Source: Thermoguttaceae bacterium (GTDB lineage Bacteria; Planctomycetota; Planctomycetia; Pirellulales; Thermoguttaceae). From it: a stretch of 51,144 nt of DNA. The stretch is taken from the NCBI GenBank assembly GCA_025062105.1, contig JANXAQ010000262.1:1-51144 (forward strand). The letters run 5' to 3'. Each line of letters starts with the position of its first letter. Position 1 is the first letter of the stretch. The position numbers and the translations under genes were made by a program. Below are positions 1-51,144 of this stretch, piece after piece. The notes under the pieces were generated by a model. That model had not been told where the DNA came from and did not search any database. It saw nothing but the letters and a program-made list of their open reading frames with translations.

Positions 1-21
1 GCTGGGCCAAAGGCCAAGCCA

Positions 22-46
22 CCCTTTCCCGCAGTGGGGAGAAAGG
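22..46. repeat. GC-rich palindromic (REP-like) unit
   Basis: A short imperfect palindrome with a CCCTTTCCC arm, a GCAG centre and a GGGGAGAAAGG arm. It matches the CCTCTCCCGCGGTGGGGAGAGG units clustered at the right end of the window (50600 onwards). It lies downstream of the GntR-type gene, which is transcribed towards it, so it could act as a 3' hairpin. That role is inference. Confidence 0.5.
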
Positions 47-105
47 AATTCGTCGAACTGTTCCATTCGACTGAAGTGTTCCCCATGCTTAGGAGTAGCC
101 TTTTC

Positions 106-837
106 TTATTGGATATTGGATTTTCGTTCCACTCGGCCGATCGCGTTTTGGAGATGTTGGAGCATGGCCTGTCGGGCCTGCTCCGGTTGGCCTTGGCGCA
201 CGGCCTCCAAAATCGCCTGGTGTTCGGCAATGGCCAGGCGGCGGATTTCAACGCTGTCCCGATACATAAATTGAAGTTCACATAACAAATCGCCAATGGT
301 AGCCATCAGCACATGAAAGATCGGATTACCGGTGGCTCGGGCCAGCTCCTGATGAAAAGCCATGTCGTGCCGAACGTAGCTGGGCCGGTCCTCCAGCGTA
401 TCCTGCATGGCCTCTACCGAGGCCTGGAGCCGTTCCAGATGTTCCGATTCACGTCGGCTGGCCGCTATCTGGGCAATGCTGGTCTCCAGGTGCATCCGCA
501 CCTCAAATAGCGCTGGAAGGTCCATACCGCCCTGCACTCGCAACAGCGGCGACAACTTGCCAAACAGCGTGCTCAAATCCAGCCGACGGACAAAGATCCC
601 TTTGCCGTGCTTGACCTCCAAAACGCCTAGTCCCTTGAGCACCGAGATAGCCTCTCGCAGCGGGAGTCGGCTTGCACCGACCATACGCACCAGTTCCCGT
701 TCCGAGGGCAATCGATCTCCCGGCCGAAGTCCTTTGGCGGCAATATACCGAATCAGACCCTGAGCGATCTGGTCGACTAAGGTAGAGGGTTTCTCGGCCA
801 CTAGAGGCAGTTGGACAAAGGGTTGGCTTACAGACAT
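106..837 (-). CDS. GntR-family transcriptional regulator, FadR/FCD subfamily
   Basis: A 243-residue DNA-binding repressor-type protein. An N-terminal winged helix-turn-helix spans about residues 19-85, with the GntR signature LRPGDRLPSERELVRMVGAS and a wing ending KHGKGIFVRR. An alpha-helical FCD ligand-binding domain spans about 105-232. D158, H162, H206 and H228 sit where FCD proteins bind a metal ion, so a carboxylate effector is likely (family knowledge). The ATG at 837 is the first start before the conserved domain, with only a weak ribosome site. No metabolic gene adjoins it, so the regulon cannot be read from context. A short palindrome 35 bp upstream (872-883) may be its own operator. 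The family call is firm; the ligand is unknown. Confidence 0.93.
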   Translation of the reverse strand: MSVSQPFVQLPLVAEKPSTLVDQIAQGLIRYIAAKGLRPGDRLPSERELVRMVGASRLPLREAISVLKGLGVLEVKHGKGIFVRRLDLSTLFGKLSPLLRVQGGMDLPALFEVRMHLETSIAQIAASRRESEHLERLQASVEAMQDTLEDRPSYVRHDMAFHQELARATGNPIFHVLMATIGDLLCELQFMYRDSVEIRRLAIAEHQAILEAVRQGQPEQARQAMLQHLQNAIGRVERKSNIQ

Positions 838-871
838 CGGAGACTGCCTTAGAAAACAAGAGGGGAAAATG

Positions 872-883
872 ATATGCTCATAT
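872..883. promoter_or_regulatory. possible GntR operator palindrome
   Basis: ATATG-CT-CATAT is a perfect 5-bp inverted repeat in the AT-rich stretch just upstream of the GntR-type gene. FCD-type GntR regulators often bind AT-rich palindromes of this size and repress themselves. Only one copy was seen, so this is a weak inference. Confidence 0.3.
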
Positions 884-940
884 TATCTCTAAGTGTAAGC
901 AAAAAAGAAAAACAAGTCAACCACCTAAAAAAATAATTTC

Positions 941-958
941 GCCCCCATTGTGGGGGGC
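941..958 (-). terminator. GC-rich hairpin followed by T-rich tract (minus-strand reading)
   Basis: GCCCCC and GGGGGC form a 6-bp stem around a 6-base loop. Read on the minus strand, the stem is followed within a few bases by a T-rich tract, the form of an intrinsic terminator. It lies upstream of the GntR-type gene and would insulate it from leftward transcription. The stem is short, so the call is tentative. Confidence 0.3.
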
Positions 959-1111
959 TTGTATGTAACGAAACACCTATATACCTACATAACCTAGTGC
1001 TTCATCCGACCTTAAGTTTGAGGATCATACCTTTCGGATAAGGAGTGATGGAAAGCGGAAACTTTGGCAAAAACCGGTTTTTCCACACCCGAGCCCAAAA
1101 GAAACTACAAA

Positions 1112-1302
1112 AGGAACCTCTACAAAAGCCTGAACATATAGTGAACTTTATGAACTTTTGATTCGATAGGCATTTGGCCGCTCCGTGCAAACACCTACTA
1201 TATGTAGGGCGATGACAGTGCTAGTAGCCCTATATATTGGGTTAGAGGTGAGGGGAATGGAAATGATATAAAAATATATCCTTTCAATTCTGCAGAGGTT
1301 CC
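1112..1302 (+). repeat. Family B repeat, near full length
   Basis: It starts AGGAACCTCT and ends GCAGAGGTTCC (terminal inverted repeats). Inside are the diagnostic CTGAACATATAGTGAAC block near the left end and a TATAAAAATAT block near the right end. It has no ORF of its own. Confidence 0.75.
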
Positions 1303-1990
1303 CGAATTAAACTGGGGCTTTCCCAGAAACCCCTGAAAACTCCCTATCTGCTAAGCCAGAGGGGTTTATTTGGTAATTCGAACGTCAACAATCAATAATA
1401 AATAGAGCATTTTAATTCCAGGAGGGGATTTGTGCCACAAAAAAGAGTAAACATTTCAGCCGAGGGAAGAACCCTGGCACTGCTCTCCGAGCCAGAGACA
1501 GCTTAACCGAAGGCGAATCCGTCTGCGTGAGCAAATAGGGCAGGGCCTGGTTCGTTTCCGCCTCACTCCCCCTCTGCCACCCTCTGGACAGGGGAGAAAA
1601 ATGGACTCCACTCGATTCGGCTGAAAGGTGCCTTAACCCCAAACCGAAACAGATCGGATCCGCTATTCAGGAGAGTTCATGACACGGAGACCAGCGTTTC
1701 CCTAGCAATTCCGCCAGCAGATGCGACCTCCTCGGAACCGATTCCGTATAATTAAAAAACTACGCTTTCTGGTAACAGTTCAACCAAGTGGCGTAATAGC
1801 ATCGTTGCTTCACATTAGATAAATGGGTAATTTAGAGAAAGAAAGCCGGTTAATCTGGGAAACATAGGGCTTTTGGAAGCTTTTTCTAGTTTCCTTAGAT
1901 GGTAAGGGGTATTACATTCGGCGGAATAGAACTCTTTAAACCCTACTGTTTCAGTCCAATAGAGCAAAAGCCTCCCTAGCCCTGCATGGG
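1303..1990. other. Non-coding stretch, no gene seen
   Basis: No ORF here has a protein-like composition or a ribosome site. Around 1560-1605 there is a decayed unit resembling the GC-rich palindromic repeats of the right end (CTCCCCCTCTGCC ... GGACAGGGGAG). Nothing else was recognised. Confidence 0.5.
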
Positions 1991-2464
1991 TCGCTGTTAT
2001 ACACAAGTTAAAGTTCAGACGCTCGGCTGTCACTTTATGCAAAGCAGGAAAACTCGTTGAACAACACAGAATGGATCAAATAGAAAATATAGAATAGGAA
2101 CCTCTGCAAAATCCTGAACATCCAGTGAACTTTATGAACTTTTGATTCTTTAGCCGTTCCGTTCTCCTGCGAGGACATCTACTGTCTGTTGGGTGCTAGC
2201 AATCCTGGCCCCCTATATGTTGTGTTAGAGGGATGCCAGCCAAAATGGTATAAAAATATCCCCTTTGAATTATGCAGAGGTTCCAATAAATCTTTTTCTG
2301 AAATTAAAGATCTGCTGATTTTCTAAATGATTTTTCCCAAATTGTGCAATTTATCCAAAGTAACCGTTGGCTTGTTTTGAAAGGTTGATTTATCCACCGG
2401 ATTGGGGTAATCGTTTGCTGCTGCTGTGAGGGTAAATCCATCCCAAAGATGTGTATAACAGCGA
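1991..2464 (+). repeat. Family F repeat interrupted by a family B copy
   Basis: The left end TCGCTGTTATACAC and right end GTGTATAACAGCGA are inverted repeats. The left part lies at 1991-2096 and the right part at 2285-2464, with a complete B element between them. Removing B plus one 4-bp AATA duplicate leaves 282 bp, the size of the other F copies (278-285). Confidence 0.75.
2097..2284 (+). repeat. Family B repeat inserted in family F, AATA target duplication
   Basis: GGAACCTCTGCA ... GCAGAGGTTCC element of 188 bp. AATA lies immediately on both sides (2093-2096 and 2285-2288), and intact F copies align across the join. This is direct sequence evidence that B is a mobile unit younger than F. 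Confidence 0.75.
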
Positions 2465-2504
2465 GCCCTGCATGGGAAGAGAAAATCATGTAAGAGCTCA
2501 AAAG

Positions 2505-2730
2505 GGTACCCTCTGAAAAAGTGCTCTGTAGGGGGGGTATTGAGCCATCCGCCTAGGACGGCCCTTCCGGGAGAGTATTCCCCACCTTCTAAGCCCAGGG
2601 AGAAGCCCTTTCCAAAATGGCTCCTTGGAACCTATGGCCTTCCAACAGGTTCGAGGGCTGCTAGGCATCCCAAAGGGCCTAGCTGACTTCAACTGACGCT
2701 CAGTCGGCCCAAAACAAGGACCCCCCATAA
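2505..2730 (+). repeat. Family J repeat
   Basis: It shares a block (CCAAAATGGCTCC, GGAACCTATG, CCTTCCAA, CCAAAGGGCCTAGCTG in order) with the reverse complement of 42900-43155. Only two copies were seen. There is no credible ORF; the minus-strand 76-codon frame is an accident of the repeat. Confidence 0.5.
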
Positions 2731-3105
2731 AGAGGAGCTTCAGAAACTCAGAGAAGATTCCTTAACCCTCAAATACTATAAAGGGGGCTGTGGCTTAGAA
2801 AACGGCCAAATGGAAAAAGAAACTGCCCCAATCAAAAACACAGGGGAAACTACTCGCTGCGAGCAAATATTCAAGCGAGCGAAGTATTCAATGATTTGGG
2901 GAAAACAGGCAAAACTCAAAAAAATCTAGGTTACCCGGCTTTTTCCTAAATTATCCATTTTCTCCAAATTATGGCTTTAGGGTTGGGATTCCGTTGAGCA
3001 GAGGAGTTTTTCCGAAAAAAGGATAATATTATATAGAGTCAATGCTCCATGAATTTGGATAAAATTAGGTGATCTTGGGCATTTAACCGTCCGAGGAGGG
3101 GAACT
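2731..3105. other. Non-coding stretch upstream of the zinc protease gene
   Basis: AT-rich, with no gene. A segment near 2940-2975 (TTTTCCTAAATTATCCATTTTCTCC) resembles 42625-42650, a possible further repeat trace. An AT-rich GGATAATATTATATAG at 3021-3036 could supply a -10 box for the downstream gene, but I see no well-spaced -35. Confidence 0.4.
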
Positions 3106-3813
3106 ATGTTTTTCGATCCTTTGTACTTCCTATTTATTGCACCCGCTTTGTTATTGGGCATTTGGGCGCAACTGCGGATCCGATGGACGTATGCGGCAGC
3201 CAAACGGATACCGGCGCCATTAAGCGGTGCAGCCGCTGCCAGACACATTTTGGATTCAGCCGGGTTGAGCGAGGTGGAAATCGAGCAGGTCCCAGGCCAT
3301 TTAAGCGACCATTACGATCCCAGTGCCAAGGTGCTCCGGTTGAGTCCGGAGGTATATCATTCCAGGTCTTTGGCGGCCGTAGGAATAGCCGCTCACGAAG
3401 CTGGTCATGCTATCCAAGACGCCCATGCCTATGCACCGCTGGTAGTGCGGAATGCAGCGGTGCCGGTAGCGGGCTTTGGTGCTAATTTTGGCATTCTCCT
3501 AGTAGTACTTGGAGCGATGCTTTCAGCAGCCAACCCGCATGCGCCGTTAGGATTTTGGATGATTTGGGGCGGCATTGGACTTTTTAGTGGGGTGGTTTTC
3601 TTTCAGGTGGTCAATTTGCCGGTGGAGTTTAATGCCAGCGCCCGGGCCAAAGAACAACTGGTTGCCTTGGGGATTGTCCCGCCCCAGCAGATGCCCTATG
3701 TGAACAAAGTACTCCATGCGGCAGCCCTCACTTATCTGGCCGCCACCCTCCAAGCGATCTTAACTCTGCTGTATTTGATTATCCGCTTTGGCAGCAGCAG
3801 CCGAGAAGAATGA
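3106..3813 (+). CDS. YugP-type membrane zinc metallopeptidase
   Basis: A 235-residue integral-membrane protease of the Zn_peptidase_2 (YugP) family. It has an N-terminal membrane segment at about residues 5-22. A long cytosolic stretch carries the family hallmark GHLSDHYDPSAKVLRLSPEV, followed by HEAGH at 97-101, where two His bind zinc and Glu is catalytic. Further membrane segments lie at about 117-170 and 205-228. E178 in NLPVEFNAS is the likely third ligand. The ATG at 3106 has a strong GAGGAGG site 6-9 bases upstream. Length and order are normal for the family, whose cellular substrates are poorly known. It stands alone, with a family A repeat 22 bp after its stop. Confidence 0.9.
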   Translation: MFFDPLYFLFIAPALLLGIWAQLRIRWTYAAAKRIPAPLSGAAAARHILDSAGLSEVEIEQVPGHLSDHYDPSAKVLRLSPEVYHSRSLAAVGIAAHEAGHAIQDAHAYAPLVVRNAAVPVAGFGANFGILLVVLGAMLSAANPHAPLGFWMIWGGIGLFSGVVFFQVVNLPVEFNASARAKEQLVALGIVPPQQMPYVNKVLHAAALTYLAATLQAILTLLYLIIRFGSSSREE

Positions 3814-3835
3814 AAAAACGGCCTTCTTCTGCGAA

Positions 3836-3985
3836 CTCGACCTTTGCCATTTTTTCCTAATCCCTGTTTTCGCTAGGAGTTACGATGAACATCTTCCTTT
3901 GTTCACACCATCTCCTAAGTTCAATAATTCCAGGAAGTTAGAATTTTCCCGTTTCGGCAGGAGAGTAAAAATGGCAAAAGTCGAG
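3836..3985 (+). repeat. Family A repeat, full length
   Basis: 150 bp between CTCGACCTTTGCC and GGCAAAAGTCGAG, inverted ends. It begins 22 bp after the zinc protease stop. Confidence 0.75.
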
Positions 3986-4150
3986 TGTGAAGCCCACTCG
4001 TCGGGCCACTTGGTTGGCCAATCTGGGCGTACACGCTACCAATGGCAACACTCGTGCAGAGAGCCTACTAATCGAACGGCTTGAACAAAAACCTCCCTTC
4101 TCCCCCGCATGGGGGATCAGGCTGAACGCTGCCAGCTTTGCACCAGAAGA

Positions 4151-4402
4151 CTACTGCTCGGCAGAAGCACTCTCAGCCTGAATGTCTTTGAGCCCTCGGC
4201 CTAACTTTTTCCGCACCTGTGGACCCGCCGGTAACGAACGAACCATAGAAACTTGGCCTTCCGGGGCCAAAAACGCTACCAGCCGTTCTCGGATCGGGTC
4301 CTCATCTGGCCGAGGCCCCAACTGCTCCAAAGCATCATGCACACCCATCAAAACGGACTGCTTGACTCCTTCCCGAATCCAGCCGAAAAAGTTCAGACTC
4401 AT
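4151..4402 (-). CDS. Small conserved hypothetical protein
   Basis: An 83-residue protein starting MSLNFFGWIREGVKQSVLMG. The longer upstream frame is rejected, because the ATG at 4402 has a GGAG site about 10 bases upstream and the residues before it look random. It has no signal peptide. The N-terminal 30 residues form an amphipathic helix-like stretch. The middle is charged (RPDEDPIRERLVAFLAPEG) and the end is Lys/Arg-rich, then Glu/Ala/Ser. I do not recognise a named domain; similar small proteins beginning N-F-F-G-W-I-R-E-G seem to occur in planctomycetes (recollection, not checked). Divergent from the zinc protease. No function is assigned. Confidence 0.55.
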   Translation of the reverse strand: MSLNFFGWIREGVKQSVLMGVHDALEQLGPRPDEDPIRERLVAFLAPEGQVSMVRSLPAGPQVRKKLGRGLKDIQAESASAEQ

Positions 4403-4816
4403 TGCCTCCGGTCTCCTTAACTCAGTAATCCCTCTGGGTGAAACTGATAACTCAAACCACAAACCGCATCGTGAGCTTCCCCGTGCAACCTTCAAGCAAA
4501 AAGCAAAGATAAGGGAGTTCGGTGTTCCCGTAGTCGATAGGATGAGCTAGGGCTAGAACTTAGGTTTTTCGCAGCGCTCACCTGTTGTTAGTATCCAGCG
4601 ACACACTGCTGCCATCCGGCACAGACGGCAGAAATTTGGTTTCCGAGACGTTGACCTGTTATTCCCCTCCCCATAGGGATCAGATATAAGTACGCCCCCT
4701 CCGTTCATAAAGGAATGACGAAAACCGTGGGAAAACCTTTTCCGAAAAGGATTATCCATTCCGATTGGATATAGACAATTTGATATAGACAAAAGGTGAC
4801 AGCTTCCCCTAAGTTT

Positions 4817-6223
4817 TCAGGCGGACAATTTGGTTGGCATGGAGATGGGTTGTTCTGCTGGGACCGAGGGAGCTTCTGAGGTAGCTGGGGGACAGACCAT
4901 TTGGGGGGTTCGACGTCGGAGTTCGTCGGTTAAGAAGATAGCCACCACCCCGAAGGCCAGGCCGAGCAGTTCGATCCCGATCCATCGTTGGAGAGCGGAT
5001 AGGCCTTTGGGTTGAACCAAAATCCAAGATTCTGGAGGCATCCGAACACAAGGAAGCCCGCACAGCGGGTCCTCCTGCCATTTGGCAAGCGCCTCTTTGG
5101 CTGCCATGTAGCGAGCTCGGGCAGATTGTAATTCCGCCTGGGCCAAGCTAATGCTAGCATTAAGTTCTTCCATCTCTGTCTGTGCTTTTTCTAATTCTGC
5201 CACTGCCTCTCTCAGCGTGGTTTGTGCTTTCGCCTGAGCTGTCTGAAGGGCTTCCAGTTCACTATGCTGATACAAAAGGTATTTTTCGGTATCCTGAAAT
5301 AGTTCCGAAGGGCTCTCCCAAAGGAGGATCAGTCCGGGCATGTCTTGTTGGCCCAATTGGGAAGCCAACAACCCAATCAAAGGATCTTTGGTGTCCCACC
5401 GAAATGTTTGACAGGTAGTAGGAGGCACACTGAGCAAAAGGGATTCCAGATTCCAAAGCTTTGTCTGAAGTTTGGGCAGTTCTATTTCTGTAGAGAGGAG
5501 AAGTTGTTGAAGAGATTCGACCCGGCGGCTTATAAGTTGAACATGAACTTTTTTCTCTATATACTTCTGATCCTGTCGAAGCCGTGAAAGTTCTTCCTGC
5601 GTCTTTTGATAAGCGCGTCGGGCCGATTCCACACGAGCTACCAAGGCCTGCTGGACTGCCTTTTGTTGGGAAATACGAAGTTGCTCGAAATAGTCCACCC
5701 CACACCGAGCCAATTTGGCTACCACTAACTTGGCAAGCTCTTGATCCGCGGTAAGGGCAGAAATCTCCAATCGTCCCTCGCGGGGAATTGGCACAATGGA
5801 AATTATCTCTTGTAATTCCGTTTCCGAGATATTCTCCCAGGCAGGGTTGTGTTGGCGCAGTTGGCTCGTGGCCTGCTCCAAAACCTCTGGAGCACTTAGC
5901 CAAGTGGCATACTCTTGAAGAAGTTCTTCGCTTGGTTTTGCCACTCCTAACATTGACCCCACCACCGGCCATAACTGCTCGGCAGGAGAGACCGTCAATT
6001 TCAAGCGGGCCTCGTATCGGCGAGGAAATGCATATACCACCCATGCCCCTAACAGACCGGCTATCAGCCCAGCTCCTAACAGGACTTTCCAACCACGAAC
6101 CACCTGGCAGACCAGGTCCCTAATGGCAATTCCTTGTTCAGGCGGCCCCGAAATCGGCTGAAGATCTCCCCAACCTCCCTCTGAAGAACTTTTCTGGCGG
6201 ATCAAATCGCTATCAGCAATCAT
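4817..6223 (-). CDS. Wzz/GumC-like chain-length determinant family membrane protein
   Basis: A 468-residue inner-membrane protein of the polysaccharide co-polymerase type: short cytosolic N-terminus, TM1 at about 47-66 (VLLGAGLIAGLLGAWVVYAF), a large periplasmic part and TM2 at about 422-440 (WIGIELLGLAFGVVAIFL). Long coiled coils lie at about 190-260 and 320-395. After TM1 comes the typical YEARLKLTVSP strand of Wzz domains. No tyrosine-kinase domain follows, so this would be the adaptor alone. The start at 6223 is preferred over 6265 because GGGAGG lies 5 bases upstream. Family members regulate polysaccharide chain length or export. No glycosyltransferase or Wzx/Wzy gene is nearby, so the polymer is unknown. 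Confidence 0.75.
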   Translation of the reverse strand: MIADSDLIRQKSSSEGGWGDLQPISGPPEQGIAIRDLVCQVVRGWKVLLGAGLIAGLLGAWVVYAFPRRYEARLKLTVSPAEQLWPVVGSMLGVAKPSEELLQEYATWLSAPEVLEQATSQLRQHNPAWENISETELQEIISIVPIPREGRLEISALTADQELAKLVVAKLARCGVDYFEQLRISQQKAVQQALVARVESARRAYQKTQEELSRLRQDQKYIEKKVHVQLISRRVESLQQLLLSTEIELPKLQTKLWNLESLLLSVPPTTCQTFRWDTKDPLIGLLASQLGQQDMPGLILLWESPSELFQDTEKYLLYQHSELEALQTAQAKAQTTLREAVAELEKAQTEMEELNASISLAQAELQSARARYMAAKEALAKWQEDPLCGLPCVRMPPESWILVQPKGLSALQRWIGIELLGLAFGVVAIFLTDELRRRTPQMVCPPATSEAPSVPAEQPISMPTKLSA

Positions 6224-6628
6224 TGCATCCTCCCGCAGAGTTGCACCGTCACTTCCTCCTCCCATCGGCCCATTCTTTGAAAAACTTCTCTATAACCGAC
6301 AAGGCCCAGCAGAATACCGATCCAACTCCTCTCCGTCAAGACAAACATTCTCCGAAAAATGGAAATATAGGTACTCTACGCAAAATAGGCAGACAGATTT
6401 GGGGACTCAACGAAGGAGATTAGGGGCAGGTGAGTGAGACTTGGAGAAAATAGGTAGTTCCTAGCCAGCGAATCAGCCTCCCTCCAGCCGGTGCCCAGGA
6501 GAAGTGATTGATTATGCTAGGATATTCACTAGTGCTCGAAGCAGTTTAACCCGAAACTAAAATTTCTATCGCAGATGCCGGACAATGCTAGCTTACTAGA
6601 GGTGCTGGCTTACTAGAGGCGGAACTCG
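6224..6628. other. Non-coding stretch, no gene seen
   Basis: Leader region of the Wzz-like gene and beyond. No ORF with coding character, no RNA gene and no repeat was recognised before the family B copy at 6629. Confidence 0.4.
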
Positions 6629-6810
6629 AGGAACTTCTGCATAATCCTGAACATATAGTGAACTTCGTGAATCTTCGATTTTCTAGCCGGTCGATTGTCC
6701 TATCTGGAAACCTACTATGTATTGAGGACTGCAATGCTAATACAACTATATGTTGTGTTAGAGGAAAAACCAGCCAAAATGGTATAAAAATACCCCTTTG
6801 AATGAAGCAG
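6629..6810 (+). repeat. Family B repeat, right end lost
   Basis: It starts AGGAACTTCTGCATAATCCTGAAC and continues to GAATGAAGCAG, where the GAGGTTCC terminus is replaced by the left end of a family A copy. The junction suggests A inserted at the very end of B, or that the tip was deleted. Confidence 0.65.
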
Positions 6811-6958
6811 CTCGACATTTGCCATTTTTAGCCTCTTGTGGAAAGTAGAAACCCCCAACTCATTGGAATTACCGGATTTAGGAAACTGAGTGCGCAGAAG
6901 GGAGATTCGCCGTAACTTCTTATTGAGAAAGAAGTTAGGAAGATTGGCAACAGCCTAG
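6811..6958 (+). repeat. Family A repeat, degenerate, abutting family B
   Basis: It begins CTCGACATTTGCCATTTT directly at the end of the B copy and ends in a decayed GGCAACAGCCTAG. Internal blocks (CATTGGAATTA, GATTCGCCGTAACTTC) match other A copies. Confidence 0.6.
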
Positions 6959-7068
6959 CTTAATGCCCATCTCCCTATATTTCGGACAGGTAGGCCGATC
7001 AGGAGAAAACTTGTAGAAGTGCATTAGGCCAACGGATGCCATAGGTCTGACAAACGGATGTTGTAGAA

Positions 7069-10065
7069 TTAGGGGGCCACAAGAGCTTCTGCAACATTGG
7101 AAAGGGGGCTTTGGTTGTTTTGCTGGTCGTAGCTGACTAAGCAAAAGTATAGCTTTTCAGATCCCATCGCTTCTTTTGGCAAGCTGAGGATAAAACGTTC
7201 TGGCCGTCCCGATGGTTGGGGGGTGGGTTCACCAACCAGATTGGCTGCTCGCCAAAAATTCCGTTTTTTCCCGTCATCCCGGGCAAAATCGTACTGTGCA
7301 TACTCTACCATTGGGAGCTTGGCATATTTTAGTTGATACCGGACCACTCGGCCTCCGCCTGGATCCTTGGGGGCGGTAAATCGGACTTCTATCTTTCCTT
7401 GGCCTAGAGGCCGAACCTGGAGGTCTCGGATCGGTTCTGGGGGTTGGGTGTCGGAGCGAGGATGGGCCCAATGGTAAAACATCCGAGCCGTCGAAAGCAC
7501 CGTATCGTCTTTCGGTGGGATATGCCCGGCAAACTGAGCCACCTGGTTCCAATCGGCCGACATCTTTAGGCTCCGGTATGCCCGTTTGCTCCCGTAATGC
7601 CAGAAGAGTCTGGCCTGTTCCAGAAGGGGCTGGTGGCCGGTCAGTGTATATGCCTTGGCCATGGCATCTGGAAAGAATCGGGTGTACCAACCGCTATGCT
7701 CACAGCCCTGGCCGTTTTTAGTTTGGTTGTGTGGCGGGACAAATTCCCAGGGATCCCAGGCTCGGCCTTTTTCCGGCACATCCATATAAGTATAGTAATG
7801 GGTTTGTTTACATTGTCGGCTCAGAAGGAACTTGGCGGCAAACTGGCCGAAGGCTACCGTGAAGTCCGCCATATCTTCGTCGTCGAAGAGTCGGGCGTAG
7901 CGTTCGGCGGCTGCCTGCACGTAAAAATGTTGCCAGGTGCCACCCAAGCAGACCACGGGCCACCGTCGGCCTGACTTATCGGTTAACCAACCCTGCTGGT
8001 CGATACTAATCCCTCGGCTATCCATATAAGCCTTCATTTCTGGTGGCAGATCTCGTTTCAGGTCGAATCCGCCGAAGCCGCTGCCGATATGACAGGGCGC
8101 AAATCCCCGTTCATCCAGGTTGGGGCATTGCCAGAGCACATCCCGACACAGTCGCACCAGCTCTTGCAGCCACGGTAATTTTGGTAGCACTTCCGCTAGA
8201 TGCACCAGGACGTAAAAGCCCCGGCCAAAGCCTCGAGTATCGTCGATAGTGGTTTTTCCGGGCTGAAGTTGCCGATGTTTTAAAAACTCCGAACGTTTTT
8301 GTTCGGCCAGGTCAATTGCTGCCTCCAGAAAATCTCGTTCACCAGTAATCAAAAATAGATCGATTAGGCCGGCCCCGTAGAAATGGCAGTAGCAGGACTT
8401 AGCCTGTACCAGGTGCCACAGTTGGGCATCGTCGGGGCTGCCTTTGCCCCATTTTTGGTACTCCAGATTGGCGGGCCGACGTGCTGGTCGGGTCCCTAAC
8501 GGGCCACCCTGAGGAAACCATATGGCTCCGTCGTCATACATCCAACCGTCGGTCCGCCAGGCATGGAGGTTGGCATGATAGCGGCCCCAGGCTTCCGCCT
8601 GGTCAAAGAAGCCCCGTTGGCCGGTTCGGATCGCCATCAGTACAAGCCCCTCCGGGCTGTCCGCTTCCGATTCGTAGTGGTTGTCTTCCCATCGCACAAA
8701 TAAATGAGGTTGAGGTTGGGAGCGGGGGAGTTGTTTTTCGGTAAATTGCCACCCCCACTGGCGATAGACAGCTATTTCGTCTTCCAGAGTGCCGAACGGC
8801 CCTACGCCGAACACATCACACTTGGCGTACCAACTGCCCGGTGCAAAGGCCAAAAGGCGTTCCCTTGCGGCTAATGCCTGCCGGTCGAAGAAATCCTTAA
8901 TGTTTTGCTTCGGCTCGGGCGGATCAAAGTCGATCCACACTTCGGCCGTCCGATGGGAAAGATCATATAGCCACAGCGCGTCGCTCAAAAACGGTGCACC
9001 TTGGTTACCGGGCAATTTTTCACAAACATATTCCAGGCTGATCTGGTTCGGATCGGCTGAAAGTCTGCGCGGCGGATCCCCCAAAAAGTCCCGGTCGCAA
9101 ATCCATAGGCGGGAGTGATTTCCGTGGGCCAACAGCCACCCTTGGCTCTCCGCTCCCTGCCAGAGGATTTGTTCATCTAGCCCGGCCCGACTGGCATCGG
9201 AAATTGGTTGCCCAAAGTGCCGTGGCAGTTTGCCTTGGTGCAGCCAGGCGCGGTTTCCGGGCCCTACGGCTACCGGTTTTTCACCACTAGCAAGATATAG
9301 CTTCAGTTCCGGCCCCAACAGATGCTCAAGTCGAAGTGCTGCCCGCTTAATCTTTACATGATAAATCTGTTGGCTATTGGAATTAGCTAGGATGTGTTGG
9401 ACCCGAAGATCACTTCGACCAGCCCAAGCGGTAATGCGGGTGATATACTGCAAACGGGCATCGCCCGGGCCTTCATAGAAACCTTCTACTCGCAGAGTCG
9501 CCCGAAGTGGGCCTCGATATTCCCACTGGATCTGGCGAGGTGGACCGGCTGTGTATCGAACACCGCTGCGGGCATCCTCCCAATCCATTTGACCGCCCCG
9601 AATTACCTGCCGACCCTCAACCCAAATGCCGGAAAACAGACCGAACGGCTCCTGCCGGGAAATCCGAAGCCGGAGAGGGCCAGTGTTAATATCTACATAT
9701 TTCGGGTCTTCCACCACCTGAAGCGGACTGGGATGCTGTGCTCGGCTAGACTCTGCCCGCAACCGAAGCTCTTTTTTCTCCCCGGCCGAAAACGTTTGCT
9801 GAAAGTCCAGTAGGATCCAGCGTAATTTACCCGCCCGGTCGATGACCAACGGGGTTACCTGGACCGGCAATTCTTTTGGCCCATCCCATAGGCTGAATTG
9901 GGCCGAGGGTTCAAATACTCCAGAGGGCAAGCAAATCCCGCCGGTTACTGGCGTATGCTCGCGTGGCAGGCCAATCGGCTCTTCCACCAGAATCGGCAGC
10001 TCCCAAGCTCTTTCTTCAGCCCCCACCAGTAGCCCCACCAACAGATAGATCGCACTTCTTCCCAT
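7069..10065 (-). CDS. Exported PcRGLX/YetA-like (exo-rhamnogalacturonan lyase-type) protein with C-terminal Fn3 domain
   Basis: A 998-residue secreted protein. A short signal peptide (IYLLVGLLVGAEERA) is followed at about residues 25-110 by a RIFT-barrel-type domain with the family-typical stretch GKLRWILLDFQ. A second beta domain follows to about 350. A long region at about 420-840 is rich in Trp, Tyr and His and has the repeated-helix look of an alpha/alpha toroid (WKDDG-like segments, GGTWQHFYVQAAAERYARLFDDED). A fibronectin-III-like domain lies at about 890-985. This architecture matches the PcRGLX/YetA group, whose characterised fungal member cleaves rhamnogalacturonan. Substrate here is inferred only. 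The ATG at 10065 has GGAGGAG 8 bases upstream. It lies on the same strand as the kelch/Fn3 gene, separated by repeats. Confidence 0.65.
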   Translation of the reverse strand: MGRSAIYLLVGLLVGAEERAWELPILVEEPIGLPREHTPVTGGICLPSGVFEPSAQFSLWDGPKELPVQVTPLVIDRAGKLRWILLDFQQTFSAGEKKELRLRAESSRAQHPSPLQVVEDPKYVDINTGPLRLRISRQEPFGLFSGIWVEGRQVIRGGQMDWEDARSGVRYTAGPPRQIQWEYRGPLRATLRVEGFYEGPGDARLQYITRITAWAGRSDLRVQHILANSNSQQIYHVKIKRAALRLEHLLGPELKLYLASGEKPVAVGPGNRAWLHQGKLPRHFGQPISDASRAGLDEQILWQGAESQGWLLAHGNHSRLWICDRDFLGDPPRRLSADPNQISLEYVCEKLPGNQGAPFLSDALWLYDLSHRTAEVWIDFDPPEPKQNIKDFFDRQALAARERLLAFAPGSWYAKCDVFGVGPFGTLEDEIAVYRQWGWQFTEKQLPRSQPQPHLFVRWEDNHYESEADSPEGLVLMAIRTGQRGFFDQAEAWGRYHANLHAWRTDGWMYDDGAIWFPQGGPLGTRPARRPANLEYQKWGKGSPDDAQLWHLVQAKSCYCHFYGAGLIDLFLITGERDFLEAAIDLAEQKRSEFLKHRQLQPGKTTIDDTRGFGRGFYVLVHLAEVLPKLPWLQELVRLCRDVLWQCPNLDERGFAPCHIGSGFGGFDLKRDLPPEMKAYMDSRGISIDQQGWLTDKSGRRWPVVCLGGTWQHFYVQAAAERYARLFDDEDMADFTVAFGQFAAKFLLSRQCKQTHYYTYMDVPEKGRAWDPWEFVPPHNQTKNGQGCEHSGWYTRFFPDAMAKAYTLTGHQPLLEQARLFWHYGSKRAYRSLKMSADWNQVAQFAGHIPPKDDTVLSTARMFYHWAHPRSDTQPPEPIRDLQVRPLGQGKIEVRFTAPKDPGGGRVVRYQLKYAKLPMVEYAQYDFARDDGKKRNFWRAANLVGEPTPQPSGRPERFILSLPKEAMGSEKLYFCLVSYDQQNNQSPLSNVAEALVAP

Positions 10066-10179
10066 ACAAAAATCTCCTCCCCACGCTCACCATGAAATAC
10101 TTCCGGCCCATGACGTCCAATTGGACGCTTATACCACCGGCTGCCATTATCGGGTGGGAACCGCTACAGAATCCAAGGC

Positions 10180-10350
10180 AGGAACCTCTGCAGAAACCTG
10201 AACATATAGTGAACTATATGAACTTTTGATTCGATAGGCTTTAGTCCCCTATCTAAATAGCTACTATATGTAGGATCTTGCCGTGCTTGCAACCCAATAT
10301 TGGCTCAGTCCCGGAAGGAGCCAAAATAGCATAAATTTCTAGGCAGCAGC
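10180..10350 (+). repeat. Family B repeat, right end decayed
   Basis: It starts AGGAACCTCTGCAGAAACCTGAAC and shares the central CTACTATATGTAGG block. The right terminus is unrecognisable (CTAGGCAGCAG). It lies between two same-strand exported-protein genes. Confidence 0.65.
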
Positions 10351-10380
10351 TCCCTTTTTGGAACCCTTATCTCATTAAAA

Positions 10381-10526
10381 CTCGACTTTTGCCATTTTGG
10401 GCCGCCTGCCGAAAAGAAAAAGCTTTAACTCCTGGGAATTATTTGAAGTTAGGAAATTGTGTGGCAAAGGGTATGCGTCGTAACTCCCGGAGAAAAAACA
10501 AGTTCGGGAAAAAGGCAAATGTTGAA
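10381..10526 (+). repeat. Family A repeat ending at a stop codon
   Basis: It starts CTCGACTTTTGCCATTTTGG and ends GGCAAATGTTGAA. The next bases (10527-10529) are the TAA stop of the kelch/Fn3 gene, read on the minus strand. Confidence 0.7.
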
Positions 10527-12518
10527 TTATTGATGCCAGGGGCCTACAAACGGCTCGTAAAAGCGTTTCCACTCCCGGTTGAACCAAACAGGCGAAGAGG
10601 GATGTCCCTCTTGGCCCAGAGCATCGACGGCCACCACGTAATATCGCCGAGTCTGGTCGCCGGCGGTAGTATCCTCAAACTGCAGTTGGCTGATCGGCTC
10701 CGGGGTCAGGCGGCTAATGGGATCTTTATCCCATCGGCCGTCCAGCCGATAGACCCGGTATCCTTTTAGATTCTTTTCCGGATTGGCCGCCCATTTTAGT
10801 CGGCAGGTTGTGCCAGCCTCTTGGCTAAAGAGCCATTGGGGGGCAGAAGGAATGGTCAGGACTGCCGGGGAGGGGCCGCCTTCTTGGCCTTTGGCATTAA
10901 CACAGCGTACTCGATATGCATAGACGGCGTACCGATAAGGTCGGCCAGTCCGGTCGAGCTGCTCTCCGCCAAAACTCCGTTCGAAGATCGCTGGGTCTTG
11001 TATGCTCGTCGGCTTTCGCAGATCCACACTGGTATCTACATATTCTGTTTGTCGAATGAGCTCCGGACTGATCCGGCGGAACGGGCCGATCCGTCGAATA
11101 GCTCCCACGGACGGTTGTTCTAACGGCCGGACTCGACTTTTTAGACGGGTTAATTGATCTTCCGAGAGCACTTCTACGGGTGCGCGTTCGACCAGGTAGC
11201 CGGTGGGCCGAACCAATTCTTCTTGTCCATGAATATGTTTCCATTCGGGTTCTTTCCAACAAAGTTCGATCCGATCCGGCCCAAGCACCGAAACCACAAG
11301 TTCTTCGACAATCGGTGGGCGATCTCGCTGCAGGGGAGGTATATCGATAGTTTGGCCTTTTCCCTCGGCATATCGGTAAGTCCAAATCTGTTGTTCTCTT
11401 GGCCCATGGGGGGGATGGGTACAGTTCTCCAGTATAAATACATTGAATTCCGGAGCAAATATCAATTGTCGGGCACGATTGCCCGAGGGATCCGGCTCCT
11501 GAGGCGGATTGGTCTTCTGCCAACGATTTTCTTTTGTCCGGTAGGCCCAGGTTTCTAGGCGGTGTTTGGCTTTCTGGTCCTCACCTTCGGTAATTTTGAC
11601 CACCGCCAGCACCACCCCATGCAGGCTGTCGTAGGCCAAGACGGCGTCATTTTGGTTTGTGGGCGGCAGAAGCGGCGGCTTCATATCCAACCATACGTTT
11701 CTGATCCGATCATACGCCCAGGTATGGGGATCATCTGTAAATTGGGAGCCAAACAGCACATGCACTCGGTTGGCAATATCATATGCCATTTGGCCCCCAC
11801 TGCGAAACGGAGGTTCTTGGGGCGGTTTGGGCCAGAACCATTCATTCCGGTAGGGGTCATAGATCAGGGTGCCCTCTCGGCTCCCTTCACCACCGAATAT
11901 AACTACCTGTTCACTATGCCAATCCCAGGCCGCACATCGCAAAGGCGCCACATGCGGGGCTGGCAGGGGCTGACGATTCCGCCAAATGTTCCTCCCTAAG
12001 TCATACACCCACACCGAAGACTCGTTCAGATAGATTTCCCGGTGCCATTGCCAGCCGTGGTTCCCACTAAACGAAGGAAAACGGATGTACAATCCTCGAA
12101 TCGGGTCAAATACATGCTGAGCCGCACAGCAAAGTCCAGGTGGAGAAATGTTCGGCTCCTTAAGAGTCCAGGTAGCCGTCTGCAGATCAAAAGTCCACAG
12201 TTCTGAGCCCTGTTCACCCCCTCCGCCTTGATTATGCCCACCATACCGGATGAGTACCCGATGGCGGCTATCCCACACACATGCCCCCTCATAACCCAAT
12301 CGAGGCGAAGGCGGCGTATCGGCCAATGGACTTCGTTTGACCCAGGTGTTGGGCTTCTGGGTGTCTAAGGAACTCTTCGGCTCGGCCCGCGCGATGGTTG
12401 CCCCCTGCCCCTCCCCCCGACTGAATTGCCCACCCCAAAGAATCCAAAGGCCACAGAGACCCAAAACCGCCCACCCCATTTTCAATCCACCAAGGACCCA
12501 CTTCCAGTTCAGACCCAT
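10527..12518 (-). CDS. Exported kelch-repeat / fibronectin type III protein
   Basis: A 663-residue protein. The N-terminus has a basic start and hydrophobic segment at about residues 8-33 (WKWVLGGLKMGWAVLGLCG), either signal peptide or anchor. Kelch-like blades at about 55-350 show the repeating pattern of a hydrophobic strand plus GG, such as RVLIRYGGHNQ and QVVIFGGEG, followed by W-x-aromatic strands. Two fibronectin-III domains follow at about 390-545 and 560-650 (SAPQWLFSQEAG, YRVYRLDG, RYYVVAVDALGQEG). It is likely a cell-surface or periplasmic binding protein with no visible catalytic site. The start at 12518 is chosen because AAGGAG lies 8 bases upstream; the frame extends 17 codons further. 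It may have been co-transcribed with the downstream PcRGLX-like gene before repeats separated them. Confidence 0.75.
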   Translation of the reverse strand: MGLNWKWVLGGLKMGWAVLGLCGLWILWGGQFSRGEGQGATIARAEPKSSLDTQKPNTWVKRSPLADTPPSPRLGYEGACVWDSRHRVLIRYGGHNQGGGGEQGSELWTFDLQTATWTLKEPNISPPGLCCAAQHVFDPIRGLYIRFPSFSGNHGWQWHREIYLNESSVWVYDLGRNIWRNRQPLPAPHVAPLRCAAWDWHSEQVVIFGGEGSREGTLIYDPYRNEWFWPKPPQEPPFRSGGQMAYDIANRVHVLFGSQFTDDPHTWAYDRIRNVWLDMKPPLLPPTNQNDAVLAYDSLHGVVLAVVKITEGEDQKAKHRLETWAYRTKENRWQKTNPPQEPDPSGNRARQLIFAPEFNVFILENCTHPPHGPREQQIWTYRYAEGKGQTIDIPPLQRDRPPIVEELVVSVLGPDRIELCWKEPEWKHIHGQEELVRPTGYLVERAPVEVLSEDQLTRLKSRVRPLEQPSVGAIRRIGPFRRISPELIRQTEYVDTSVDLRKPTSIQDPAIFERSFGGEQLDRTGRPYRYAVYAYRVRCVNAKGQEGGPSPAVLTIPSAPQWLFSQEAGTTCRLKWAANPEKNLKGYRVYRLDGRWDKDPISRLTPEPISQLQFEDTTAGDQTRRYYVVAVDALGQEGHPSSPVWFNREWKRFYEPFVGPWHQ

Positions 12519-12757
12519 TGGCAAGTCTCCTTTTGCGCCAAAAAACAGTCTGGAAATCCCGAACTGCAAACACCGAATTCAGCCCAGCGGAATCCGAAAC
12601 CTCTTTGGCCCAAGAGGCGGTCTTACTATCTCGGAATACTTCGATCAAATAGAAACTGCTTTCTTTGTTTTTGTGTCATCTCTCCGGAAGCAGGCATATG
12701 GGAAAATATTTCCAGTAACCTTTCCGCCCAATGAACAAGCCCCCATTTCATTCCTCA

Positions 12758-13219
12758 GTAGTTCGAAGTCGGATTGTCAAAACAAAATAGGTCTAACCCC
12801 TTTTGTTTTTACGGGAGTTATATAGTCTTTTATTTATACTACTTTGGAGGGGTTGCCAAAAACGGCTTGGCGGGTTCCCGTTGGATTGGCCAACCTCTGG
12901 GGTAGGAGCAGTCCACCAGCTTTGCTCCGGACCATAGCAGGGACAGGAAAACTTTGTCCTAACATATTGCATAATCATGAGTTAAGTTAATTTTCCCTCT
13001 TAAGAGGTCTTTGTTATACCACTCTGTTATACCACGAAAGAGTTGTTTTTGCGCCCTTCCTGTTTCTGATCCTCTTTGGGATGTTCTGGAATGCCAGAGC
13101 AAAAACCGATCTGAAAAATCTCTGGAAGCTTTGCGGGTAGAAGATGGAAGCTTTCTCTAACTTCTTGTGTATTAAGGAGTTCCAGAGAAATATTATCCAT
13201 TCCCTAGACTTTGAACTAC
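12758..13219 (+). repeat. Family H repeat, copy 1 (about 460 bp)
   Basis: Its ends GTAGTTCGAAGTC and GACTTTGAACTAC are inverted repeats. Long blocks match 31518-31940 in the same orientation (GGAAAACTTTGTCCTAAC, CACGAAAGAGTT, AATCTGAAAAATCT). Neither copy has a continuous ORF. It is the longest dispersed family seen. Confidence 0.7.
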
Positions 13220-13261
13220 TTCCCTGAGTAAACAGGCTCCCAGTTCGCCAAAAATACCAAA

Positions 13262-13302
13262 GAAACAATCTGGGTTCCCGCTTGCGGGGGAATGACAGCT
13301 TA
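13262..13302. repeat. Solitary GC-rich palindrome of the right-end type
   Basis: CCCGCTTGCGGGGGAATGAC resembles the CTGCTTGCGCAGGGATGAC units at 50707 and 51101, which shows that family is also dispersed. Confidence 0.5.
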
Positions 13303-13396
13303 ACGACGCTGTACGAAATGGGTTTGTGGGGGGCGTCCCAGAGATTTTGGGTGCCTGGCTGCCTTCTTCGACATCCGTTTAAAAATGGGAAGTTAG

Positions 13397-13545
13397 CTCG
13401 ACTTTTGCCCATTTTGGTCTTCTGCCGAAATGGGAAAGTTCTAACTCCCTGGAATTATTGGACTTAGGAAATTGTGAGAACAAAAGGCAGGTTTGTCGTA
13501 ACCCCTGGAGACAAAACAATTTAAGGAAAATGTCAAAGGTCAAGG
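13397..13545 (+). repeat. Family A repeat, full length
   Basis: It runs from CTCGACTTTTGCCC to a decayed GTCAAAGGTCAAGG. The orientation is the one with CTTCTGCCGAAA near the left end. Confidence 0.7.
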
Positions 13546-13927
13546 TTAGGCATTACAATATAAAGAAGTTCTTCTGAAATTCTGTACGTTCCTAAAAATT
13601 CCCTAACGATGGAGGCTAGTAGAAAGTTTGGTCCGTTCGATGGAGGACCTACTGGAGCCATTGTTTTGCCGGATACACCGACCCCAGCAACAAACCAAAA
13701 AGGGGAGCTAACATCGGTAGCCTTCTGGTTACGCTGCTTGGTTTGGAACATCTTTCGCTCCTAGCCGTTGTAGGGAAGGCACCAGCAGATACCCCTTTTA
13801 CCACCTCCCGAAAGGGAACTTCTTCAAAAGGACACGGAATCTGGAAAAGGACACGGAAATTGAGAAGTTGGCGTTTCTGTCTGGTGGTTTTTGGGTTGAC
13901 CGGTACGTCCAGGGAAACTTTTTGGCT
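13546..13927. other. Non-coding stretch, possible decayed repeats
   Basis: No coding ORF. A GGAGCCATT block and flanking bases faintly recall family J. The 99- and 75-codon frames here lack ribosome sites and protein-like composition. Confidence 0.35.
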
Positions 13928-14036
13928 ATGTGGAAAGGTTGTCCGCACTCTGAGGAGGTTTTGTCCATAATAGTCGGTATTGCTTCAGTTTTTGGGTGGG
14001 TTTAGGGCTCCCACCGGAATGGTTTCAACAGAGCCG
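13928..14036 (+). repeat. Family E repeat, copy 1
   Basis: It runs from GTGGAAAGGTTGTCCGCA to GGTTTCAACAGAGCC and closely parallels 20741-20847. A reversed relative lies at 43577-43660. Confidence 0.6.
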
Positions 14037-14132
14037 AACTCTTTCAAAATAGGGGAGTTCGGCATTCTAGGTCAAGCAGACCAAGAATCTTCTCTTCCTC
14101 TTGGAAAAATCCTTTTCCGGACAATCACTATG

Positions 14133-14275
14133 CTCGACTTTTGCCTTTTTGGGATTTCCTGCCGAAAAGGGGAAAATTCTAACTCCTTGGAATTATTGGA
14201 GATCGGGTGAACAGAAAGGATGTCGCTGTAACTCCTGAAAACTAAACAGGTTAGGGAAAATGGCAAAAGTCAAGC
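14133..14275 (+). repeat. Family A repeat, full length
   Basis: It runs from CTCGACTTTTGCC to GGCAAAAGTCAAG, with internal AACTCCTTGGAATTATTGGA. Confidence 0.7.
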
Positions 14276-14532
14276 GAAGGAACTTTCTGGACCCCAAATG
14301 CATTTTCCAGCCACTGGGCTTATTATCCGCTCCCAAACCTTCGCCTCCCAAGGAGCAGTTCAGCAGGAGGTAATTTTCTGGGCTTCCGCCGGATCACCAT
14401 CAGCCGGCTTCCTCCACTCGGCTGTATTTACTATCTACTTTTTACGGATTCTTGAGAGCTTTTCCAATGCTTGCCGTTTTTTGGTACTTTCTGAAAAATC
14501 TCTGCAGGAAGAGGCTATTGAGACAGTCCCAC

Positions 14533-14678
14533 CGAGTCAATCATTTTTGGCCTCGCCCAGGACGGGCAAAGCTCTAAGTCCATGTAACTATTGCAGTTAG
14601 GAAATTGGGTGCGCAAAAAGAGGTTTCGCCGTAACTATTGGAGGCAAACCAGGTTAGGAAAAATGGCAAAAGTCGAGT
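14533..14678 (+). repeat. Family A repeat with decayed left end
   Basis: The right end GGCAAAAGTCGAG and the internal TCGCCGTAACTATTGGAGG are intact. The left terminus is barely recognisable. The inner segment GGACGGGCAAAGCTCTAAGT is shared with the copy at 22374, which suggests a subfamily. Confidence 0.6.
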
Positions 14679-14745
14679 TCAGAAAGTACAAGATTTTTGA
14701 AAACCTTGCTTTTCTGCCGAACGAAGTCCCTCCTGCTACTCCTGG

Positions 14746-15307
14746 CTCGCTGTTATACACATTTTTGGGAGATATTTCCCATTCTAACGGCAGCAAATGA
14801 TTGCCCTAGATAGGGGTGCGGCTGAAATCCTGTGGGTTGATTAGGCAAGATGGACAATATAGGCAAACAAACCTCACCCCCTCAGAAAGCCAACTTTGCA
14901 CAGAACCTACCCATTTTACTTCCAGATGTAGAGAACTACACTCCTTCCAGAGACTCATACCCCTGGAATCTGGAATTCGGAGCTTTTTGCTTTTGGAAAT
15001 CCCTGTGGGAGGGCCGGTTCGATAGGCCTGGGGATTATCTATGTTCCCCAAAACACCTAAACTGACCAAAAAATCAGCCTCACCCCTAGATAGGGGAATA
15101 ACGAACCTTTCAAAAGAAGCTACTTGTTCCTTGGGAGAAATTGCAGCATTTAGGAAAGAATCACTTCCAAGAGCAAAAAGTGCTTGGTTTCAAAGACACT
15201 CTTAGATAGATCGCCTATTTTATCCATTCTGCGTCGTTCAACGAGCTTTTGGGATTTGGCTAAAGTGAAGTTCGAACACTTCAATGCCAACTTGGGGATA
15301 ACAGCGA
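14746..15307 (-). repeat. Family F repeat split by a family G insertion
   Basis: The ends TCGCTGTTATACAC and GATAACAGCGA belong to one F element. It is split at CCCTAGATAGGGG, which occurs at both edges of the insert (14804-14816 and 15084-15096). Removing the insert and one direct repeat gives 282 bp, matching other F copies. Confidence 0.75.
14817..15083 (+). repeat. Family G repeat, copy 1, inserted in F
   Basis: 267 bp with inverted ends around GGCTGAAAT and AATCAGCC, matching 43784-44035 along its length. The flanking 13-bp direct repeat is the clearest insertion signature in the window. No ORF longer than about 70 codons. Confidence 0.7.
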
Positions 15308-16040
15308 CCTACTCCCGGGGAGAAGCTGTTCACCCAAAGCCCCCCATGAGTGGGGTAACAAAACGCTGCTTGAATAATATGCATTCTCTTGCCCCTGCTT
15401 CTCTAAGCCGGCCAGGCAAAAAGGACAAATGAGCCACTATTCCCCTCTGCTGAACTGTTCCATAAAGAAGCACCCGCTCAGATGCCCGAGGAACCAGGGA
15501 AGCTTTTCTTTCTTGGGATAGGATGGAGGAAAAAGGTCATGGAGCAGTATGGGCCACTAGGGGAGGTACTTCAGATAGAGGGGGTAAAGCTAGGCCACCA
15601 ATTGTAATACTTTTGAGTCAATTTATACCACCCGTTTTTGGGATTTCAGTGGTATCGATTTCTCCGAACCATTTTTTCCTTGGGCATTTAGAATGCCGAA
15701 ATCGAGTCCGAAAATCCTTTTTTCGGTAGGAAAGCAGGGAAAAATTTGGCTGGGGTTGATGGGTGTTTGTGTTCTAAGTCTTTAATATTTAATGAGTTAG
15801 TGCTGTTATTTAGTGAAAACCTTTCGGGAAAAACTTTTTAGGGTGGCTCATTGCATCCGAGCGGATGGGGAATTACAATAAATGTGATTGGAAGGTTTTG
15901 CCTTGCCCATCCTTGTATCCCTCTGGGCTCCTGCCGAGGGCAAAACCTACAGGCGGAAGGAACTGGTCTGAGCATCGGGTTTGCTGAGCCCTTAACTTGT
16001 CCAGCCCCCAACCAAGGGGTTTGGCCGGGAGGTCGGTGCT
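15308..16040. other. Non-coding stretch upstream of the DUF4912 gene
   Basis: Over 700 bp in which I recognise neither a gene nor a catalogued repeat. The AT-rich segment 15780-15800 (TTTAATATTTAATG) might hold a promoter. Small plus-strand frames here lack coding character. Confidence 0.4.
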
Positions 16041-17240
16041 GTGAGTACGATAACCCAGTTGCGCCGGCGGAGTGTAAAGGATTTAGCGGCGATGGCCAAA
16101 CGCCAAGGAGTGCCAGGCTGGCACAGCATGCGGAAAGAAGAGTTAGTTCAGGCTCTGGCCAAACTGGCCCGAAAAACTGCCAAAAGCAAACCCTCTGCCT
16201 CCGGTACCCAACGCTCCCAAAAACCCTCTCCCAATGGTGCCGTGCGGAAAAAAAAGAAGAGTGTTGCTCCTGCCATTTCTAGTACTGCCCGAAAAGTCTC
16301 TAAGACTACTTCCCAAAAGAAAAAATCTCCTCCTGCGGATTTGGCCGAGCGACTCCGACAAATCCAAACCCAACTCACGATCAGTAAAGATTTGGCCTAC
16401 TACTCGGAGAATGTTTCGTCTGGCAATGGTGGAGGGCGAGATCGGCTGGTGGCTATTGTCCGAGACCCCTATTGGATTCAAGCCTATTGGGAGGTTAGTC
16501 GGGCTACGGTTCAACGGGCAGAGGCTGCTTTGGGCCAACACTGGCACAGTGCTCGACCTGTATTGCGCTTGTTGGAAGTGGTTCGGGACGGCACGACCAG
16601 TGCTGAGCGGCTTCATCTCCGGGACATTGCCATTCATGGAGAAGTCAATACCTGGTATGTGGATGTGCCAGCCCCGCCCAGAAGTTTTCAATTAGAGATC
16701 GGCTATTTGGCACCCACTGGCAAATTCCTTTGCCTAGTCCGAAGCAATATTGTTACCACCACCCGAAACCGACTTGCTGACGTGGACGAACAGCCCTGGT
16801 CCGAAAAGCCCGAAGATTACCAGCGTCTGTATGCTTTAAGCGGCGGCTACGATCCGACCGTGGACACCCAGGAAGTCAAAGAATTTTTAGAGGAGCAGTT
16901 GGGGCGATCGTTGGTTCCTTGGCCCCTGCGGTATGGGTTAGACCCAAGTTCTCTGGCTGGTAAACGGGAAGAGTTTCATCTGGAGGTCGACGCGGTAGCT
17001 ATCTTGTACGGGAAAACCTCTCCGGGTGCGCATGTAACTATTCGGGGGGAGCCGGTCCGGGTGGAAGAAGATGGCACCTTCCAGCTCCGGTTGGAGATGC
17101 CAGATCGTCGGCAGGTTTTACCCATTGTGGCTCAAAGCCCTGAAGGCACCGAACAACGGACTATCGTGCTGGCCTTGGAACGCAATACCAAGGTGATGGA
17201 ACCGATTGTGCGGGATCCGGATGCCGCTTTGCGAGAATAG
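16041..17240 (+). CDS. Rho-N/SAP-like plus DUF4912 domain protein
   Basis: 399 residues. The N-terminus (about 9-43, RSVKDLAAMAKRQGVPGWHSMRKEELVQAL) is a Rho N-terminal/SAP-like helix-extended-helix, usually nucleic-acid binding. A basic Lys/Ser/Pro-rich linker spans about 44-105. A DUF4912 domain follows at about 125-240, with the typical RDRLVAIVRDPYWIQAYWEV and a strand ending FLCLVRSN. The C-terminal 290-390 looks like a beta-sandwich (GAHVTIRGEPVRVEEDGTF). The start is GTG at 16041 with GGGAGG 8 bases upstream. DUF4912 proteins have no settled function; cytosolic location and DNA/RNA binding are inferred from the basic linker and Rho-N module. It stands alone. Confidence 0.82.
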   Translation: MSTITQLRRRSVKDLAAMAKRQGVPGWHSMRKEELVQALAKLARKTAKSKPSASGTQRSQKPSPNGAVRKKKKSVAPAISSTARKVSKTTSQKKKSPPADLAERLRQIQTQLTISKDLAYYSENVSSGNGGGRDRLVAIVRDPYWIQAYWEVSRATVQRAEAALGQHWHSARPVLRLLEVVRDGTTSAERLHLRDIAIHGEVNTWYVDVPAPPRSFQLEIGYLAPTGKFLCLVRSNIVTTTRNRLADVDEQPWSEKPEDYQRLYALSGGYDPTVDTQEVKEFLEEQLGRSLVPWPLRYGLDPSSLAGKREEFHLEVDAVAILYGKTSPGAHVTIRGEPVRVEEDGTFQLRLEMPDRRQVLPIVAQSPEGTEQRTIVLALERNTKVMEPIVRDPDAALRE

Positions 17241-17613
17241 CCCGGCCGGACCCACAAGATCTCCTTTTCCCGGTGTTGTTTCTGGCTATCCCTGTCCGCT
17301 CAGCGGGGAAAGCTCAAGCTAGTTCGGGGAAAACACTTCAGCCAAGCGGATGCCCCTTATTTTTTTCCGCTGCTGCCGTGGGAGGGGCAGTAGGAATGGG
17401 GGAAAAATGCTACGCTTGGCTATCTTTTTTGCCCCAAAGCCGGATTGGCCTTCGGCTCAAGGGGCCTCTTCCACCCCAGACTAGAGGCTGTTTTGCCCCC
17501 CAGCGGCAGTCTTTCGATTTTGGATCTAGAAAAGTATTGGATCTAGAAAAGTACTCTTCCTTGTCATTCCCCAGGCGTTCCAAGTCGGGTGCCCAAAGAA
17601 AATTGTTATAACT
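17241..17613. other. Non-coding stretch, no gene seen
   Basis: Between the DUF4912 gene and a family B repeat. A 112-codon frame starting at 17273 was considered but has no ribosome site and unconvincing composition. A short direct repeat GATCTAGAAAAGTA lies near 17522-17555. Confidence 0.4.
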
Positions 17614-17799
17614 GGAACCTCTCCAAAATCCTGGACATATAGTGAACTGAAGAAACTTTTGATTCTGTAGCAGCCGGGTTTTCCTACCCGAATACCTACT
17701 ATTTATGGGTGCTAACAATGCTAGCAACGCTATATGTGGGGTTAGAAGGAGAGTAAGCCAATATGGTATAAAAATATCTTCTCGAATGAAGCAGAGGTT
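17614..17799 (+). repeat. Family B repeat, near full length
   Basis: It runs from GGAACCTCTCCAAAATCCTG to GAAGCAGAGGTT. The central palindrome GCTAACAATGCTAGC and GGTATAAAAATAT block are present. It lies about 200 bp upstream of ribF. Confidence 0.75.
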
Positions 17800-17995
17800 G
17801 CTTTTTCTGGTTTTGCTGGTTAACCGAGGGGGCTGCCCGGCGAGTTTGGTATCTTGCCGGTTCGGGATAACTGACCAATAATAGAAACCTTGGCTTCCGG
17901 ACGGATAGCCACAGCCATCACGGCTGGCGGATGGCCTGCTGAGACGAGGGCAACCCTGGAATAGAAGGCAAACCAAATGGAATAGAGGCAAACCA

Positions 17996-18940
17996 ATGTT
18001 GATCCGCGATTCAGAAACGTTTCCGGAGCACCTGCGAGGGGGCGTTGTCAGCATTGGCAACTTCGACGGAGTCCATCAGGGGCACAGGCGCCTTCTGGAG
18101 CAGGTGGTGGCGCAGGCCAGGCAGCTTGGCCGTCCAGCCGTCGTCTTTACCTTCGAGCCTTCCCCGGCTTGGGTATTAAATCCGGAGGGGGCCCCTTTGC
18201 CCCTTTGTTGGCTAGAACGAAAAGCCAACTTACTCCGCCAATTAGGGGTGGATGTCATCTGGGCCTATCCGACGAGCCGAGAGTTTCTTCAGTTGGAAGC
18301 AGAAGAGTTCTTTTGGCGATTTGTGATGGGCCAGTTGCAGGCAAAAGTGCTGGTGGAGGGAAGTAATTTTCGTTTTGGCCGAAACCGCCAAGCGCACATC
18401 GGCCATCTGCAAGCCTGGTGTGCTGCGGCGGACATTCGTTTGGAGGTTGTCCCGCCGATAGAAGTGGATGGTCAGCCGGTGTCCAGTTCTTGGATTCGGC
18501 AGTTGTTGCTTCAAGGCCAGGTGGAAAAGGCAGCACAGTTACTGGGCCGGCCGCATCGGATTCGAGGCCAAGTCATCCGAGGAGCAGGCCGAGGCAAACA
18601 ACTCGGGTATCCGACGGCTAATCTGCAAGTGGATCGGCTTTTGCTGCCTGCCGAAGGGATTTATGCGGGCCGCGCTTGGCTGGGCGACGCTGCCTGGCCA
18701 GCAGCCATCAGTTTGGGCCCTAATCCCACCTTCGGTGAAACAGCTCAGAAACTAGAAGCCTTTTTGATTGGGTTTGACGGAGACTTATACGATCATTGGG
18801 TGGAACTGGAATTTATGGCCCGTTTGCGTGCGGTACGCCAATTCCCGGAAGTAGGCGCTTTGCTGGCCCAGATGGCGGAGGATATTTCTGTCACCCAGCA
18901 AATCCTGGCTCAAATCCAATTTCAGGAGACAAGTTCGTGA
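17996..18940 (+). CDS. ribF: Bifunctional riboflavin kinase / FAD synthetase
   Basis: 314 residues; phosphorylates riboflavin to FMN and adenylates FMN to FAD in the cytosol. The N-terminal nucleotidyltransferase domain has SIGNFDGVHQGHRRLL (the HxGH class motif) and a later SSSWIRQLLLQGQVEKAAQLLGRPH, where the usual S-S-T-R-I-R is altered to S-S-S-W-I-R. The C-terminal flavokinase domain carries GKQLGYPTANL with the PTAN motif, GIYAGRAWL, then NPTFGE and FDGDLYDHWVELEF. Length is typical. The start ATG follows a weak AGAGGC. Its TGA overlaps the GTG of the next gene, so the two are translationally coupled. Confidence 0.95.
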   Translation: MLIRDSETFPEHLRGGVVSIGNFDGVHQGHRRLLEQVVAQARQLGRPAVVFTFEPSPAWVLNPEGAPLPLCWLERKANLLRQLGVDVIWAYPTSREFLQLEAEEFFWRFVMGQLQAKVLVEGSNFRFGRNRQAHIGHLQAWCAAADIRLEVVPPIEVDGQPVSSSWIRQLLLQGQVEKAAQLLGRPHRIRGQVIRGAGRGKQLGYPTANLQVDRLLLPAEGIYAGRAWLGDAAWPAAISLGPNPTFGETAQKLEAFLIGFDGDLYDHWVELEFMARLRAVRQFPEVGALLAQMAEDISVTQQILAQIQFQETSS

Positions 18941-20250
18941 ATGCATCTGGTGTGCCTATGTGGGAAAAGTCTCCCCCGGACGGAGATCAGCCGGCCGGCT
19001 CAGTAGAAACCTCACGACTTGATAATCCCCCTAGGGCTAGCTGGCAAAATCCCTTCTGTAACCACAGACCCGATATGCAGCCTCCTCCGCTAGCCGATTT
19101 TCCAGGTGCCACCGCCCATTCAGGAGAGCAACGCCCTGCCTCGGGCACTGAAAATTCTTCTAGGAGCATTTCGCCCCCCAGCAGAAGTAACGTAGCCTCG
19201 TTGGAAAGGAACTCAGGGGATTTGCCTGCAAGTTCTAGTTCCTGCCAGAAAAGCGCCGTCTCTGCAGGCTCGATTAATTGGTCTAGGTTAATAGCTCGGC
19301 TTCAGCAAGCCCAGCAGATAGTGGTGGTAACGCATGTACGGCCCGACTGCGATGCATTGGGTAGCAGCTTAGCCTTGGCCAACTTTTTGGAGCGGATGGG
19401 CAAACAGGTCTGTTTGGTTGGGCCGTTTGACATGCCACCCAGCTTCCGGTTTTTGGATCCGGAAGGTCGATTTCGCCGTCTAGGCCGAGATGTGCAGCCC
19501 GAACAACTCGAACAGGCCGATTTGGTCATTATTGTCGATACCTCTGCCTGGGCCCAATTGGGCGATGCAGCCGAATGGATCCGCTCCACCAAGGTACCGA
19601 AAATCGTGCTGGATCATCATCGCAGTTCCGAAGACCTGGGTGCGGAAGAATTCAAAGATCCAACTGCCGAGGCCACAGGCCGATTGGTCTACGAGTTGGC
19701 CTGCCGATTGGGGATTTCGGTGGATCCCATGTCAGCGGTGCAACTGTTTGCTGCGGTGGCGACGGATACTGGTTGGTTTCGGTTTGGTTCTACCCGGGCA
19801 GATACGTACCGATTGGCCGCCGCCTTGACCGACGCAGGGGCAGCACCTGACCAACTTTATCAACAACTCTACGAGAACGATTCCCTTGGCCGACTGCGAT
19901 TAACCGGCCGGGTGCTTTGTCGGGCCGAAGCAGCTCTGGGAGGTCGGCTGATCTACTCCTGGATTGAACGCTCTGATTTTGAGGCCACCGGTGCTTTGCC
20001 TTCTGACACAGAAGATTTGGTCAACTTTTTAATGGGGGTAGCCGGCGCCGAAGTAGCACTGATGTTCATCGAGCTGGCAACCGGCGGGTTGAAAGTGAGC
20101 TTCCGAAGCAAAGCCCATTGGGATTGTAGCCAATTAGCTGGCCTATTTGGCGGCGGCGGGCATCGTCAAGCTGCAGGAGCCTTCCTGACCGATCCCCTGC
20201 CCATTGTCCGCCAAAAGGTCCTTGAGGCTGTGCAGGCCGCTATGCAATGA
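18937..20250 (+). CDS. DHH/DHHA1 phosphoesterase, NrnA-like, with long N-terminal extension
   Basis: 437 residues. From about residue 112 it is a complete DHH-DHHA1 enzyme of the NrnA (oligoribonuclease/pAp phosphatase) type: VVTHVRPDCDALGSSLAL, VIIVDTSAW, VLDHHRSS (the DHH triad), AVATDTGWFRF, and the C-terminal GGGGHRQAAGA substrate-binding loop. These Asp/His residues bind two metal ions, usually Mn. Residues 1-110 are Pro/Ser/Asn-rich and low complexity, which is unusual. The start is GTG at 18937 (AGGAG 8 bases upstream), overlapping the ribF stop as GTGA; the longer frame inside ribF is rejected. In many bacteria nrnA and ribF share the rbfA-truB cluster, so the pairing fits. Exact substrate is unproven. 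Confidence 0.9.
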   Translation: MNASGVPMWEKSPPDGDQPAGSVETSRLDNPPRASWQNPFCNHRPDMQPPPLADFPGATAHSGEQRPASGTENSSRSISPPSRSNVASLERNSGDLPASSSSCQKSAVSAGSINWSRLIARLQQAQQIVVVTHVRPDCDALGSSLALANFLERMGKQVCLVGPFDMPPSFRFLDPEGRFRRLGRDVQPEQLEQADLVIIVDTSAWAQLGDAAEWIRSTKVPKIVLDHHRSSEDLGAEEFKDPTAEATGRLVYELACRLGISVDPMSAVQLFAAVATDTGWFRFGSTRADTYRLAAALTDAGAAPDQLYQQLYENDSLGRLRLTGRVLCRAEAALGGRLIYSWIERSDFEATGALPSDTEDLVNFLMGVAGAEVALMFIELATGGLKVSFRSKAHWDCSQLAGLFGGGGHRQAAGAFLTDPLPIVRQKVLEAVQAAMQ

Positions 20251-20331
20251 TCCCCTCCAACCCCCGTGGCCCGGCCACAACTGCAGTTCCCTTCTCATAG
20301 TGCTTCCTCCCACTGCGAAGGCTTTTCTGAG

Positions 20332-20393
20332 CACGACTTTTTGCCATTTTGGACACATCCTTCTATCTGCTCGACTTTTGCCATGTTCGGCTT
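20332..20393 (+). repeat. Two solitary family A ends
   Basis: CACGACTTTTTGCCATTTTGG at 20334 and CTCGACTTTTGCCATGTT at about 20370 are left ends without their bodies. They sit upstream of the full A copy at 20418. Confidence 0.5.
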
Positions 20394-20417
20394 CCTCCCC
20401 AAGGGGCAATCTCTTAG

Positions 20418-20565
20418 CTCGACTTTTGCCATTTTCCCTAAATCCTTTTGTTTCCAGTAGTTACGACGAGACTTCCTTTTGTTCACATAATTTCCTAACT
20501 CCAATAGTTACAAGCTGTTAGTGTTTTCCTCTTCCGGGAGACGGCCTAAAATGGCAAAAGTCGAG
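20418..20565 (+). repeat. Family A repeat, full length and well preserved
   Basis: 148 bp between CTCGACTTTTGCCATTTT and AAAATGGCAAAAGTCGAG, near-perfect inverted ends. It is flanked by TTAG and CTAAG, consistent with a TA target. It abuts the family D element on the right. Confidence 0.8.
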
Positions 20566-20568
20566 CTA

Positions 20569-20725
20569 AGAGGCTGTCTGAAAAGAGCGTTTGGCTCGCT
20601 GGCCTGTCAAGTTGTTTCCACCATCAGGAGGAGCTACAAGCCAGATTTGGGCACCTTGGCTACCCAAAACCTTCACCGACCTTTGGAAAAGGAAGCTTGG
20701 CTACCTCCTTTTCAGACAACCTCTA
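20569..20725 (+). repeat. Family D repeat, copy 1
   Basis: Its ends AGAGGCTGTCTGAAAAG and CTTTTCAGACAACCTCT are inverted repeats. It closely matches 36439-36605. Like that copy, it starts directly at the right end of a family A element. Confidence 0.7.
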
Positions 20726-20740
20726 ACAAGCTGTGGTACT

Positions 20741-20847
20741 GTGGAAAGGTTGTCCGCAGTCTGAGGAGGGTTTGCCCATCCTGGTCGGTTTTGCTTCCGT
20801 GTTGGTGGGTTTAGGCCTCCGACCGGAAAGGGTTTCAACAGAGCCCC
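20741..20847 (+). repeat. Family E repeat, copy 2
   Basis: It runs from GTGGAAAGGTTGTCCGCAGTC to GGTTTCAACAGAGCC, parallel to 13928-14036. Confidence 0.6.
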
Positions 20848-20959
20848 TCCAGCGAACCGCCATCGAAGTTAGGAAATGGGAAGAACAAAATGAGGTTTCG
20901 CAAGTACTACCGGTAACCACGTTAAGGAAAACAGCACAAGCTGAGGTTAGAAATTGTCC

Positions 20960-21146
20960 AGGAACGCGGTTTCAGGATAATCCTGAACATATAGCGAACT
21001 TTATGAACCTTTACTTCGATAGGCGATAGCAACCCCCATCCAAAGAGCTACTCAATGTAGGGTGCTAGCATCCCAATATAGTTGGTTAGGCCCGAAGGAA
21101 ACCAAAATGGCATAAAAATATCTGCCTCAAATGATGCAGAGGTTTC
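20960..21146 (+). repeat. Family B repeat, degenerate
   Basis: It starts AGGAACGCGG, then has ATCCTGAACATATAGCGAAC. It ends ATGATGCAGAGGTTTC, with an internal GGCATAAAAATAT. Confidence 0.65.
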
Positions 21147-21230
21147 TTCAGCCTGTTCCGATGGGATTGCGAATTGACCAATCCTTGTGGAAAGCAAAGG
21201 AAAATAAACGGCCTTTGCGGAGAGTGGTTA

Positions 21231-21390
21231 GTGGCTGTCCTAAAATGGGAATTTGGCTGGTTTCCAATGGGTTTTAGCCGACCGGCTTTTATCCTCCACA
21301 CTCATTAAAAACAGGGATTTTGAGGATTCTGGGGCATTGAGAAAGGAAACCTCCTTTCATCATAGAAAAATGCTTTTTCGGACAGCCTCT
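21231..21390 (+). repeat. Family C repeat, copy 1
   Basis: It runs from GTGGCTGTCCTAAAATGG to TTTTTCGGACAGCCTCT, inverted ends. Internal blocks GGCCGACCGGC-like and CCTCCTTTCATCATAGAAAA are shared with 24842, 31951 and 38754. It joins a family A left end 3 bases later. Confidence 0.7.
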
Positions 21391-21393
21391 TAG

Positions 21394-21541
21394 CTCGACT
21401 TTTGCCAATTTTGGTCTTCTGCCGAAATGAGAAAGTTCTCACTCCTTGAAATTATCAGACTTAGGAAATTGCGTGAACAAAAGAAAATTATGCTGCAACC
21501 TCCGGTGACAAAACAAGTTAGGAAAAATTGCAAAAGTCGAG
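21394..21541 (+). repeat. Family A repeat, full length
   Basis: It runs from CTCGACTTTTGCCAATTTTGG to GCAAAAGTCGAG. It directly follows the family C element. Confidence 0.75.
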
Positions 21542-21668
21542 CTTAGGGTGTTGGGGGCTGTTGCTAGAGTGCTGCTAGGAAGAAGGAAATTGCTTTCACA
21601 ACAGGAGGTTAGCTCGAGTTTGCCATTGTTGCCTCACTGCTTTTGCTTCCCCAAGCACTGAGCTCCCT

Positions 21669-21698
21669 TTGTTTATATAAAAGCCCAATAGGTATAAT
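21669..21698 (+). promoter_or_regulatory. Sigma70-type promoter for the lipoprotein gene
   Basis: TTGTTT and TATAAT are separated by 18 bp and lie about 80 bp upstream of the ATG at 21781. The -10 box is a perfect consensus, unusual among these intergenic regions. No start-site data are available. Confidence 0.5.
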
Positions 21699-21780
21699 GG
21701 GAGCATGCATCTTGCAAGGCAAGTTCCCTAGTGTGAAAAGGTAAGCTTAGATTAAAACGTTGCCTAAAAAGGAGCTTACT

Positions 21781-22320
21781 ATGTTCCGAGCAAACAAGAT
21801 CATTGGGCTAGGCTGTTTGTCCGGATGCTTGCTCCTAACAGCAGCTGGATGTGAGTCGCCACAATCCAAACAGGCTTCTAGCAAGCCGTCGGGTTCGCCG
21901 CTTGCTGCCCGAAGAGTTCCATCGCCTCTTTCCGGCCTGCCAGGGTCTGCGGGAACATCTGGCAATTTGGACACACCTAATGGCATAATTCGGCAAAAGG
22001 CTGATGTGGGAGTCAGTCCCAAGGGACAGGGCTACGGCGGCGGATTGATTACTGAACCGATTTCCGTGTATTTTAAAGCGCCCCAGATGATTGCCTTTCG
22101 GATCCAGATTCCTCATGCAATGAACCTGTATCGTGCCCAACACGGACATTTCCCGAAAACGCATGAGGAGTTTATGGAAAAGATTATTAAAGAAAATGGG
22201 ATTCAATTGCCCCCTCTGCCGCCAGGCGCCCGATATGTTTATGATCCGAAAAAGGCAGCACAAACCCAGCAGTACGACCCGGAGGATCCACCGCTTTTTG
22301 TAGAACGGCCAGCGCCCTAA
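21781..22320 (+). CDS. Lipoprotein of unknown function
   Basis: 179 residues. A type II signal peptide (MFRANKIIGLGCLSGCLLLTAAGC) has a lipobox TAAGC, so Cys24 would be lipidated and the protein anchored to a membrane. A Ser/Pro/Gly-rich linker spans about 27-75. A compact domain at about 105-175 contains YRAQHGHFPKTHEEFM and PPLPPGARYVYDP. The FP-x-x-x-EEF pattern after a long helix recalls planctomycete pseudopilin-like small proteins, but I would not assign a function. The start is set by AAGGAG 7 bases upstream of 21781 rather than the in-frame ATG at 21760. The TAA stop touches a family A end at 22321. Confidence 0.8.
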   Translation: MFRANKIIGLGCLSGCLLLTAAGCESPQSKQASSKPSGSPLAARRVPSPLSGLPGSAGTSGNLDTPNGIIRQKADVGVSPKGQGYGGGLITEPISVYFKAPQMIAFRIQIPHAMNLYRAQHGHFPKTHEEFMEKIIKENGIQLPPLPPGARYVYDPKKAAQTQQYDPEDPPLFVERPAP

Positions 22321-22345
22321 GCTCTACTTTTGCCAATCAGGAGCC
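22321..22345 (+). repeat. Solitary family A end at the stop codon
   Basis: GCTCTACTTTTGCCAAT begins on the base after the lipoprotein TAA stop. This is the left end of A with one mismatch and no body. Confidence 0.55.
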
Positions 22346-22373
22346 TCCCCCCCTGGCAGAGGAATGCTCTAAG

Positions 22374-22518
22374 CTCGACTTTTGCCAATTTTGGCCTTCC
22401 CCTGGACGGGCAAAGCTCTAAGTCCATGTAACTATTGGAGTTAGGGAATTGGGTGAACAAAAGGGTTTCGCCGTAACTATTGGAGGCAAAACAGGTTAGT
22501 AAAACTGGCAAAAGTCCA
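22374..22518 (+). repeat. Family A repeat, full length
   Basis: It runs from CTCGACTTTTGCCAATTTTGG to CTGGCAAAAGTCCAG. It shares the GGACGGGCAAAGCTCTAAGT variant with the copy at 14533. Confidence 0.7.
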
Positions 22519-22739
22519 GAGATTGGAATGCGGTTTGCCTCATAGGGTAAATACCGGACTTGTAGCTGGGCAAAAAGCCCTTCGCTGTTGTCCATCTAAA
22601 ACATTGTTGGTTGATCCTGTAGCCGGGAGTAAACATCTTGAGTTGCCAGTGGTCCGCCAGGGGACAAACAATAGCCCTTCTTTCCTACTTGTTTTGCTAT
22701 TTTAGGATGATATCTATCCCCCCTATGGGAGGTATCCGG

Positions 22740-23267
22740 ATGAATATGGTCTTCCTGGGGGTAGCCTTAAGTGGTGCAGCGAACCTGCAGGCCGAACAGG
22801 CACCCCCTCCCCAGCCCACATCCTTGACCTCCTGTCGGGGAGCGGAAAGCTGGATCTTCCGGCCAAGCCAGTTCAGCCATCATCCAGATACCGACCAACG
22901 GATCGTTCAGTACCAAGCTCCCCCGCCAGCAGTCGTACCGAGCGATCCGACCTATCAAGAGAGCGGCTACCGACATAAACGCTCCGGTCTAGCTGTGCGT
23001 GGCAGTTTCGACTACCGCCATGTCGTAGAGACCTGGGGAGCCGGGGAATCGATTCGACCGTATGGGGAATGGCTTTATCCGTTTCGGCCCGGCGCTACAC
23101 CGTTCGGTCCTTGGGGCAATCCTCAAGGACCTTGGACCCTGCCGTTCCAATCCTGGCAAAATCCGTATGGGTCTTGGAATCGGTATGGGTATCCGTATGG
23201 GATGGTGCCGATCCCTGTTTGGCCGCCGGCTATCCCAGGACCCGCTCCGGCCCCGCTAAGACCCTGA
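22740..23267 (+). CDS. Small Pro/Gly/Trp/Tyr-rich secreted protein
   Basis: 175 residues from the ATG at 22740, chosen for a GGGAGG site 7 bases upstream. ATGs at 22707 and 22725 are alternatives that would add a more basic N-terminus. A weak signal peptide (MNMVFLGVALSGAANLQA) is followed by a Pro-rich segment. The low-complexity C-terminal half is rich in W, Y, P, G and F (FGPWGNPQGPWTLPFQSW, then repeated Y-G-Y-P-Y-G). This resembles structural or surface-layer-associated proteins. No catalytic motif and no named family were recognised. Composition and codon use match neighbouring genes, which supports it being real. Confidence 0.6.
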   Translation: MNMVFLGVALSGAANLQAEQAPPPQPTSLTSCRGAESWIFRPSQFSHHPDTDQRIVQYQAPPPAVVPSDPTYQESGYRHKRSGLAVRGSFDYRHVVETWGAGESIRPYGEWLYPFRPGATPFGPWGNPQGPWTLPFQSWQNPYGSWNRYGYPYGMVPIPVWPPAIPGPAPAPLRP

Positions 23268-23409
23268 AGGTGGCCCGGCACAACCAGGATCCCGAAAGGC
23301 TAACTATTCCCCCCAATGCGTACCCCTTACCTATTGCCATTTTCCCTAACTTGTCTTTTCCCCAAGAGTTCCAGCAAAACCTTCTTTTGTTCACCCAATT
23401 TCCTAAGTC

Positions 23410-23465
23410 GGCAACCTCTGCACAATCCTAAACATAGAGTGAACTTCATGGATCTCGGATTTGGT
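23410..23465 (+). repeat. Family B fragment
   Basis: It carries AACCTCTGCACAATCCTAAACATAGAGTGAAC, the left quarter of B, then diverges. Confidence 0.5.
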
Positions 23466-23494
23466 TGAGATTGCCTCGGCTACTTCTAAGACCT

Positions 23495-23836
23495 AGGAAC
23501 CTCTGCATAATTCAAAAGGGATGTTTTTATCTCGACTTTTGCCATTTTCCCTAACCTGTTTTGTCTCCAGGGGTTATGACGAACCGGCCTTTTGTTCATA
23601 CTCTTTTCTAAGTCCAATACTTCCAAGGAGTTCGAAGCTCCCATTTCGGCAGAAGACCCAAAATTGGCAAAAGTCGAGTTGATACCATTTTGGCTGCCCT
23701 CCCTCTAATGCAACATATAGGGGGCCAGCATTGCTAGCACCTATATATCCTAGATATTCAAGTAGAACAACTGAACCGTTAGAAATCAAAAGTTCACAAA
23801 GTTCACTATATGTTCAGGCTTCTGCCGCGGTTTCCT
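23495..23836 (-). repeat. Family B repeat split by a family A insertion
   Basis: It starts AGGAACCTCTGCATAATTCAAAAGGGATGTTTTTAT, breaks for an A element, and resumes GATACCATTTTGGCTG. It ends at GTTCAGGCTTCTGCCGCGGTTTCC. Uninterrupted B copies at 30881 and 41598 read through this point as TTTTTATACC. Without A it is about 192 bp. Confidence 0.75.
23531..23678 (+). repeat. Family A repeat nested in family B
   Basis: 148 bp between CTCGACTTTTGCCATTTT and AAATTGGCAAAAGTCGAG, sitting in the TATA of the B element's TTTTTATACC. TA can be read on both sides, so a TA target duplication is plausible. A is therefore younger than this B copy. Confidence 0.75.
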
Positions 23837-23949
23837 GCTATAGGTAGGTTGTAGGTTGCTAGCAATGCTAGCAGTCCTATATGTTGGGGTAGAGGTGCGA
23901 GGACCAAAATCGCGTAAAAATATCTCCTTGGAAATTCCGCAGAGGTTCC
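23837..23949 (+). repeat. Family B right half
   Basis: A truncated B directly after the split copy, in the opposite orientation. It has GGTTGCTAGCAATGCTAGCA, then a TAAAAATATCTCC block and a GCAGAGGTTCC end. Confidence 0.6.
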
Positions 23950-24112
23950 TATCCTAAAAGATCTGGATAACAGCAGTCTTACGGAGCAGAAGCGGGTTTG
24001 TTCACTCGGCGGAGGTGGAATGAGTTCACTCCATAGGGCCGCTTCTTCCCCAAGAGAAAATAGTTTTCGCTTACTTGGGGAATGTAACCTTGCAAGTGGA
24101 ATCTGCCGGGCT

Positions 24113-24643
24113 TTACCAATCCCGGGGGAAGTGCAGTTCTTGGTGGCCGGTAATCCGCCATCGGTCTTTTTCCCATCGCAGAAGTACTTCTAACTGAACC
24201 CGGCCTGTATAGATTGGTTGACTCTGTTTGTCTTCCACACTGATGAGGCCCACCAGGTAAGCGACGGCTGTCGGAGGGCTAGTAAGCTGGTTGATTTCAA
24301 TCTCTAGATGCGTGATTCGGGCTTGGCGAAACCGATAGAGCTGTAGGGCGCTTCGTGCCCGATGCGGTGTGTACTGAGCTGTGGGGGAAATATGTTCAAA
24401 TAATCGGTCTACATTATTCTCTTCTAGGGCCGAGGCAGCCGCATAGAGAGTACTGGCCACTTGTTCCTTTGGTGTCTGGATCCATCGTTCCAGGGCCACT
24501 CCAATACAAGTTAACAAAAGCACTCCTAGCATCGGCCAAAGCCAAATCCCCCGGCCGCTCCGCACCAACAAACTCCCTAAGACCACCTCCAGCAGAATGC
24601 CTGCCAGCAGAATCGGCCCTGAATGTTCCAAAAACCATGGCAC
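24113..24643 (-). CDS. Membrane-anchored NTF2/SnoaL-like domain protein
   Basis: 176 residues. Two N-terminal membrane segments lie at about residues 9-27 and 33-52 (GPILLAGILLEVVLGSLL, IWLWPMLGVLLLTCIGVAL). A 120-residue soluble domain follows, beginning TPKEQVASTLYAAASALEENNVDRLFEHISP and ending in LEVLLRWEKDRWRITGHQEL. The helix-then-strand pattern with VEVLL-x-W-E-K-D-x-W-x-I is typical of NTF2-like folds. The start is a GTG at 24643 with AAGG about 8 bases upstream. Function unknown. A family A repeat lies 48 bp upstream of the start, where a promoter would be. Confidence 0.72.
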   Translation of the reverse strand: MPWFLEHSGPILLAGILLEVVLGSLLVRSGRGIWLWPMLGVLLLTCIGVALERWIQTPKEQVASTLYAAASALEENNVDRLFEHISPTAQYTPHRARSALQLYRFRQARITHLEIEINQLTSPPTAVAYLVGLISVEDKQSQPIYTGRVQLEVLLRWEKDRWRITGHQELHFPRDW

Positions 24644-24690
24644 AGTAGAGTACCTTTGCTTATTGTTATTGAGCTTTGAATTACTCTAAG

Positions 24691-24838
24691 TTCGACTTTT
24701 GCCAATTTTCCTAACTGGTTTTGCCATCAGCAGTTACGACGAAACTCCCCTTAGTTCACCCGATTTCCTAAGTCCAACAGTTACAAGGAGTTAGAGCTTT
24801 ATCCTTTCGGGACAAGGCCAAAAATGGCAAAAGTCGAG
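24691..24838 (+). repeat. Family A repeat, first of a five-element array
   Basis: It runs from TTCGACTTTTGCC to GGCAAAAGTCGAG and is followed after 3-4 bases by family C. Confidence 0.75.
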
Positions 24839-24841
24839 CTA

Positions 24842-25000
24842 AGAGGCTGTCCTAAAATGGAGAGTTGGACGGTTTCCCAGGGGGTTTGGCCGACTGGCTC
24901 ATCTCCTTTAGACTCCTTAAACACAGGGATTTTGGGAATTCTAGGAAATTGAGGAAGGAAACCCCTTTCATCATAGAAAATGCTTTTTCGGACAGCCTTT
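24842..25000 (+). repeat. Family C repeat, copy 2
   Basis: It runs from AGAGGCTGTCCTAAAATGG to TTTTTCGGACAGCCTTT, between two A elements. Confidence 0.75.
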
Positions 25001-25003
25001 AAG

Positions 25004-25149
25004 TTCAACTTTTGTCACTTTCCATAACTTGTTTTTCTCCAGAAGGTACCACGAATCCTTCTTTTGTTCACCCAATTGCCTCATTCAATCATTCCAAGGA
25101 GTTAGACCTTCCTCCTCCGGCCAGCAGACCAAAAATGGCAAAAGTCGAT
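25004..25149 (+). repeat. Family A repeat, third in the array
   Basis: It runs from TTCAACTTTTGTCAC to GGCAAAAGTCGAT. It is followed by family B 5 bases later. Confidence 0.7.
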
Positions 25150-25154
25150 CTACG

Positions 25155-25351
25155 GGAACCTCTACATCATTTGAGGGGATATTTTTTACCATTTTTGTTC
25201 CCTCCCCGGGACTAACCAACATATTGGGTTGCAGCACTGCTATCATCCTCCATATATGGTAGCTATTTAGATGGTGGCAGCTAAAGGCTACCAAATCAAA
25301 AGAAGCATAAAGTTCAGAATATCTTCATTTTCAAGATTATGCAAAAGTTCC
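25155..25351 (-). repeat. Family B repeat, fourth in the array
   Basis: It runs from GGAACCTCTACATCATTTGAGGGG to ATTATGCAAAAGTTCC. Confidence 0.65.
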
Positions 25352-25355
25352 TAAG

Positions 25356-25502
25356 CTCGACTTTTGCCAATTTTGGGTCTTCTGCCGAAATGGAAACTTC
25401 GAACTCCTTGGAAGTATTGGACTTGGAAACAGTATGAACAAAAGGACGGTTCGTCGTAATCCCCGGAGACTAAACAGGTTAGGGAAAATGGCAAAAGTCG
25501 AA
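25356..25502 (+). repeat. Family A repeat, fifth in the array
   Basis: It runs from CTCGACTTTTGCCAATTTTGGG to GGCAAAAGTCGAA, 4 bases after the B element. Confidence 0.75.
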
Positions 25503-25717
25503 CTAAGGAATTGGCCTTTTTCCCCTTTGGCAAGGTTATAGAACACCTAGCAATGCTAGTGTTCAGAAGATAGTCCAAAATGTCCATATTTCCCAATGAG
25601 CGGAGCCTAAAACTGCTCTCCGATTTCCCTGCACCAAGTCAACATACTCTGAGTGGGAATACTGCTCGAAATTTTTCTTTCTTAATGTTAGCCATGACAG
25701 CTTATCCATAATCTTGC

Positions 25718-25752
25718 TTTTGGGAGGAGGCCCAGAATGGCAAAAGTCGAGC
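25718..25752 (+). repeat. Family A right-end fragment
   Basis: GGGAGGAGGCCCAGAATGGCAAAAGTCGAG is the right tip of A without its body. Confidence 0.5.
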
Positions 25753-25898
25753 TAATATTTCCGCCCAGCGAAGAAAGCGGCCGCTGCCCTCCGAGCAAAA
25801 GGCCCACGGAGCTAAAGGTGCAGCCGTCCTCTAGACGCGGTGGAGTCTCTTGGGATGATGGACTGAACGGTTCCGGCTTTGGGAGCGTTCCAACAGTG

Positions 25899-26207
25899 CT
25901 ACTTTTTCACCGGTCGGCCCAGGAGCGATTCGACCTTTGCTACCTTGGAGTCTAATCCGCCCGATCGGCCTCGCCGATAGTCAAACTTGATCACACATTC
26001 GATTCGCTCGCAGTCCTGGGCCATCGCCTCAAAACAGGCTCGCACGACTTCCAGACACTGATCTAGCGGGCCTTCCAGAATCGTGCCCATAGCATGACAG
26101 CGGTAATCCAGCCCACTGGCTTCGATAATTTGCAAGCTCCGGGCCACATAAGCACTGACGCTTGGCCCCTTATCTAACGGAAACATCGTAAAATCCAAAA
26201 GCACCAT
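25899..26207 (-). CDS. MTH1187/YqgV-family thiamine-binding protein
   Basis: A 102-residue protein of the Thiamine_BP (DUF77) family. It has the small ferredoxin-like fold seen in MTH1187 and YqgV, with the N-terminal strand VLLDFTMFPLDKGPSVSAYV and the conserved central YRCHAMGTILEGPLDQCLEVV. Structures of the family bind thiamine or related ligands; a role in thiamine handling is inferred. Length is normal. The ATG at 26207 has AAGGA 7 bases upstream. It stands alone, followed by family A fragments and a decayed IS element on the upstream side. Confidence 0.85.
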   Translation of the reverse strand: MVLLDFTMFPLDKGPSVSAYVARSLQIIEASGLDYRCHAMGTILEGPLDQCLEVVRACFEAMAQDCERIECVIKFDYRRGRSGGLDSKVAKVESLLGRPVKK

Positions 26208-26290
26208 TGTCCGTTCCTTTCAAAAATGGCTAACACTTCACTCCACACTGGAAAAGCCGATTTTGTGATCCCAGCGAAAGCCTCTGGGTT

Positions 26291-26377
26291 GCCGTTTTCC
26301 CTAATTTGTTTTTTACCAGAAGGTAGAACCCGCCTCCTTTGGTTCATACAACTTCCTCAGTCTAATAATTCTAAGAG
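26291..26377 (+). repeat. Family A fragment next to the IS5 relic
   Basis: The internal part of A (CCGTTTTCCCTAATTTGTTTTTTACCAG ... TCTAATAATTCTAAG) is cut off exactly where the IS-like terminus GAGCGTGTTTGAGAAGG begins. The IS may have landed in an A copy. Confidence 0.5.
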
Positions 26378-27148
26378 CGTGTTTGAGAAGGGGGGCATGA
26401 TCTCAACAGGGCGGGTAGGGACGTAGGCCTCCAACCATCAAATGGATCATCGCAACCAAGATCATTCCACCGCTCCTGGACGGCAGGAACTCATAGGCCT
26501 TCCTCAGCCGACGATACCGGTTCAACCAGGCAAACGTCCGCTCCACGCCCCACCGACGTGGCAGCAGCTCAAACCCAACCGTCTCCGCCGCACGGCTGAC
26601 AATCTCCAGCACCCACCAAACGACCGCTTCAGCCATTCGACCAGTTGCCCAGCATAGCCTCTTTCGGCCCAAATCTTGCTTAGCCGCGGGAACCGGCGCT
26701 GCGCACGCTCCAAAACCAACCGCGCCCCGACCCGATCCTGAACGTTTGCCGGATGCACCACCACCGCCAAAATCAGCCCAAACGCATCGAGCAACACATG
26801 CCATTTGCGACCGCTGCGGTTCTTGCCCGCCTCAAACCCTCCTCCCCCTCTTTTTCCGTGGTCTTAACCGACTGGCTATCCAAAAATCTCAGCGCTTGGT
26901 TCCGGACGACGCTCGAAATCCGCACACGCCTCCGAAGTGCCTCATCAATCTTCTGCTAAGTACCATCCTCTTGGAATCGCCAAAATAGTACACCGTCTGC
27001 TAGGCCGGATAATCTTTCGGCAGCATCCGCGACGCACAACCAGTCCGCACAATGTAGACGCACAACCAGTCCGCACAATGGAAATGTAAAGAATCCCGTT
27101 GAGCACCGCCCGAATGTTGACTCGACGCGGCCGACCCCCCGGTCGGGC
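26375..27148 (-). pseudogene. Decayed IS5-family transposase and remnant of its IS
   Basis: Read leftward from 27148, pieces of an IS5-type DDE transposase appear in different frames. They are GRPRRVNIRAVLNGILY, then RMLPKDYPA followed by an in-frame stop, DSQSVKTTEKE, GKNRSGRKWHVLLDAFGLIL, IWAERGYAGQLVEWL, and finally VERTFAWLNRYRRLRKAYE with the terminal Glu. At least two frameshifts, one stop and a tandem duplication of about 25 bp (near 27040-27080) inactivate it. The second catalytic Asp (normally W-A-D) is Glu. The left edge GAGCGTGTTTGAGAAGG resembles an IS5-group terminus. I find no matching inverted end on the right, where family F begins. Confidence 0.8.
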
Positions 27149-27433
27149 TTGCTGTTATACTCAAGTTGGCGTTAAAGCGTCGAACTTCACTTTAGGCAAA
27201 TACCAAAAGTTCGTTGAACAACGCAGAATGGACAAAATAGGCGAGCTAGCTAAAGATAGCCTTTGAAACCAAGCGTTTTTTGCTCTTGGAAGTGATTCTT
27301 TCCTAAATGCTGCAATTTCTCCAAAGTAACAATTAGCTACTTGTGAATGGTTCGTTATTCCTTTATTTTATTTGGGGCAATAAATTTCCTGCCGTTGGAT
27401 AGTAAATACTTCCCAAAATGTGTATAACAGCCA
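27149..27433 (+). repeat. Family F repeat, full length
   Basis: It runs from TTGCTGTTATACTCAAG to GTGTATAACAGCCA, 285 bp. Its left end coincides with the truncated end of the IS5 relic. Confidence 0.7.
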
Positions 27434-27527
27434 GCCGTAAGCAGAGGGGAGGTATTTGCAGAACCCTAATTAAATGGGTTGGGCATTCCGGCTTCACACG
27501 CCTGTTTTTGCTGACAACCCCCAGAGC

Positions 27528-27806
27528 TCGCTGTGGTACACACATCAGAGTTCATGGGCTCGCACATTACTTTAGGAAAATGCCGAAAGTTTGTTGAAGG
27601 AAATTGAATGAATAAAACAGGCAATATAGGCAAAATAGTTTCTGAAACCAAACAGTTCCTGATCTTCCAAAGAATCTTTCCCTAATGGTGTCATTATCTC
27701 CAAACTAACGGTTGGCTTCTTTTGAGAAGTTTGTTACCCTAGGTGGGACAATCGCTTTGGCCCATTGAGATGGGAAATCCATCCCAAAAGATGTGGATAA
27801 CAGCGA
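27528..27806 (+). repeat. Family F repeat, full length
   Basis: It runs from TCGCTGTGGTACACAC to GATGTGGATAACAGCGA, 279 bp. It is in the same orientation as the copy at 27149. Confidence 0.7.
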
Positions 27807-28410
27807 GTCCCCCAGAGAGGGCATGTGTTCGGCAAGCTCGGTCTGGGGACCAGAGAAAAAAGATGGGGGCTTCACTCGGCTGACGGGGCAAAGGCTGCAG
27901 CAGGCTATTGGTGCTGCCAAGAGGATTTTTGGCCGGCATAACGTTTCTTTTCTCCTCATTCGTCTCCTGTCTCCTCATTCCTCCATTTCTCCCAGGTCTG
28001 GGTCTGCCCCCAGCAGGCCGGGGCTGGAACAGCAAATTGGATCCCTTGACCGGACCCCGCAAAACCACTATTGTTTAGCTCCATTTTGGTCTTTGCAGAG
28101 CAATTGGCCACTGCCACGCAAACAATAGGTGAATGCTCACTTTAACCACTAAGGAATGCCTAGCGACGCTAATTAGAATAGGTGGATCCTCCTTTAGATG
28201 GGATAAGTATCCCCCTCTAGAATAGGCAGGGAGAAAAAGTCCTCAATGTTTCGGATACTTCAGCGTAGGGAGGGAGAGGGATTGGGTCATATGAGCAAGG
28301 CAAAGGCGTTGTATTTCGGATGGGAGGATACCAGAGGAAGAAGAGGGTATTTTCTGGACCGGTTATTGCTCCGCAGACGCGCAGGAGCGGGGGTAAAACC
28401 ATTTTTTTGG
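27807..28410. other. Leader region of the FlgI-like gene
   Basis: No RNA gene or catalogued repeat was recognised. It includes in-frame upstream codons (from 28246 or 28291) that could extend the FlgI-like protein, but they give an implausibly long pre-signal region. Confidence 0.4.
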
Positions 28411-30168
28411 GTGGACATAGCTCCCTTGAGGGTATTAAATCGTAGCCTACTTTGGTTAGTGGGTCTGGTTTGGCTGAGTGGTTGTACCAGTTGGCCCAGT
28501 TGGAATATGCTTTCCCGGTTTCAAAGTCCTGCGGAAGAGGAGCCGGTGAAAAAGGCCCGCCTAGTGGGTGATATGGTAGTACCCTTTGGTCTAGAACCGG
28601 TGCGGATTGAAAATGTAGGTTTAGTTACCGGGCTACCAGGTACTGGGCACGATCCGCCTCCTTCGCCTCAGCGCTCGGCGCTGATTGCTGAAATGGAGGC
28701 TCGGGGGGTAACCATGCCTAATGCCGTGCTGGCTTCTCCGGACACTGCCATGGTGATGGTGCGAGGTTGGCTTCGGCCTGGCATCCAAAAGGGGGACAGT
28801 TTTGATGTCGAAGTGCGGGTACCCTCGCAGGGAGACATGGTTAGTTTACGTGGAGGCTATTTGCTGGAGACGCGTTTGAAGGAGCAGGCCGTTTTAGGCG
28901 GCCGGATTTTGGAGGGGCACAGTTGGGCTTTGGCCAAAGGGCCTGTGTTGGTGGATCCGACTGCTGATTCGGAGCGAGATAAGGTGCTTTTGGGTCGGGG
29001 ACGCATCCTAGGCGGCGGTCTGTGCTTAAAATCCCGAACCCTCGGGCTAGTGCTTAAGCCAGAGCATCAAAACGTAGCGAACAGTGCCCGGATAGCCGCT
29101 GCTGTGAACAAACGATTTTATCTCAGTCAAAAGGGAGTGAAAACAGGCGTGGCTACTGCCAAAACCGATCAGTTTATCGAATTGGCTGTCCACCCTCGTT
29201 ATAAAGAGAATATCGGTCGTTATTTGGATGTCATCCGGGCGATTGCTCTTCGGGAAGACGAAGCACAGCAGGCCGAGCGCATGCAGGAGCTAGCCAAACG
29301 GCTTTTGGATCCGCTCACCGCAAGGCAAGCGGCATTGGAGCTGGAAGCCATCGGGAAAAAGGCGGTCGATATTCTGCGAAAAGGCTTACAGGCTGAGGAT
29401 CCGGAGGTACGCTTTTATTCGGCAGAGGCATTAGCGTATTTGGATTGTCGGGAGGCGGCTGAACCGCTGGCCCAAATCGCTCAACAACAACCGGCCTTTC
29501 GGGTGTATGCCTTGGCTGCGCTAGGCACGATGGATGATTTGATGGCGTATGAACAGCTGTGTTCTTTGCTCCATAGCTCCAGCGCCGAAACCCGCTACGG
29601 GGCCTTCCGGGCATTGTGGACGATGAATCGGCAGGATCCCCTGGTGCGAGGCGAACGGCTGGGACCAGACGGGTTCAGCTACCATGTGCTGCAGACCACA
29701 GGAACACCTATGGTCCATGTGTGCACCCATAAACGGGCGGAAATCGTACTGTTCGGGAAAGAGCATCGGCTGCGGGGGCCGTTTTTCCTGGAAGCGGGCA
29801 GCCGAATTGTTGTTCGTCCGAACAGGCAAAATCCCGAAGAATTGGTCATCAGTCGATTTGCGGTCGGCCAGCCAGACCAGCAGCGGATCGTGCCCAATCA
29901 GCTAGATGCTATGATCCGGGCCATTGCGGAGTTGGGGGGCTTTTATCCCGATGTACTTCAAGCGTTGGTGCAGGCCAAAACCCAAGGAGCCCTTGAGAGC
30001 CGATTTGAAGTCGATGCCTTGCCCGAACCGGGGCGTTCCTATGAGCCGGAAGACCGCCACCAGATTTCCCAAACGCTGGAGGCCTCAGACTCCAGAAGTG
30101 CAAGCAGTGGATTTTTAGGTAGAAAGTGGAGCAAACTGTTTTGGCCCGGCACCGACAAACTCAATTGA
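28411..30168 (+). CDS. FlgI-like (P-ring) lipoprotein with HEAT-type repeats
   Basis: 585 residues from the GTG at 28411. ATG starts at 28246 and 28291 are in frame, but put over 60 residues before the signal. From 28411 the N-terminus MDIAPLRVLNRSLLWLVGLVWLSGC is a clean lipoprotein signal with lipidated Cys25; the ribosome site is poor in every case. Residues about 50-300 follow flagellar P-ring FlgI, with IENVGLVTGLPGTG, a DVEVRVPSQGD segment and GGYLLETRL. About 330-450 are helical HEAT-like repeats (EDPEVRFYSAEALAYLD, SSAETRYGAFRALWTM). A C-terminal beta-rich part with RIVVRPNRQNPEELVISRF follows. No flagellar genes are near, so it is probably an outer-membrane ring or scaffold homologue of unknown partner. 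Confidence 0.75.
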   Translation: MDIAPLRVLNRSLLWLVGLVWLSGCTSWPSWNMLSRFQSPAEEEPVKKARLVGDMVVPFGLEPVRIENVGLVTGLPGTGHDPPPSPQRSALIAEMEARGVTMPNAVLASPDTAMVMVRGWLRPGIQKGDSFDVEVRVPSQGDMVSLRGGYLLETRLKEQAVLGGRILEGHSWALAKGPVLVDPTADSERDKVLLGRGRILGGGLCLKSRTLGLVLKPEHQNVANSARIAAAVNKRFYLSQKGVKTGVATAKTDQFIELAVHPRYKENIGRYLDVIRAIALREDEAQQAERMQELAKRLLDPLTARQAALELEAIGKKAVDILRKGLQAEDPEVRFYSAEALAYLDCREAAEPLAQIAQQQPAFRVYALAALGTMDDLMAYEQLCSLLHSSSAETRYGAFRALWTMNRQDPLVRGERLGPDGFSYHVLQTTGTPMVHVCTHKRAEIVLFGKEHRLRGPFFLEAGSRIVVRPNRQNPEELVISRFAVGQPDQQRIVPNQLDAMIRAIAELGGFYPDVLQALVQAKTQGALESRFEVDALPEPGRSYEPEDRHQISQTLEASDSRSASSGFLGRKWSKLFWPGTDKLN

Positions 30169-30212
30169 CCGGGAAAACGAAGATTGCTTTTGTTGAAAGT
30201 TGACGTCCTTAG

Positions 30213-30352
30213 TTCAACTTCTGCTATTTTCCATAACATGTTTTGCTTCAGAGACTTACGGCAACTCCCCTTTTGGTCGCCCAATTTCCCAACGTGAATA
30301 ACTCCGAACAATTCCCTAACAATTAGATCTCTCCCCTTTCGGCAAAAGGAGT
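30213..30352 (+). repeat. Family A repeat, degenerate right end
   Basis: It starts TTCAACTTCTGCTATTTTCC and continues through the A body to CCCTTTCGGCAAAAGG. It begins 44 bp after the FlgI-like stop. Confidence 0.6.
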
Positions 30353-30395
30353 CAGTTCCCTTCTGAATCTCCTGAGCCTCTGAAAATATTGTTCT

Positions 30396-30495
30396 TTCAA
30401 AGAATATACTTTTGCCATATTGGCTCCTATCACTGCTGACCCAATATATGCCATTATATAGGTTCAGTAGCACTAACTAGTACCCTATATATAGG
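30396..30495 (-). repeat. Probable family B fragment
   Basis: A short region with a TTTTGCCATATTGGCTCC and CCCAATATATG pattern resembling the middle of B. Both termini are missing. Confidence 0.35.
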
Positions 30496-30497
30496 TC

Positions 30498-30775
30498 TCG
30501 CTGTTATACACATTTTTGGGAGGTATTTCCCATTCTAACGGCGGCAAAGTATTACCCAAACAGGGGAATAACGAAGCTTTCAAAAGAAGCTAATTGGTAC
30601 TTTGGAGAAATCGCAGCATTTAGGAAAGATCACTTTCAAGAGTAAAAAGTGCTTGGTTTCAAAGACTGTCTTAGCTAGATCGTCTATTGTATCCATTCTG
30701 CGTTGTTCAACGAGCTTTTGATATTTCCCTAAAGTGAAGTTCGAACGCTTCGACGGCAATTTATGTATAACAGCC
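30498..30775 (-). repeat. Family F repeat, full length, uninterrupted
   Basis: It runs from TCGCTGTTATACACATTTTTG to ATGTATAACAGCCA, 278 bp. It provides the reference for the split copies at 1991 and 14746. Confidence 0.75.
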
Positions 30776-30880
30776 AGACATATACCTAGATGTTCGGATG
30801 GGAGGCCAATCCCTATCAAATCAAGAGTCCTTGTATTCACTATATGTTCAGTTACACAGAGATGCCAAAAGAAAAAATTT

Positions 30881-31070
30881 AGGAACCTCTGCATAATTCA
30901 AAGGGGATATTTTTATACCGTTTTGGCTGGCCTCCCTCTAACACAACATATAGGGGCGCTAGGATTGCTAGCACCCAACAGATAGTAGATGTCCTGGCAG
31001 GACAACGGAACGGCTAAAGAATCAAAAGTTCATAAAGTTCACTGGATGTTCAGGATTTTGCAGAGGTTCC
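30881..31070 (-). repeat. Family B repeat, tandem copy 1
   Basis: It runs from AGGAACCTCTGCATAATTC to TTGCAGAGGTTCC, well preserved. TTTA flanks both sides of GGAACC...GGTTCC. Confidence 0.8.
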
Positions 31071-31073
31071 TTT

Positions 31074-31258
31074 AGGAACCTCTCCATAATTCCGCAGAGA
31101 TTTTTTAGACCATGTGAGCTTACCCCATAACCCAATAGAAGCCAATAGAAGGGTTGCTAGCGCCTATAGATAGTCGCTGTTTAGCTAGGAAAACCGAACG
31201 GCTATAAAATCAAACGTTCATAATGTTCATTATATGTTCAGAATTTTGCAGAGGTTTC
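31074..31258 (-). repeat. Family B repeat, tandem copy 2
   Basis: It runs from AGGAACCTCTCCATAATTCC to TTGCAGAGGTTTC and is followed by another TTTA. The pattern is TTTA-B-TTTA-B-TTTA. Confidence 0.75.
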
Positions 31259-31283
31259 TTTACACAATGGCCAAACTCACGTC

Positions 31284-31440
31284 AAAAGGCTGCCCTGAAA
31301 TGGGGATTTTGGCGGAGTGGAAAGGATTTTGGCTGATTGGCGTTTTTGTGCGATATTCCTTGAAAATAGGGCATTTGGACATTCTGGGCAATTTAAGGAG
31401 GGAACTTTCTTTTACATAGAAAAAGCTTTTCGAGCCGGTC
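31284..31440 (+). repeat. Family C repeat, degenerate
   Basis: It runs from AAAAGGCTGCCCTGAAATGG to AAAGCTTTTCGAGCCGG, with an internal GGGCATTTGGACATTCTGG. It is followed by a family A left end. Confidence 0.55.
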
Positions 31441-31517
31441 TCGGAGCTCAAGTTTTGCCATTTTTGGCAGCCTGCCTAAAGGAGGAAGTTATAACTCCTC
31501 AAGTATTGTTGGCCTCG

Positions 31518-31940
31518 GTAGTTCAAAGTCGGGTTACCAGAACAAAATAGTTCTAACCCTTTATTTTTAAAGGAGTTATATCGCCTACTCTTTATACCGC
31601 TTTGGAGGGTGAGGCAAAAACGGCTTGGCTATTCCAGTTGGGTTGGCCTGCCTCTGCGCTGGGGGGCCAGCACAGCTGGTTAGATCCGCGCCAGGGCGCA
31701 CGGGAAAACTTTGTCCTAACCGATTGCATAATCCTCGGTTAGATTCATTTTCCGTCTTAAGGGGTTTTTTGTCCACGAAAGAGTTATTTTAGGCTCCTTC
31801 CTACCCCTGATCCCCTTTGGGTTGTTGTGGGAGGCCAGAGCCAAACCCAATCTGAAAAATCTTTAGAAACTTTTCGGGTAAAATTCCTAACTTCTTGTAT
31901 ATTAAGGAAACATTATTCGTTCACTAAAAACTTTGAAGTA
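31518..31940 (+). repeat. Family H repeat, copy 2
   Basis: It runs from GTAGTTCAAAGTC to ACTTTGAAGTA, 423 bp. It is co-linear with 12758-13219 over its full length, with many substitutions. Confidence 0.7.
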
Positions 31941-31950
31941 TTTGGACTTC

Positions 31951-32110
31951 GAGGCTGTTCTAAAATGGGAAGTTGGCTGGATTCCAATGGGTTTTGGCCG
32001 ACCGGCTCCTATCCTCCACGCTTCTTAAAAACAGGAATTTTGGGGATTCTGGGGCATTTAGGAAAGAAACCTCCTTTCATCATGGAAAATGCTTTTTCGG
32101 ACTGCCTCTT
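31951..32110 (+). repeat. Family C repeat, copy 3
   Basis: It runs from GAGGCTGTTCTAAAATGG to TTTTTCGGACTGCCTCTT. Confidence 0.7.
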
Positions 32111-32311
32111 AGGAATGTCGTAACTGCTGGATTCAAAAGTAAGTAGGAAAAAAATTGCAAAAGTCGCGATTAGCAATCGGACTCAGCCTGTGCCCTTCGG
32201 CAGTTGGAATTGGGTTGGCTGAAGCAAGTCAGGCTGGTAGAATCGAACGAATAGTTTTTTGTCCAGGATAGCCACCCAAATGGGCTTCCTCCCCAGAAGG
32301 AAAACACACGC

Positions 32312-35300
32312 ATGCTGAAGGCGTTGGAGCTGTTTGGGTTTAAGAGTTTTGCCGATCGGACCCGATTTGAGTTTCCGCCGGGGATAACAGCCATTGTGGG
32401 GCCGAATGGTTCGGGCAAGTCGAACATCGTGGATGCGATCAAATGGGTTTTGGGCGAGCAGAGCGTTAAGAGTCTGCGTGGCATGGAAATGGCCGACGTG
32501 ATCTTTAACGGTTCAGAGAACCGTCGGCCGATGCAATCGGCAGAGGTGACGCTGACGTTTGATAATTCGAAGCGTTTTTTTCCGTTAGACAGCGACGAAG
32601 TGCACCTGACACGGCGGGTGTATCGGAGCGGGGAAAGTGAATATTTGATCAACCGGCAACCCTGCCGGCTTAAAGACATCCGAGATCTGTTGGCCGGAAC
32701 CGGCTTGGGTTCTCATGCCTATTGTGTGATTGAACAAGGCCGGGTCGATGTCCTCTTACAAGCCTCTTCCAAGGATCGGCGTGTCCTTTTTGAGGAAGCT
32801 GCTGGGATTAGCCGCTTCAAAGCCAAAAAAACAGAAGCCCTTCGACGTCTGGAACGAGTGGAGCAGAATCTGGTTCGCCTTCGAGATATTGTGGAGGAGG
32901 TAGAAAGTCGTCTGCGCAGTGTGCGGCAGCAAGCAGCAAAAGCCCGTCGATATCAACAGTACACCAATCGGTTGCAGGAGCTTCGGACCCAGGTAGCTTG
33001 GGCCGATTGGACTCAATGGGCAGAGCAGTTGGCTCAATTGGCCCAGCAGGAGGCGGCGCTATCGGCTGATCGGCTCCAACGGGTGGCCGAAGCCGAAACT
33101 CTGGAAACCCAACAGCTCGAATTGGAAACCCAAATTGCGCAATTACACGAAGCGATCCGCTCGGCCGAAACCCAACACACTGCTTATCGGGAACGGATTG
33201 CTGCCGAAGAAGCCGCCGTCGAACACCACCGCAGCCAACTTCGGGATCTTTCTGACCAGCTGGAGCCAACGCAGCGTCAAATCCTCGCCTTAAGCCTCCG
33301 CAGTAGCGACGTCCAGCAGCAGATGGCCGAAATGGCTCAAGCCTTGGCCGAGGCCCAGACCCATCATCAGCAACTTGCCCAATCTCTAGACCAGCAAAAA
33401 CAGACCTTGCAGGAACTAGACGATCAGCTCAGGAACCTCCAGGCCGACGAACAACAGCTTCGCACTGAGCAACGTCAATTGCTCGAAAAACGGGCGGATT
33501 GGGAAAGCCAACGAAGTCGGTTGGAGGCGATGGCTACCGCAGCCAGCCAGGCGCAAACCTTGGCCCAGCAGCGACTGGCGGAGCTACGCAGCCAATGGGA
33601 AGAAAACCGCCAGCTCGCAGAGTCGATTTCCTGTCGCCAGGATCTTCTGCAGACCCAAGCAGCCCAACTTTGCCAGCAAATCGCTGCCGAAGAAGCGCGC
33701 TTGGCCCAGCTGCAACAACGCCAACAAAACCTCCAAGCCCAGATCCACGAGCTAACCCAACGCCAAACCGCCCTCCATGAACGCAAAACCCTCCTAGAAG
33801 AACTTCTCGGCCGACAGGAAGGCGTTAGCCCTGGTATCAAGCAACTACTCCTGCAACGTCAGCAGACGCCTCATGGCCCGTTGGATGCCATCGTTGGCCT
33901 GCTAGCAGATTTGATCCATACGCCCATCGAGGCAGCCCCTTTAGTGGAAATCGCCTTAGGAGAATGGAGCCAGTACTTGGTTGCTCGGCCCAGCCAGCCG
34001 TTGTGGGAGTATCTGCAAGCCCATGCAGCGGAATTGCCCGGCCGGGTGGGGATTCTTTGGCTAGAAGAGACGCCGGCTTCAGAAGGAAATCCAGAAGCTT
34101 TCCCGGATCTACGGACCCAGCCGGGCGTATTGGCTCGGGCAGATTCCTTGGTGCAAACGGAACCTGCCTACCAAAAACTCATCTACCGCTTATTAGCACG
34201 CACCTGGATAGTAGATTCCTTACAAGCGGCTCAACGATTGGCCAAGCAAGCGCCGGACTGTCATTTTGTTACTCTTTCCGGGGAGCGGCTTTCGGCCGAA
34301 GGTGTGTTAGAGATTGGGCCTCGGCCTGCACTGGGCGGTGGAATCTCCCGACGTAGTGAACTTCGCTGGGTTCAGACTCAGCTAGAACAACTCCAAGCTA
34401 CCTGGCAAACCCTCCAAGTCCAATCCCAACAACTCCAAGCAGAACTTACCCTCTGTCAGGAGCAACTGCAGACTGCTCAGCACCAATGGCAACAGCTGCG
34501 CCAGAGCCTGGCAGAACTACAGCAGCAGATGGCGGTGGTGGAAGAACGCTTTGCCCAGTACGGTCGCCAACAGGAGGCATTGGAGGCAGAGATTCGTGCG
34601 GCAGCCCTCCAGGCCGAATCGGCTCAGATTGCCCTGGCACAATCGGCATCTGAAGGAGACCGTCTGGCCCAGGAGTTGGCTCAAAAAGACGCCCAACTAG
34701 CCCACCTGGCTCAACAAATCTCCCACTTGCAACTGCAGCGTGGCCAGCTCCTCGAACAGATCTCCTGTTTGCAGGTAGAACTGGCTAAAAGCCAGGAACG
34801 TCTGGACGCCCTGCACAGCCGCCTCCGCCAGGTGGAAGAGGCTGGGCAAGAACGTCGCCGGCAATTGGCCGATCTGCTCGCCCAACTTTCCCAAACCCAA
34901 AATAAAATCCAGCAACTCAAAACCCAAATCCTCCAACGGCAATCTCGGATTGCGGAACTTTATCTAGCTAAGGAAGCGGTAGCGGGGAGGATTCGTGATT
35001 GGCTCTGGACCCAACAGCAGTGGCGGCAGCGGCGTTCGGAGCTTGCTGCTGCTGCGCAGCAAGCCTGGGCAGGAGTCCGAAAAATTGAGGAAGAATTGCA
35101 CAATTGTCAATTGGTTGCCAGCCAACTCCGCCAACAACAAGCCGCCCTCGCTCAACGGTTCCAAGAAGAGTATGGCATCGATCTGGCTGCCTTACAAAAC
35201 GGTCCCCCCGAACAAGACGGCCGCAGTCGCCAGGAAGTACTCCAAGAGATCGAAGACCTCCGCAGGAAAATCCACCATCTCGGTAACGTCAACCTCGAGG

Positions 35301-35950
35301 CCTTGGAGGAACTCCAACAACTGGAAACCCGCTATGAAGGCCTCCGCAGCCAATACGATGATCTGGTCAAAGCCAAAACTTCCTTACAGCGGGTCATCGA
35401 ACGGATCAATACGGAAAGCCGACGCCTATTTCTGGAAACTCTAGAAACCATTCGGACGCACTTCCACGACCTTTTCCGAGATCTGTTTGGCGGAGGCAAA
35501 GCCGACATCCTGCTTGAAGAGGGGGTAGATGTCTTGGAAAGCGGGGTGGAAATAGTGGCCCGTCCGCCTGGTAAAGAGCCTCGAAGCATTTCGCTCCTCA
35601 GTGGAGGTGAAAAAACGCTTACCTGTGTGGCCCTGTTGCTGGCAATCTTTCGAAGCCGCCCCAGCCCGTTTTGCATTTTAGACGAGGTGGATGCTGCCTT
35701 GGATGAAGCCAATATCGACCGGTTCATCAAGGTGCTAAAAGACTTCTTGAGTATTACCCAATTTATCCTGGTAACCCATTCCAAAAAAACGATGACCTGT
35801 GCAGATACCCTGTATGGCGTAACCATGCAGGAATCAGGGGTATCTAAGCAGGTTTCGGTCCGCTTTGAGGATATCAGCGAAGACGGCCGGGTACCGATGT
35901 TGGAATCCTCGGCCTCTGCTGAGGCGGAAGCGGATCAACAAGCAGCTTAA
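32312..35950 (+). CDS. smc: Chromosome segregation protein SMC
   Basis: A 1212-residue condensin subunit that dimerises and organises the chromosome by ATP-driven loop handling. The N-terminal ATPase half has [20 protein letters not shown] and Walker A GPNGSGKS at 30-37. A first coiled coil spans about 170-500. The hinge lies at about 503-675 ([14 protein letters not shown], ending in GGGISRRSE). A second coiled coil spans about 680-1020. The C-terminal half has the ABC signature [11 protein letters not shown] at about 1094 and Walker [16 protein letters not shown] at about 1120. The coiled coils are strikingly Gln-rich. Start ATG at 32312, with AAGGA about 10 bases upstream. ScpA/ScpB genes are not in the window. 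Confidence 0.96.
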
Positions 35951-36295
35951 CATGGTAACCGACGGGAAGATGCACCTAATTTTGGAAGATGTAAAAATAA
36001 TTTTAGGACCTCTAGAAGGTTATTTAGAGCCTCTAACAAAATCTTGAGGTTTCCTACCATCCCTAAGGAGGCAGGTAGCACCTCAGAACCATCTAGATTT
36101 TCATTTTGTTAGATGCGCTCAATCTTTCCCAATTTGCCCAATCTTACCAATTTTCCCAGCCACCTCATATTCCGCGGAATACCTCCCCTTGACTTGCACC
36201 TTGGCGGCATTCCGCCTAGATTAAAAGAAAGGAGAGGCTGGGTGAGGTTACAGGAGAAAAGTTCTCTCTTAAGGACTTCCCACAGCTTCTCTAAC
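35951..36295. other. Non-coding stretch after smc
   Basis: No gene recognised. A direct echo of AGGACCTCTAG / AGAGCCTCTAAC near 36006-36040 could be decayed repeat ends. Confidence 0.4.
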
Positions 36296-36436
36296 CTCGA
36301 GGTTTACCATTTTTGGCCTCGCTCTCGAAGAGTAATGTTCTAACTGCTTGTAAATATAAGAAATTGTGTGAACAAACGAAGATTTCGCCCTAACTACTGG
36401 AAGCAAAAATAGTTAGGGAAAATAGCAAAAGTCGAG
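36296..36436 (+). repeat. Family A repeat
   Basis: It runs from CTCGAGGTTTACCATTTTTGG to AGCAAAAGTCGAG. It is immediately followed by family D. Confidence 0.65.
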
Positions 36437-36438
36437 CC

Positions 36439-36605
36439 AAGAGGTTGTCTGAAAAGAGTTTTTTGGCTCACTGGGCTGGCAAGTTGTTTCCCCCACCAGG
36501 AGGGGCTCCAGCCCAGGATTTGGGCACCTTGGCTCCCTAGAGCCTTCACCGGCCTTTGGAAAAAGAAAAATTGGCTACTTCCCTTTCCTTTTCGGGCAGC
36601 TTCTA
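36439..36605 (+). repeat. Family D repeat, copy 2
   Basis: It runs from AGAGGTTGTCTGAAAAG to CTTTTCGGGCAGCTTCT and closely matches 20569-20725. It lies upstream of the kinase gene. Confidence 0.7.
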
Positions 36606-36716
36606 AGGGGAGGGTGGGGAGCACACGGATCCAGGCAGATGGGAGCCCAGGGGGCCTTTCGGAAGCGCAAACAAACCAAAGAGCATTTTCCCTCATCTCA
36701 AGTTGAATAAGCGGCA

Positions 36717-37589
36717 ATGGGTCTGTTGGATCGGCTCAAATCGGCCTTACGGCTGGACCGGGTAGATATCCGGGAGCGGTTTGAACTGCTCCGGGAAGGC
36801 ATTGCCGGGACGATGTCGAAATTTTATATGGCCCGGGATCGAAAGACGGGCCAAATTGTGGGGCTGAAGATCCTGGACCCGAAAAAGACCACCCTGCTAG
36901 AGGAGCGGTTTAAAGGGCTCAACAAACCCTCGGAAGGGGAGATTGCCATCTTATTTGATCATCCGTATATTGTCAAAACCTTTGAGTACGGTTTAACTAC
37001 GGATGGATACCAGTATTTAGTCATGGAATATCTCGGTGGGCCGGGCCTGAATACGGTTTTGGCTACCCGGGCGCCGCTGCTAGAAGGCAAGCAGCTCCGT
37101 TTTATTCGGCAGGCGGCAGAGGCCTTGGATGTGGTCCATAAAGCTGGTTTTATCCACCGGGATATCTGTCCTAGGAACCTAATTCTTACGGAAGACTGCC
37201 AGACAGTCAAACTTACGGATTTTGGGCTTTCAGTGCCTGCTACCCCACCGTTTATGCAACCGGGCAACCGCACCGGCACGCCCAACTATATGGCGCCGGA
37301 GCTGGTGCGCCGATTCCCTACCGATCAGCGGATCGATGTATTTTCGTTCGGCGTAACTGCATATGAGATTTGTACTTATGAGTTGCCTTGGCCGCGCGGC
37401 AGTACGGGTCTGGCTGCCATGACCCATGATCAGCCCCCTACAGACATCCGGAAATATCGGCCAAAGATCAACCCTCGGCTTGCCGAGGCCATCCATTGGT
37501 GCATCCAGCCCGATCCCCGCCATCGCTGCCCTTCCATGGAGCGATTTTTGCAAGCCATTCGACGGGTAGAGGCAGTGGACCAATCATAG
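36717..37589 (+). CDS. Eukaryotic-type serine/threonine protein kinase, soluble
   Basis: 290 residues consisting of a kinase domain only. Visible elements are: a loose glycine loop (GIAGTMSKFYMARD at about 29-41), the ATP-anchoring K51 in VGLKILD, the helix-C candidate E75, the catalytic loop HRDICPRN at 147-154 with D149 and N154, DFG at 168-170, and APE at 193-195. The usual Lys of H-R-D-L-K-P is Cys here. There is no membrane segment or sensor domain, so it is likely cytosolic and regulated by partner proteins. The start ATG lacks a clear ribosome site. Such kinases are abundant in planctomycetes. Substrates cannot be inferred; neighbours are repeats and a PII gene. Confidence 0.9.
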   Translation: MGLLDRLKSALRLDRVDIRERFELLREGIAGTMSKFYMARDRKTGQIVGLKILDPKKTTLLEERFKGLNKPSEGEIAILFDHPYIVKTFEYGLTTDGYQYLVMEYLGGPGLNTVLATRAPLLEGKQLRFIRQAAEALDVVHKAGFIHRDICPRNLILTEDCQTVKLTDFGLSVPATPPFMQPGNRTGTPNYMAPELVRRFPTDQRIDVFSFGVTAYEICTYELPWPRGSTGLAAMTHDQPPTDIRKYRPKINPRLAEAIHWCIQPDPRHRCPSMERFLQAIRRVEAVDQS

Positions 37590-37741
37590 GTTTTTTGGTA
37601 CGATTCTCTTGGAAAAGCTAGCCGGCCATTTCCCGCCAAAGGATCCGTTCCCGGTTGGAAACGACTGGTCTGCCCGGCTCTCAGGAGCTTTAGAGCCTTT
37701 TTCCCGGTTAACCAACCCAATTAGAACCTCTGACAAAATCA

Positions 37742-37931
37742 AGAACCTTCTGCATAGTTTCTAAGGGGATATTTCTATACCATTTTGGTCTTTCCTCTCC
37801 TTAACCCAACATCTAGGGCTGCTCGCATTGCTAGCACCCAATAGATAGTTAATGTCCAGGTACGACAAGCGGACGCTAGAGAATCAAAAGTTCACAAATT
37901 TCCCTATATGTTCAGAATTTTGCTGAGGTTG
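37742..37931 (-). repeat. Family B repeat, near full length
   Basis: It runs from AGAACCTTCTGCATAGTTTC to ATTTTGCTGAGGTTGC. A second, solitary B end (TAGAACCTCTGACAAAATC) lies just before it at 37722. Confidence 0.7.
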
Positions 37932-38075
37932 CTGAAAGTGTAGAATGAGAATCTAGATGGTTCTGGGAGCTTTCTACTCACTTGGGGAGGAAATCCCAAG
38001 TTGGCAGAAGCTCTGAGTTCGATGAGGATCTAGCGGGTACTTCGGCCACTTTGGTTACCCCCAACGGATGCAGCC

Positions 38076-38423
38076 ATGAAACTGATCATTGCTATTGTCC
38101 AACCCCACCGACTAGAAGCCATTAAGGCTGCCTTGGCTGAGGTGGAGGTGTTTCGGTTAACTGTCATGGATGTCCAGGGCTTTGGACGCCAACGAGGGCA
38201 AACAGAAATCTACCGAGGCCTCGAATTGACGGTCGATTTGGTCCGGAAAGTGCAACTGATGATTGGGGTTAATGATGAGTTTGTTCAGCCGACAGTAGAA
38301 GCTATTCTGAAGGCAGGCCGATCCGGACCCAGCGGGGAAATTGGCGACGGCAAAATCTTCATCCTCCCCCTGGAAGACTGCATCCGGATCCGGACCGGAG
38401 AACGAGGCGGTGAGGCCATCTAG
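38076..38423 (+). CDS. PII signal-transduction protein (GlnB/GlnK type) lacking Tyr51
   Basis: 115 residues, close to the usual 112. Trimeric PII proteins sense ATP/ADP and 2-oxoglutarate and control nitrogen enzymes. Family hallmarks are FGRQRGQTEIYRG (residues 36-48, start of the T-loop, with Q39), K58, the B-loop region ending GDGKIFILP, and the C-terminal CIRIRTGERG. It aligns without gaps to canonical PII over the T-loop, and position 51, the uridylylation Tyr of E. coli GlnB, is Leu. A 3-residue insert (GPS) precedes GDGK. No glnA or amt gene adjoins, so its target is unclear. The ATG at 38076 has only a weak ribosome site. Confidence 0.92.
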   Translation: MKLIIAIVQPHRLEAIKAALAEVEVFRLTVMDVQGFGRQRGQTEIYRGLELTVDLVRKVQLMIGVNDEFVQPTVEAILKAGRSGPSGEIGDGKIFILPLEDCIRIRTGERGGEAI

Positions 38424-38601
38424 CTGATTGATTCCGCTTCTTGACATCCCATTTCCATTGCTCCGCAGCCTTGGGCCTTTATTGTGTTTGCTGCGCAAGG
38501 GGGTAGGCCAATGTTGTGCAATGCCGTGGTTCAGCCAATGGCCCGGGCGATCTATAGTTAGTTGGAAGGTGGTTGAGCGATACCGGGGGATCATTTCTCA
38601 G

Positions 38602-38750
38602 CTCGACTTTTGCAATTTTTTCCTAACTGCTTTTATTTCCAGGAGTTAGGAAGAAACCTTCTTTTGTTCACCCAATTTCTTACCTCCAATAGTTACAAGA
38701 AGTTAGAACTTTTCCCATCCGAGAGGAAGCTAAAAATGGCAAAAGTCGAG
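38602..38750 (+). repeat. Family A repeat, full length, well preserved
   Basis: It runs from CTCGACTTTTGCAATTTT to AAAATGGCAAAAGTCGAG. It is followed directly by family C. Confidence 0.8.
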
Positions 38751-38753
38751 CTC

Positions 38754-38913
38754 AGAGGTTGTCCTAAAATGGGGATTTGGCTGGTTTCTAGTGCGGTTTG
38801 GCCGACCGGCTCCTATCCTTTAGAGTCCTTAAAAACAAGGATTTTGGGGATTCTAGGGCATGGAGGAAGGAAACCTCCTTTCATCATAGAACATGCTTTT
38901 TCGAACAGCCTCT
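38754..38913 (+). repeat. Family C repeat, copy 4
   Basis: It runs from AGAGGTTGTCCTAAAATGG to TTTTTCGAACAGCCTCT, with internal CCTCCTTTCATCATAGAA. Confidence 0.75.
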
Positions 38914-39130
38914 CAGTTTTTCTCCGTCTTGCTAGTTCTCCGCCTGTGCGATTGGAACCTGGACAGCCAGGCTTTGAATAATCGGCTCAAGGGAGCTTAT
39001 CCGGGAAAAACCGAAAAAAGGACTGATTCTAGCGGGCTAGATAGCCTTCGTTGGAAATTCAAACACCCCTCTGCCTAATCACGCATCAGAATCGCTTTAC
39101 CAGTCGTCAGCCACAACACCAATCTTTCGA

Positions 39131-40330
39131 TCACTCAAACGGGTTCCATCGTCGGGGCATATATTTACACATCAAAATCCCTAACACATACAAAAACAGA
39201 AGCGGGATCGCCATCAGAAACATACTGTACGGATCAGCTGGCGTAAAAATCATCGATATAATAAAAATCACCAGAACTGAGACCCGCCAACTGCTCAGAT
39301 AGGATTCTACCGTGAAAATGCCAATCCGTTCTAAAAAAAGCATCACCAGCGGCAACTGGAAAGCGATGCCAAAACCCAAAGGTAAAAACAATACAAAACT
39401 AAGCCACTCGCTGATCCGAGGATCCGGATCGATCCCCAACCAACCGTTGAAACTAAATAAAAAACTGAGCACCGGCGGAAAGACGAAGAAAAACGCCAGC
39501 GCTACCCCGGCCAGAAACAGGATCAAACTGATCGGCAGAAATACATGGACGTACCGCTTTTCATGAGGATACAAGCCGGCAGCCACGAAAATCCATAACT
39601 GATAAAAGATCCATGGGCTAGCTAAAATGGCCCCTGTCAAAAGCGAGGCTTTCACATAGATCAAAAACCCTTCCTGGACATTGAAACTTTTGATCTGCAC
39701 CCTTGGGTCCTCGGCCACCCGCCGCCACAAAAACATCCGGACCAGATTTTGCCGGGCAGCATCAGCAGGTTGCTCTTCCGTGGAAGAATCCATCGGCAAC
39801 GTCTCTGCTTGTCCAACAGCCGAGGCCTGTCCGAAACCAGCATCTGTGCGTTCGCTTCCGTCTCGGTTGATTTTTTCCCCAGAGGGCTCCTGGGGAGTAG
39901 AACTGCCTCCGGGGGAATCTCTGGACAAGACTTCCTTTAGCACCTGTTTGGCTTTCGGCCAACCCTCCCCAAATGCCCGAAGTAATTCCTGCCGATCCAC
40001 ATACACCTCTTCGGGTAGCAGATGTTCCTCGATAACCCGTTTTTTGACCATCTCCAGATCCGAAGGCATGGGGAGTCCTTGGTTCTGGAATTCTTCCCAG
40101 CGGCGCTGGGCGTCTTCCAGAGCCTTCTGTTCGTAGTAGCCTTCCAAAGCGCTGCGCAGCGGCGTCTGGATGAACTCGACCACATGTCGGCCAATGGCCA
40201 AACCCACCAGAAATCCCACCATCAGGCCCACTAAGGCACGAAACAAACAACGGCGGAGCTCCTCCAGGTGCTCCCCGAAGGTCATCGTGCTGTCTTTGAA
40301 GATGTCTTCATCATATTCGTAACGAGGCAT
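39131..40330 (-). CDS. tatC: Sec-independent protein translocase TatC with large loop insertion
   Basis: 399 residues against the usual 240-260. TatC is the twin-arginine signal receptor of the inner membrane. The N-terminus has MTFGEHLEELRRCLFRA and TM1. About 150 hydrophilic residues (roughly 65-215, with a Gly/Ser/Pro/Glu-rich middle) then sit in the first external loop. The conserved SFNVQEGFLIYVKASLLTGAILASPWIFYQLW and GLYPHEKR follow, with TM2-TM6 to the end. The start is the ATG at 40330 (one codon inside the longest frame), with AGAGG 9 bases upstream. Tat A/B genes are not adjacent. It is divergent from manA. Confidence 0.95.
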   Translation of the reverse strand: MPRYEYDEDIFKDSTMTFGEHLEELRRCLFRALVGLMVGFLVGLAIGRHVVEFIQTPLRSALEGYYEQKALEDAQRRWEEFQNQGLPMPSDLEMVKKRVIEEHLLPEEVYVDRQELLRAFGEGWPKAKQVLKEVLSRDSPGGSSTPQEPSGEKINRDGSERTDAGFGQASAVGQAETLPMDSSTEEQPADAARQNLVRMFLWRRVAEDPRVQIKSFNVQEGFLIYVKASLLTGAILASPWIFYQLWIFVAAGLYPHEKRYVHVFLPISLILFLAGVALAFFFVFPPVLSFLFSFNGWLGIDPDPRISEWLSFVLFLPLGFGIAFQLPLVMLFLERIGIFTVESYLSSWRVSVLVIFIISMIFTPADPYSMFLMAIPLLFLYVLGILMCKYMPRRWNPFE

Positions 40331-40577
40331 CACCCACTACCTCTTGGATAGATTACTTAGATAAACTTCTTGGATAAACTGTTATTTCAGGGCACTCCAG
40401 GTCCAATCCCAGCTTGGGCCTCAGGAGCCTTCCAAACCTACACCGCCTACAATCTTGCCGCAGGGAGACCCCAAAACTTCTATATTAGCAACCAATCCTA
40501 CCCACTACAATGAAGGAACTCGGAAAGGCAGTCCCACGCTGCCACCAGAAGAAGCATTGGTCTGAGGGTTCTGGGGT

Positions 40578-41597
40578 ATGGAAGTGGCCTTGTATCCATT
40601 ACGTTTTGAGCCGATTTTTCAGCGGTATCTGTGGGGAGGGCATCGGCTGCGCCGGCTTCTGGGCAAACCTACCGGTCCAGAGCCTTGTGCTGAAAGCTGG
40701 GAAATCTGCGACCGGCCCCAGCACCAAAGCATCGTGGCAGCAGGCCCGCTGAAGGGGCGATCTCTCCATGAATTGCTCCAGCAATATAGAGCGGCATTGG
40801 TAGGTGCAGCAGACCTAAGCTTTCCGAGCGGCTCGGTGGGTGGCTCAGAAGGCCGTTTTCCCCTCCTAATCAAGTTTCTAGATGCCGCCCAGACACTTTC
40901 GGTCCAGGTACATCCCAACGACCAGCAGGCTGCCGACTGGAAGCTTCCTGATCCAGGCAAAACCGAGGCCTGGGTGGTGTTGGCAGCGGAACCGGGCAGC
41001 CTTATCTATGCAGGATTTCGGCCAGGCCTCAGCCGCCAACAGCTTCTCCAAGCCCTTCAGCAAGGCAACTGTGCCGATCTGCTACACTCGTTTGAGCCGA
41101 AACCGGGCGATTGTGTCTTTCTGCCAGCCGGTACCGTACACGCCCTCGGGGCAGGGCTTTTGGTAGCCGAAATTCAGCAAAATAGCGATATTACCTTCCG
41201 GCTGTGGGATTGGGGCCGTCTTGGACCCGATGGAAAACCCCGCCCTTTGCATATCCAGGAGGCCCTCGCCGCAGTCGATTTCAACCGGGGACCGGTCTTT
41301 CCGCAAACCCCTCAACCTTTGCCCGAAAAAGAAGGAGTCCACCTAGTCCAATGCCCCTATTTTACCATTCGCCGGTGGCGAATCGAAAAAAAACACCATG
41401 TGGGAGGAGACGGCCGATTTCACATCGTCATTTTAGTGGATGGTTTGGGCACCCTGGAAAAAGAGCCTGTGCCCCAAGCATGGGGGCCGGGGACCTGTTG
41501 GCTACTCCCGGCCTGCCTACACCCGGTAGCCGTCACTCCTATAGAGGGCGTCTTGACTTTTTTAGACGTGTTTGTGGAGGAACCTGAACTTTCTTAA
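40578..41597 (+). CDS. manA: Mannose-6-phosphate isomerase, class I (zinc)
   Basis: 339 residues; interconverts fructose-6-phosphate and mannose-6-phosphate in the cytosol, feeding mannose or GDP-mannose metabolism. Cupin-fold type I PMI signatures in order: RYLWGGHRL, ESWEICDRP, FPLLIKFLDAAQTLSVQVHPND (Gln and His zinc ligands), KTEAWVVL with a ligand Glu, FLPAGTVHALGAG, EIQQNSDITFRLWDWGR. Length is that of the short bacterial (ManA/YvyI) type. Start ATG with a GAGG 10 bases upstream. Divergent from tatC across a 247-bp gap. A family B repeat starts on the base after its TAA stop. Confidence 0.94.
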   Translation: MEVALYPLRFEPIFQRYLWGGHRLRRLLGKPTGPEPCAESWEICDRPQHQSIVAAGPLKGRSLHELLQQYRAALVGAADLSFPSGSVGGSEGRFPLLIKFLDAAQTLSVQVHPNDQQAADWKLPDPGKTEAWVVLAAEPGSLIYAGFRPGLSRQQLLQALQQGNCADLLHSFEPKPGDCVFLPAGTVHALGAGLLVAEIQQNSDITFRLWDWGRLGPDGKPRPLHIQEALAAVDFNRGPVFPQTPQPLPEKEGVHLVQCPYFTIRRWRIEKKHHVGGDGRFHIVILVDGLGTLEKEPVPQAWGPGTCWLLPACLHPVAVTPIEGVLTFLDVFVEEPELS

Positions 41598-41787
41598 AGG
41601 AACCTCTGTATAATTATAGAGATATATTTTTATACCATTTTGGTTCCCTCTGCCTCTGACCCAATATATGGGGTTGGTAGCACTGGTAGCAACCGACATA
41701 GAGTAAGTGTTTAAATGGCGGGAGCGAAAGCCTATCGAATCAAAAGTTCATAAAGCTCACTATATGTTCAGAATTCCGGAAGGTTCC
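41598..41787 (-). repeat. Family B repeat starting at the manA stop
   Basis: It runs from AGGAACCTCTGTATAATTATAG to AATTCCGGAAGGTTCC. Its first base directly follows the manA TAA. Confidence 0.75.
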
Positions 41788-41861
41788 GGTAGTTATTCAG
41801 GTAGGATAACCAAACGCCTATAGAATCAGAAGGTCATATAACAGCTAGGAAAGAATCCTTC

Positions 41862-42275
41862 TTAACCAGGAGGAGATGGGGCAAGAGGAACACTGGGTGG
41901 CATTTGCCAGCCAAACCAGCGTCGCCGCAGCTCATGGGGCCGGCAGCGTTGGATTTCCCAGGGAGGATGGAGAAATTCCATTGGCCTGGCTCCTTCTACA
42001 GAGGGACCTACATCTTCCTCCGGATAGGGGTCAAACTGATGTGCGCGCAGTTGTTGACTCTGCGCAGTGCCTGGATGACGCCAATTAGGTTTTCCTAACG
42101 TTATACACCCTAGCAGGGGGAAAAGCCCTCCAAAAGCAAGAACCAAAACCGCCCCATTCCCTACTAGCCGGGGTTTGGAAGAGTGGTTCGGGTATGGTCT
42201 GGGAGAGCATCCCTTCGCCCCCTGGGCTATCCCATCCCAATTCCCCAAGATAATTGGCCAGTACCAAACTAACAT
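41862..42275 (-). CDS. Small lipoprotein or membrane-anchored protein, planctomycete type
   Basis: 137 residues from the ATG at 42275, which has AAGGA 7 bases upstream. A hydrophobic stretch (about 41-56, GAVLVLAFGGLFPLLGC) ends in a lipobox-like L-L-G-C. The long segment before it is odd for a signal peptide, so the true start may be later. After the Cys comes NWRHPGTAQSQQLRAHQFDPYPEEDVGP, then EGARPMEFLHPPWEIQRCR and a Pro-rich tail. The W-x-x-PGT ... FDPYPE pattern looks conserved in small planctomycete proteins by recollection, unchecked. It is convergent with manA. No function assigned. Confidence 0.55.
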   Translation of the reverse strand: MLVWYWPIILGNWDGIAQGAKGCSPRPYPNHSSKPRLVGNGAVLVLAFGGLFPLLGCITLGKPNWRHPGTAQSQQLRAHQFDPYPEEDVGPSVEGARPMEFLHPPWEIQRCRPHELRRRWFGWQMPPSVPLAPSPPG

Positions 42276-42713
42276 TCCAGCTTCCTTGGGTGGAGGGTTA
42301 GCAATTCCTATTTGCTATGCCAATTGGGGATTTGATATACCAGTACCGTCTATCTTGGATTTTCTGCCTTAGATTAGATTTTTGCCTTGTTTGAAACAAT
42401 TTTCTCTCATCTCAGGCCAACTTCTCTCTAATAAAAACCTGGATTATAAATGCCTCCTAAGCTCTCCGGGAAGAGGAATCCTCCACCTATTATTTTTAGC
42501 AGCCATCCCATGGTGGGTTTGGCCTTTGAGCTCCGGTCCTTGGAAAAAGGTAACGATTTCACCAGAAATGATGCCGTGAGCGCTTTCAAGATTTTCTAGA
42601 TTTCCCATCTTTCTTTCTTTCTTTTCCTAAATTCGCCATTTTCTCCAAATGCTAGATTCCGAGTCATTACTCCCCTCGCAAAAATGGCACAAGGAAAAGA
42701 AAAGTTCTCACTC
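42276..42713. other. Non-coding stretch, no gene seen
   Basis: No ORF with coding character. TTTTCCTAAATTCGCCATTTTCTCC near 42625-42650 echoes 2941-2966, perhaps another repeat family. Confidence 0.4.
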
Positions 42714-42862
42714 CAACTTGGCTTTTGCCATTTGGACTTTGGCTTGGAATCCTAAGGTTTTAGCTTCTTGTAACTATTGGACTTAGGAAATTGAGTGCAG
42801 AAAGGAGGTTTCGCCGTACCTAATGGAAACAAAAGAAGTTAAGGAAAATGGTAAATAGGAGC
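42714..42862 (+). repeat. Family A repeat, degenerate
   Basis: The A body is recognisable (TTCTTGTAACTATTGGACTTAGGAAATTGAG, then TTTCGCCGTACC), with eroded ends. Confidence 0.55.
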
Positions 42863-42899
42863 AAAGAGTCCCTGAGAATACCTAAGTTTCCTTGCAGTC

Positions 42900-43155
42900 T
42901 GTACTTTCCGAAAAATTCCCCTTTAGGGGGGTTAAATTGTTCTGGTTTCGGCTTACCTTCATCGGCTGCCAGCTAGGCCCTTTGGATTGGCTAGCAGCGT
43001 AACCTTATTGGAAGGTCATAGGTTCCCAGGAGCCATTTTGGTAGGGTCTTTGGCGGGGGCTTAGAAGTTGGAAATGCTCTTCGGGAATGGGCGGCCCGGT
43101 TGGGCTGGCTCCATAGCATCTGCTCCTAACGAGTGATTTTGCAGAAAGTACAGTT
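42900..43155 (-). repeat. Family J repeat, second copy, inverted
   Basis: The reverse complement parallels 2505-2730 through the CCAAAATGGCTCC and CCAAAGGGCCTAGCTG blocks. Confidence 0.5.
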
Positions 43156-43281
43156 GCAGTGGGAGAACCTTTGCTAATCTAATTTTTTAAATTGCAGAAT
43201 GGTAGGCCCACTCCGCCCAAAAGCCCAAAACTTCGTATCCAAAAGGTCAACCGGCGAAAGGTTTCCCGCTCGCCGGTTTTA

Positions 43282-43470
43282 AGGAACCTTTGCGTAATCC
43301 TGAACATATAGTGAATTATATGAACTTTCGATTCGATAGCGGTTCGGTTCTTCTACCCGAAAACCTACTATCTATTAATTGCAGCAATGCTAGCACCCCT
43401 AGATATTGGGTTAAAGGGGGATAAGCCGCATAGTATAAGAATATCCTCTTCCCATTAGCCCCAGGGTTCC
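43282..43470 (+). repeat. Family B repeat, near full length
   Basis: It runs from AGGAACCTTTGCGTAATCC to CCCAGGGTTCC, with ATTGGGTTAAAGG and a TATAAGAATAT block. Confidence 0.7.
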
Positions 43471-43474
43471 TAGC

Positions 43475-43575
43475 ATATATAGGGCGTAACTATATTGGCA
43501 CCTTATATATTAGGGGTTAGAAGTACTGCACTTAAAATGGTATAAAAATATCTCCGTCGAATTATGCAAAGGTTC
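43475..43575 (+). repeat. Family B right half
   Basis: Only the right half is present, with AATGGTATAAAAATATC and ATTATGCAAAGGTTC. It directly follows the previous copy. Confidence 0.6.
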
Positions 43576-43576
43576 T

Positions 43577-43660
43577 TGGCTGTGTTGAAAGCTTTTCTGG
43601 TCGGAGACCTAAACTCACCAAAACTGGAGACAGCCTGACTCGCATGAGCAAAACCTTCCT
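43577..43660 (-). repeat. Family E repeat, reversed and partial
   Basis: GGCTGTGTTGAAAGCTTTTCTGGTCGGAG is the reverse complement of the right end of the copies at 13928 and 20741. Confidence 0.5.
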
Positions 43661-43783
43661 AAAGAATGAACAAATTTTTAATAGCACCGAGCCGTTTCTA
43701 GTGGTATCCGCTTTCGGTCTCTTCTTGTCTTCTAGGAGTGGGGAACATTTGGTGGTGGGAGAAGTCTTCGGAACCGCTTGGGT

Positions 43784-44035
43784 GGGGGGCTGAAATTCTG
43801 TGGAGCAATTGGGCAAAACAGAACTAGAAAAACAAGCCTACCCCCTGGGATTTCCGCTTTGCCAGCACCTAGCCGTTTTCCTGATATACCTAAACTCCTA
43901 CCAGAGAGTCATAGCCCTGGGGATCTGGAATACAGGGCCCTTGGTTGCTACAGATGTCAGCAAGAAGCAGTGGGATTGGACTGGGGATTACCCATCTTCC
44001 GGAACCTTCCTAAACGGACCACAAAAATCAGCCCC
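43784..44035 (+). repeat. Family G repeat, copy 2
   Basis: It runs from GGGGGCTGAAATTCTGTGG to AAAAATCAGCCCC and is similar along its length to the insert at 14817-15083. Confidence 0.65.
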
Positions 44036-44334
44036 GCTGGGCGGGAATGACAAAGACGGCTGATTGGTCTAAGATGGAATAGGGTCCTTCTTTCCCCGGC
44101 AAAAACGGAAGCCAGCTCCGTAATTTTACCCTCCAGAGGAACATCCCTTTCTGTTAGGTTCTGTGTCTGGGGAGACCTTTTTGGTTGGGAGGTCCAAGTT
44201 CATCAAAATGGCGCAAAAACCAACCCGTGGGGGAATCCTCCGATAGTACTGGGTACCTTACCACAGAGCCTTCGGTTATGCGAGGTGGACGGAATTATTG
44301 CCTTTCGTTCACATAACCCCCTCCTGCCTTAGCC
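44036..44334. other. Non-coding stretch, no gene seen
   Basis: Nothing recognised apart from a GGGCGGGAATGAC trace near 44040 that resembles the right-end palindromic repeats. Confidence 0.4.
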
Positions 44335-44473
44335 TGCGTTTTGCCAATTTCCAGAAGGTGTCTCTTTGGATAACCCATTGAAAATATTGGAGTTAGAGGT
44401 AGGTGAACAAAAGGAAGTCTCGTCGGAACTCCTCCAAGCCAACCAAGTTAGGGAAAACGGCGAAAGTGGAGCT
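44335..44473 (+). repeat. Family A repeat in the leader of the giant gene
   Basis: It runs from a decayed TGCGTTTTGCCAATTTCC to GGCGAAAGTGGAG, 80 bp upstream of the ATG at 44554. Confidence 0.6.
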
Positions 44474-44553
44474 TGGAACCACCCGCCCAGAGGCGGTTTA
44501 GATATAGGGTCTGTAGCAGGTCTTTTGTAGGGGTTGGGTTAAGGAGCAGAATG

Positions 44554-47500
44554 ATGAACCGGAAGAGAACCTGGTGGAAGGTGGCGGGTTTGCTTTTTGT
44601 GTGGTTACATCCAGAAGCTTTGTTGGGGGAGGAGGAACCTGGCGGGCCGGGTGGTACCCAGTCGCTGGTGGTGGAAGCAGAAGAAGGGCAGATTCTTAGT
44701 GGGAAGCTGCTGCGGCAGGAGCACCCGGCAGCTCATGGCGGAGCGTATGTGGAGGCGGTGTCTGAGGAGCCAGTGCGCCTTATGTACACCATCCGCCTGG
44801 CTCAGCCAGGCTATTATCGGCTGATCCCCATTTTCTGGCGTAATAGTGTACGGACCCCTCCTCGATTTTTCCCATTTCCAATACCTCGGTCCTTTGGACC
44901 GGACGCTCTGGCTGCGCTGGAAAGCCGCTTTTTCTTTACTGCTCCTGCCAGCGGGCGGATCGGCTTGCTGGATTTAGAGGGCAATCTGATAGAGCAGATC
45001 GAACTGGGGGGATATGTAACGGATATATTAGCCGATTCCGCTAGAAAACGTCTGTTGGTTGCGGATGCTGCGGGCGGCCGGATCGTAGTGGTCAATGCTC
45101 AGACCAAGCAGGTAGTTTTGGAGAAGGCGGTGCCTGGGGTGTGGCAGTTGGCAATGGCCCGGGGCCGATGGGGCTTAACGGAGGAGCACGAAGTGGTCTT
45201 TGCAGCAAGCAGAGCCAACCGGCGCCTATATCTTTTAGATGCTAAGACCTTGGAGGTGTTGCAGGAGTATGCTTTGCCGGCGGGAGCGGTGCATATGTCG
45301 ATAGTGGGCGGGCCGGAGGCTGAATTGCGGCTCGGTCTAGAACCAACTGTTTACCGACTGGAGGATTGGCAGCTGGTTTCGGCGGACCGATGGGACTATG
45401 GTTTTGGCGGTGGCCGATCGGCCGAATGGGGGACCCGGGGGGGAGTGGGCTGGACCCGATTTACTATTACCACGGAGGGGATCCAGATGACGGTTCGGAC
45501 CGCTCAGGGGGATCAGAGCCGGCGGTTGGCCTTGCCGATTCAGGGAAAGCCTATGGAATTGGCGGTTGTGGGCACCCGGTTGGTGATTGCTACGGACAAG
45601 GGGACGGTATATGTGGTAGATCCGGCTGGGGAGAAGGTGCTGGCTGGGCTGCCAATTACAGAGGGTCGTGTTGCCATGGCGGTGGTAGGCGCGCGTGTGT
45701 ATGCGACCGATTCGGTCCGAAACGAACTGGCTGTGGTAGAGGTGCTGGAGGGGAAAATTTCTGGAAGGATTGCTGTACCAGCCGGTCCGGTGGCGGTGGC
45801 CGGCTATGAACCGGTATGGTGGACTAAAGACTATGTGTCGGGATCCCTGGTTTTCGTAGCATGTCAAAAGGCGAAACTGGTGGCCGTGGTGGATATTGCC
45901 ACTGGCCGGGTAACTAGGACATTGCCGGTGGGTTTTGAGCCTGCTGCGGTGCAGGTGGTTTTGCCGCCTAATCCGGAGTGGTGGCCGGAAACGCCTTCGG
46001 AACGGCTTGGTATGGAGCAAAGCGTGCGGTTAGCAGTACTCCCGCGGCCGATGATTCTTCGGCAGGACGGAAAGTTTGTTCCTTCTGATCAAATTATTAG
46101 TCTTCCTCTGCAGCCTCATAACCAAGTCAGCCTGAAACAGCCCGACGGTATGGAAATCACCCTTTTGGCCGATAATAACCATACACTCCGATATCGGCAG
46201 GTGCGGAAAGGAGGACCTTTCACGGAGCGATGGATTGACGTTTCCCAGGTAACCGACACGCCAGGTGCGGCGCCAATGGTGGATCCTGGTGCTATATGTG
46301 TGGCGGGCCAGCCCTGGCATCGGGATATATGGATGAGTCCTGATCAACAGCTTTTCCTAGTGGCGGATAGTGAGGAATTTTGGCAGTGGAACGCTCCGGT
46401 GGTGCAGTTTGAGAAAGTTGATGGATCGGTCGAGGTGAAAATAAAACCCCAGGTGCAATTAGATGGTTTGCGTCTGGAGCCGGTTCCTCCGGTGGAGCTG
46501 CAAATAGTGGGGGATGGGCCGGCGGAGGTGCCGCCGAGGTATCGGGCTGTCTTTTATGCTGACGAACCCGTCCGGTTGAAATTGGCCCTTCGATTAACCC
46601 AACCGAGGGATCGGTTGGTCGGCCGTATAGAGGCTCAAATTTTTAATTATATGGATGAGCAAGTTTGGAGCGGGGATTGGCAGGAGGTGCTTGGCAGCGG
46701 ACAACCGGCTTCCCAGCGCCTGGTAGAGGTTCCACTCCGTCAGACAGGGGTGTTTCGGTTAGAAGCGGAATTCCGTTGCCCGGAGGGAAGGAGCCCGAAG
46801 CGGTTTTATTTCCTTCGGATGCCGCGGTTGGAGCGGCCTCGGCTTTTGGCTCGGCCGGCGCAATGGGCCGAAGCCAAAACAATCATGGCAAGATATCCCC
46901 TGCTGTTCCAGCGATACTTTCAATGGCTAGGCGAGCAGATGCAGACGGTAGGTTTTTTGCCCAGTTCGTTGGTCCGGGCGGAGTTTTTATCAGAATTGCC
47001 ACCTGAACAAAAGAAGATGCATGAACAGGGCGGATGGCGGCGGTATGATTTTGCCTGGCGGCTACTTGGGGTGGAGTTGGCGGCCGGGCTGCTGACAGAA
47101 CCGGAACGGAACCCATTCCATCATACGATCCACCAGGTGCTTCGGAGCGGTCGAACGGAGGCCTACTGCCATTTTCATCATCATGGGCCGTTCTTTCCTG
47201 GTTTTGATGCGGCTTTTCTGGACCTGGCAGCAGCAGAACTAGGTGAACAGTCGGAGCCGATCCGAAGACTTCGAGAGTTTATGGCCACCAGGCTAGGCGA
47301 TATGAACGTATTGGCCTGGACGTTGGCGGCCATGCAGGATCCTCCGACGCCTAGAGAACGGATGTTACTCTGGGAACTGATGACCTGGCGAGTGAATGCG
47401 GAGCGGTATTTTACGATTCATGCGGGCCGTCGGGGGGGTACCTGGTGGCTGAATCATCGGACGGGTTGCCACTGTCCGTTTGCCGCCTATGCCTATGCAT

Positions 47501-49089
47501 TCCTTTATTTACGCCACTTTTTTGGGGAAGAACGGCTACATGAGCGGACGTTTATTCAAGGGTTTTTGAGCCATGCACAACTTACTCGGCCTCGGAAGGA
47601 TGCGCGAGGGATTTTTGGACCGGAAAGTCCGCCGGGGGAACCTCAGCGATGGATCACTTTCGCCCTGAGCCGACATCCACTGACAGAGACCATCTACAAT
47701 TGGCGCCCCATGGTGGATCGGCTTCAGCAACCGGTGTCGCCCAGCCCAGAAGAATTGAGCCGATTCTTCTCCTTTCCCACCGGGGCCAACCATAATATGC
47801 CGACGCCTTTCGTCCTGCCGTTGGGCCTGGCTTTGGGCTGGTACGATCCCCAGATGCCGCAGGTTGGCTGGGAGGAACTGCCCCCGACGGTGCTGTTTGA
47901 CGGGGAAGGAGAAGTGGTCATGCGTTCTGATTATTCCCCGCAGGCAACAGAACTGTTTTTTGCCTGTGGGATTCGGGATCATGTATATCGACACCAACCG
48001 ACCCACCTGATGATTTTCAAAGCAGGTGAGCCGCTTTTAGCCACCGCCTCGTTTTGGGGCGACCATGGATGTCCATCTCTAGCAATCTCCCAGGGAAACA
48101 GTTGGGGCAATGTAGTTGTCATAGAGCCTTCGGATTGGCAGAGCCGATGGAAGAACAATTTCTTCCATCCTCGAGGGGAGGAATTAGCTCTGGTCAATCG
48201 ATTTACCAACGCCACGTTCCGTCGGTTGGTGCGGGAGCAGCGGTTGGTTGGCTATGTGCCTGCCGAAGGGGGCTTTGGTGGCGGCCTGAACCTGCACGGC
48301 CATACGGAAACCTTTCTCCATCGCGAAGGGCATCTGATCGCTTTTGAGACTCATCCGGCCTTCGACTATGTGGCCGGGGATGCTACGCTCAGTTGGCTGC
48401 CGGACCAAGCCCAGCGCGTGGTGCGACAGGTGGTTTTTGTTCGGCCGGATGTGGTGGTGGTGTATGACCGGGTTCGGCTGGGACCAAAGGCACAGCGGGC
48501 CTATTGGGTGGCTGCTACCGGTTTACAACTGCAAACCGAGCACAACCGGTTCATGGTCCAAAGCGGTCAGGCCTTTTTAAATGGGCTGGTGCTCCTGCCG
48601 GCCCAGGTTCAGCTAGCCATCCTCGACCCAGCCAAATCAGAAAAATATGCTCCCCTTTTCGACAAACGAGCTTTCATGCTGAAAGTGCTGGAAGTCCATC
48701 CGCCCGCCTTGCCCAAGCCGGAACCGGCCTCCAAAAGGCTGATCGAATTTCTGACAGTGATGCGAATTGGGTTGGACGGCCAGCCGAAGCTGACCGGTTC
48801 GGTACAATTGGTTGAAGACCAGCTCCAGGTGAAGTTGGAAGTGGAGGATCGGCACGTGGAGATCGGCTTCGACCGAGGAGAACTGTGCACCGGCCAGATC
48901 TGGATTCGGCCCAGCACATCGCAAGCAGCGGCAAACGCCACTGAATCGGTCCAGATCCGCCATCGCTTTAGCGAAAAGCTGGACGATACCTATGAACATT
49001 GGAACAAAGATCCTCGTTATCCTCTCTGGCAGACCGATCCTCGGTTCCGTTTCCTGGCGATTTCCCGCAGCAGAGCCGACCAAAATTGA
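44554..49089 (+). CDS. Giant exported beta-propeller / heparinase II/III-like protein
   Basis: 1511 residues. The signal peptide MNRKRTWWKVAGLLFVWLHPEALLG is placed by AAGGAG 7 bases before the ATG at 44554 (44551 is also possible; the frame opens at 44473). Residues about 40-110 look like a carbohydrate-binding jelly roll. About 134-470 form a YVTN-type beta-propeller (RLLVADAAGGRIVVVNAQT, LEVLQEYALPAG, GTVYVVDPAG, GRVTRTLPVGFEP). Linker domains follow, then a helical toroid from about 764 (YCHFHHHGPFFPGFDA, TWWLNHRTGCHCPFAA). The heparinase II/III beta-sandwich spans about 1115-1400 (VVMRSDYSPQATELFFACG, FDYVAGDATLSW, VVVVYDRV). A role in breaking down acidic polysaccharide is inferred. No sulfatase or transporter neighbours. 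Confidence 0.75.
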   Translation: MNRKRTWWKVAGLLFVWLHPEALLGEEEPGGPGGTQSLVVEAEEGQILSGKLLRQEHPAAHGGAYVEAVSEEPVRLMYTIRLAQPGYYRLIPIFWRNSVRTPPRFFPFPIPRSFGPDALAALESRFFFTAPASGRIGLLDLEGNLIEQIELGGYVTDILADSARKRLLVADAAGGRIVVVNAQTKQVVLEKAVPGVWQLAMARGRWGLTEEHEVVFAASRANRRLYLLDAKTLEVLQEYALPAGAVHMSIVGGPEAELRLGLEPTVYRLEDWQLVSADRWDYGFGGGRSAEWGTRGGVGWTRFTITTEGIQMTVRTAQGDQSRRLALPIQGKPMELAVVGTRLVIATDKGTVYVVDPAGEKVLAGLPITEGRVAMAVVGARVYATDSVRNELAVVEVLEGKISGRIAVPAGPVAVAGYEPVWWTKDYVSGSLVFVACQKAKLVAVVDIATGRVTRTLPVGFEPAAVQVVLPPNPEWWPETPSERLGMEQSVRLAVLPRPMILRQDGKFVPSDQIISLPLQPHNQVSLKQPDGMEITLLADNNHTLRYRQVRKGGPFTERWIDVSQVTDTPGAAPMVDPGAICVAGQPWHRDIWMSPDQQLFLVADSEEFWQWNAPVVQFEKVDGSVEVKIKPQVQLDGLRLEPVPPVELQIVGDGPAEVPPRYRAVFYADEPVRLKLALRLTQPRDRLVGRIEAQIFNYMDEQVWSGDWQEVLGSGQPASQRLVEVPLRQTGVFRLEAEFRCPEGRSPKRFYFLRMPRLERPRLLARPAQWAEAKTIMARYPLLFQRYFQWLGEQMQTVGFLPSSLVRAEFLSELPPEQKKMHEQGGWRRYDFAWRLLGVELAAGLLTEPERNPFHHTIHQVLRSGRTEAYCHFHHHGPFFPGFDAAFLDLAAAELGEQSEPIRRLREFMATRLGDMNVLAWTLAAMQDPPTPRERMLLWELMTWRVNAERYFTIHAGRRGGTWWLNHRTGCHCPFAAYAYAFLYLRHFFGEERLHERTFIQGFLSHAQLTRPRKDARGIFGPESPPGEPQRWITFALSRHPLTETIYNWRPMVDRLQQPVSPSPEELSRFFSFPTGANHNMPTPFVLPLGLALGWYDPQMPQVGWEELPPTVLFDGEGEVVMRSDYSPQATELFFACGIRDHVYRHQPTHLMIFKAGEPLLATASFWGDHGCPSLAISQGNSWGNVVVIEPSDWQSRWKNNFFHPRGEELALVNRFTNATFRRLVREQRLVGYVPAEGGFGGGLNLHGHTETFLHREGHLIAFETHPAFDYVAGDATLSWLPDQAQRVVRQVVFVRPDVVVVYDRVRLGPKAQRAYWVAATGLQLQTEHNRFMVQSGQAFLNGLVLLPAQVQLAILDPAKSEKYAPLFDKRAFMLKVLEVHPPALPKPEPASKRLIEFLTVMRIGLDGQPKLTGSVQLVEDQLQVKLEVEDRHVEIGFDRGELCTGQIWIRPSTSQAAANATESVQIRHRFSEKLDDTYEHWNKDPRYPLWQTDPRFRFLAISRSRADQN

Positions 49090-49109
49090 AATTGAAAAGG
49101 AACCTTTAC

Positions 49110-49253
49110 CTCGACGTATTCCATGTTTCCTCACTGCTTTTGTTTCCAGGAGTTCCACGTAACTCCTTTTGTTCGGGCAACTTCCTAAGTCCAATAATTA
49201 CAAGCAGTTAGAGTTTCCCCTTCGGGCCGAGCCCAAATTGGTAAAAGTCGAGT
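49110..49253 (+). repeat. Family A repeat
   Basis: It runs from CTCGACGTATTCCATG to GGTAAAAGTCGAG. It starts 20 bp after the giant gene's stop. Confidence 0.65.
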
Positions 49254-49257
49254 TTCC

Positions 49258-49344
49258 GTAATTCTAGAGAAAATAGTCCGTCTTACCTGATATCTTGGGT
49301 TGCTAGTACTGCTAGCACCCTAAACCCTAAGTATAGTAGCTAGG
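49258..49344 (-). repeat. Family B fragment
   Basis: The central B block GGTTGCTAGTACTGCTAGCACC without either terminus, lying between two A copies. Confidence 0.45.
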
Positions 49345-49366
49345 TGTTTCTCGGAGGGCAGTTAAA

Positions 49367-49513
49367 CTCGACTTTTGCCAATTTCCAGAGTCCAAATTTC
49401 TTTTGAGGTTCTAACCCTTAGAAAATATTAGGGTTAGGAAAATTGGTGAACAAAGAATCCTCAAAACCTAACTCCTGGAAATAAAAGAACTTACAAAAAT
49501 AGCAAAAGTCGAG
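49367..49513 (+). repeat. Family A repeat
   Basis: It runs from CTCGACTTTTGCCAATTTCC to AGCAAAAGTCGAG. It ends 76 bp upstream of ispH. Confidence 0.7.
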
Positions 49514-49589
49514 CGAAAGCCTACAAAATATATTCCAGATGATGCAGAGATTCCAGCACCAATTCCGTTTCTGGGGAAGGGCTTGTTGA

Positions 49590-50531
49590 ATGCAGATCAT
49601 TCTGGTTCAGCCCAGAGGATTTTGTGCCGGGGTGCGGATGGCGCTACAGACGCTGGAGCAGGCGTTGGAGCGGTTTGGCCCACCGGTGTATGTGTATCAT
49701 GAGATTGTGCATAACCGGTGGGTGGTGGAGGATTTTCGGCGGCGAGGGGCGGTGTTTGTAGAAGATTTAGCTCAGGTGCCTGGGGGGGCGTATTTGATTT
49801 TGTCGGCTCATGGGGTTTCGCCGGCTGTTCGAGCCGAAGCCACTGCCCGAGGCCTAAGGGTGATTGATGCCACCTGCCCTCTGGTAACGAAAGTTCATCA
49901 GGAGGCCATCCGATTCGCCCAACAAGGGTATCGGATTTTGCTCATCGGCCATGCAGGCCATGACGAAATCGTTGGCGTCATGGGCGAAGCGCCCGAGGCG
50001 ATTTGGTTGATCCAATCGGCCCAAGATGTAGATCAGCTCCAGTGGCCGCCGGATACCAAAGTGGCCTATCTGACGCAGACGACCCTTTCCAAATCGGAGG
50101 TGGAGAAGATCGTTGCGCGGCTTCGGGAGCGGTTTCCCCAAATCGTCGGCCCCTCCAAAGATGACATCTGCTATGCCACGCAAAACCGGCAGGAGGCAGT
50201 TCGGCTCCTGGCTCCGGAGGTAGATATGGCTCTGGTGGTCGGAAGTGCCAATAGCTCCAATAGCCGGCGACTGGCTGAAATCGCACAGGCCCAAGGAGTG
50301 CCCGCTTATCTGATCGACGGTCCCCAGGACCTCCGGCCTGAGTGGTTCCGAGGCGATGAAACGGTTCTGCTCACGGCTGGCGCCAGTGCACCGGAACATC
50401 TGGTAGCCGAGTGCCTCCAGTGGCTCCAGGAGCGATTCCAAGCCACGGTCCATGAACGCATCGTCTGCCAAGAACACATCCAGTTCCCGCTACCGGCGGA
50501 ATTGCGACGGTTGTCGAAGCCGGTAAAATGA
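49590..50531 (+). CDS. ispH: 4-hydroxy-3-methylbut-2-enyl diphosphate reductase
   Basis: A 313-residue iron-sulfur enzyme for the last step of the MEP isoprenoid pathway, reducing HMBPP to IPP and DMAPP in the cytosol. The three cluster cysteines are C12 (RGFCAGV), C96 (DATCPLV) and C194 (DDICYATQNRQ). The substrate-contacting H41, H74, H124 and E126 are all at their E. coli positions, as is the SANSSNS loop. The length is normal. The ATG at 49590 has GGGAAGGG about 9 bases upstream. It stands alone, with no other MEP genes in the window. Confidence 0.97.
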   Translation: MQIILVQPRGFCAGVRMALQTLEQALERFGPPVYVYHEIVHNRWVVEDFRRRGAVFVEDLAQVPGGAYLILSAHGVSPAVRAEATARGLRVIDATCPLVTKVHQEAIRFAQQGYRILLIGHAGHDEIVGVMGEAPEAIWLIQSAQDVDQLQWPPDTKVAYLTQTTLSKSEVEKIVARLRERFPQIVGPSKDDICYATQNRQEAVRLLAPEVDMALVVGSANSSNSRRLAEIAQAQGVPAYLIDGPQDLRPEWFRGDETVLLTAGASAPEHLVAECLQWLQERFQATVHERIVCQEHIQFPLPAELRRLSKPVK

Positions 50532-50599
50532 TGGCCTCCGGTGTGCCTTGGACGTTCTCCCGGAGTGGTGGACAAAGGGTTGGACCCCAGTAACCGGTC

Positions 50600-51144
50600 T
50601 GCTGAGGTAGCTGGCTTCTTTTGCGGTGGGGAGAAGCGGAGGGGAGCCTGCAGCCGGTGTGCTTACGCACACCACCCTCTCCCGCGGAGGCAAGAGGGGA
50701 TTTTTCTGGATCCCTGCTTGCGCAGGGATGACAATAGGGGCGTGCCCGGAGCCGGATGGGCCTTGGGGTGTCATTCCTGCGAAAGCAGGAATCCAGGCCT
50801 CTCTGGGCAGGCACTCTTGGTAAAAGAATGGCCTACTTACCCGAACCCTCTTGGCGCGGTGGGGAGATGGGAGGAGGCCCCCTCACCCGGCCTGCTGCGC
50901 AGAGCGGCCTCTGCCGCGGTGGGGAGAGGGGGATTTCCCCCTCACCCGGCCAGGCTAACGCCTGGCCGGCCTCTCCCGCGGTGGGGAGAGGCGTTTTTTC
51001 TGGACTGCCGCTTGCGCGGGAATGACAATAGGCGCCCCCTCACCCTAACCCTCTCCCGCGGTGGGGAGAGGGGACGGACAAGGGGGTAGCGCAAAGGAGC
51101 CCGGATCCCTGCTTGCGCAGGGATGACATCGGAGGCCCCCTCAC
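50600..51144. repeat. Cluster of GC-rich palindromic (REP-like) repeats
   Basis: Two alternating motifs fill the region after ispH. Motif 1, CTCTCCCGCGGTGGGGAGAG, is at about 50682 (imperfect), 50910, 50970 and 51052, often preceded by CCCCCTCACC. Motif 2, CTGCTTGCGCAGGGATGAC or its reverse GTCATTCCTGCGAAAGCAGG, is at about 50717, 50770, 51005 and 51108. Both fold into strong hairpins. The 182-codon plus-strand frame across them is repeat read-through, not a gene. The cluster runs off the window edge. Confidence 0.75.

Follow-up and report, generated by a model that had tools for sequence, protein, structure and literature searches.

What occupies the space between genes in a bacterial genome in which little more than half of the DNA appears to be coding? 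The window, a 51,144-nucleotide stretch of DNA from a Thermoguttaceae bacterium, raises this question in a pronounced form. A hexamer gene caller with this genome itself as its training set called 26,658 of the 51,144 bases coding (52.1%, 20 genes), close to the approximately 28 kb of intact coding sequence counted in an earlier note, and the same caller gave a coding share of 60.8% in a 1.73-Mb sample of the same genome. Self-BLAST of the window returned 303 repeat pairs at E<=1e-3, and profile annotation delimited 73 elements and fragments that total 10,957 bp, or 21.4% of the window, confirming the dispersed repeats that the note had reported. By family, these are A (27), B (17), D (7), C (5), E6 (4), F9 (3), F10 (3), C2 (2), F12 (2), F17 (2), and F14 (1). 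In numbers, "largely built" of repeats means that annotated repeat makes up 44.7% of the intergenic DNA, with 0 bp inside called genes, and the repeat share of the non-coding DNA reaches 57% if any match elsewhere in the sample is counted.

The repeats are abundant throughout the genome, a 6.07-Mb metagenome-assembled genome (MAG) of 345 contigs. In a 1.713-Mb sample (28% of the genome), profiles of eight families (A, B, C, C2, D, E6, F9, and F10) gave 1,847 matches covering 16.2% of bases. Near full length (>=90% of the model) were 1,173 of these, and about one third of matches were fragments, with a split element entering the match count more than once. Extrapolating from this sample, we estimate approximately 6,500 copies and fragments of the eight families genome-wide, two of them accounting for ~2,500 and ~1,800 copies, fragments included. 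The rates of A and B agreed within ~1.6-fold across three subsamples. Across the whole genome, the 20-bp A terminus was found at 1,864 sites (<=2 mismatches) and B termini at 808, compared to 0 for the reversed-pattern control in each case. The similarity is thus confined neither to the copies in the window nor to low-complexity bases, and the hundreds of intergenic copies anticipated earlier proved to be hundreds to thousands. Relatives were compared for A and B, both of which are much scarcer in one genome of the same genus, nearly absent from a second, and almost missing from the remainder of the family's genomes. Judged from the two genomes of the genus, the expansion of A and B appears to be largely species-specific. 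Full-length copies of both have a median identity of 83-84% to their consensus, from which we conclude that most A and B copies are old.

The structure of the eight families is that of miniature inverted-repeat transposable elements (MITEs). Terminal inverted repeats are present in the consensus ends of all eight, their median full lengths are 111-284 bp, and their target duplications exceed shuffled pairing when, for each family, the best of 1,521 registers is compared with 5 pairing shuffles. With registers picked as the best of many, the excess is large for B (89/270 vs 3.8 expected, 4 bp), D (23/54 vs 0.2, 8-bp register), E6 (25/95 as a 7-mer vs 0.0; 9-bp register), F9 (8/25 vs 0.0, ~7 bp), and F10 (10/31 vs 0.0, 8 bp). 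For A, C, and C2, which target a motif that is itself repetitive, it is moderate. For A, the duplication was found in 154 of 341 copies (43.4 expected) in a CTNA register, with 5 bp also possible, and a motif-anchored count found agreement of the flanking 4-mers in 134 of 363 copies. C showed a 4-mer duplication in 38/106 (12.6 expected), its top-scoring register being a 2-mer (63 vs 25.2), and C2 in 16/46 (4.8 expected), all TNAG. F12 and F18 gave no clear target-duplication signal relative to shuffled pairing. By these sequence features the eight families classify as MITEs that are short, lack coding capacity, occur in high copy number, and have family-specific duplication lengths, in agreement with the MITE-like community that had been proposed.

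In the window, given here with strand and profile bit score, A elements lie at 3834..3985 (+, 114), 10379..10526 (-, 103), 13393..13549 (-, 131), 14128..14278 (-, 103), 14542..14682 (-, 129), 22368..22519 (-, 148), 23527..23682 (+, 118), 30208..30349 (+, 49), 42715..42855 (-, 95), 44328..44475 (-, 68), and 49106..49254 (+, 104), with weak matches at 20810..20950 (-, 36) and 21609..21750 (+, 30) and a second subfamily (F5/F15) at 49374..49514 (-, 92 and 41). Fragments of A are found at 23331..23409 (+, 49), 25714..25755 (+, 27, an end), 26289..26376 (+, 37), 31444..31508 (-, 33), and 32117..32173 (-, 27). B elements (profile F2) occupy 1112..1301 (+, 133, full length), 6629..6810 (+, 146), 10180..10335 (+, 84, 3' truncated), 17614..17799 (+, 155), 20972..21144 (+, 88), 23679..23834 (-, 115, truncated), 31076..31258 (-, 115), 37747..37931 (-, 158), 41600..41787 (-, 122), and 43282..43457 (+, 130), and B fragments 23413..23461 (+, 29), 23496..23530 (-, 36, an end), 23851..23948 (+, 64), and 43462..43575 (+, 45). 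A B element of a young subfamily at 30883..31071 (-, 212) has TAAA/TAAA flanks and near-identical copies. C elements are located at 21233..21387 (+, 161), 31287..31433 (+, 74), and 31951..32106 (+, 164); D elements at 27147..27435 (+, 81 and 160), 27526..27807 (+, 65 and 153), and 30497..30777 (-, 194 and 78); and E6 elements at 13924..14035 (+, 95), 20738..20845 (+, 111), 43578..43684 (-, 60), and, weakly, 44166..44270 (-, 35). F9 is present at 2508..2746 (+, 143), at 42899..43150 (-, 266) in full length, and as a fragment at 14485..14548 (+, 27), and F10 at 43786..44035 (+, 186) and as a weak partial match at 6436..6612 (-, 25). The remaining repeats are F12, with inverted ends and no clear target duplication, at 36028..36111 (-, 73) and weakly at 37944..38012 (+, 30); F17 at 12786..12936 (+, 95) and 31546..31693 (+, 148), with 11 matches in the sample; and F14 at 50878..50991 (+, 87; 66 genomic matches), a GC-rich, REP-like tandem repeat that was left out of the MITE count.

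Several of these elements are inserted into one another. At 1991..2466 (+), a D element is split into halves at 1991-2079 (F8, 78 bits) and 2288-2466 (F7, 141 bits) by a B element at 2097..2284 (+, 200 bits) with AATA flanks at 2093-2096 and 2285-2288. A second D element, identified by profile and flanks at 14745..15307 (-), is split by a full-length F10 element at 14814..15085 (+, 268 bits), with the exact 8-bp duplication CTAGATAG on both sides (14806-14813 and 15086-15093). In all 32 of 32 split elements, annotated elements fill >60% of the gap. We infer from these features that the eight families have been mobile, the nested insertions being indirect proof. Elements are also stacked end to end: 573 of 1,399 neighboring pairs abut, compared to 157 under random placement in the same gaps and a maximum of 186 in 200 trials. 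In the window, A abuts B at 6809..6962 (-, 98 bits) and C at 21389..21546 (-, 129 bits). C2 abuts A at 20571..20722 (-, 147 bits), where the A element at 20413..20571 (+, 167 bits) has outer 25 bp (20411-20435 and 20548-20572) that self-BLAST identifies as perfect inverted repeats, and at 36443..36587 (-, 144 bits), next to A at 36290..36441 (-, 115 bits). C at 38755..38910 (+, 161 bits) abuts A at 38597..38755 (+, 154 bits). Five elements form an A-C-A-B-A array composed of A at 24686..24843 (+, 168 bits), C at 24843..24997 (+, 155 bits), A at 25000..25151 (+, 94 bits), B at 25156..25352 (-, 75 bits), and A at 25351..25507 (-, 118 bits).

The earlier claim that the repeats fill intergenic space without entering genes stands for intact genes. 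Only 12 of 2,117 profile matches lie mostly inside called genes; genes destroyed by an insertion are not called, and therefore the avoidance refers to intact genes only and may be overstated. Because the density of CTNAG, the A target motif, in genes (2.41 per kb) comes close to that in free intergenic DNA (3.13 per kb), with 68% of the CTNAG sites outside elements falling in genes, the absence from genes probably results from selection rather than targeting. In the mechanism that we favor, A lands in CTNAG and its ends recreate CTNAG on each side, and therefore later A- and C-type elements can land at the edges of A. Such edge landing likely built the abutting arrays and allowed the load to grow without hitting genes, with selection purging insertions within genes and near start codons.

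A candidate driver for A is encoded in the same genome. An IS701-family element of 1,613 bp (contig L141, 14420-16032) has ends that match the A terminus at 20/20 and 19/20 positions and an unbroken open frame of 542 codons, 446 from the first ATG. The predicted transposase matches NF049999 over residues 101-515 (251 bits vs a cut-off of 170) and carries Pfam DDE_5. The element's own flanks agree at 3/4 positions (CTTA/CTAA). The IS701 family makes a 4-bp target duplication, with which the ~4-bp CTNA duplication of A agrees. A homologue search found the element at only two places in the MAG, and a second, broken copy also lies between A-type ends (L368, 677-2204). Six transposase loci, the query's own among them, reach >=45% identity across >=100 residues; five of these have an A-type terminus and one (L367) has none. 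At 18 of 27 homologue loci, the majority of them distant, no A terminus was found at <=5 mismatches. Based on the matching ends and unbroken gene, an IS701-family transposase most likely moves A in trans. No IS701-derived MITE appeared among the literature matches listed for IS701 and MITE, as far as their available text extends.

For B, the candidate is an element at L193 1048-2076 whose unbroken 343-codon frame combines DUF772 with DDE_Tnp_1, which we take to be an IS5 family transposase. The frame lies inside ends that share GGAACCTCTG with B and match it at 13-15/16 bases, the first 10 being identical; the element's own flanks are ATA/ATA, not a 4-bp duplication. An IS5-family element (ends GGAACCTCTGAATAA) probably drove B. 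The window also contains the wreck of an IS5-like transposase (DDE_Tnp_1, PF01609; 26439..26839, -); the 3' end common to its copies differs from those of A and B. The genome contains 26 DDE_Tnp_1 matches, most of them partial or with stops. For C, C2, D, E6, F9, and F10, the sample and loci searched yielded no clear driver between matching ends, and other elements would have driven these six.

Given the inverted ends and target duplications, the dispersal of copies and fragments in their thousands, the nesting, and an IS701 element with A ends, we consider it very probable that the non-coding DNA of the window and of the rest of the genome sampled is filled by at least eight MITE families. 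Several different transposases likely copied them in trans, and A was most likely copied by the IS701-family enzyme. We speculate further, at somewhat less than even odds, that this bacterium harbors a plant-like MITE ecosystem, in which at least seven systems with different ends spawned high-copy miniatures (~1 Mb by extrapolation) and spread by stacking. A general change in the host rather than one successful element would then explain the joint expansion, either through a loss of control over transposition or through genetic drift in small populations; each copy inserted in CTNAG would make two safe landing sites, and gaps would grow by accretion.

Alternatively, all of the transposition systems could be dead and the copies the decaying remains of old bursts, as might be expected from the divergence of A and B, the mostly broken DDE_Tnp_1 genes, and the six families for which no driver was found. 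We regard this as unlikely: among the best 40 of 1,166 B matches, 33 of the 40 scored, query included, are >=94% identical to the window copy; many B copies retain perfect target duplications; and two frames, that of IS701 and one of IS5 type, are unbroken. It is less probable still that A is not driven by IS701 and that the shared ends reflect a gene lying by chance between two A termini. A termini are frequent enough to yield such pairs, and 59 candidate intervals passed a loose screen for genes between them; however, the IS701 interval ranks first of the 59 (listed twice, at two loci) with an open frame filling 94% of it, the broken copy likewise lies between A-type ends, and IS701 homologues adjoin an A terminus in three other genera whose genomes hold 1 to 6 A termini. 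Very improbable is the interpretation of the repeats as immobile regulatory or structural RNA or DNA modules kept by selection, such as terminators, small RNAs, or REP-like palindromes. The almost exclusively intergenic location, inverted ends capable of pairing, and a slight bias in how A is oriented between co-directional flanking genes (165 in the same direction, 217 opposite, p 0.009) are in its favor, but both the target duplications and the nesting of elements contradict it, and B orientation has no clear bias (119 and 142, p 0.17). A structured RNA family was also rejected, given that no Rfam family reached gathering score in the window and that the 12 window copies of A lend no covariation support, with two-sided compensatory change in 1/22 predicted pairs and an unfavorable covariation term (+0.46). 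An assembly or binning artifact is extremely improbable even for a fragmented, 93.8% complete MAG in which six sampled contigs read as N throughout, because most full-length copies deviate 8-25% from consensus, each in different flanks, long-contig and contig-start samples give like rates, contamination is 0.8%, and a separate same-genus assembly carries A and B in smaller numbers.

Plant Tourist/Stowaway-type MITE loads comprise many families at once. The MITE load of this genome is like these in its many families and large genome share; MITEs make up 8-10% of plant genomes, and nothing similar had been observed in prokaryotes according to the available portion of a 2024 review (PMC10969869). 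It is unlike plant loads in its bacterial IS-type drivers and in a dense genome where growth is nearly all in intergenic gaps. In the same portion of that review, the largest bacterial MITE count found is that of ERIC, with 711 copies, and BOX, RUP, and SPRITE in pneumococcus form clusters with elements inserted into each other (PMC10969869). As described there, ERIC, Correia, RUP/BOX, and Chunjie are also short, non-coding, and intergenic with inverted ends and a target duplication (PMC10969869), whereas eight families make up 16.2% of the sample here. In Cardinium, a host-restricted endosymbiont, the accessible text describes lineage-specific spread of one MITE family tied to IS982, for which an intact parental IS982-family IS was proposed as the transposase source (PMC9769881); the 6-Mb planctomycete genome instead contains several families that differ in their ends and in the length of their duplications. 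REPs have been reported in Planctomycetes (PMC3733652, in part), and REP/REPIN sequences with RAYT are likewise high-copy and intergenic. F14, F21, and F22 look REP-like, and this identity was rejected for A to F10, which are 111-284 bp with target duplications rather than 20-40 bp palindromes. The earlier term "undescribed system" is therefore too strong for the kind of element, which has been described before; what looks new is the load, how many independent systems have been amplified together, and the stacking of elements end to end.

Bacterial genomes are regarded as compact because selection and deletion clear transposon debris. Here, several independent systems have contributed miniature transposons that make up about one sixth of the sampled DNA and lie almost exclusively between called genes, in contrast to one same-genus genome in which the two largest families are nearly absent. 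Repeats of this kind may cause breaks in short-read MAGs of planctomycetes. Two questions become testable in a bacterium, namely what keeps non-autonomous elements in check and how the choice of target allows their harmless accumulation, and A together with its unbroken IS701 partner would provide a two-component system ready for laboratory work.

Judged from their sequences, eight short repeat families of this genome (A, B, C, C2, D, E6, F9 and F10) are MITEs; the earlier note's observation is confirmed, and its view of the window as holding a MITE-like community is right in substance. All eight end in inverted repeats, and the bases directly flanking the two ends match each other more often than under shuffled pairing, most strongly in B, D, E6, F9 and F10. 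The duplication registers are about 4 bp in each of A, B, C and C2, about 7 bp in F9, about 8 bp in D and in F10, and about 9 bp in E6. Terminal sequences also differ between families, those of C and C2 being alike. Together, the differing registers and ends point to about seven different transposases behind the eight families. For A, a duplication read as 3-bp TNA was replaced by 4-bp CTNA, the 4-mer retaining nearly all of the excess (111 vs 120), and the true length may be 5 bp rather than 4. The motif CTNAG flanks A on the left in 122 and on the right in 132 of 363 copies, against a background of 0.36% of positions. Insertion of A into CTNAG would leave the motif at both edges because the first and last bases of A complete it. 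A reading of the repeats as RNA elements was rejected, with no Rfam matches in the window and no covariation in A.

The copy numbers come from a 6.07-Mb MAG (345 contigs, 93.8% complete, 0.8% contaminated) of which the window is one entire contig. Our sample, 1.73 Mb of which 1.713 Mb is readable, comprised the window and 120 other stretches of the genome; six sampled contigs of less than 3 kb (C44, C70, C90, C182, C231 and C342) held N-only sequence. A purpose-written hexamer gene caller gave a coding fraction of 52.1% in the window, in line with the roughly 45% of non-coding DNA noticed earlier, vs 60.8% in the sample. The gene content of the window is ordinary (a GntR/FadR regulator, SMC, TatC, a FlgI-like protein, P-II, LytB and others), and, judged by its riboflavin kinase/FAD synthetase gene, its nearest named relatives belong to the Planctomycetota, several of them carrying the label Pirellulales, at a top protein identity of 73% among records from which the source genome's own are perhaps absent.

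Self-BLAST found 303 repeat pairs within the window. De novo repeat calling yielded 22 profiles, grouped as the eight families and minor ones; extension of the profiles into their flanks was abandoned, as it fused neighbouring families. Matches to all 22 cover 17.0% of the sample, and the eight families, whose ends and duplications are clear, account for 1,847 matches and 16.2% of bases. At least 90% of the model is spanned by 1,173 of these, which scales to about 4,200 copies genome-wide; with fragments counted, the extrapolation is about 6,500 (A 2,537, B 1,800, C 634, D 408, E6 404, F10 393, C2 209 and F9 159). In three subsamples the density of A was 364, 447 and 456 per Mb and that of B 222, 344 and 293 per Mb; in the window A reaches 547, somewhat over the average. 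Counted over the whole genome with no extrapolation, there are 1,864 A termini (at most 2 mismatches) and 808 B termini (at most 3), and the reversed patterns gave none, so the hundreds of genomic copies that had been predicted are there.

These elements are stacked upon one another. Among 1,399 neighbouring pairs, 573 abut within a few bases, whereas random placement in the same gaps gave a mean of 157 and a maximum of 186 in 200 trials; the commonest abutting type is A-C (134). All 32 split elements that we found are interrupted by annotated elements. For example, a D element at 1991-2466 is interrupted by B, with AATA on either side of B, and a complete F10 element at 14814-15085 is nested in D, with the 8-bp CTAGATAG on either side. 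Six of ten B-in-B insertions lie at nearly one internal site (model positions 78-88), a self-targeting hot spot.

The elements largely spare genes. In the sample, three or more repeat partners were found for 44.0% of intergenic bases but for 0.46% of those in called genes (17.6% of all bases). Only 12 of 2,117 profile matches in the sample lie mostly inside called genes; genes wrecked by insertions escape gene calling, so this avoidance, which the earlier note had proposed, holds for called genes. The density of CTNAG in genes (2.41 per kb) comes close to that outside (3.13 per kb), and 68% of its sites are genic when genes and element-free intergenic DNA are counted. The near absence of elements from genes is therefore best read as selection. 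In agreement with this, elements come within 50 bp of the nearest start codon in 42 cases and of a stop in 160, and their number per kb of remaining intergenic DNA is 7.1 between convergent genes, 5.5 where the genes are co-directional and 3.6 where they diverge. Between co-directional genes, A shows a slight orientation bias, with 165 copies along and 217 against the gene direction (p 0.009), which could hint at read-through effects.

A likely driver of A, that is, an autonomous element whose transposase would move it in trans, is an IS701-family element. Starting from a transposase adjoining an A-type terminus in G020, a genome of another genus, we found a homologue on contig C130 of the source genome. 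This element (locus L141, 14420-16032; 1,613 bp) ends in the 20-bp terminus of A, at 20/20 and 19/20 bases. Its open frame has 542 codons, 446 from the first ATG, and the transposase scores 251 bits to the IS701 model NF049999 (cut-off 170) and matches Pfam DDE_5. A second, broken copy on contig C259 is likewise bounded by A-type ends, with 3 mismatches in one and 2 in the other. An A-type terminus adjoins five of the six loci that reach 45% identity across 100 residues or more, L367 being the one without, and at up to 5 mismatches 9 of 27 homologue loci, some of which are the same place. In a comparison by eye of the printed end sequences, A did not resemble the IS beyond the terminus. G020 also carries a 153-bp element (L317, 55-207) with the ends of A, another interior and a length close to that of A.

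The strongest candidate driver of B is an IS5-type element of 1,580 bp, in which an open frame runs for 343 codons; its ends, GGAACCTCTGAATAA, agree with those of B at 13 to 15 of 16 bases, and the pairing is probable. For C, C2, D, E6, F9 and F10, no driver was found between matching ends in the sample and loci searched, where an open frame had to fill the interval; an unfiltered version of this search was discarded, having yielded ordinary genes between neighbouring MITEs. The window also holds the wreck of an IS5-like transposase (DDE_Tnp_1/PF13586; 26439-26839), with about a dozen mostly broken kin elsewhere in the genome. These wrecks were rejected as drivers of A or B because their common 3' end, TTAGAGCGTGTTTGAGAA, differs from both.

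Relatives hold far fewer A and B termini, or none. Counting the source genome, the A query matches 4 of 60 relatives, two of them over only about 22-28 bp of terminus, and the B query matches 3 of 60, all within the genus. Among 119 genomes of the family, two of the same genus have 14 and 0 A termini, and others at most 8; for B, the same-genus counts are 108 and 0, with one terminus each in three other genomes. None of the 22 profiles occurs in 19 loci (232 kb) of named planctomycete relatives, and in the same-genus genome G001, ten loci picked for their matches hold A, B and traces of other profiles. On this distribution, A and B expanded recently on the scale of the genus, despite a median identity to consensus of 83-84% for full-length copies. 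Young copies make up only a part of B: among the 40 best candidates that were scored, query counted, 33 are at least 94% identical to the window query. In G069, of another genus, eight A-type termini lie on contigs C15, C29, C33, C115, C117, C123, C125 and C160; each of the five loci viewed breaks off some 140 bp into the element, and that assembly has therefore probably collapsed a multi-copy element.

Some repeats fall outside the eight families. A GC-rich tandem repeat with a 62-bp unit (window 50847-50991; 66 genome matches) is REP-like, not MITE-like. The minor profiles F21 and F22 describe a palindromic GGATTCCCGCTTTCGCGGGAATGACA-like repeat with 30 and 17 matches in the sample and none in the window, and it is also present in the G001 loci.

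Other repeat-rich bacteria include Trichodesmium and Microcystis. Our literature searches found no repeat-rich planctomycetes, and those on bacterial MITEs in high copy number or nested arrangement found no earlier report of the present case. A planctomycete MITE of this sort was likewise absent from the literature found, including the consulted parts of PMC3733652, PMC12542641 and PMC4853749. Clustering and inter-insertion, as seen among the families here, are described for pneumococcal elements in the consulted portion of a 2024 review (PMC10969869), and Thiomargarita nelsonii, according to PMC4853749, carries a MITE that matches 260 of its 439 contigs, with 18% of its DNA intergenic. The load here is beyond what those parts of the review report, and we do not claim it as the largest known. 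The earlier suggestion of an undescribed system thus stands in part: MITEs are a known kind of element, and what looks new and gives reason to follow up this case is their scale, how many independent systems are involved, the IS701 partner and the way the copies stack.
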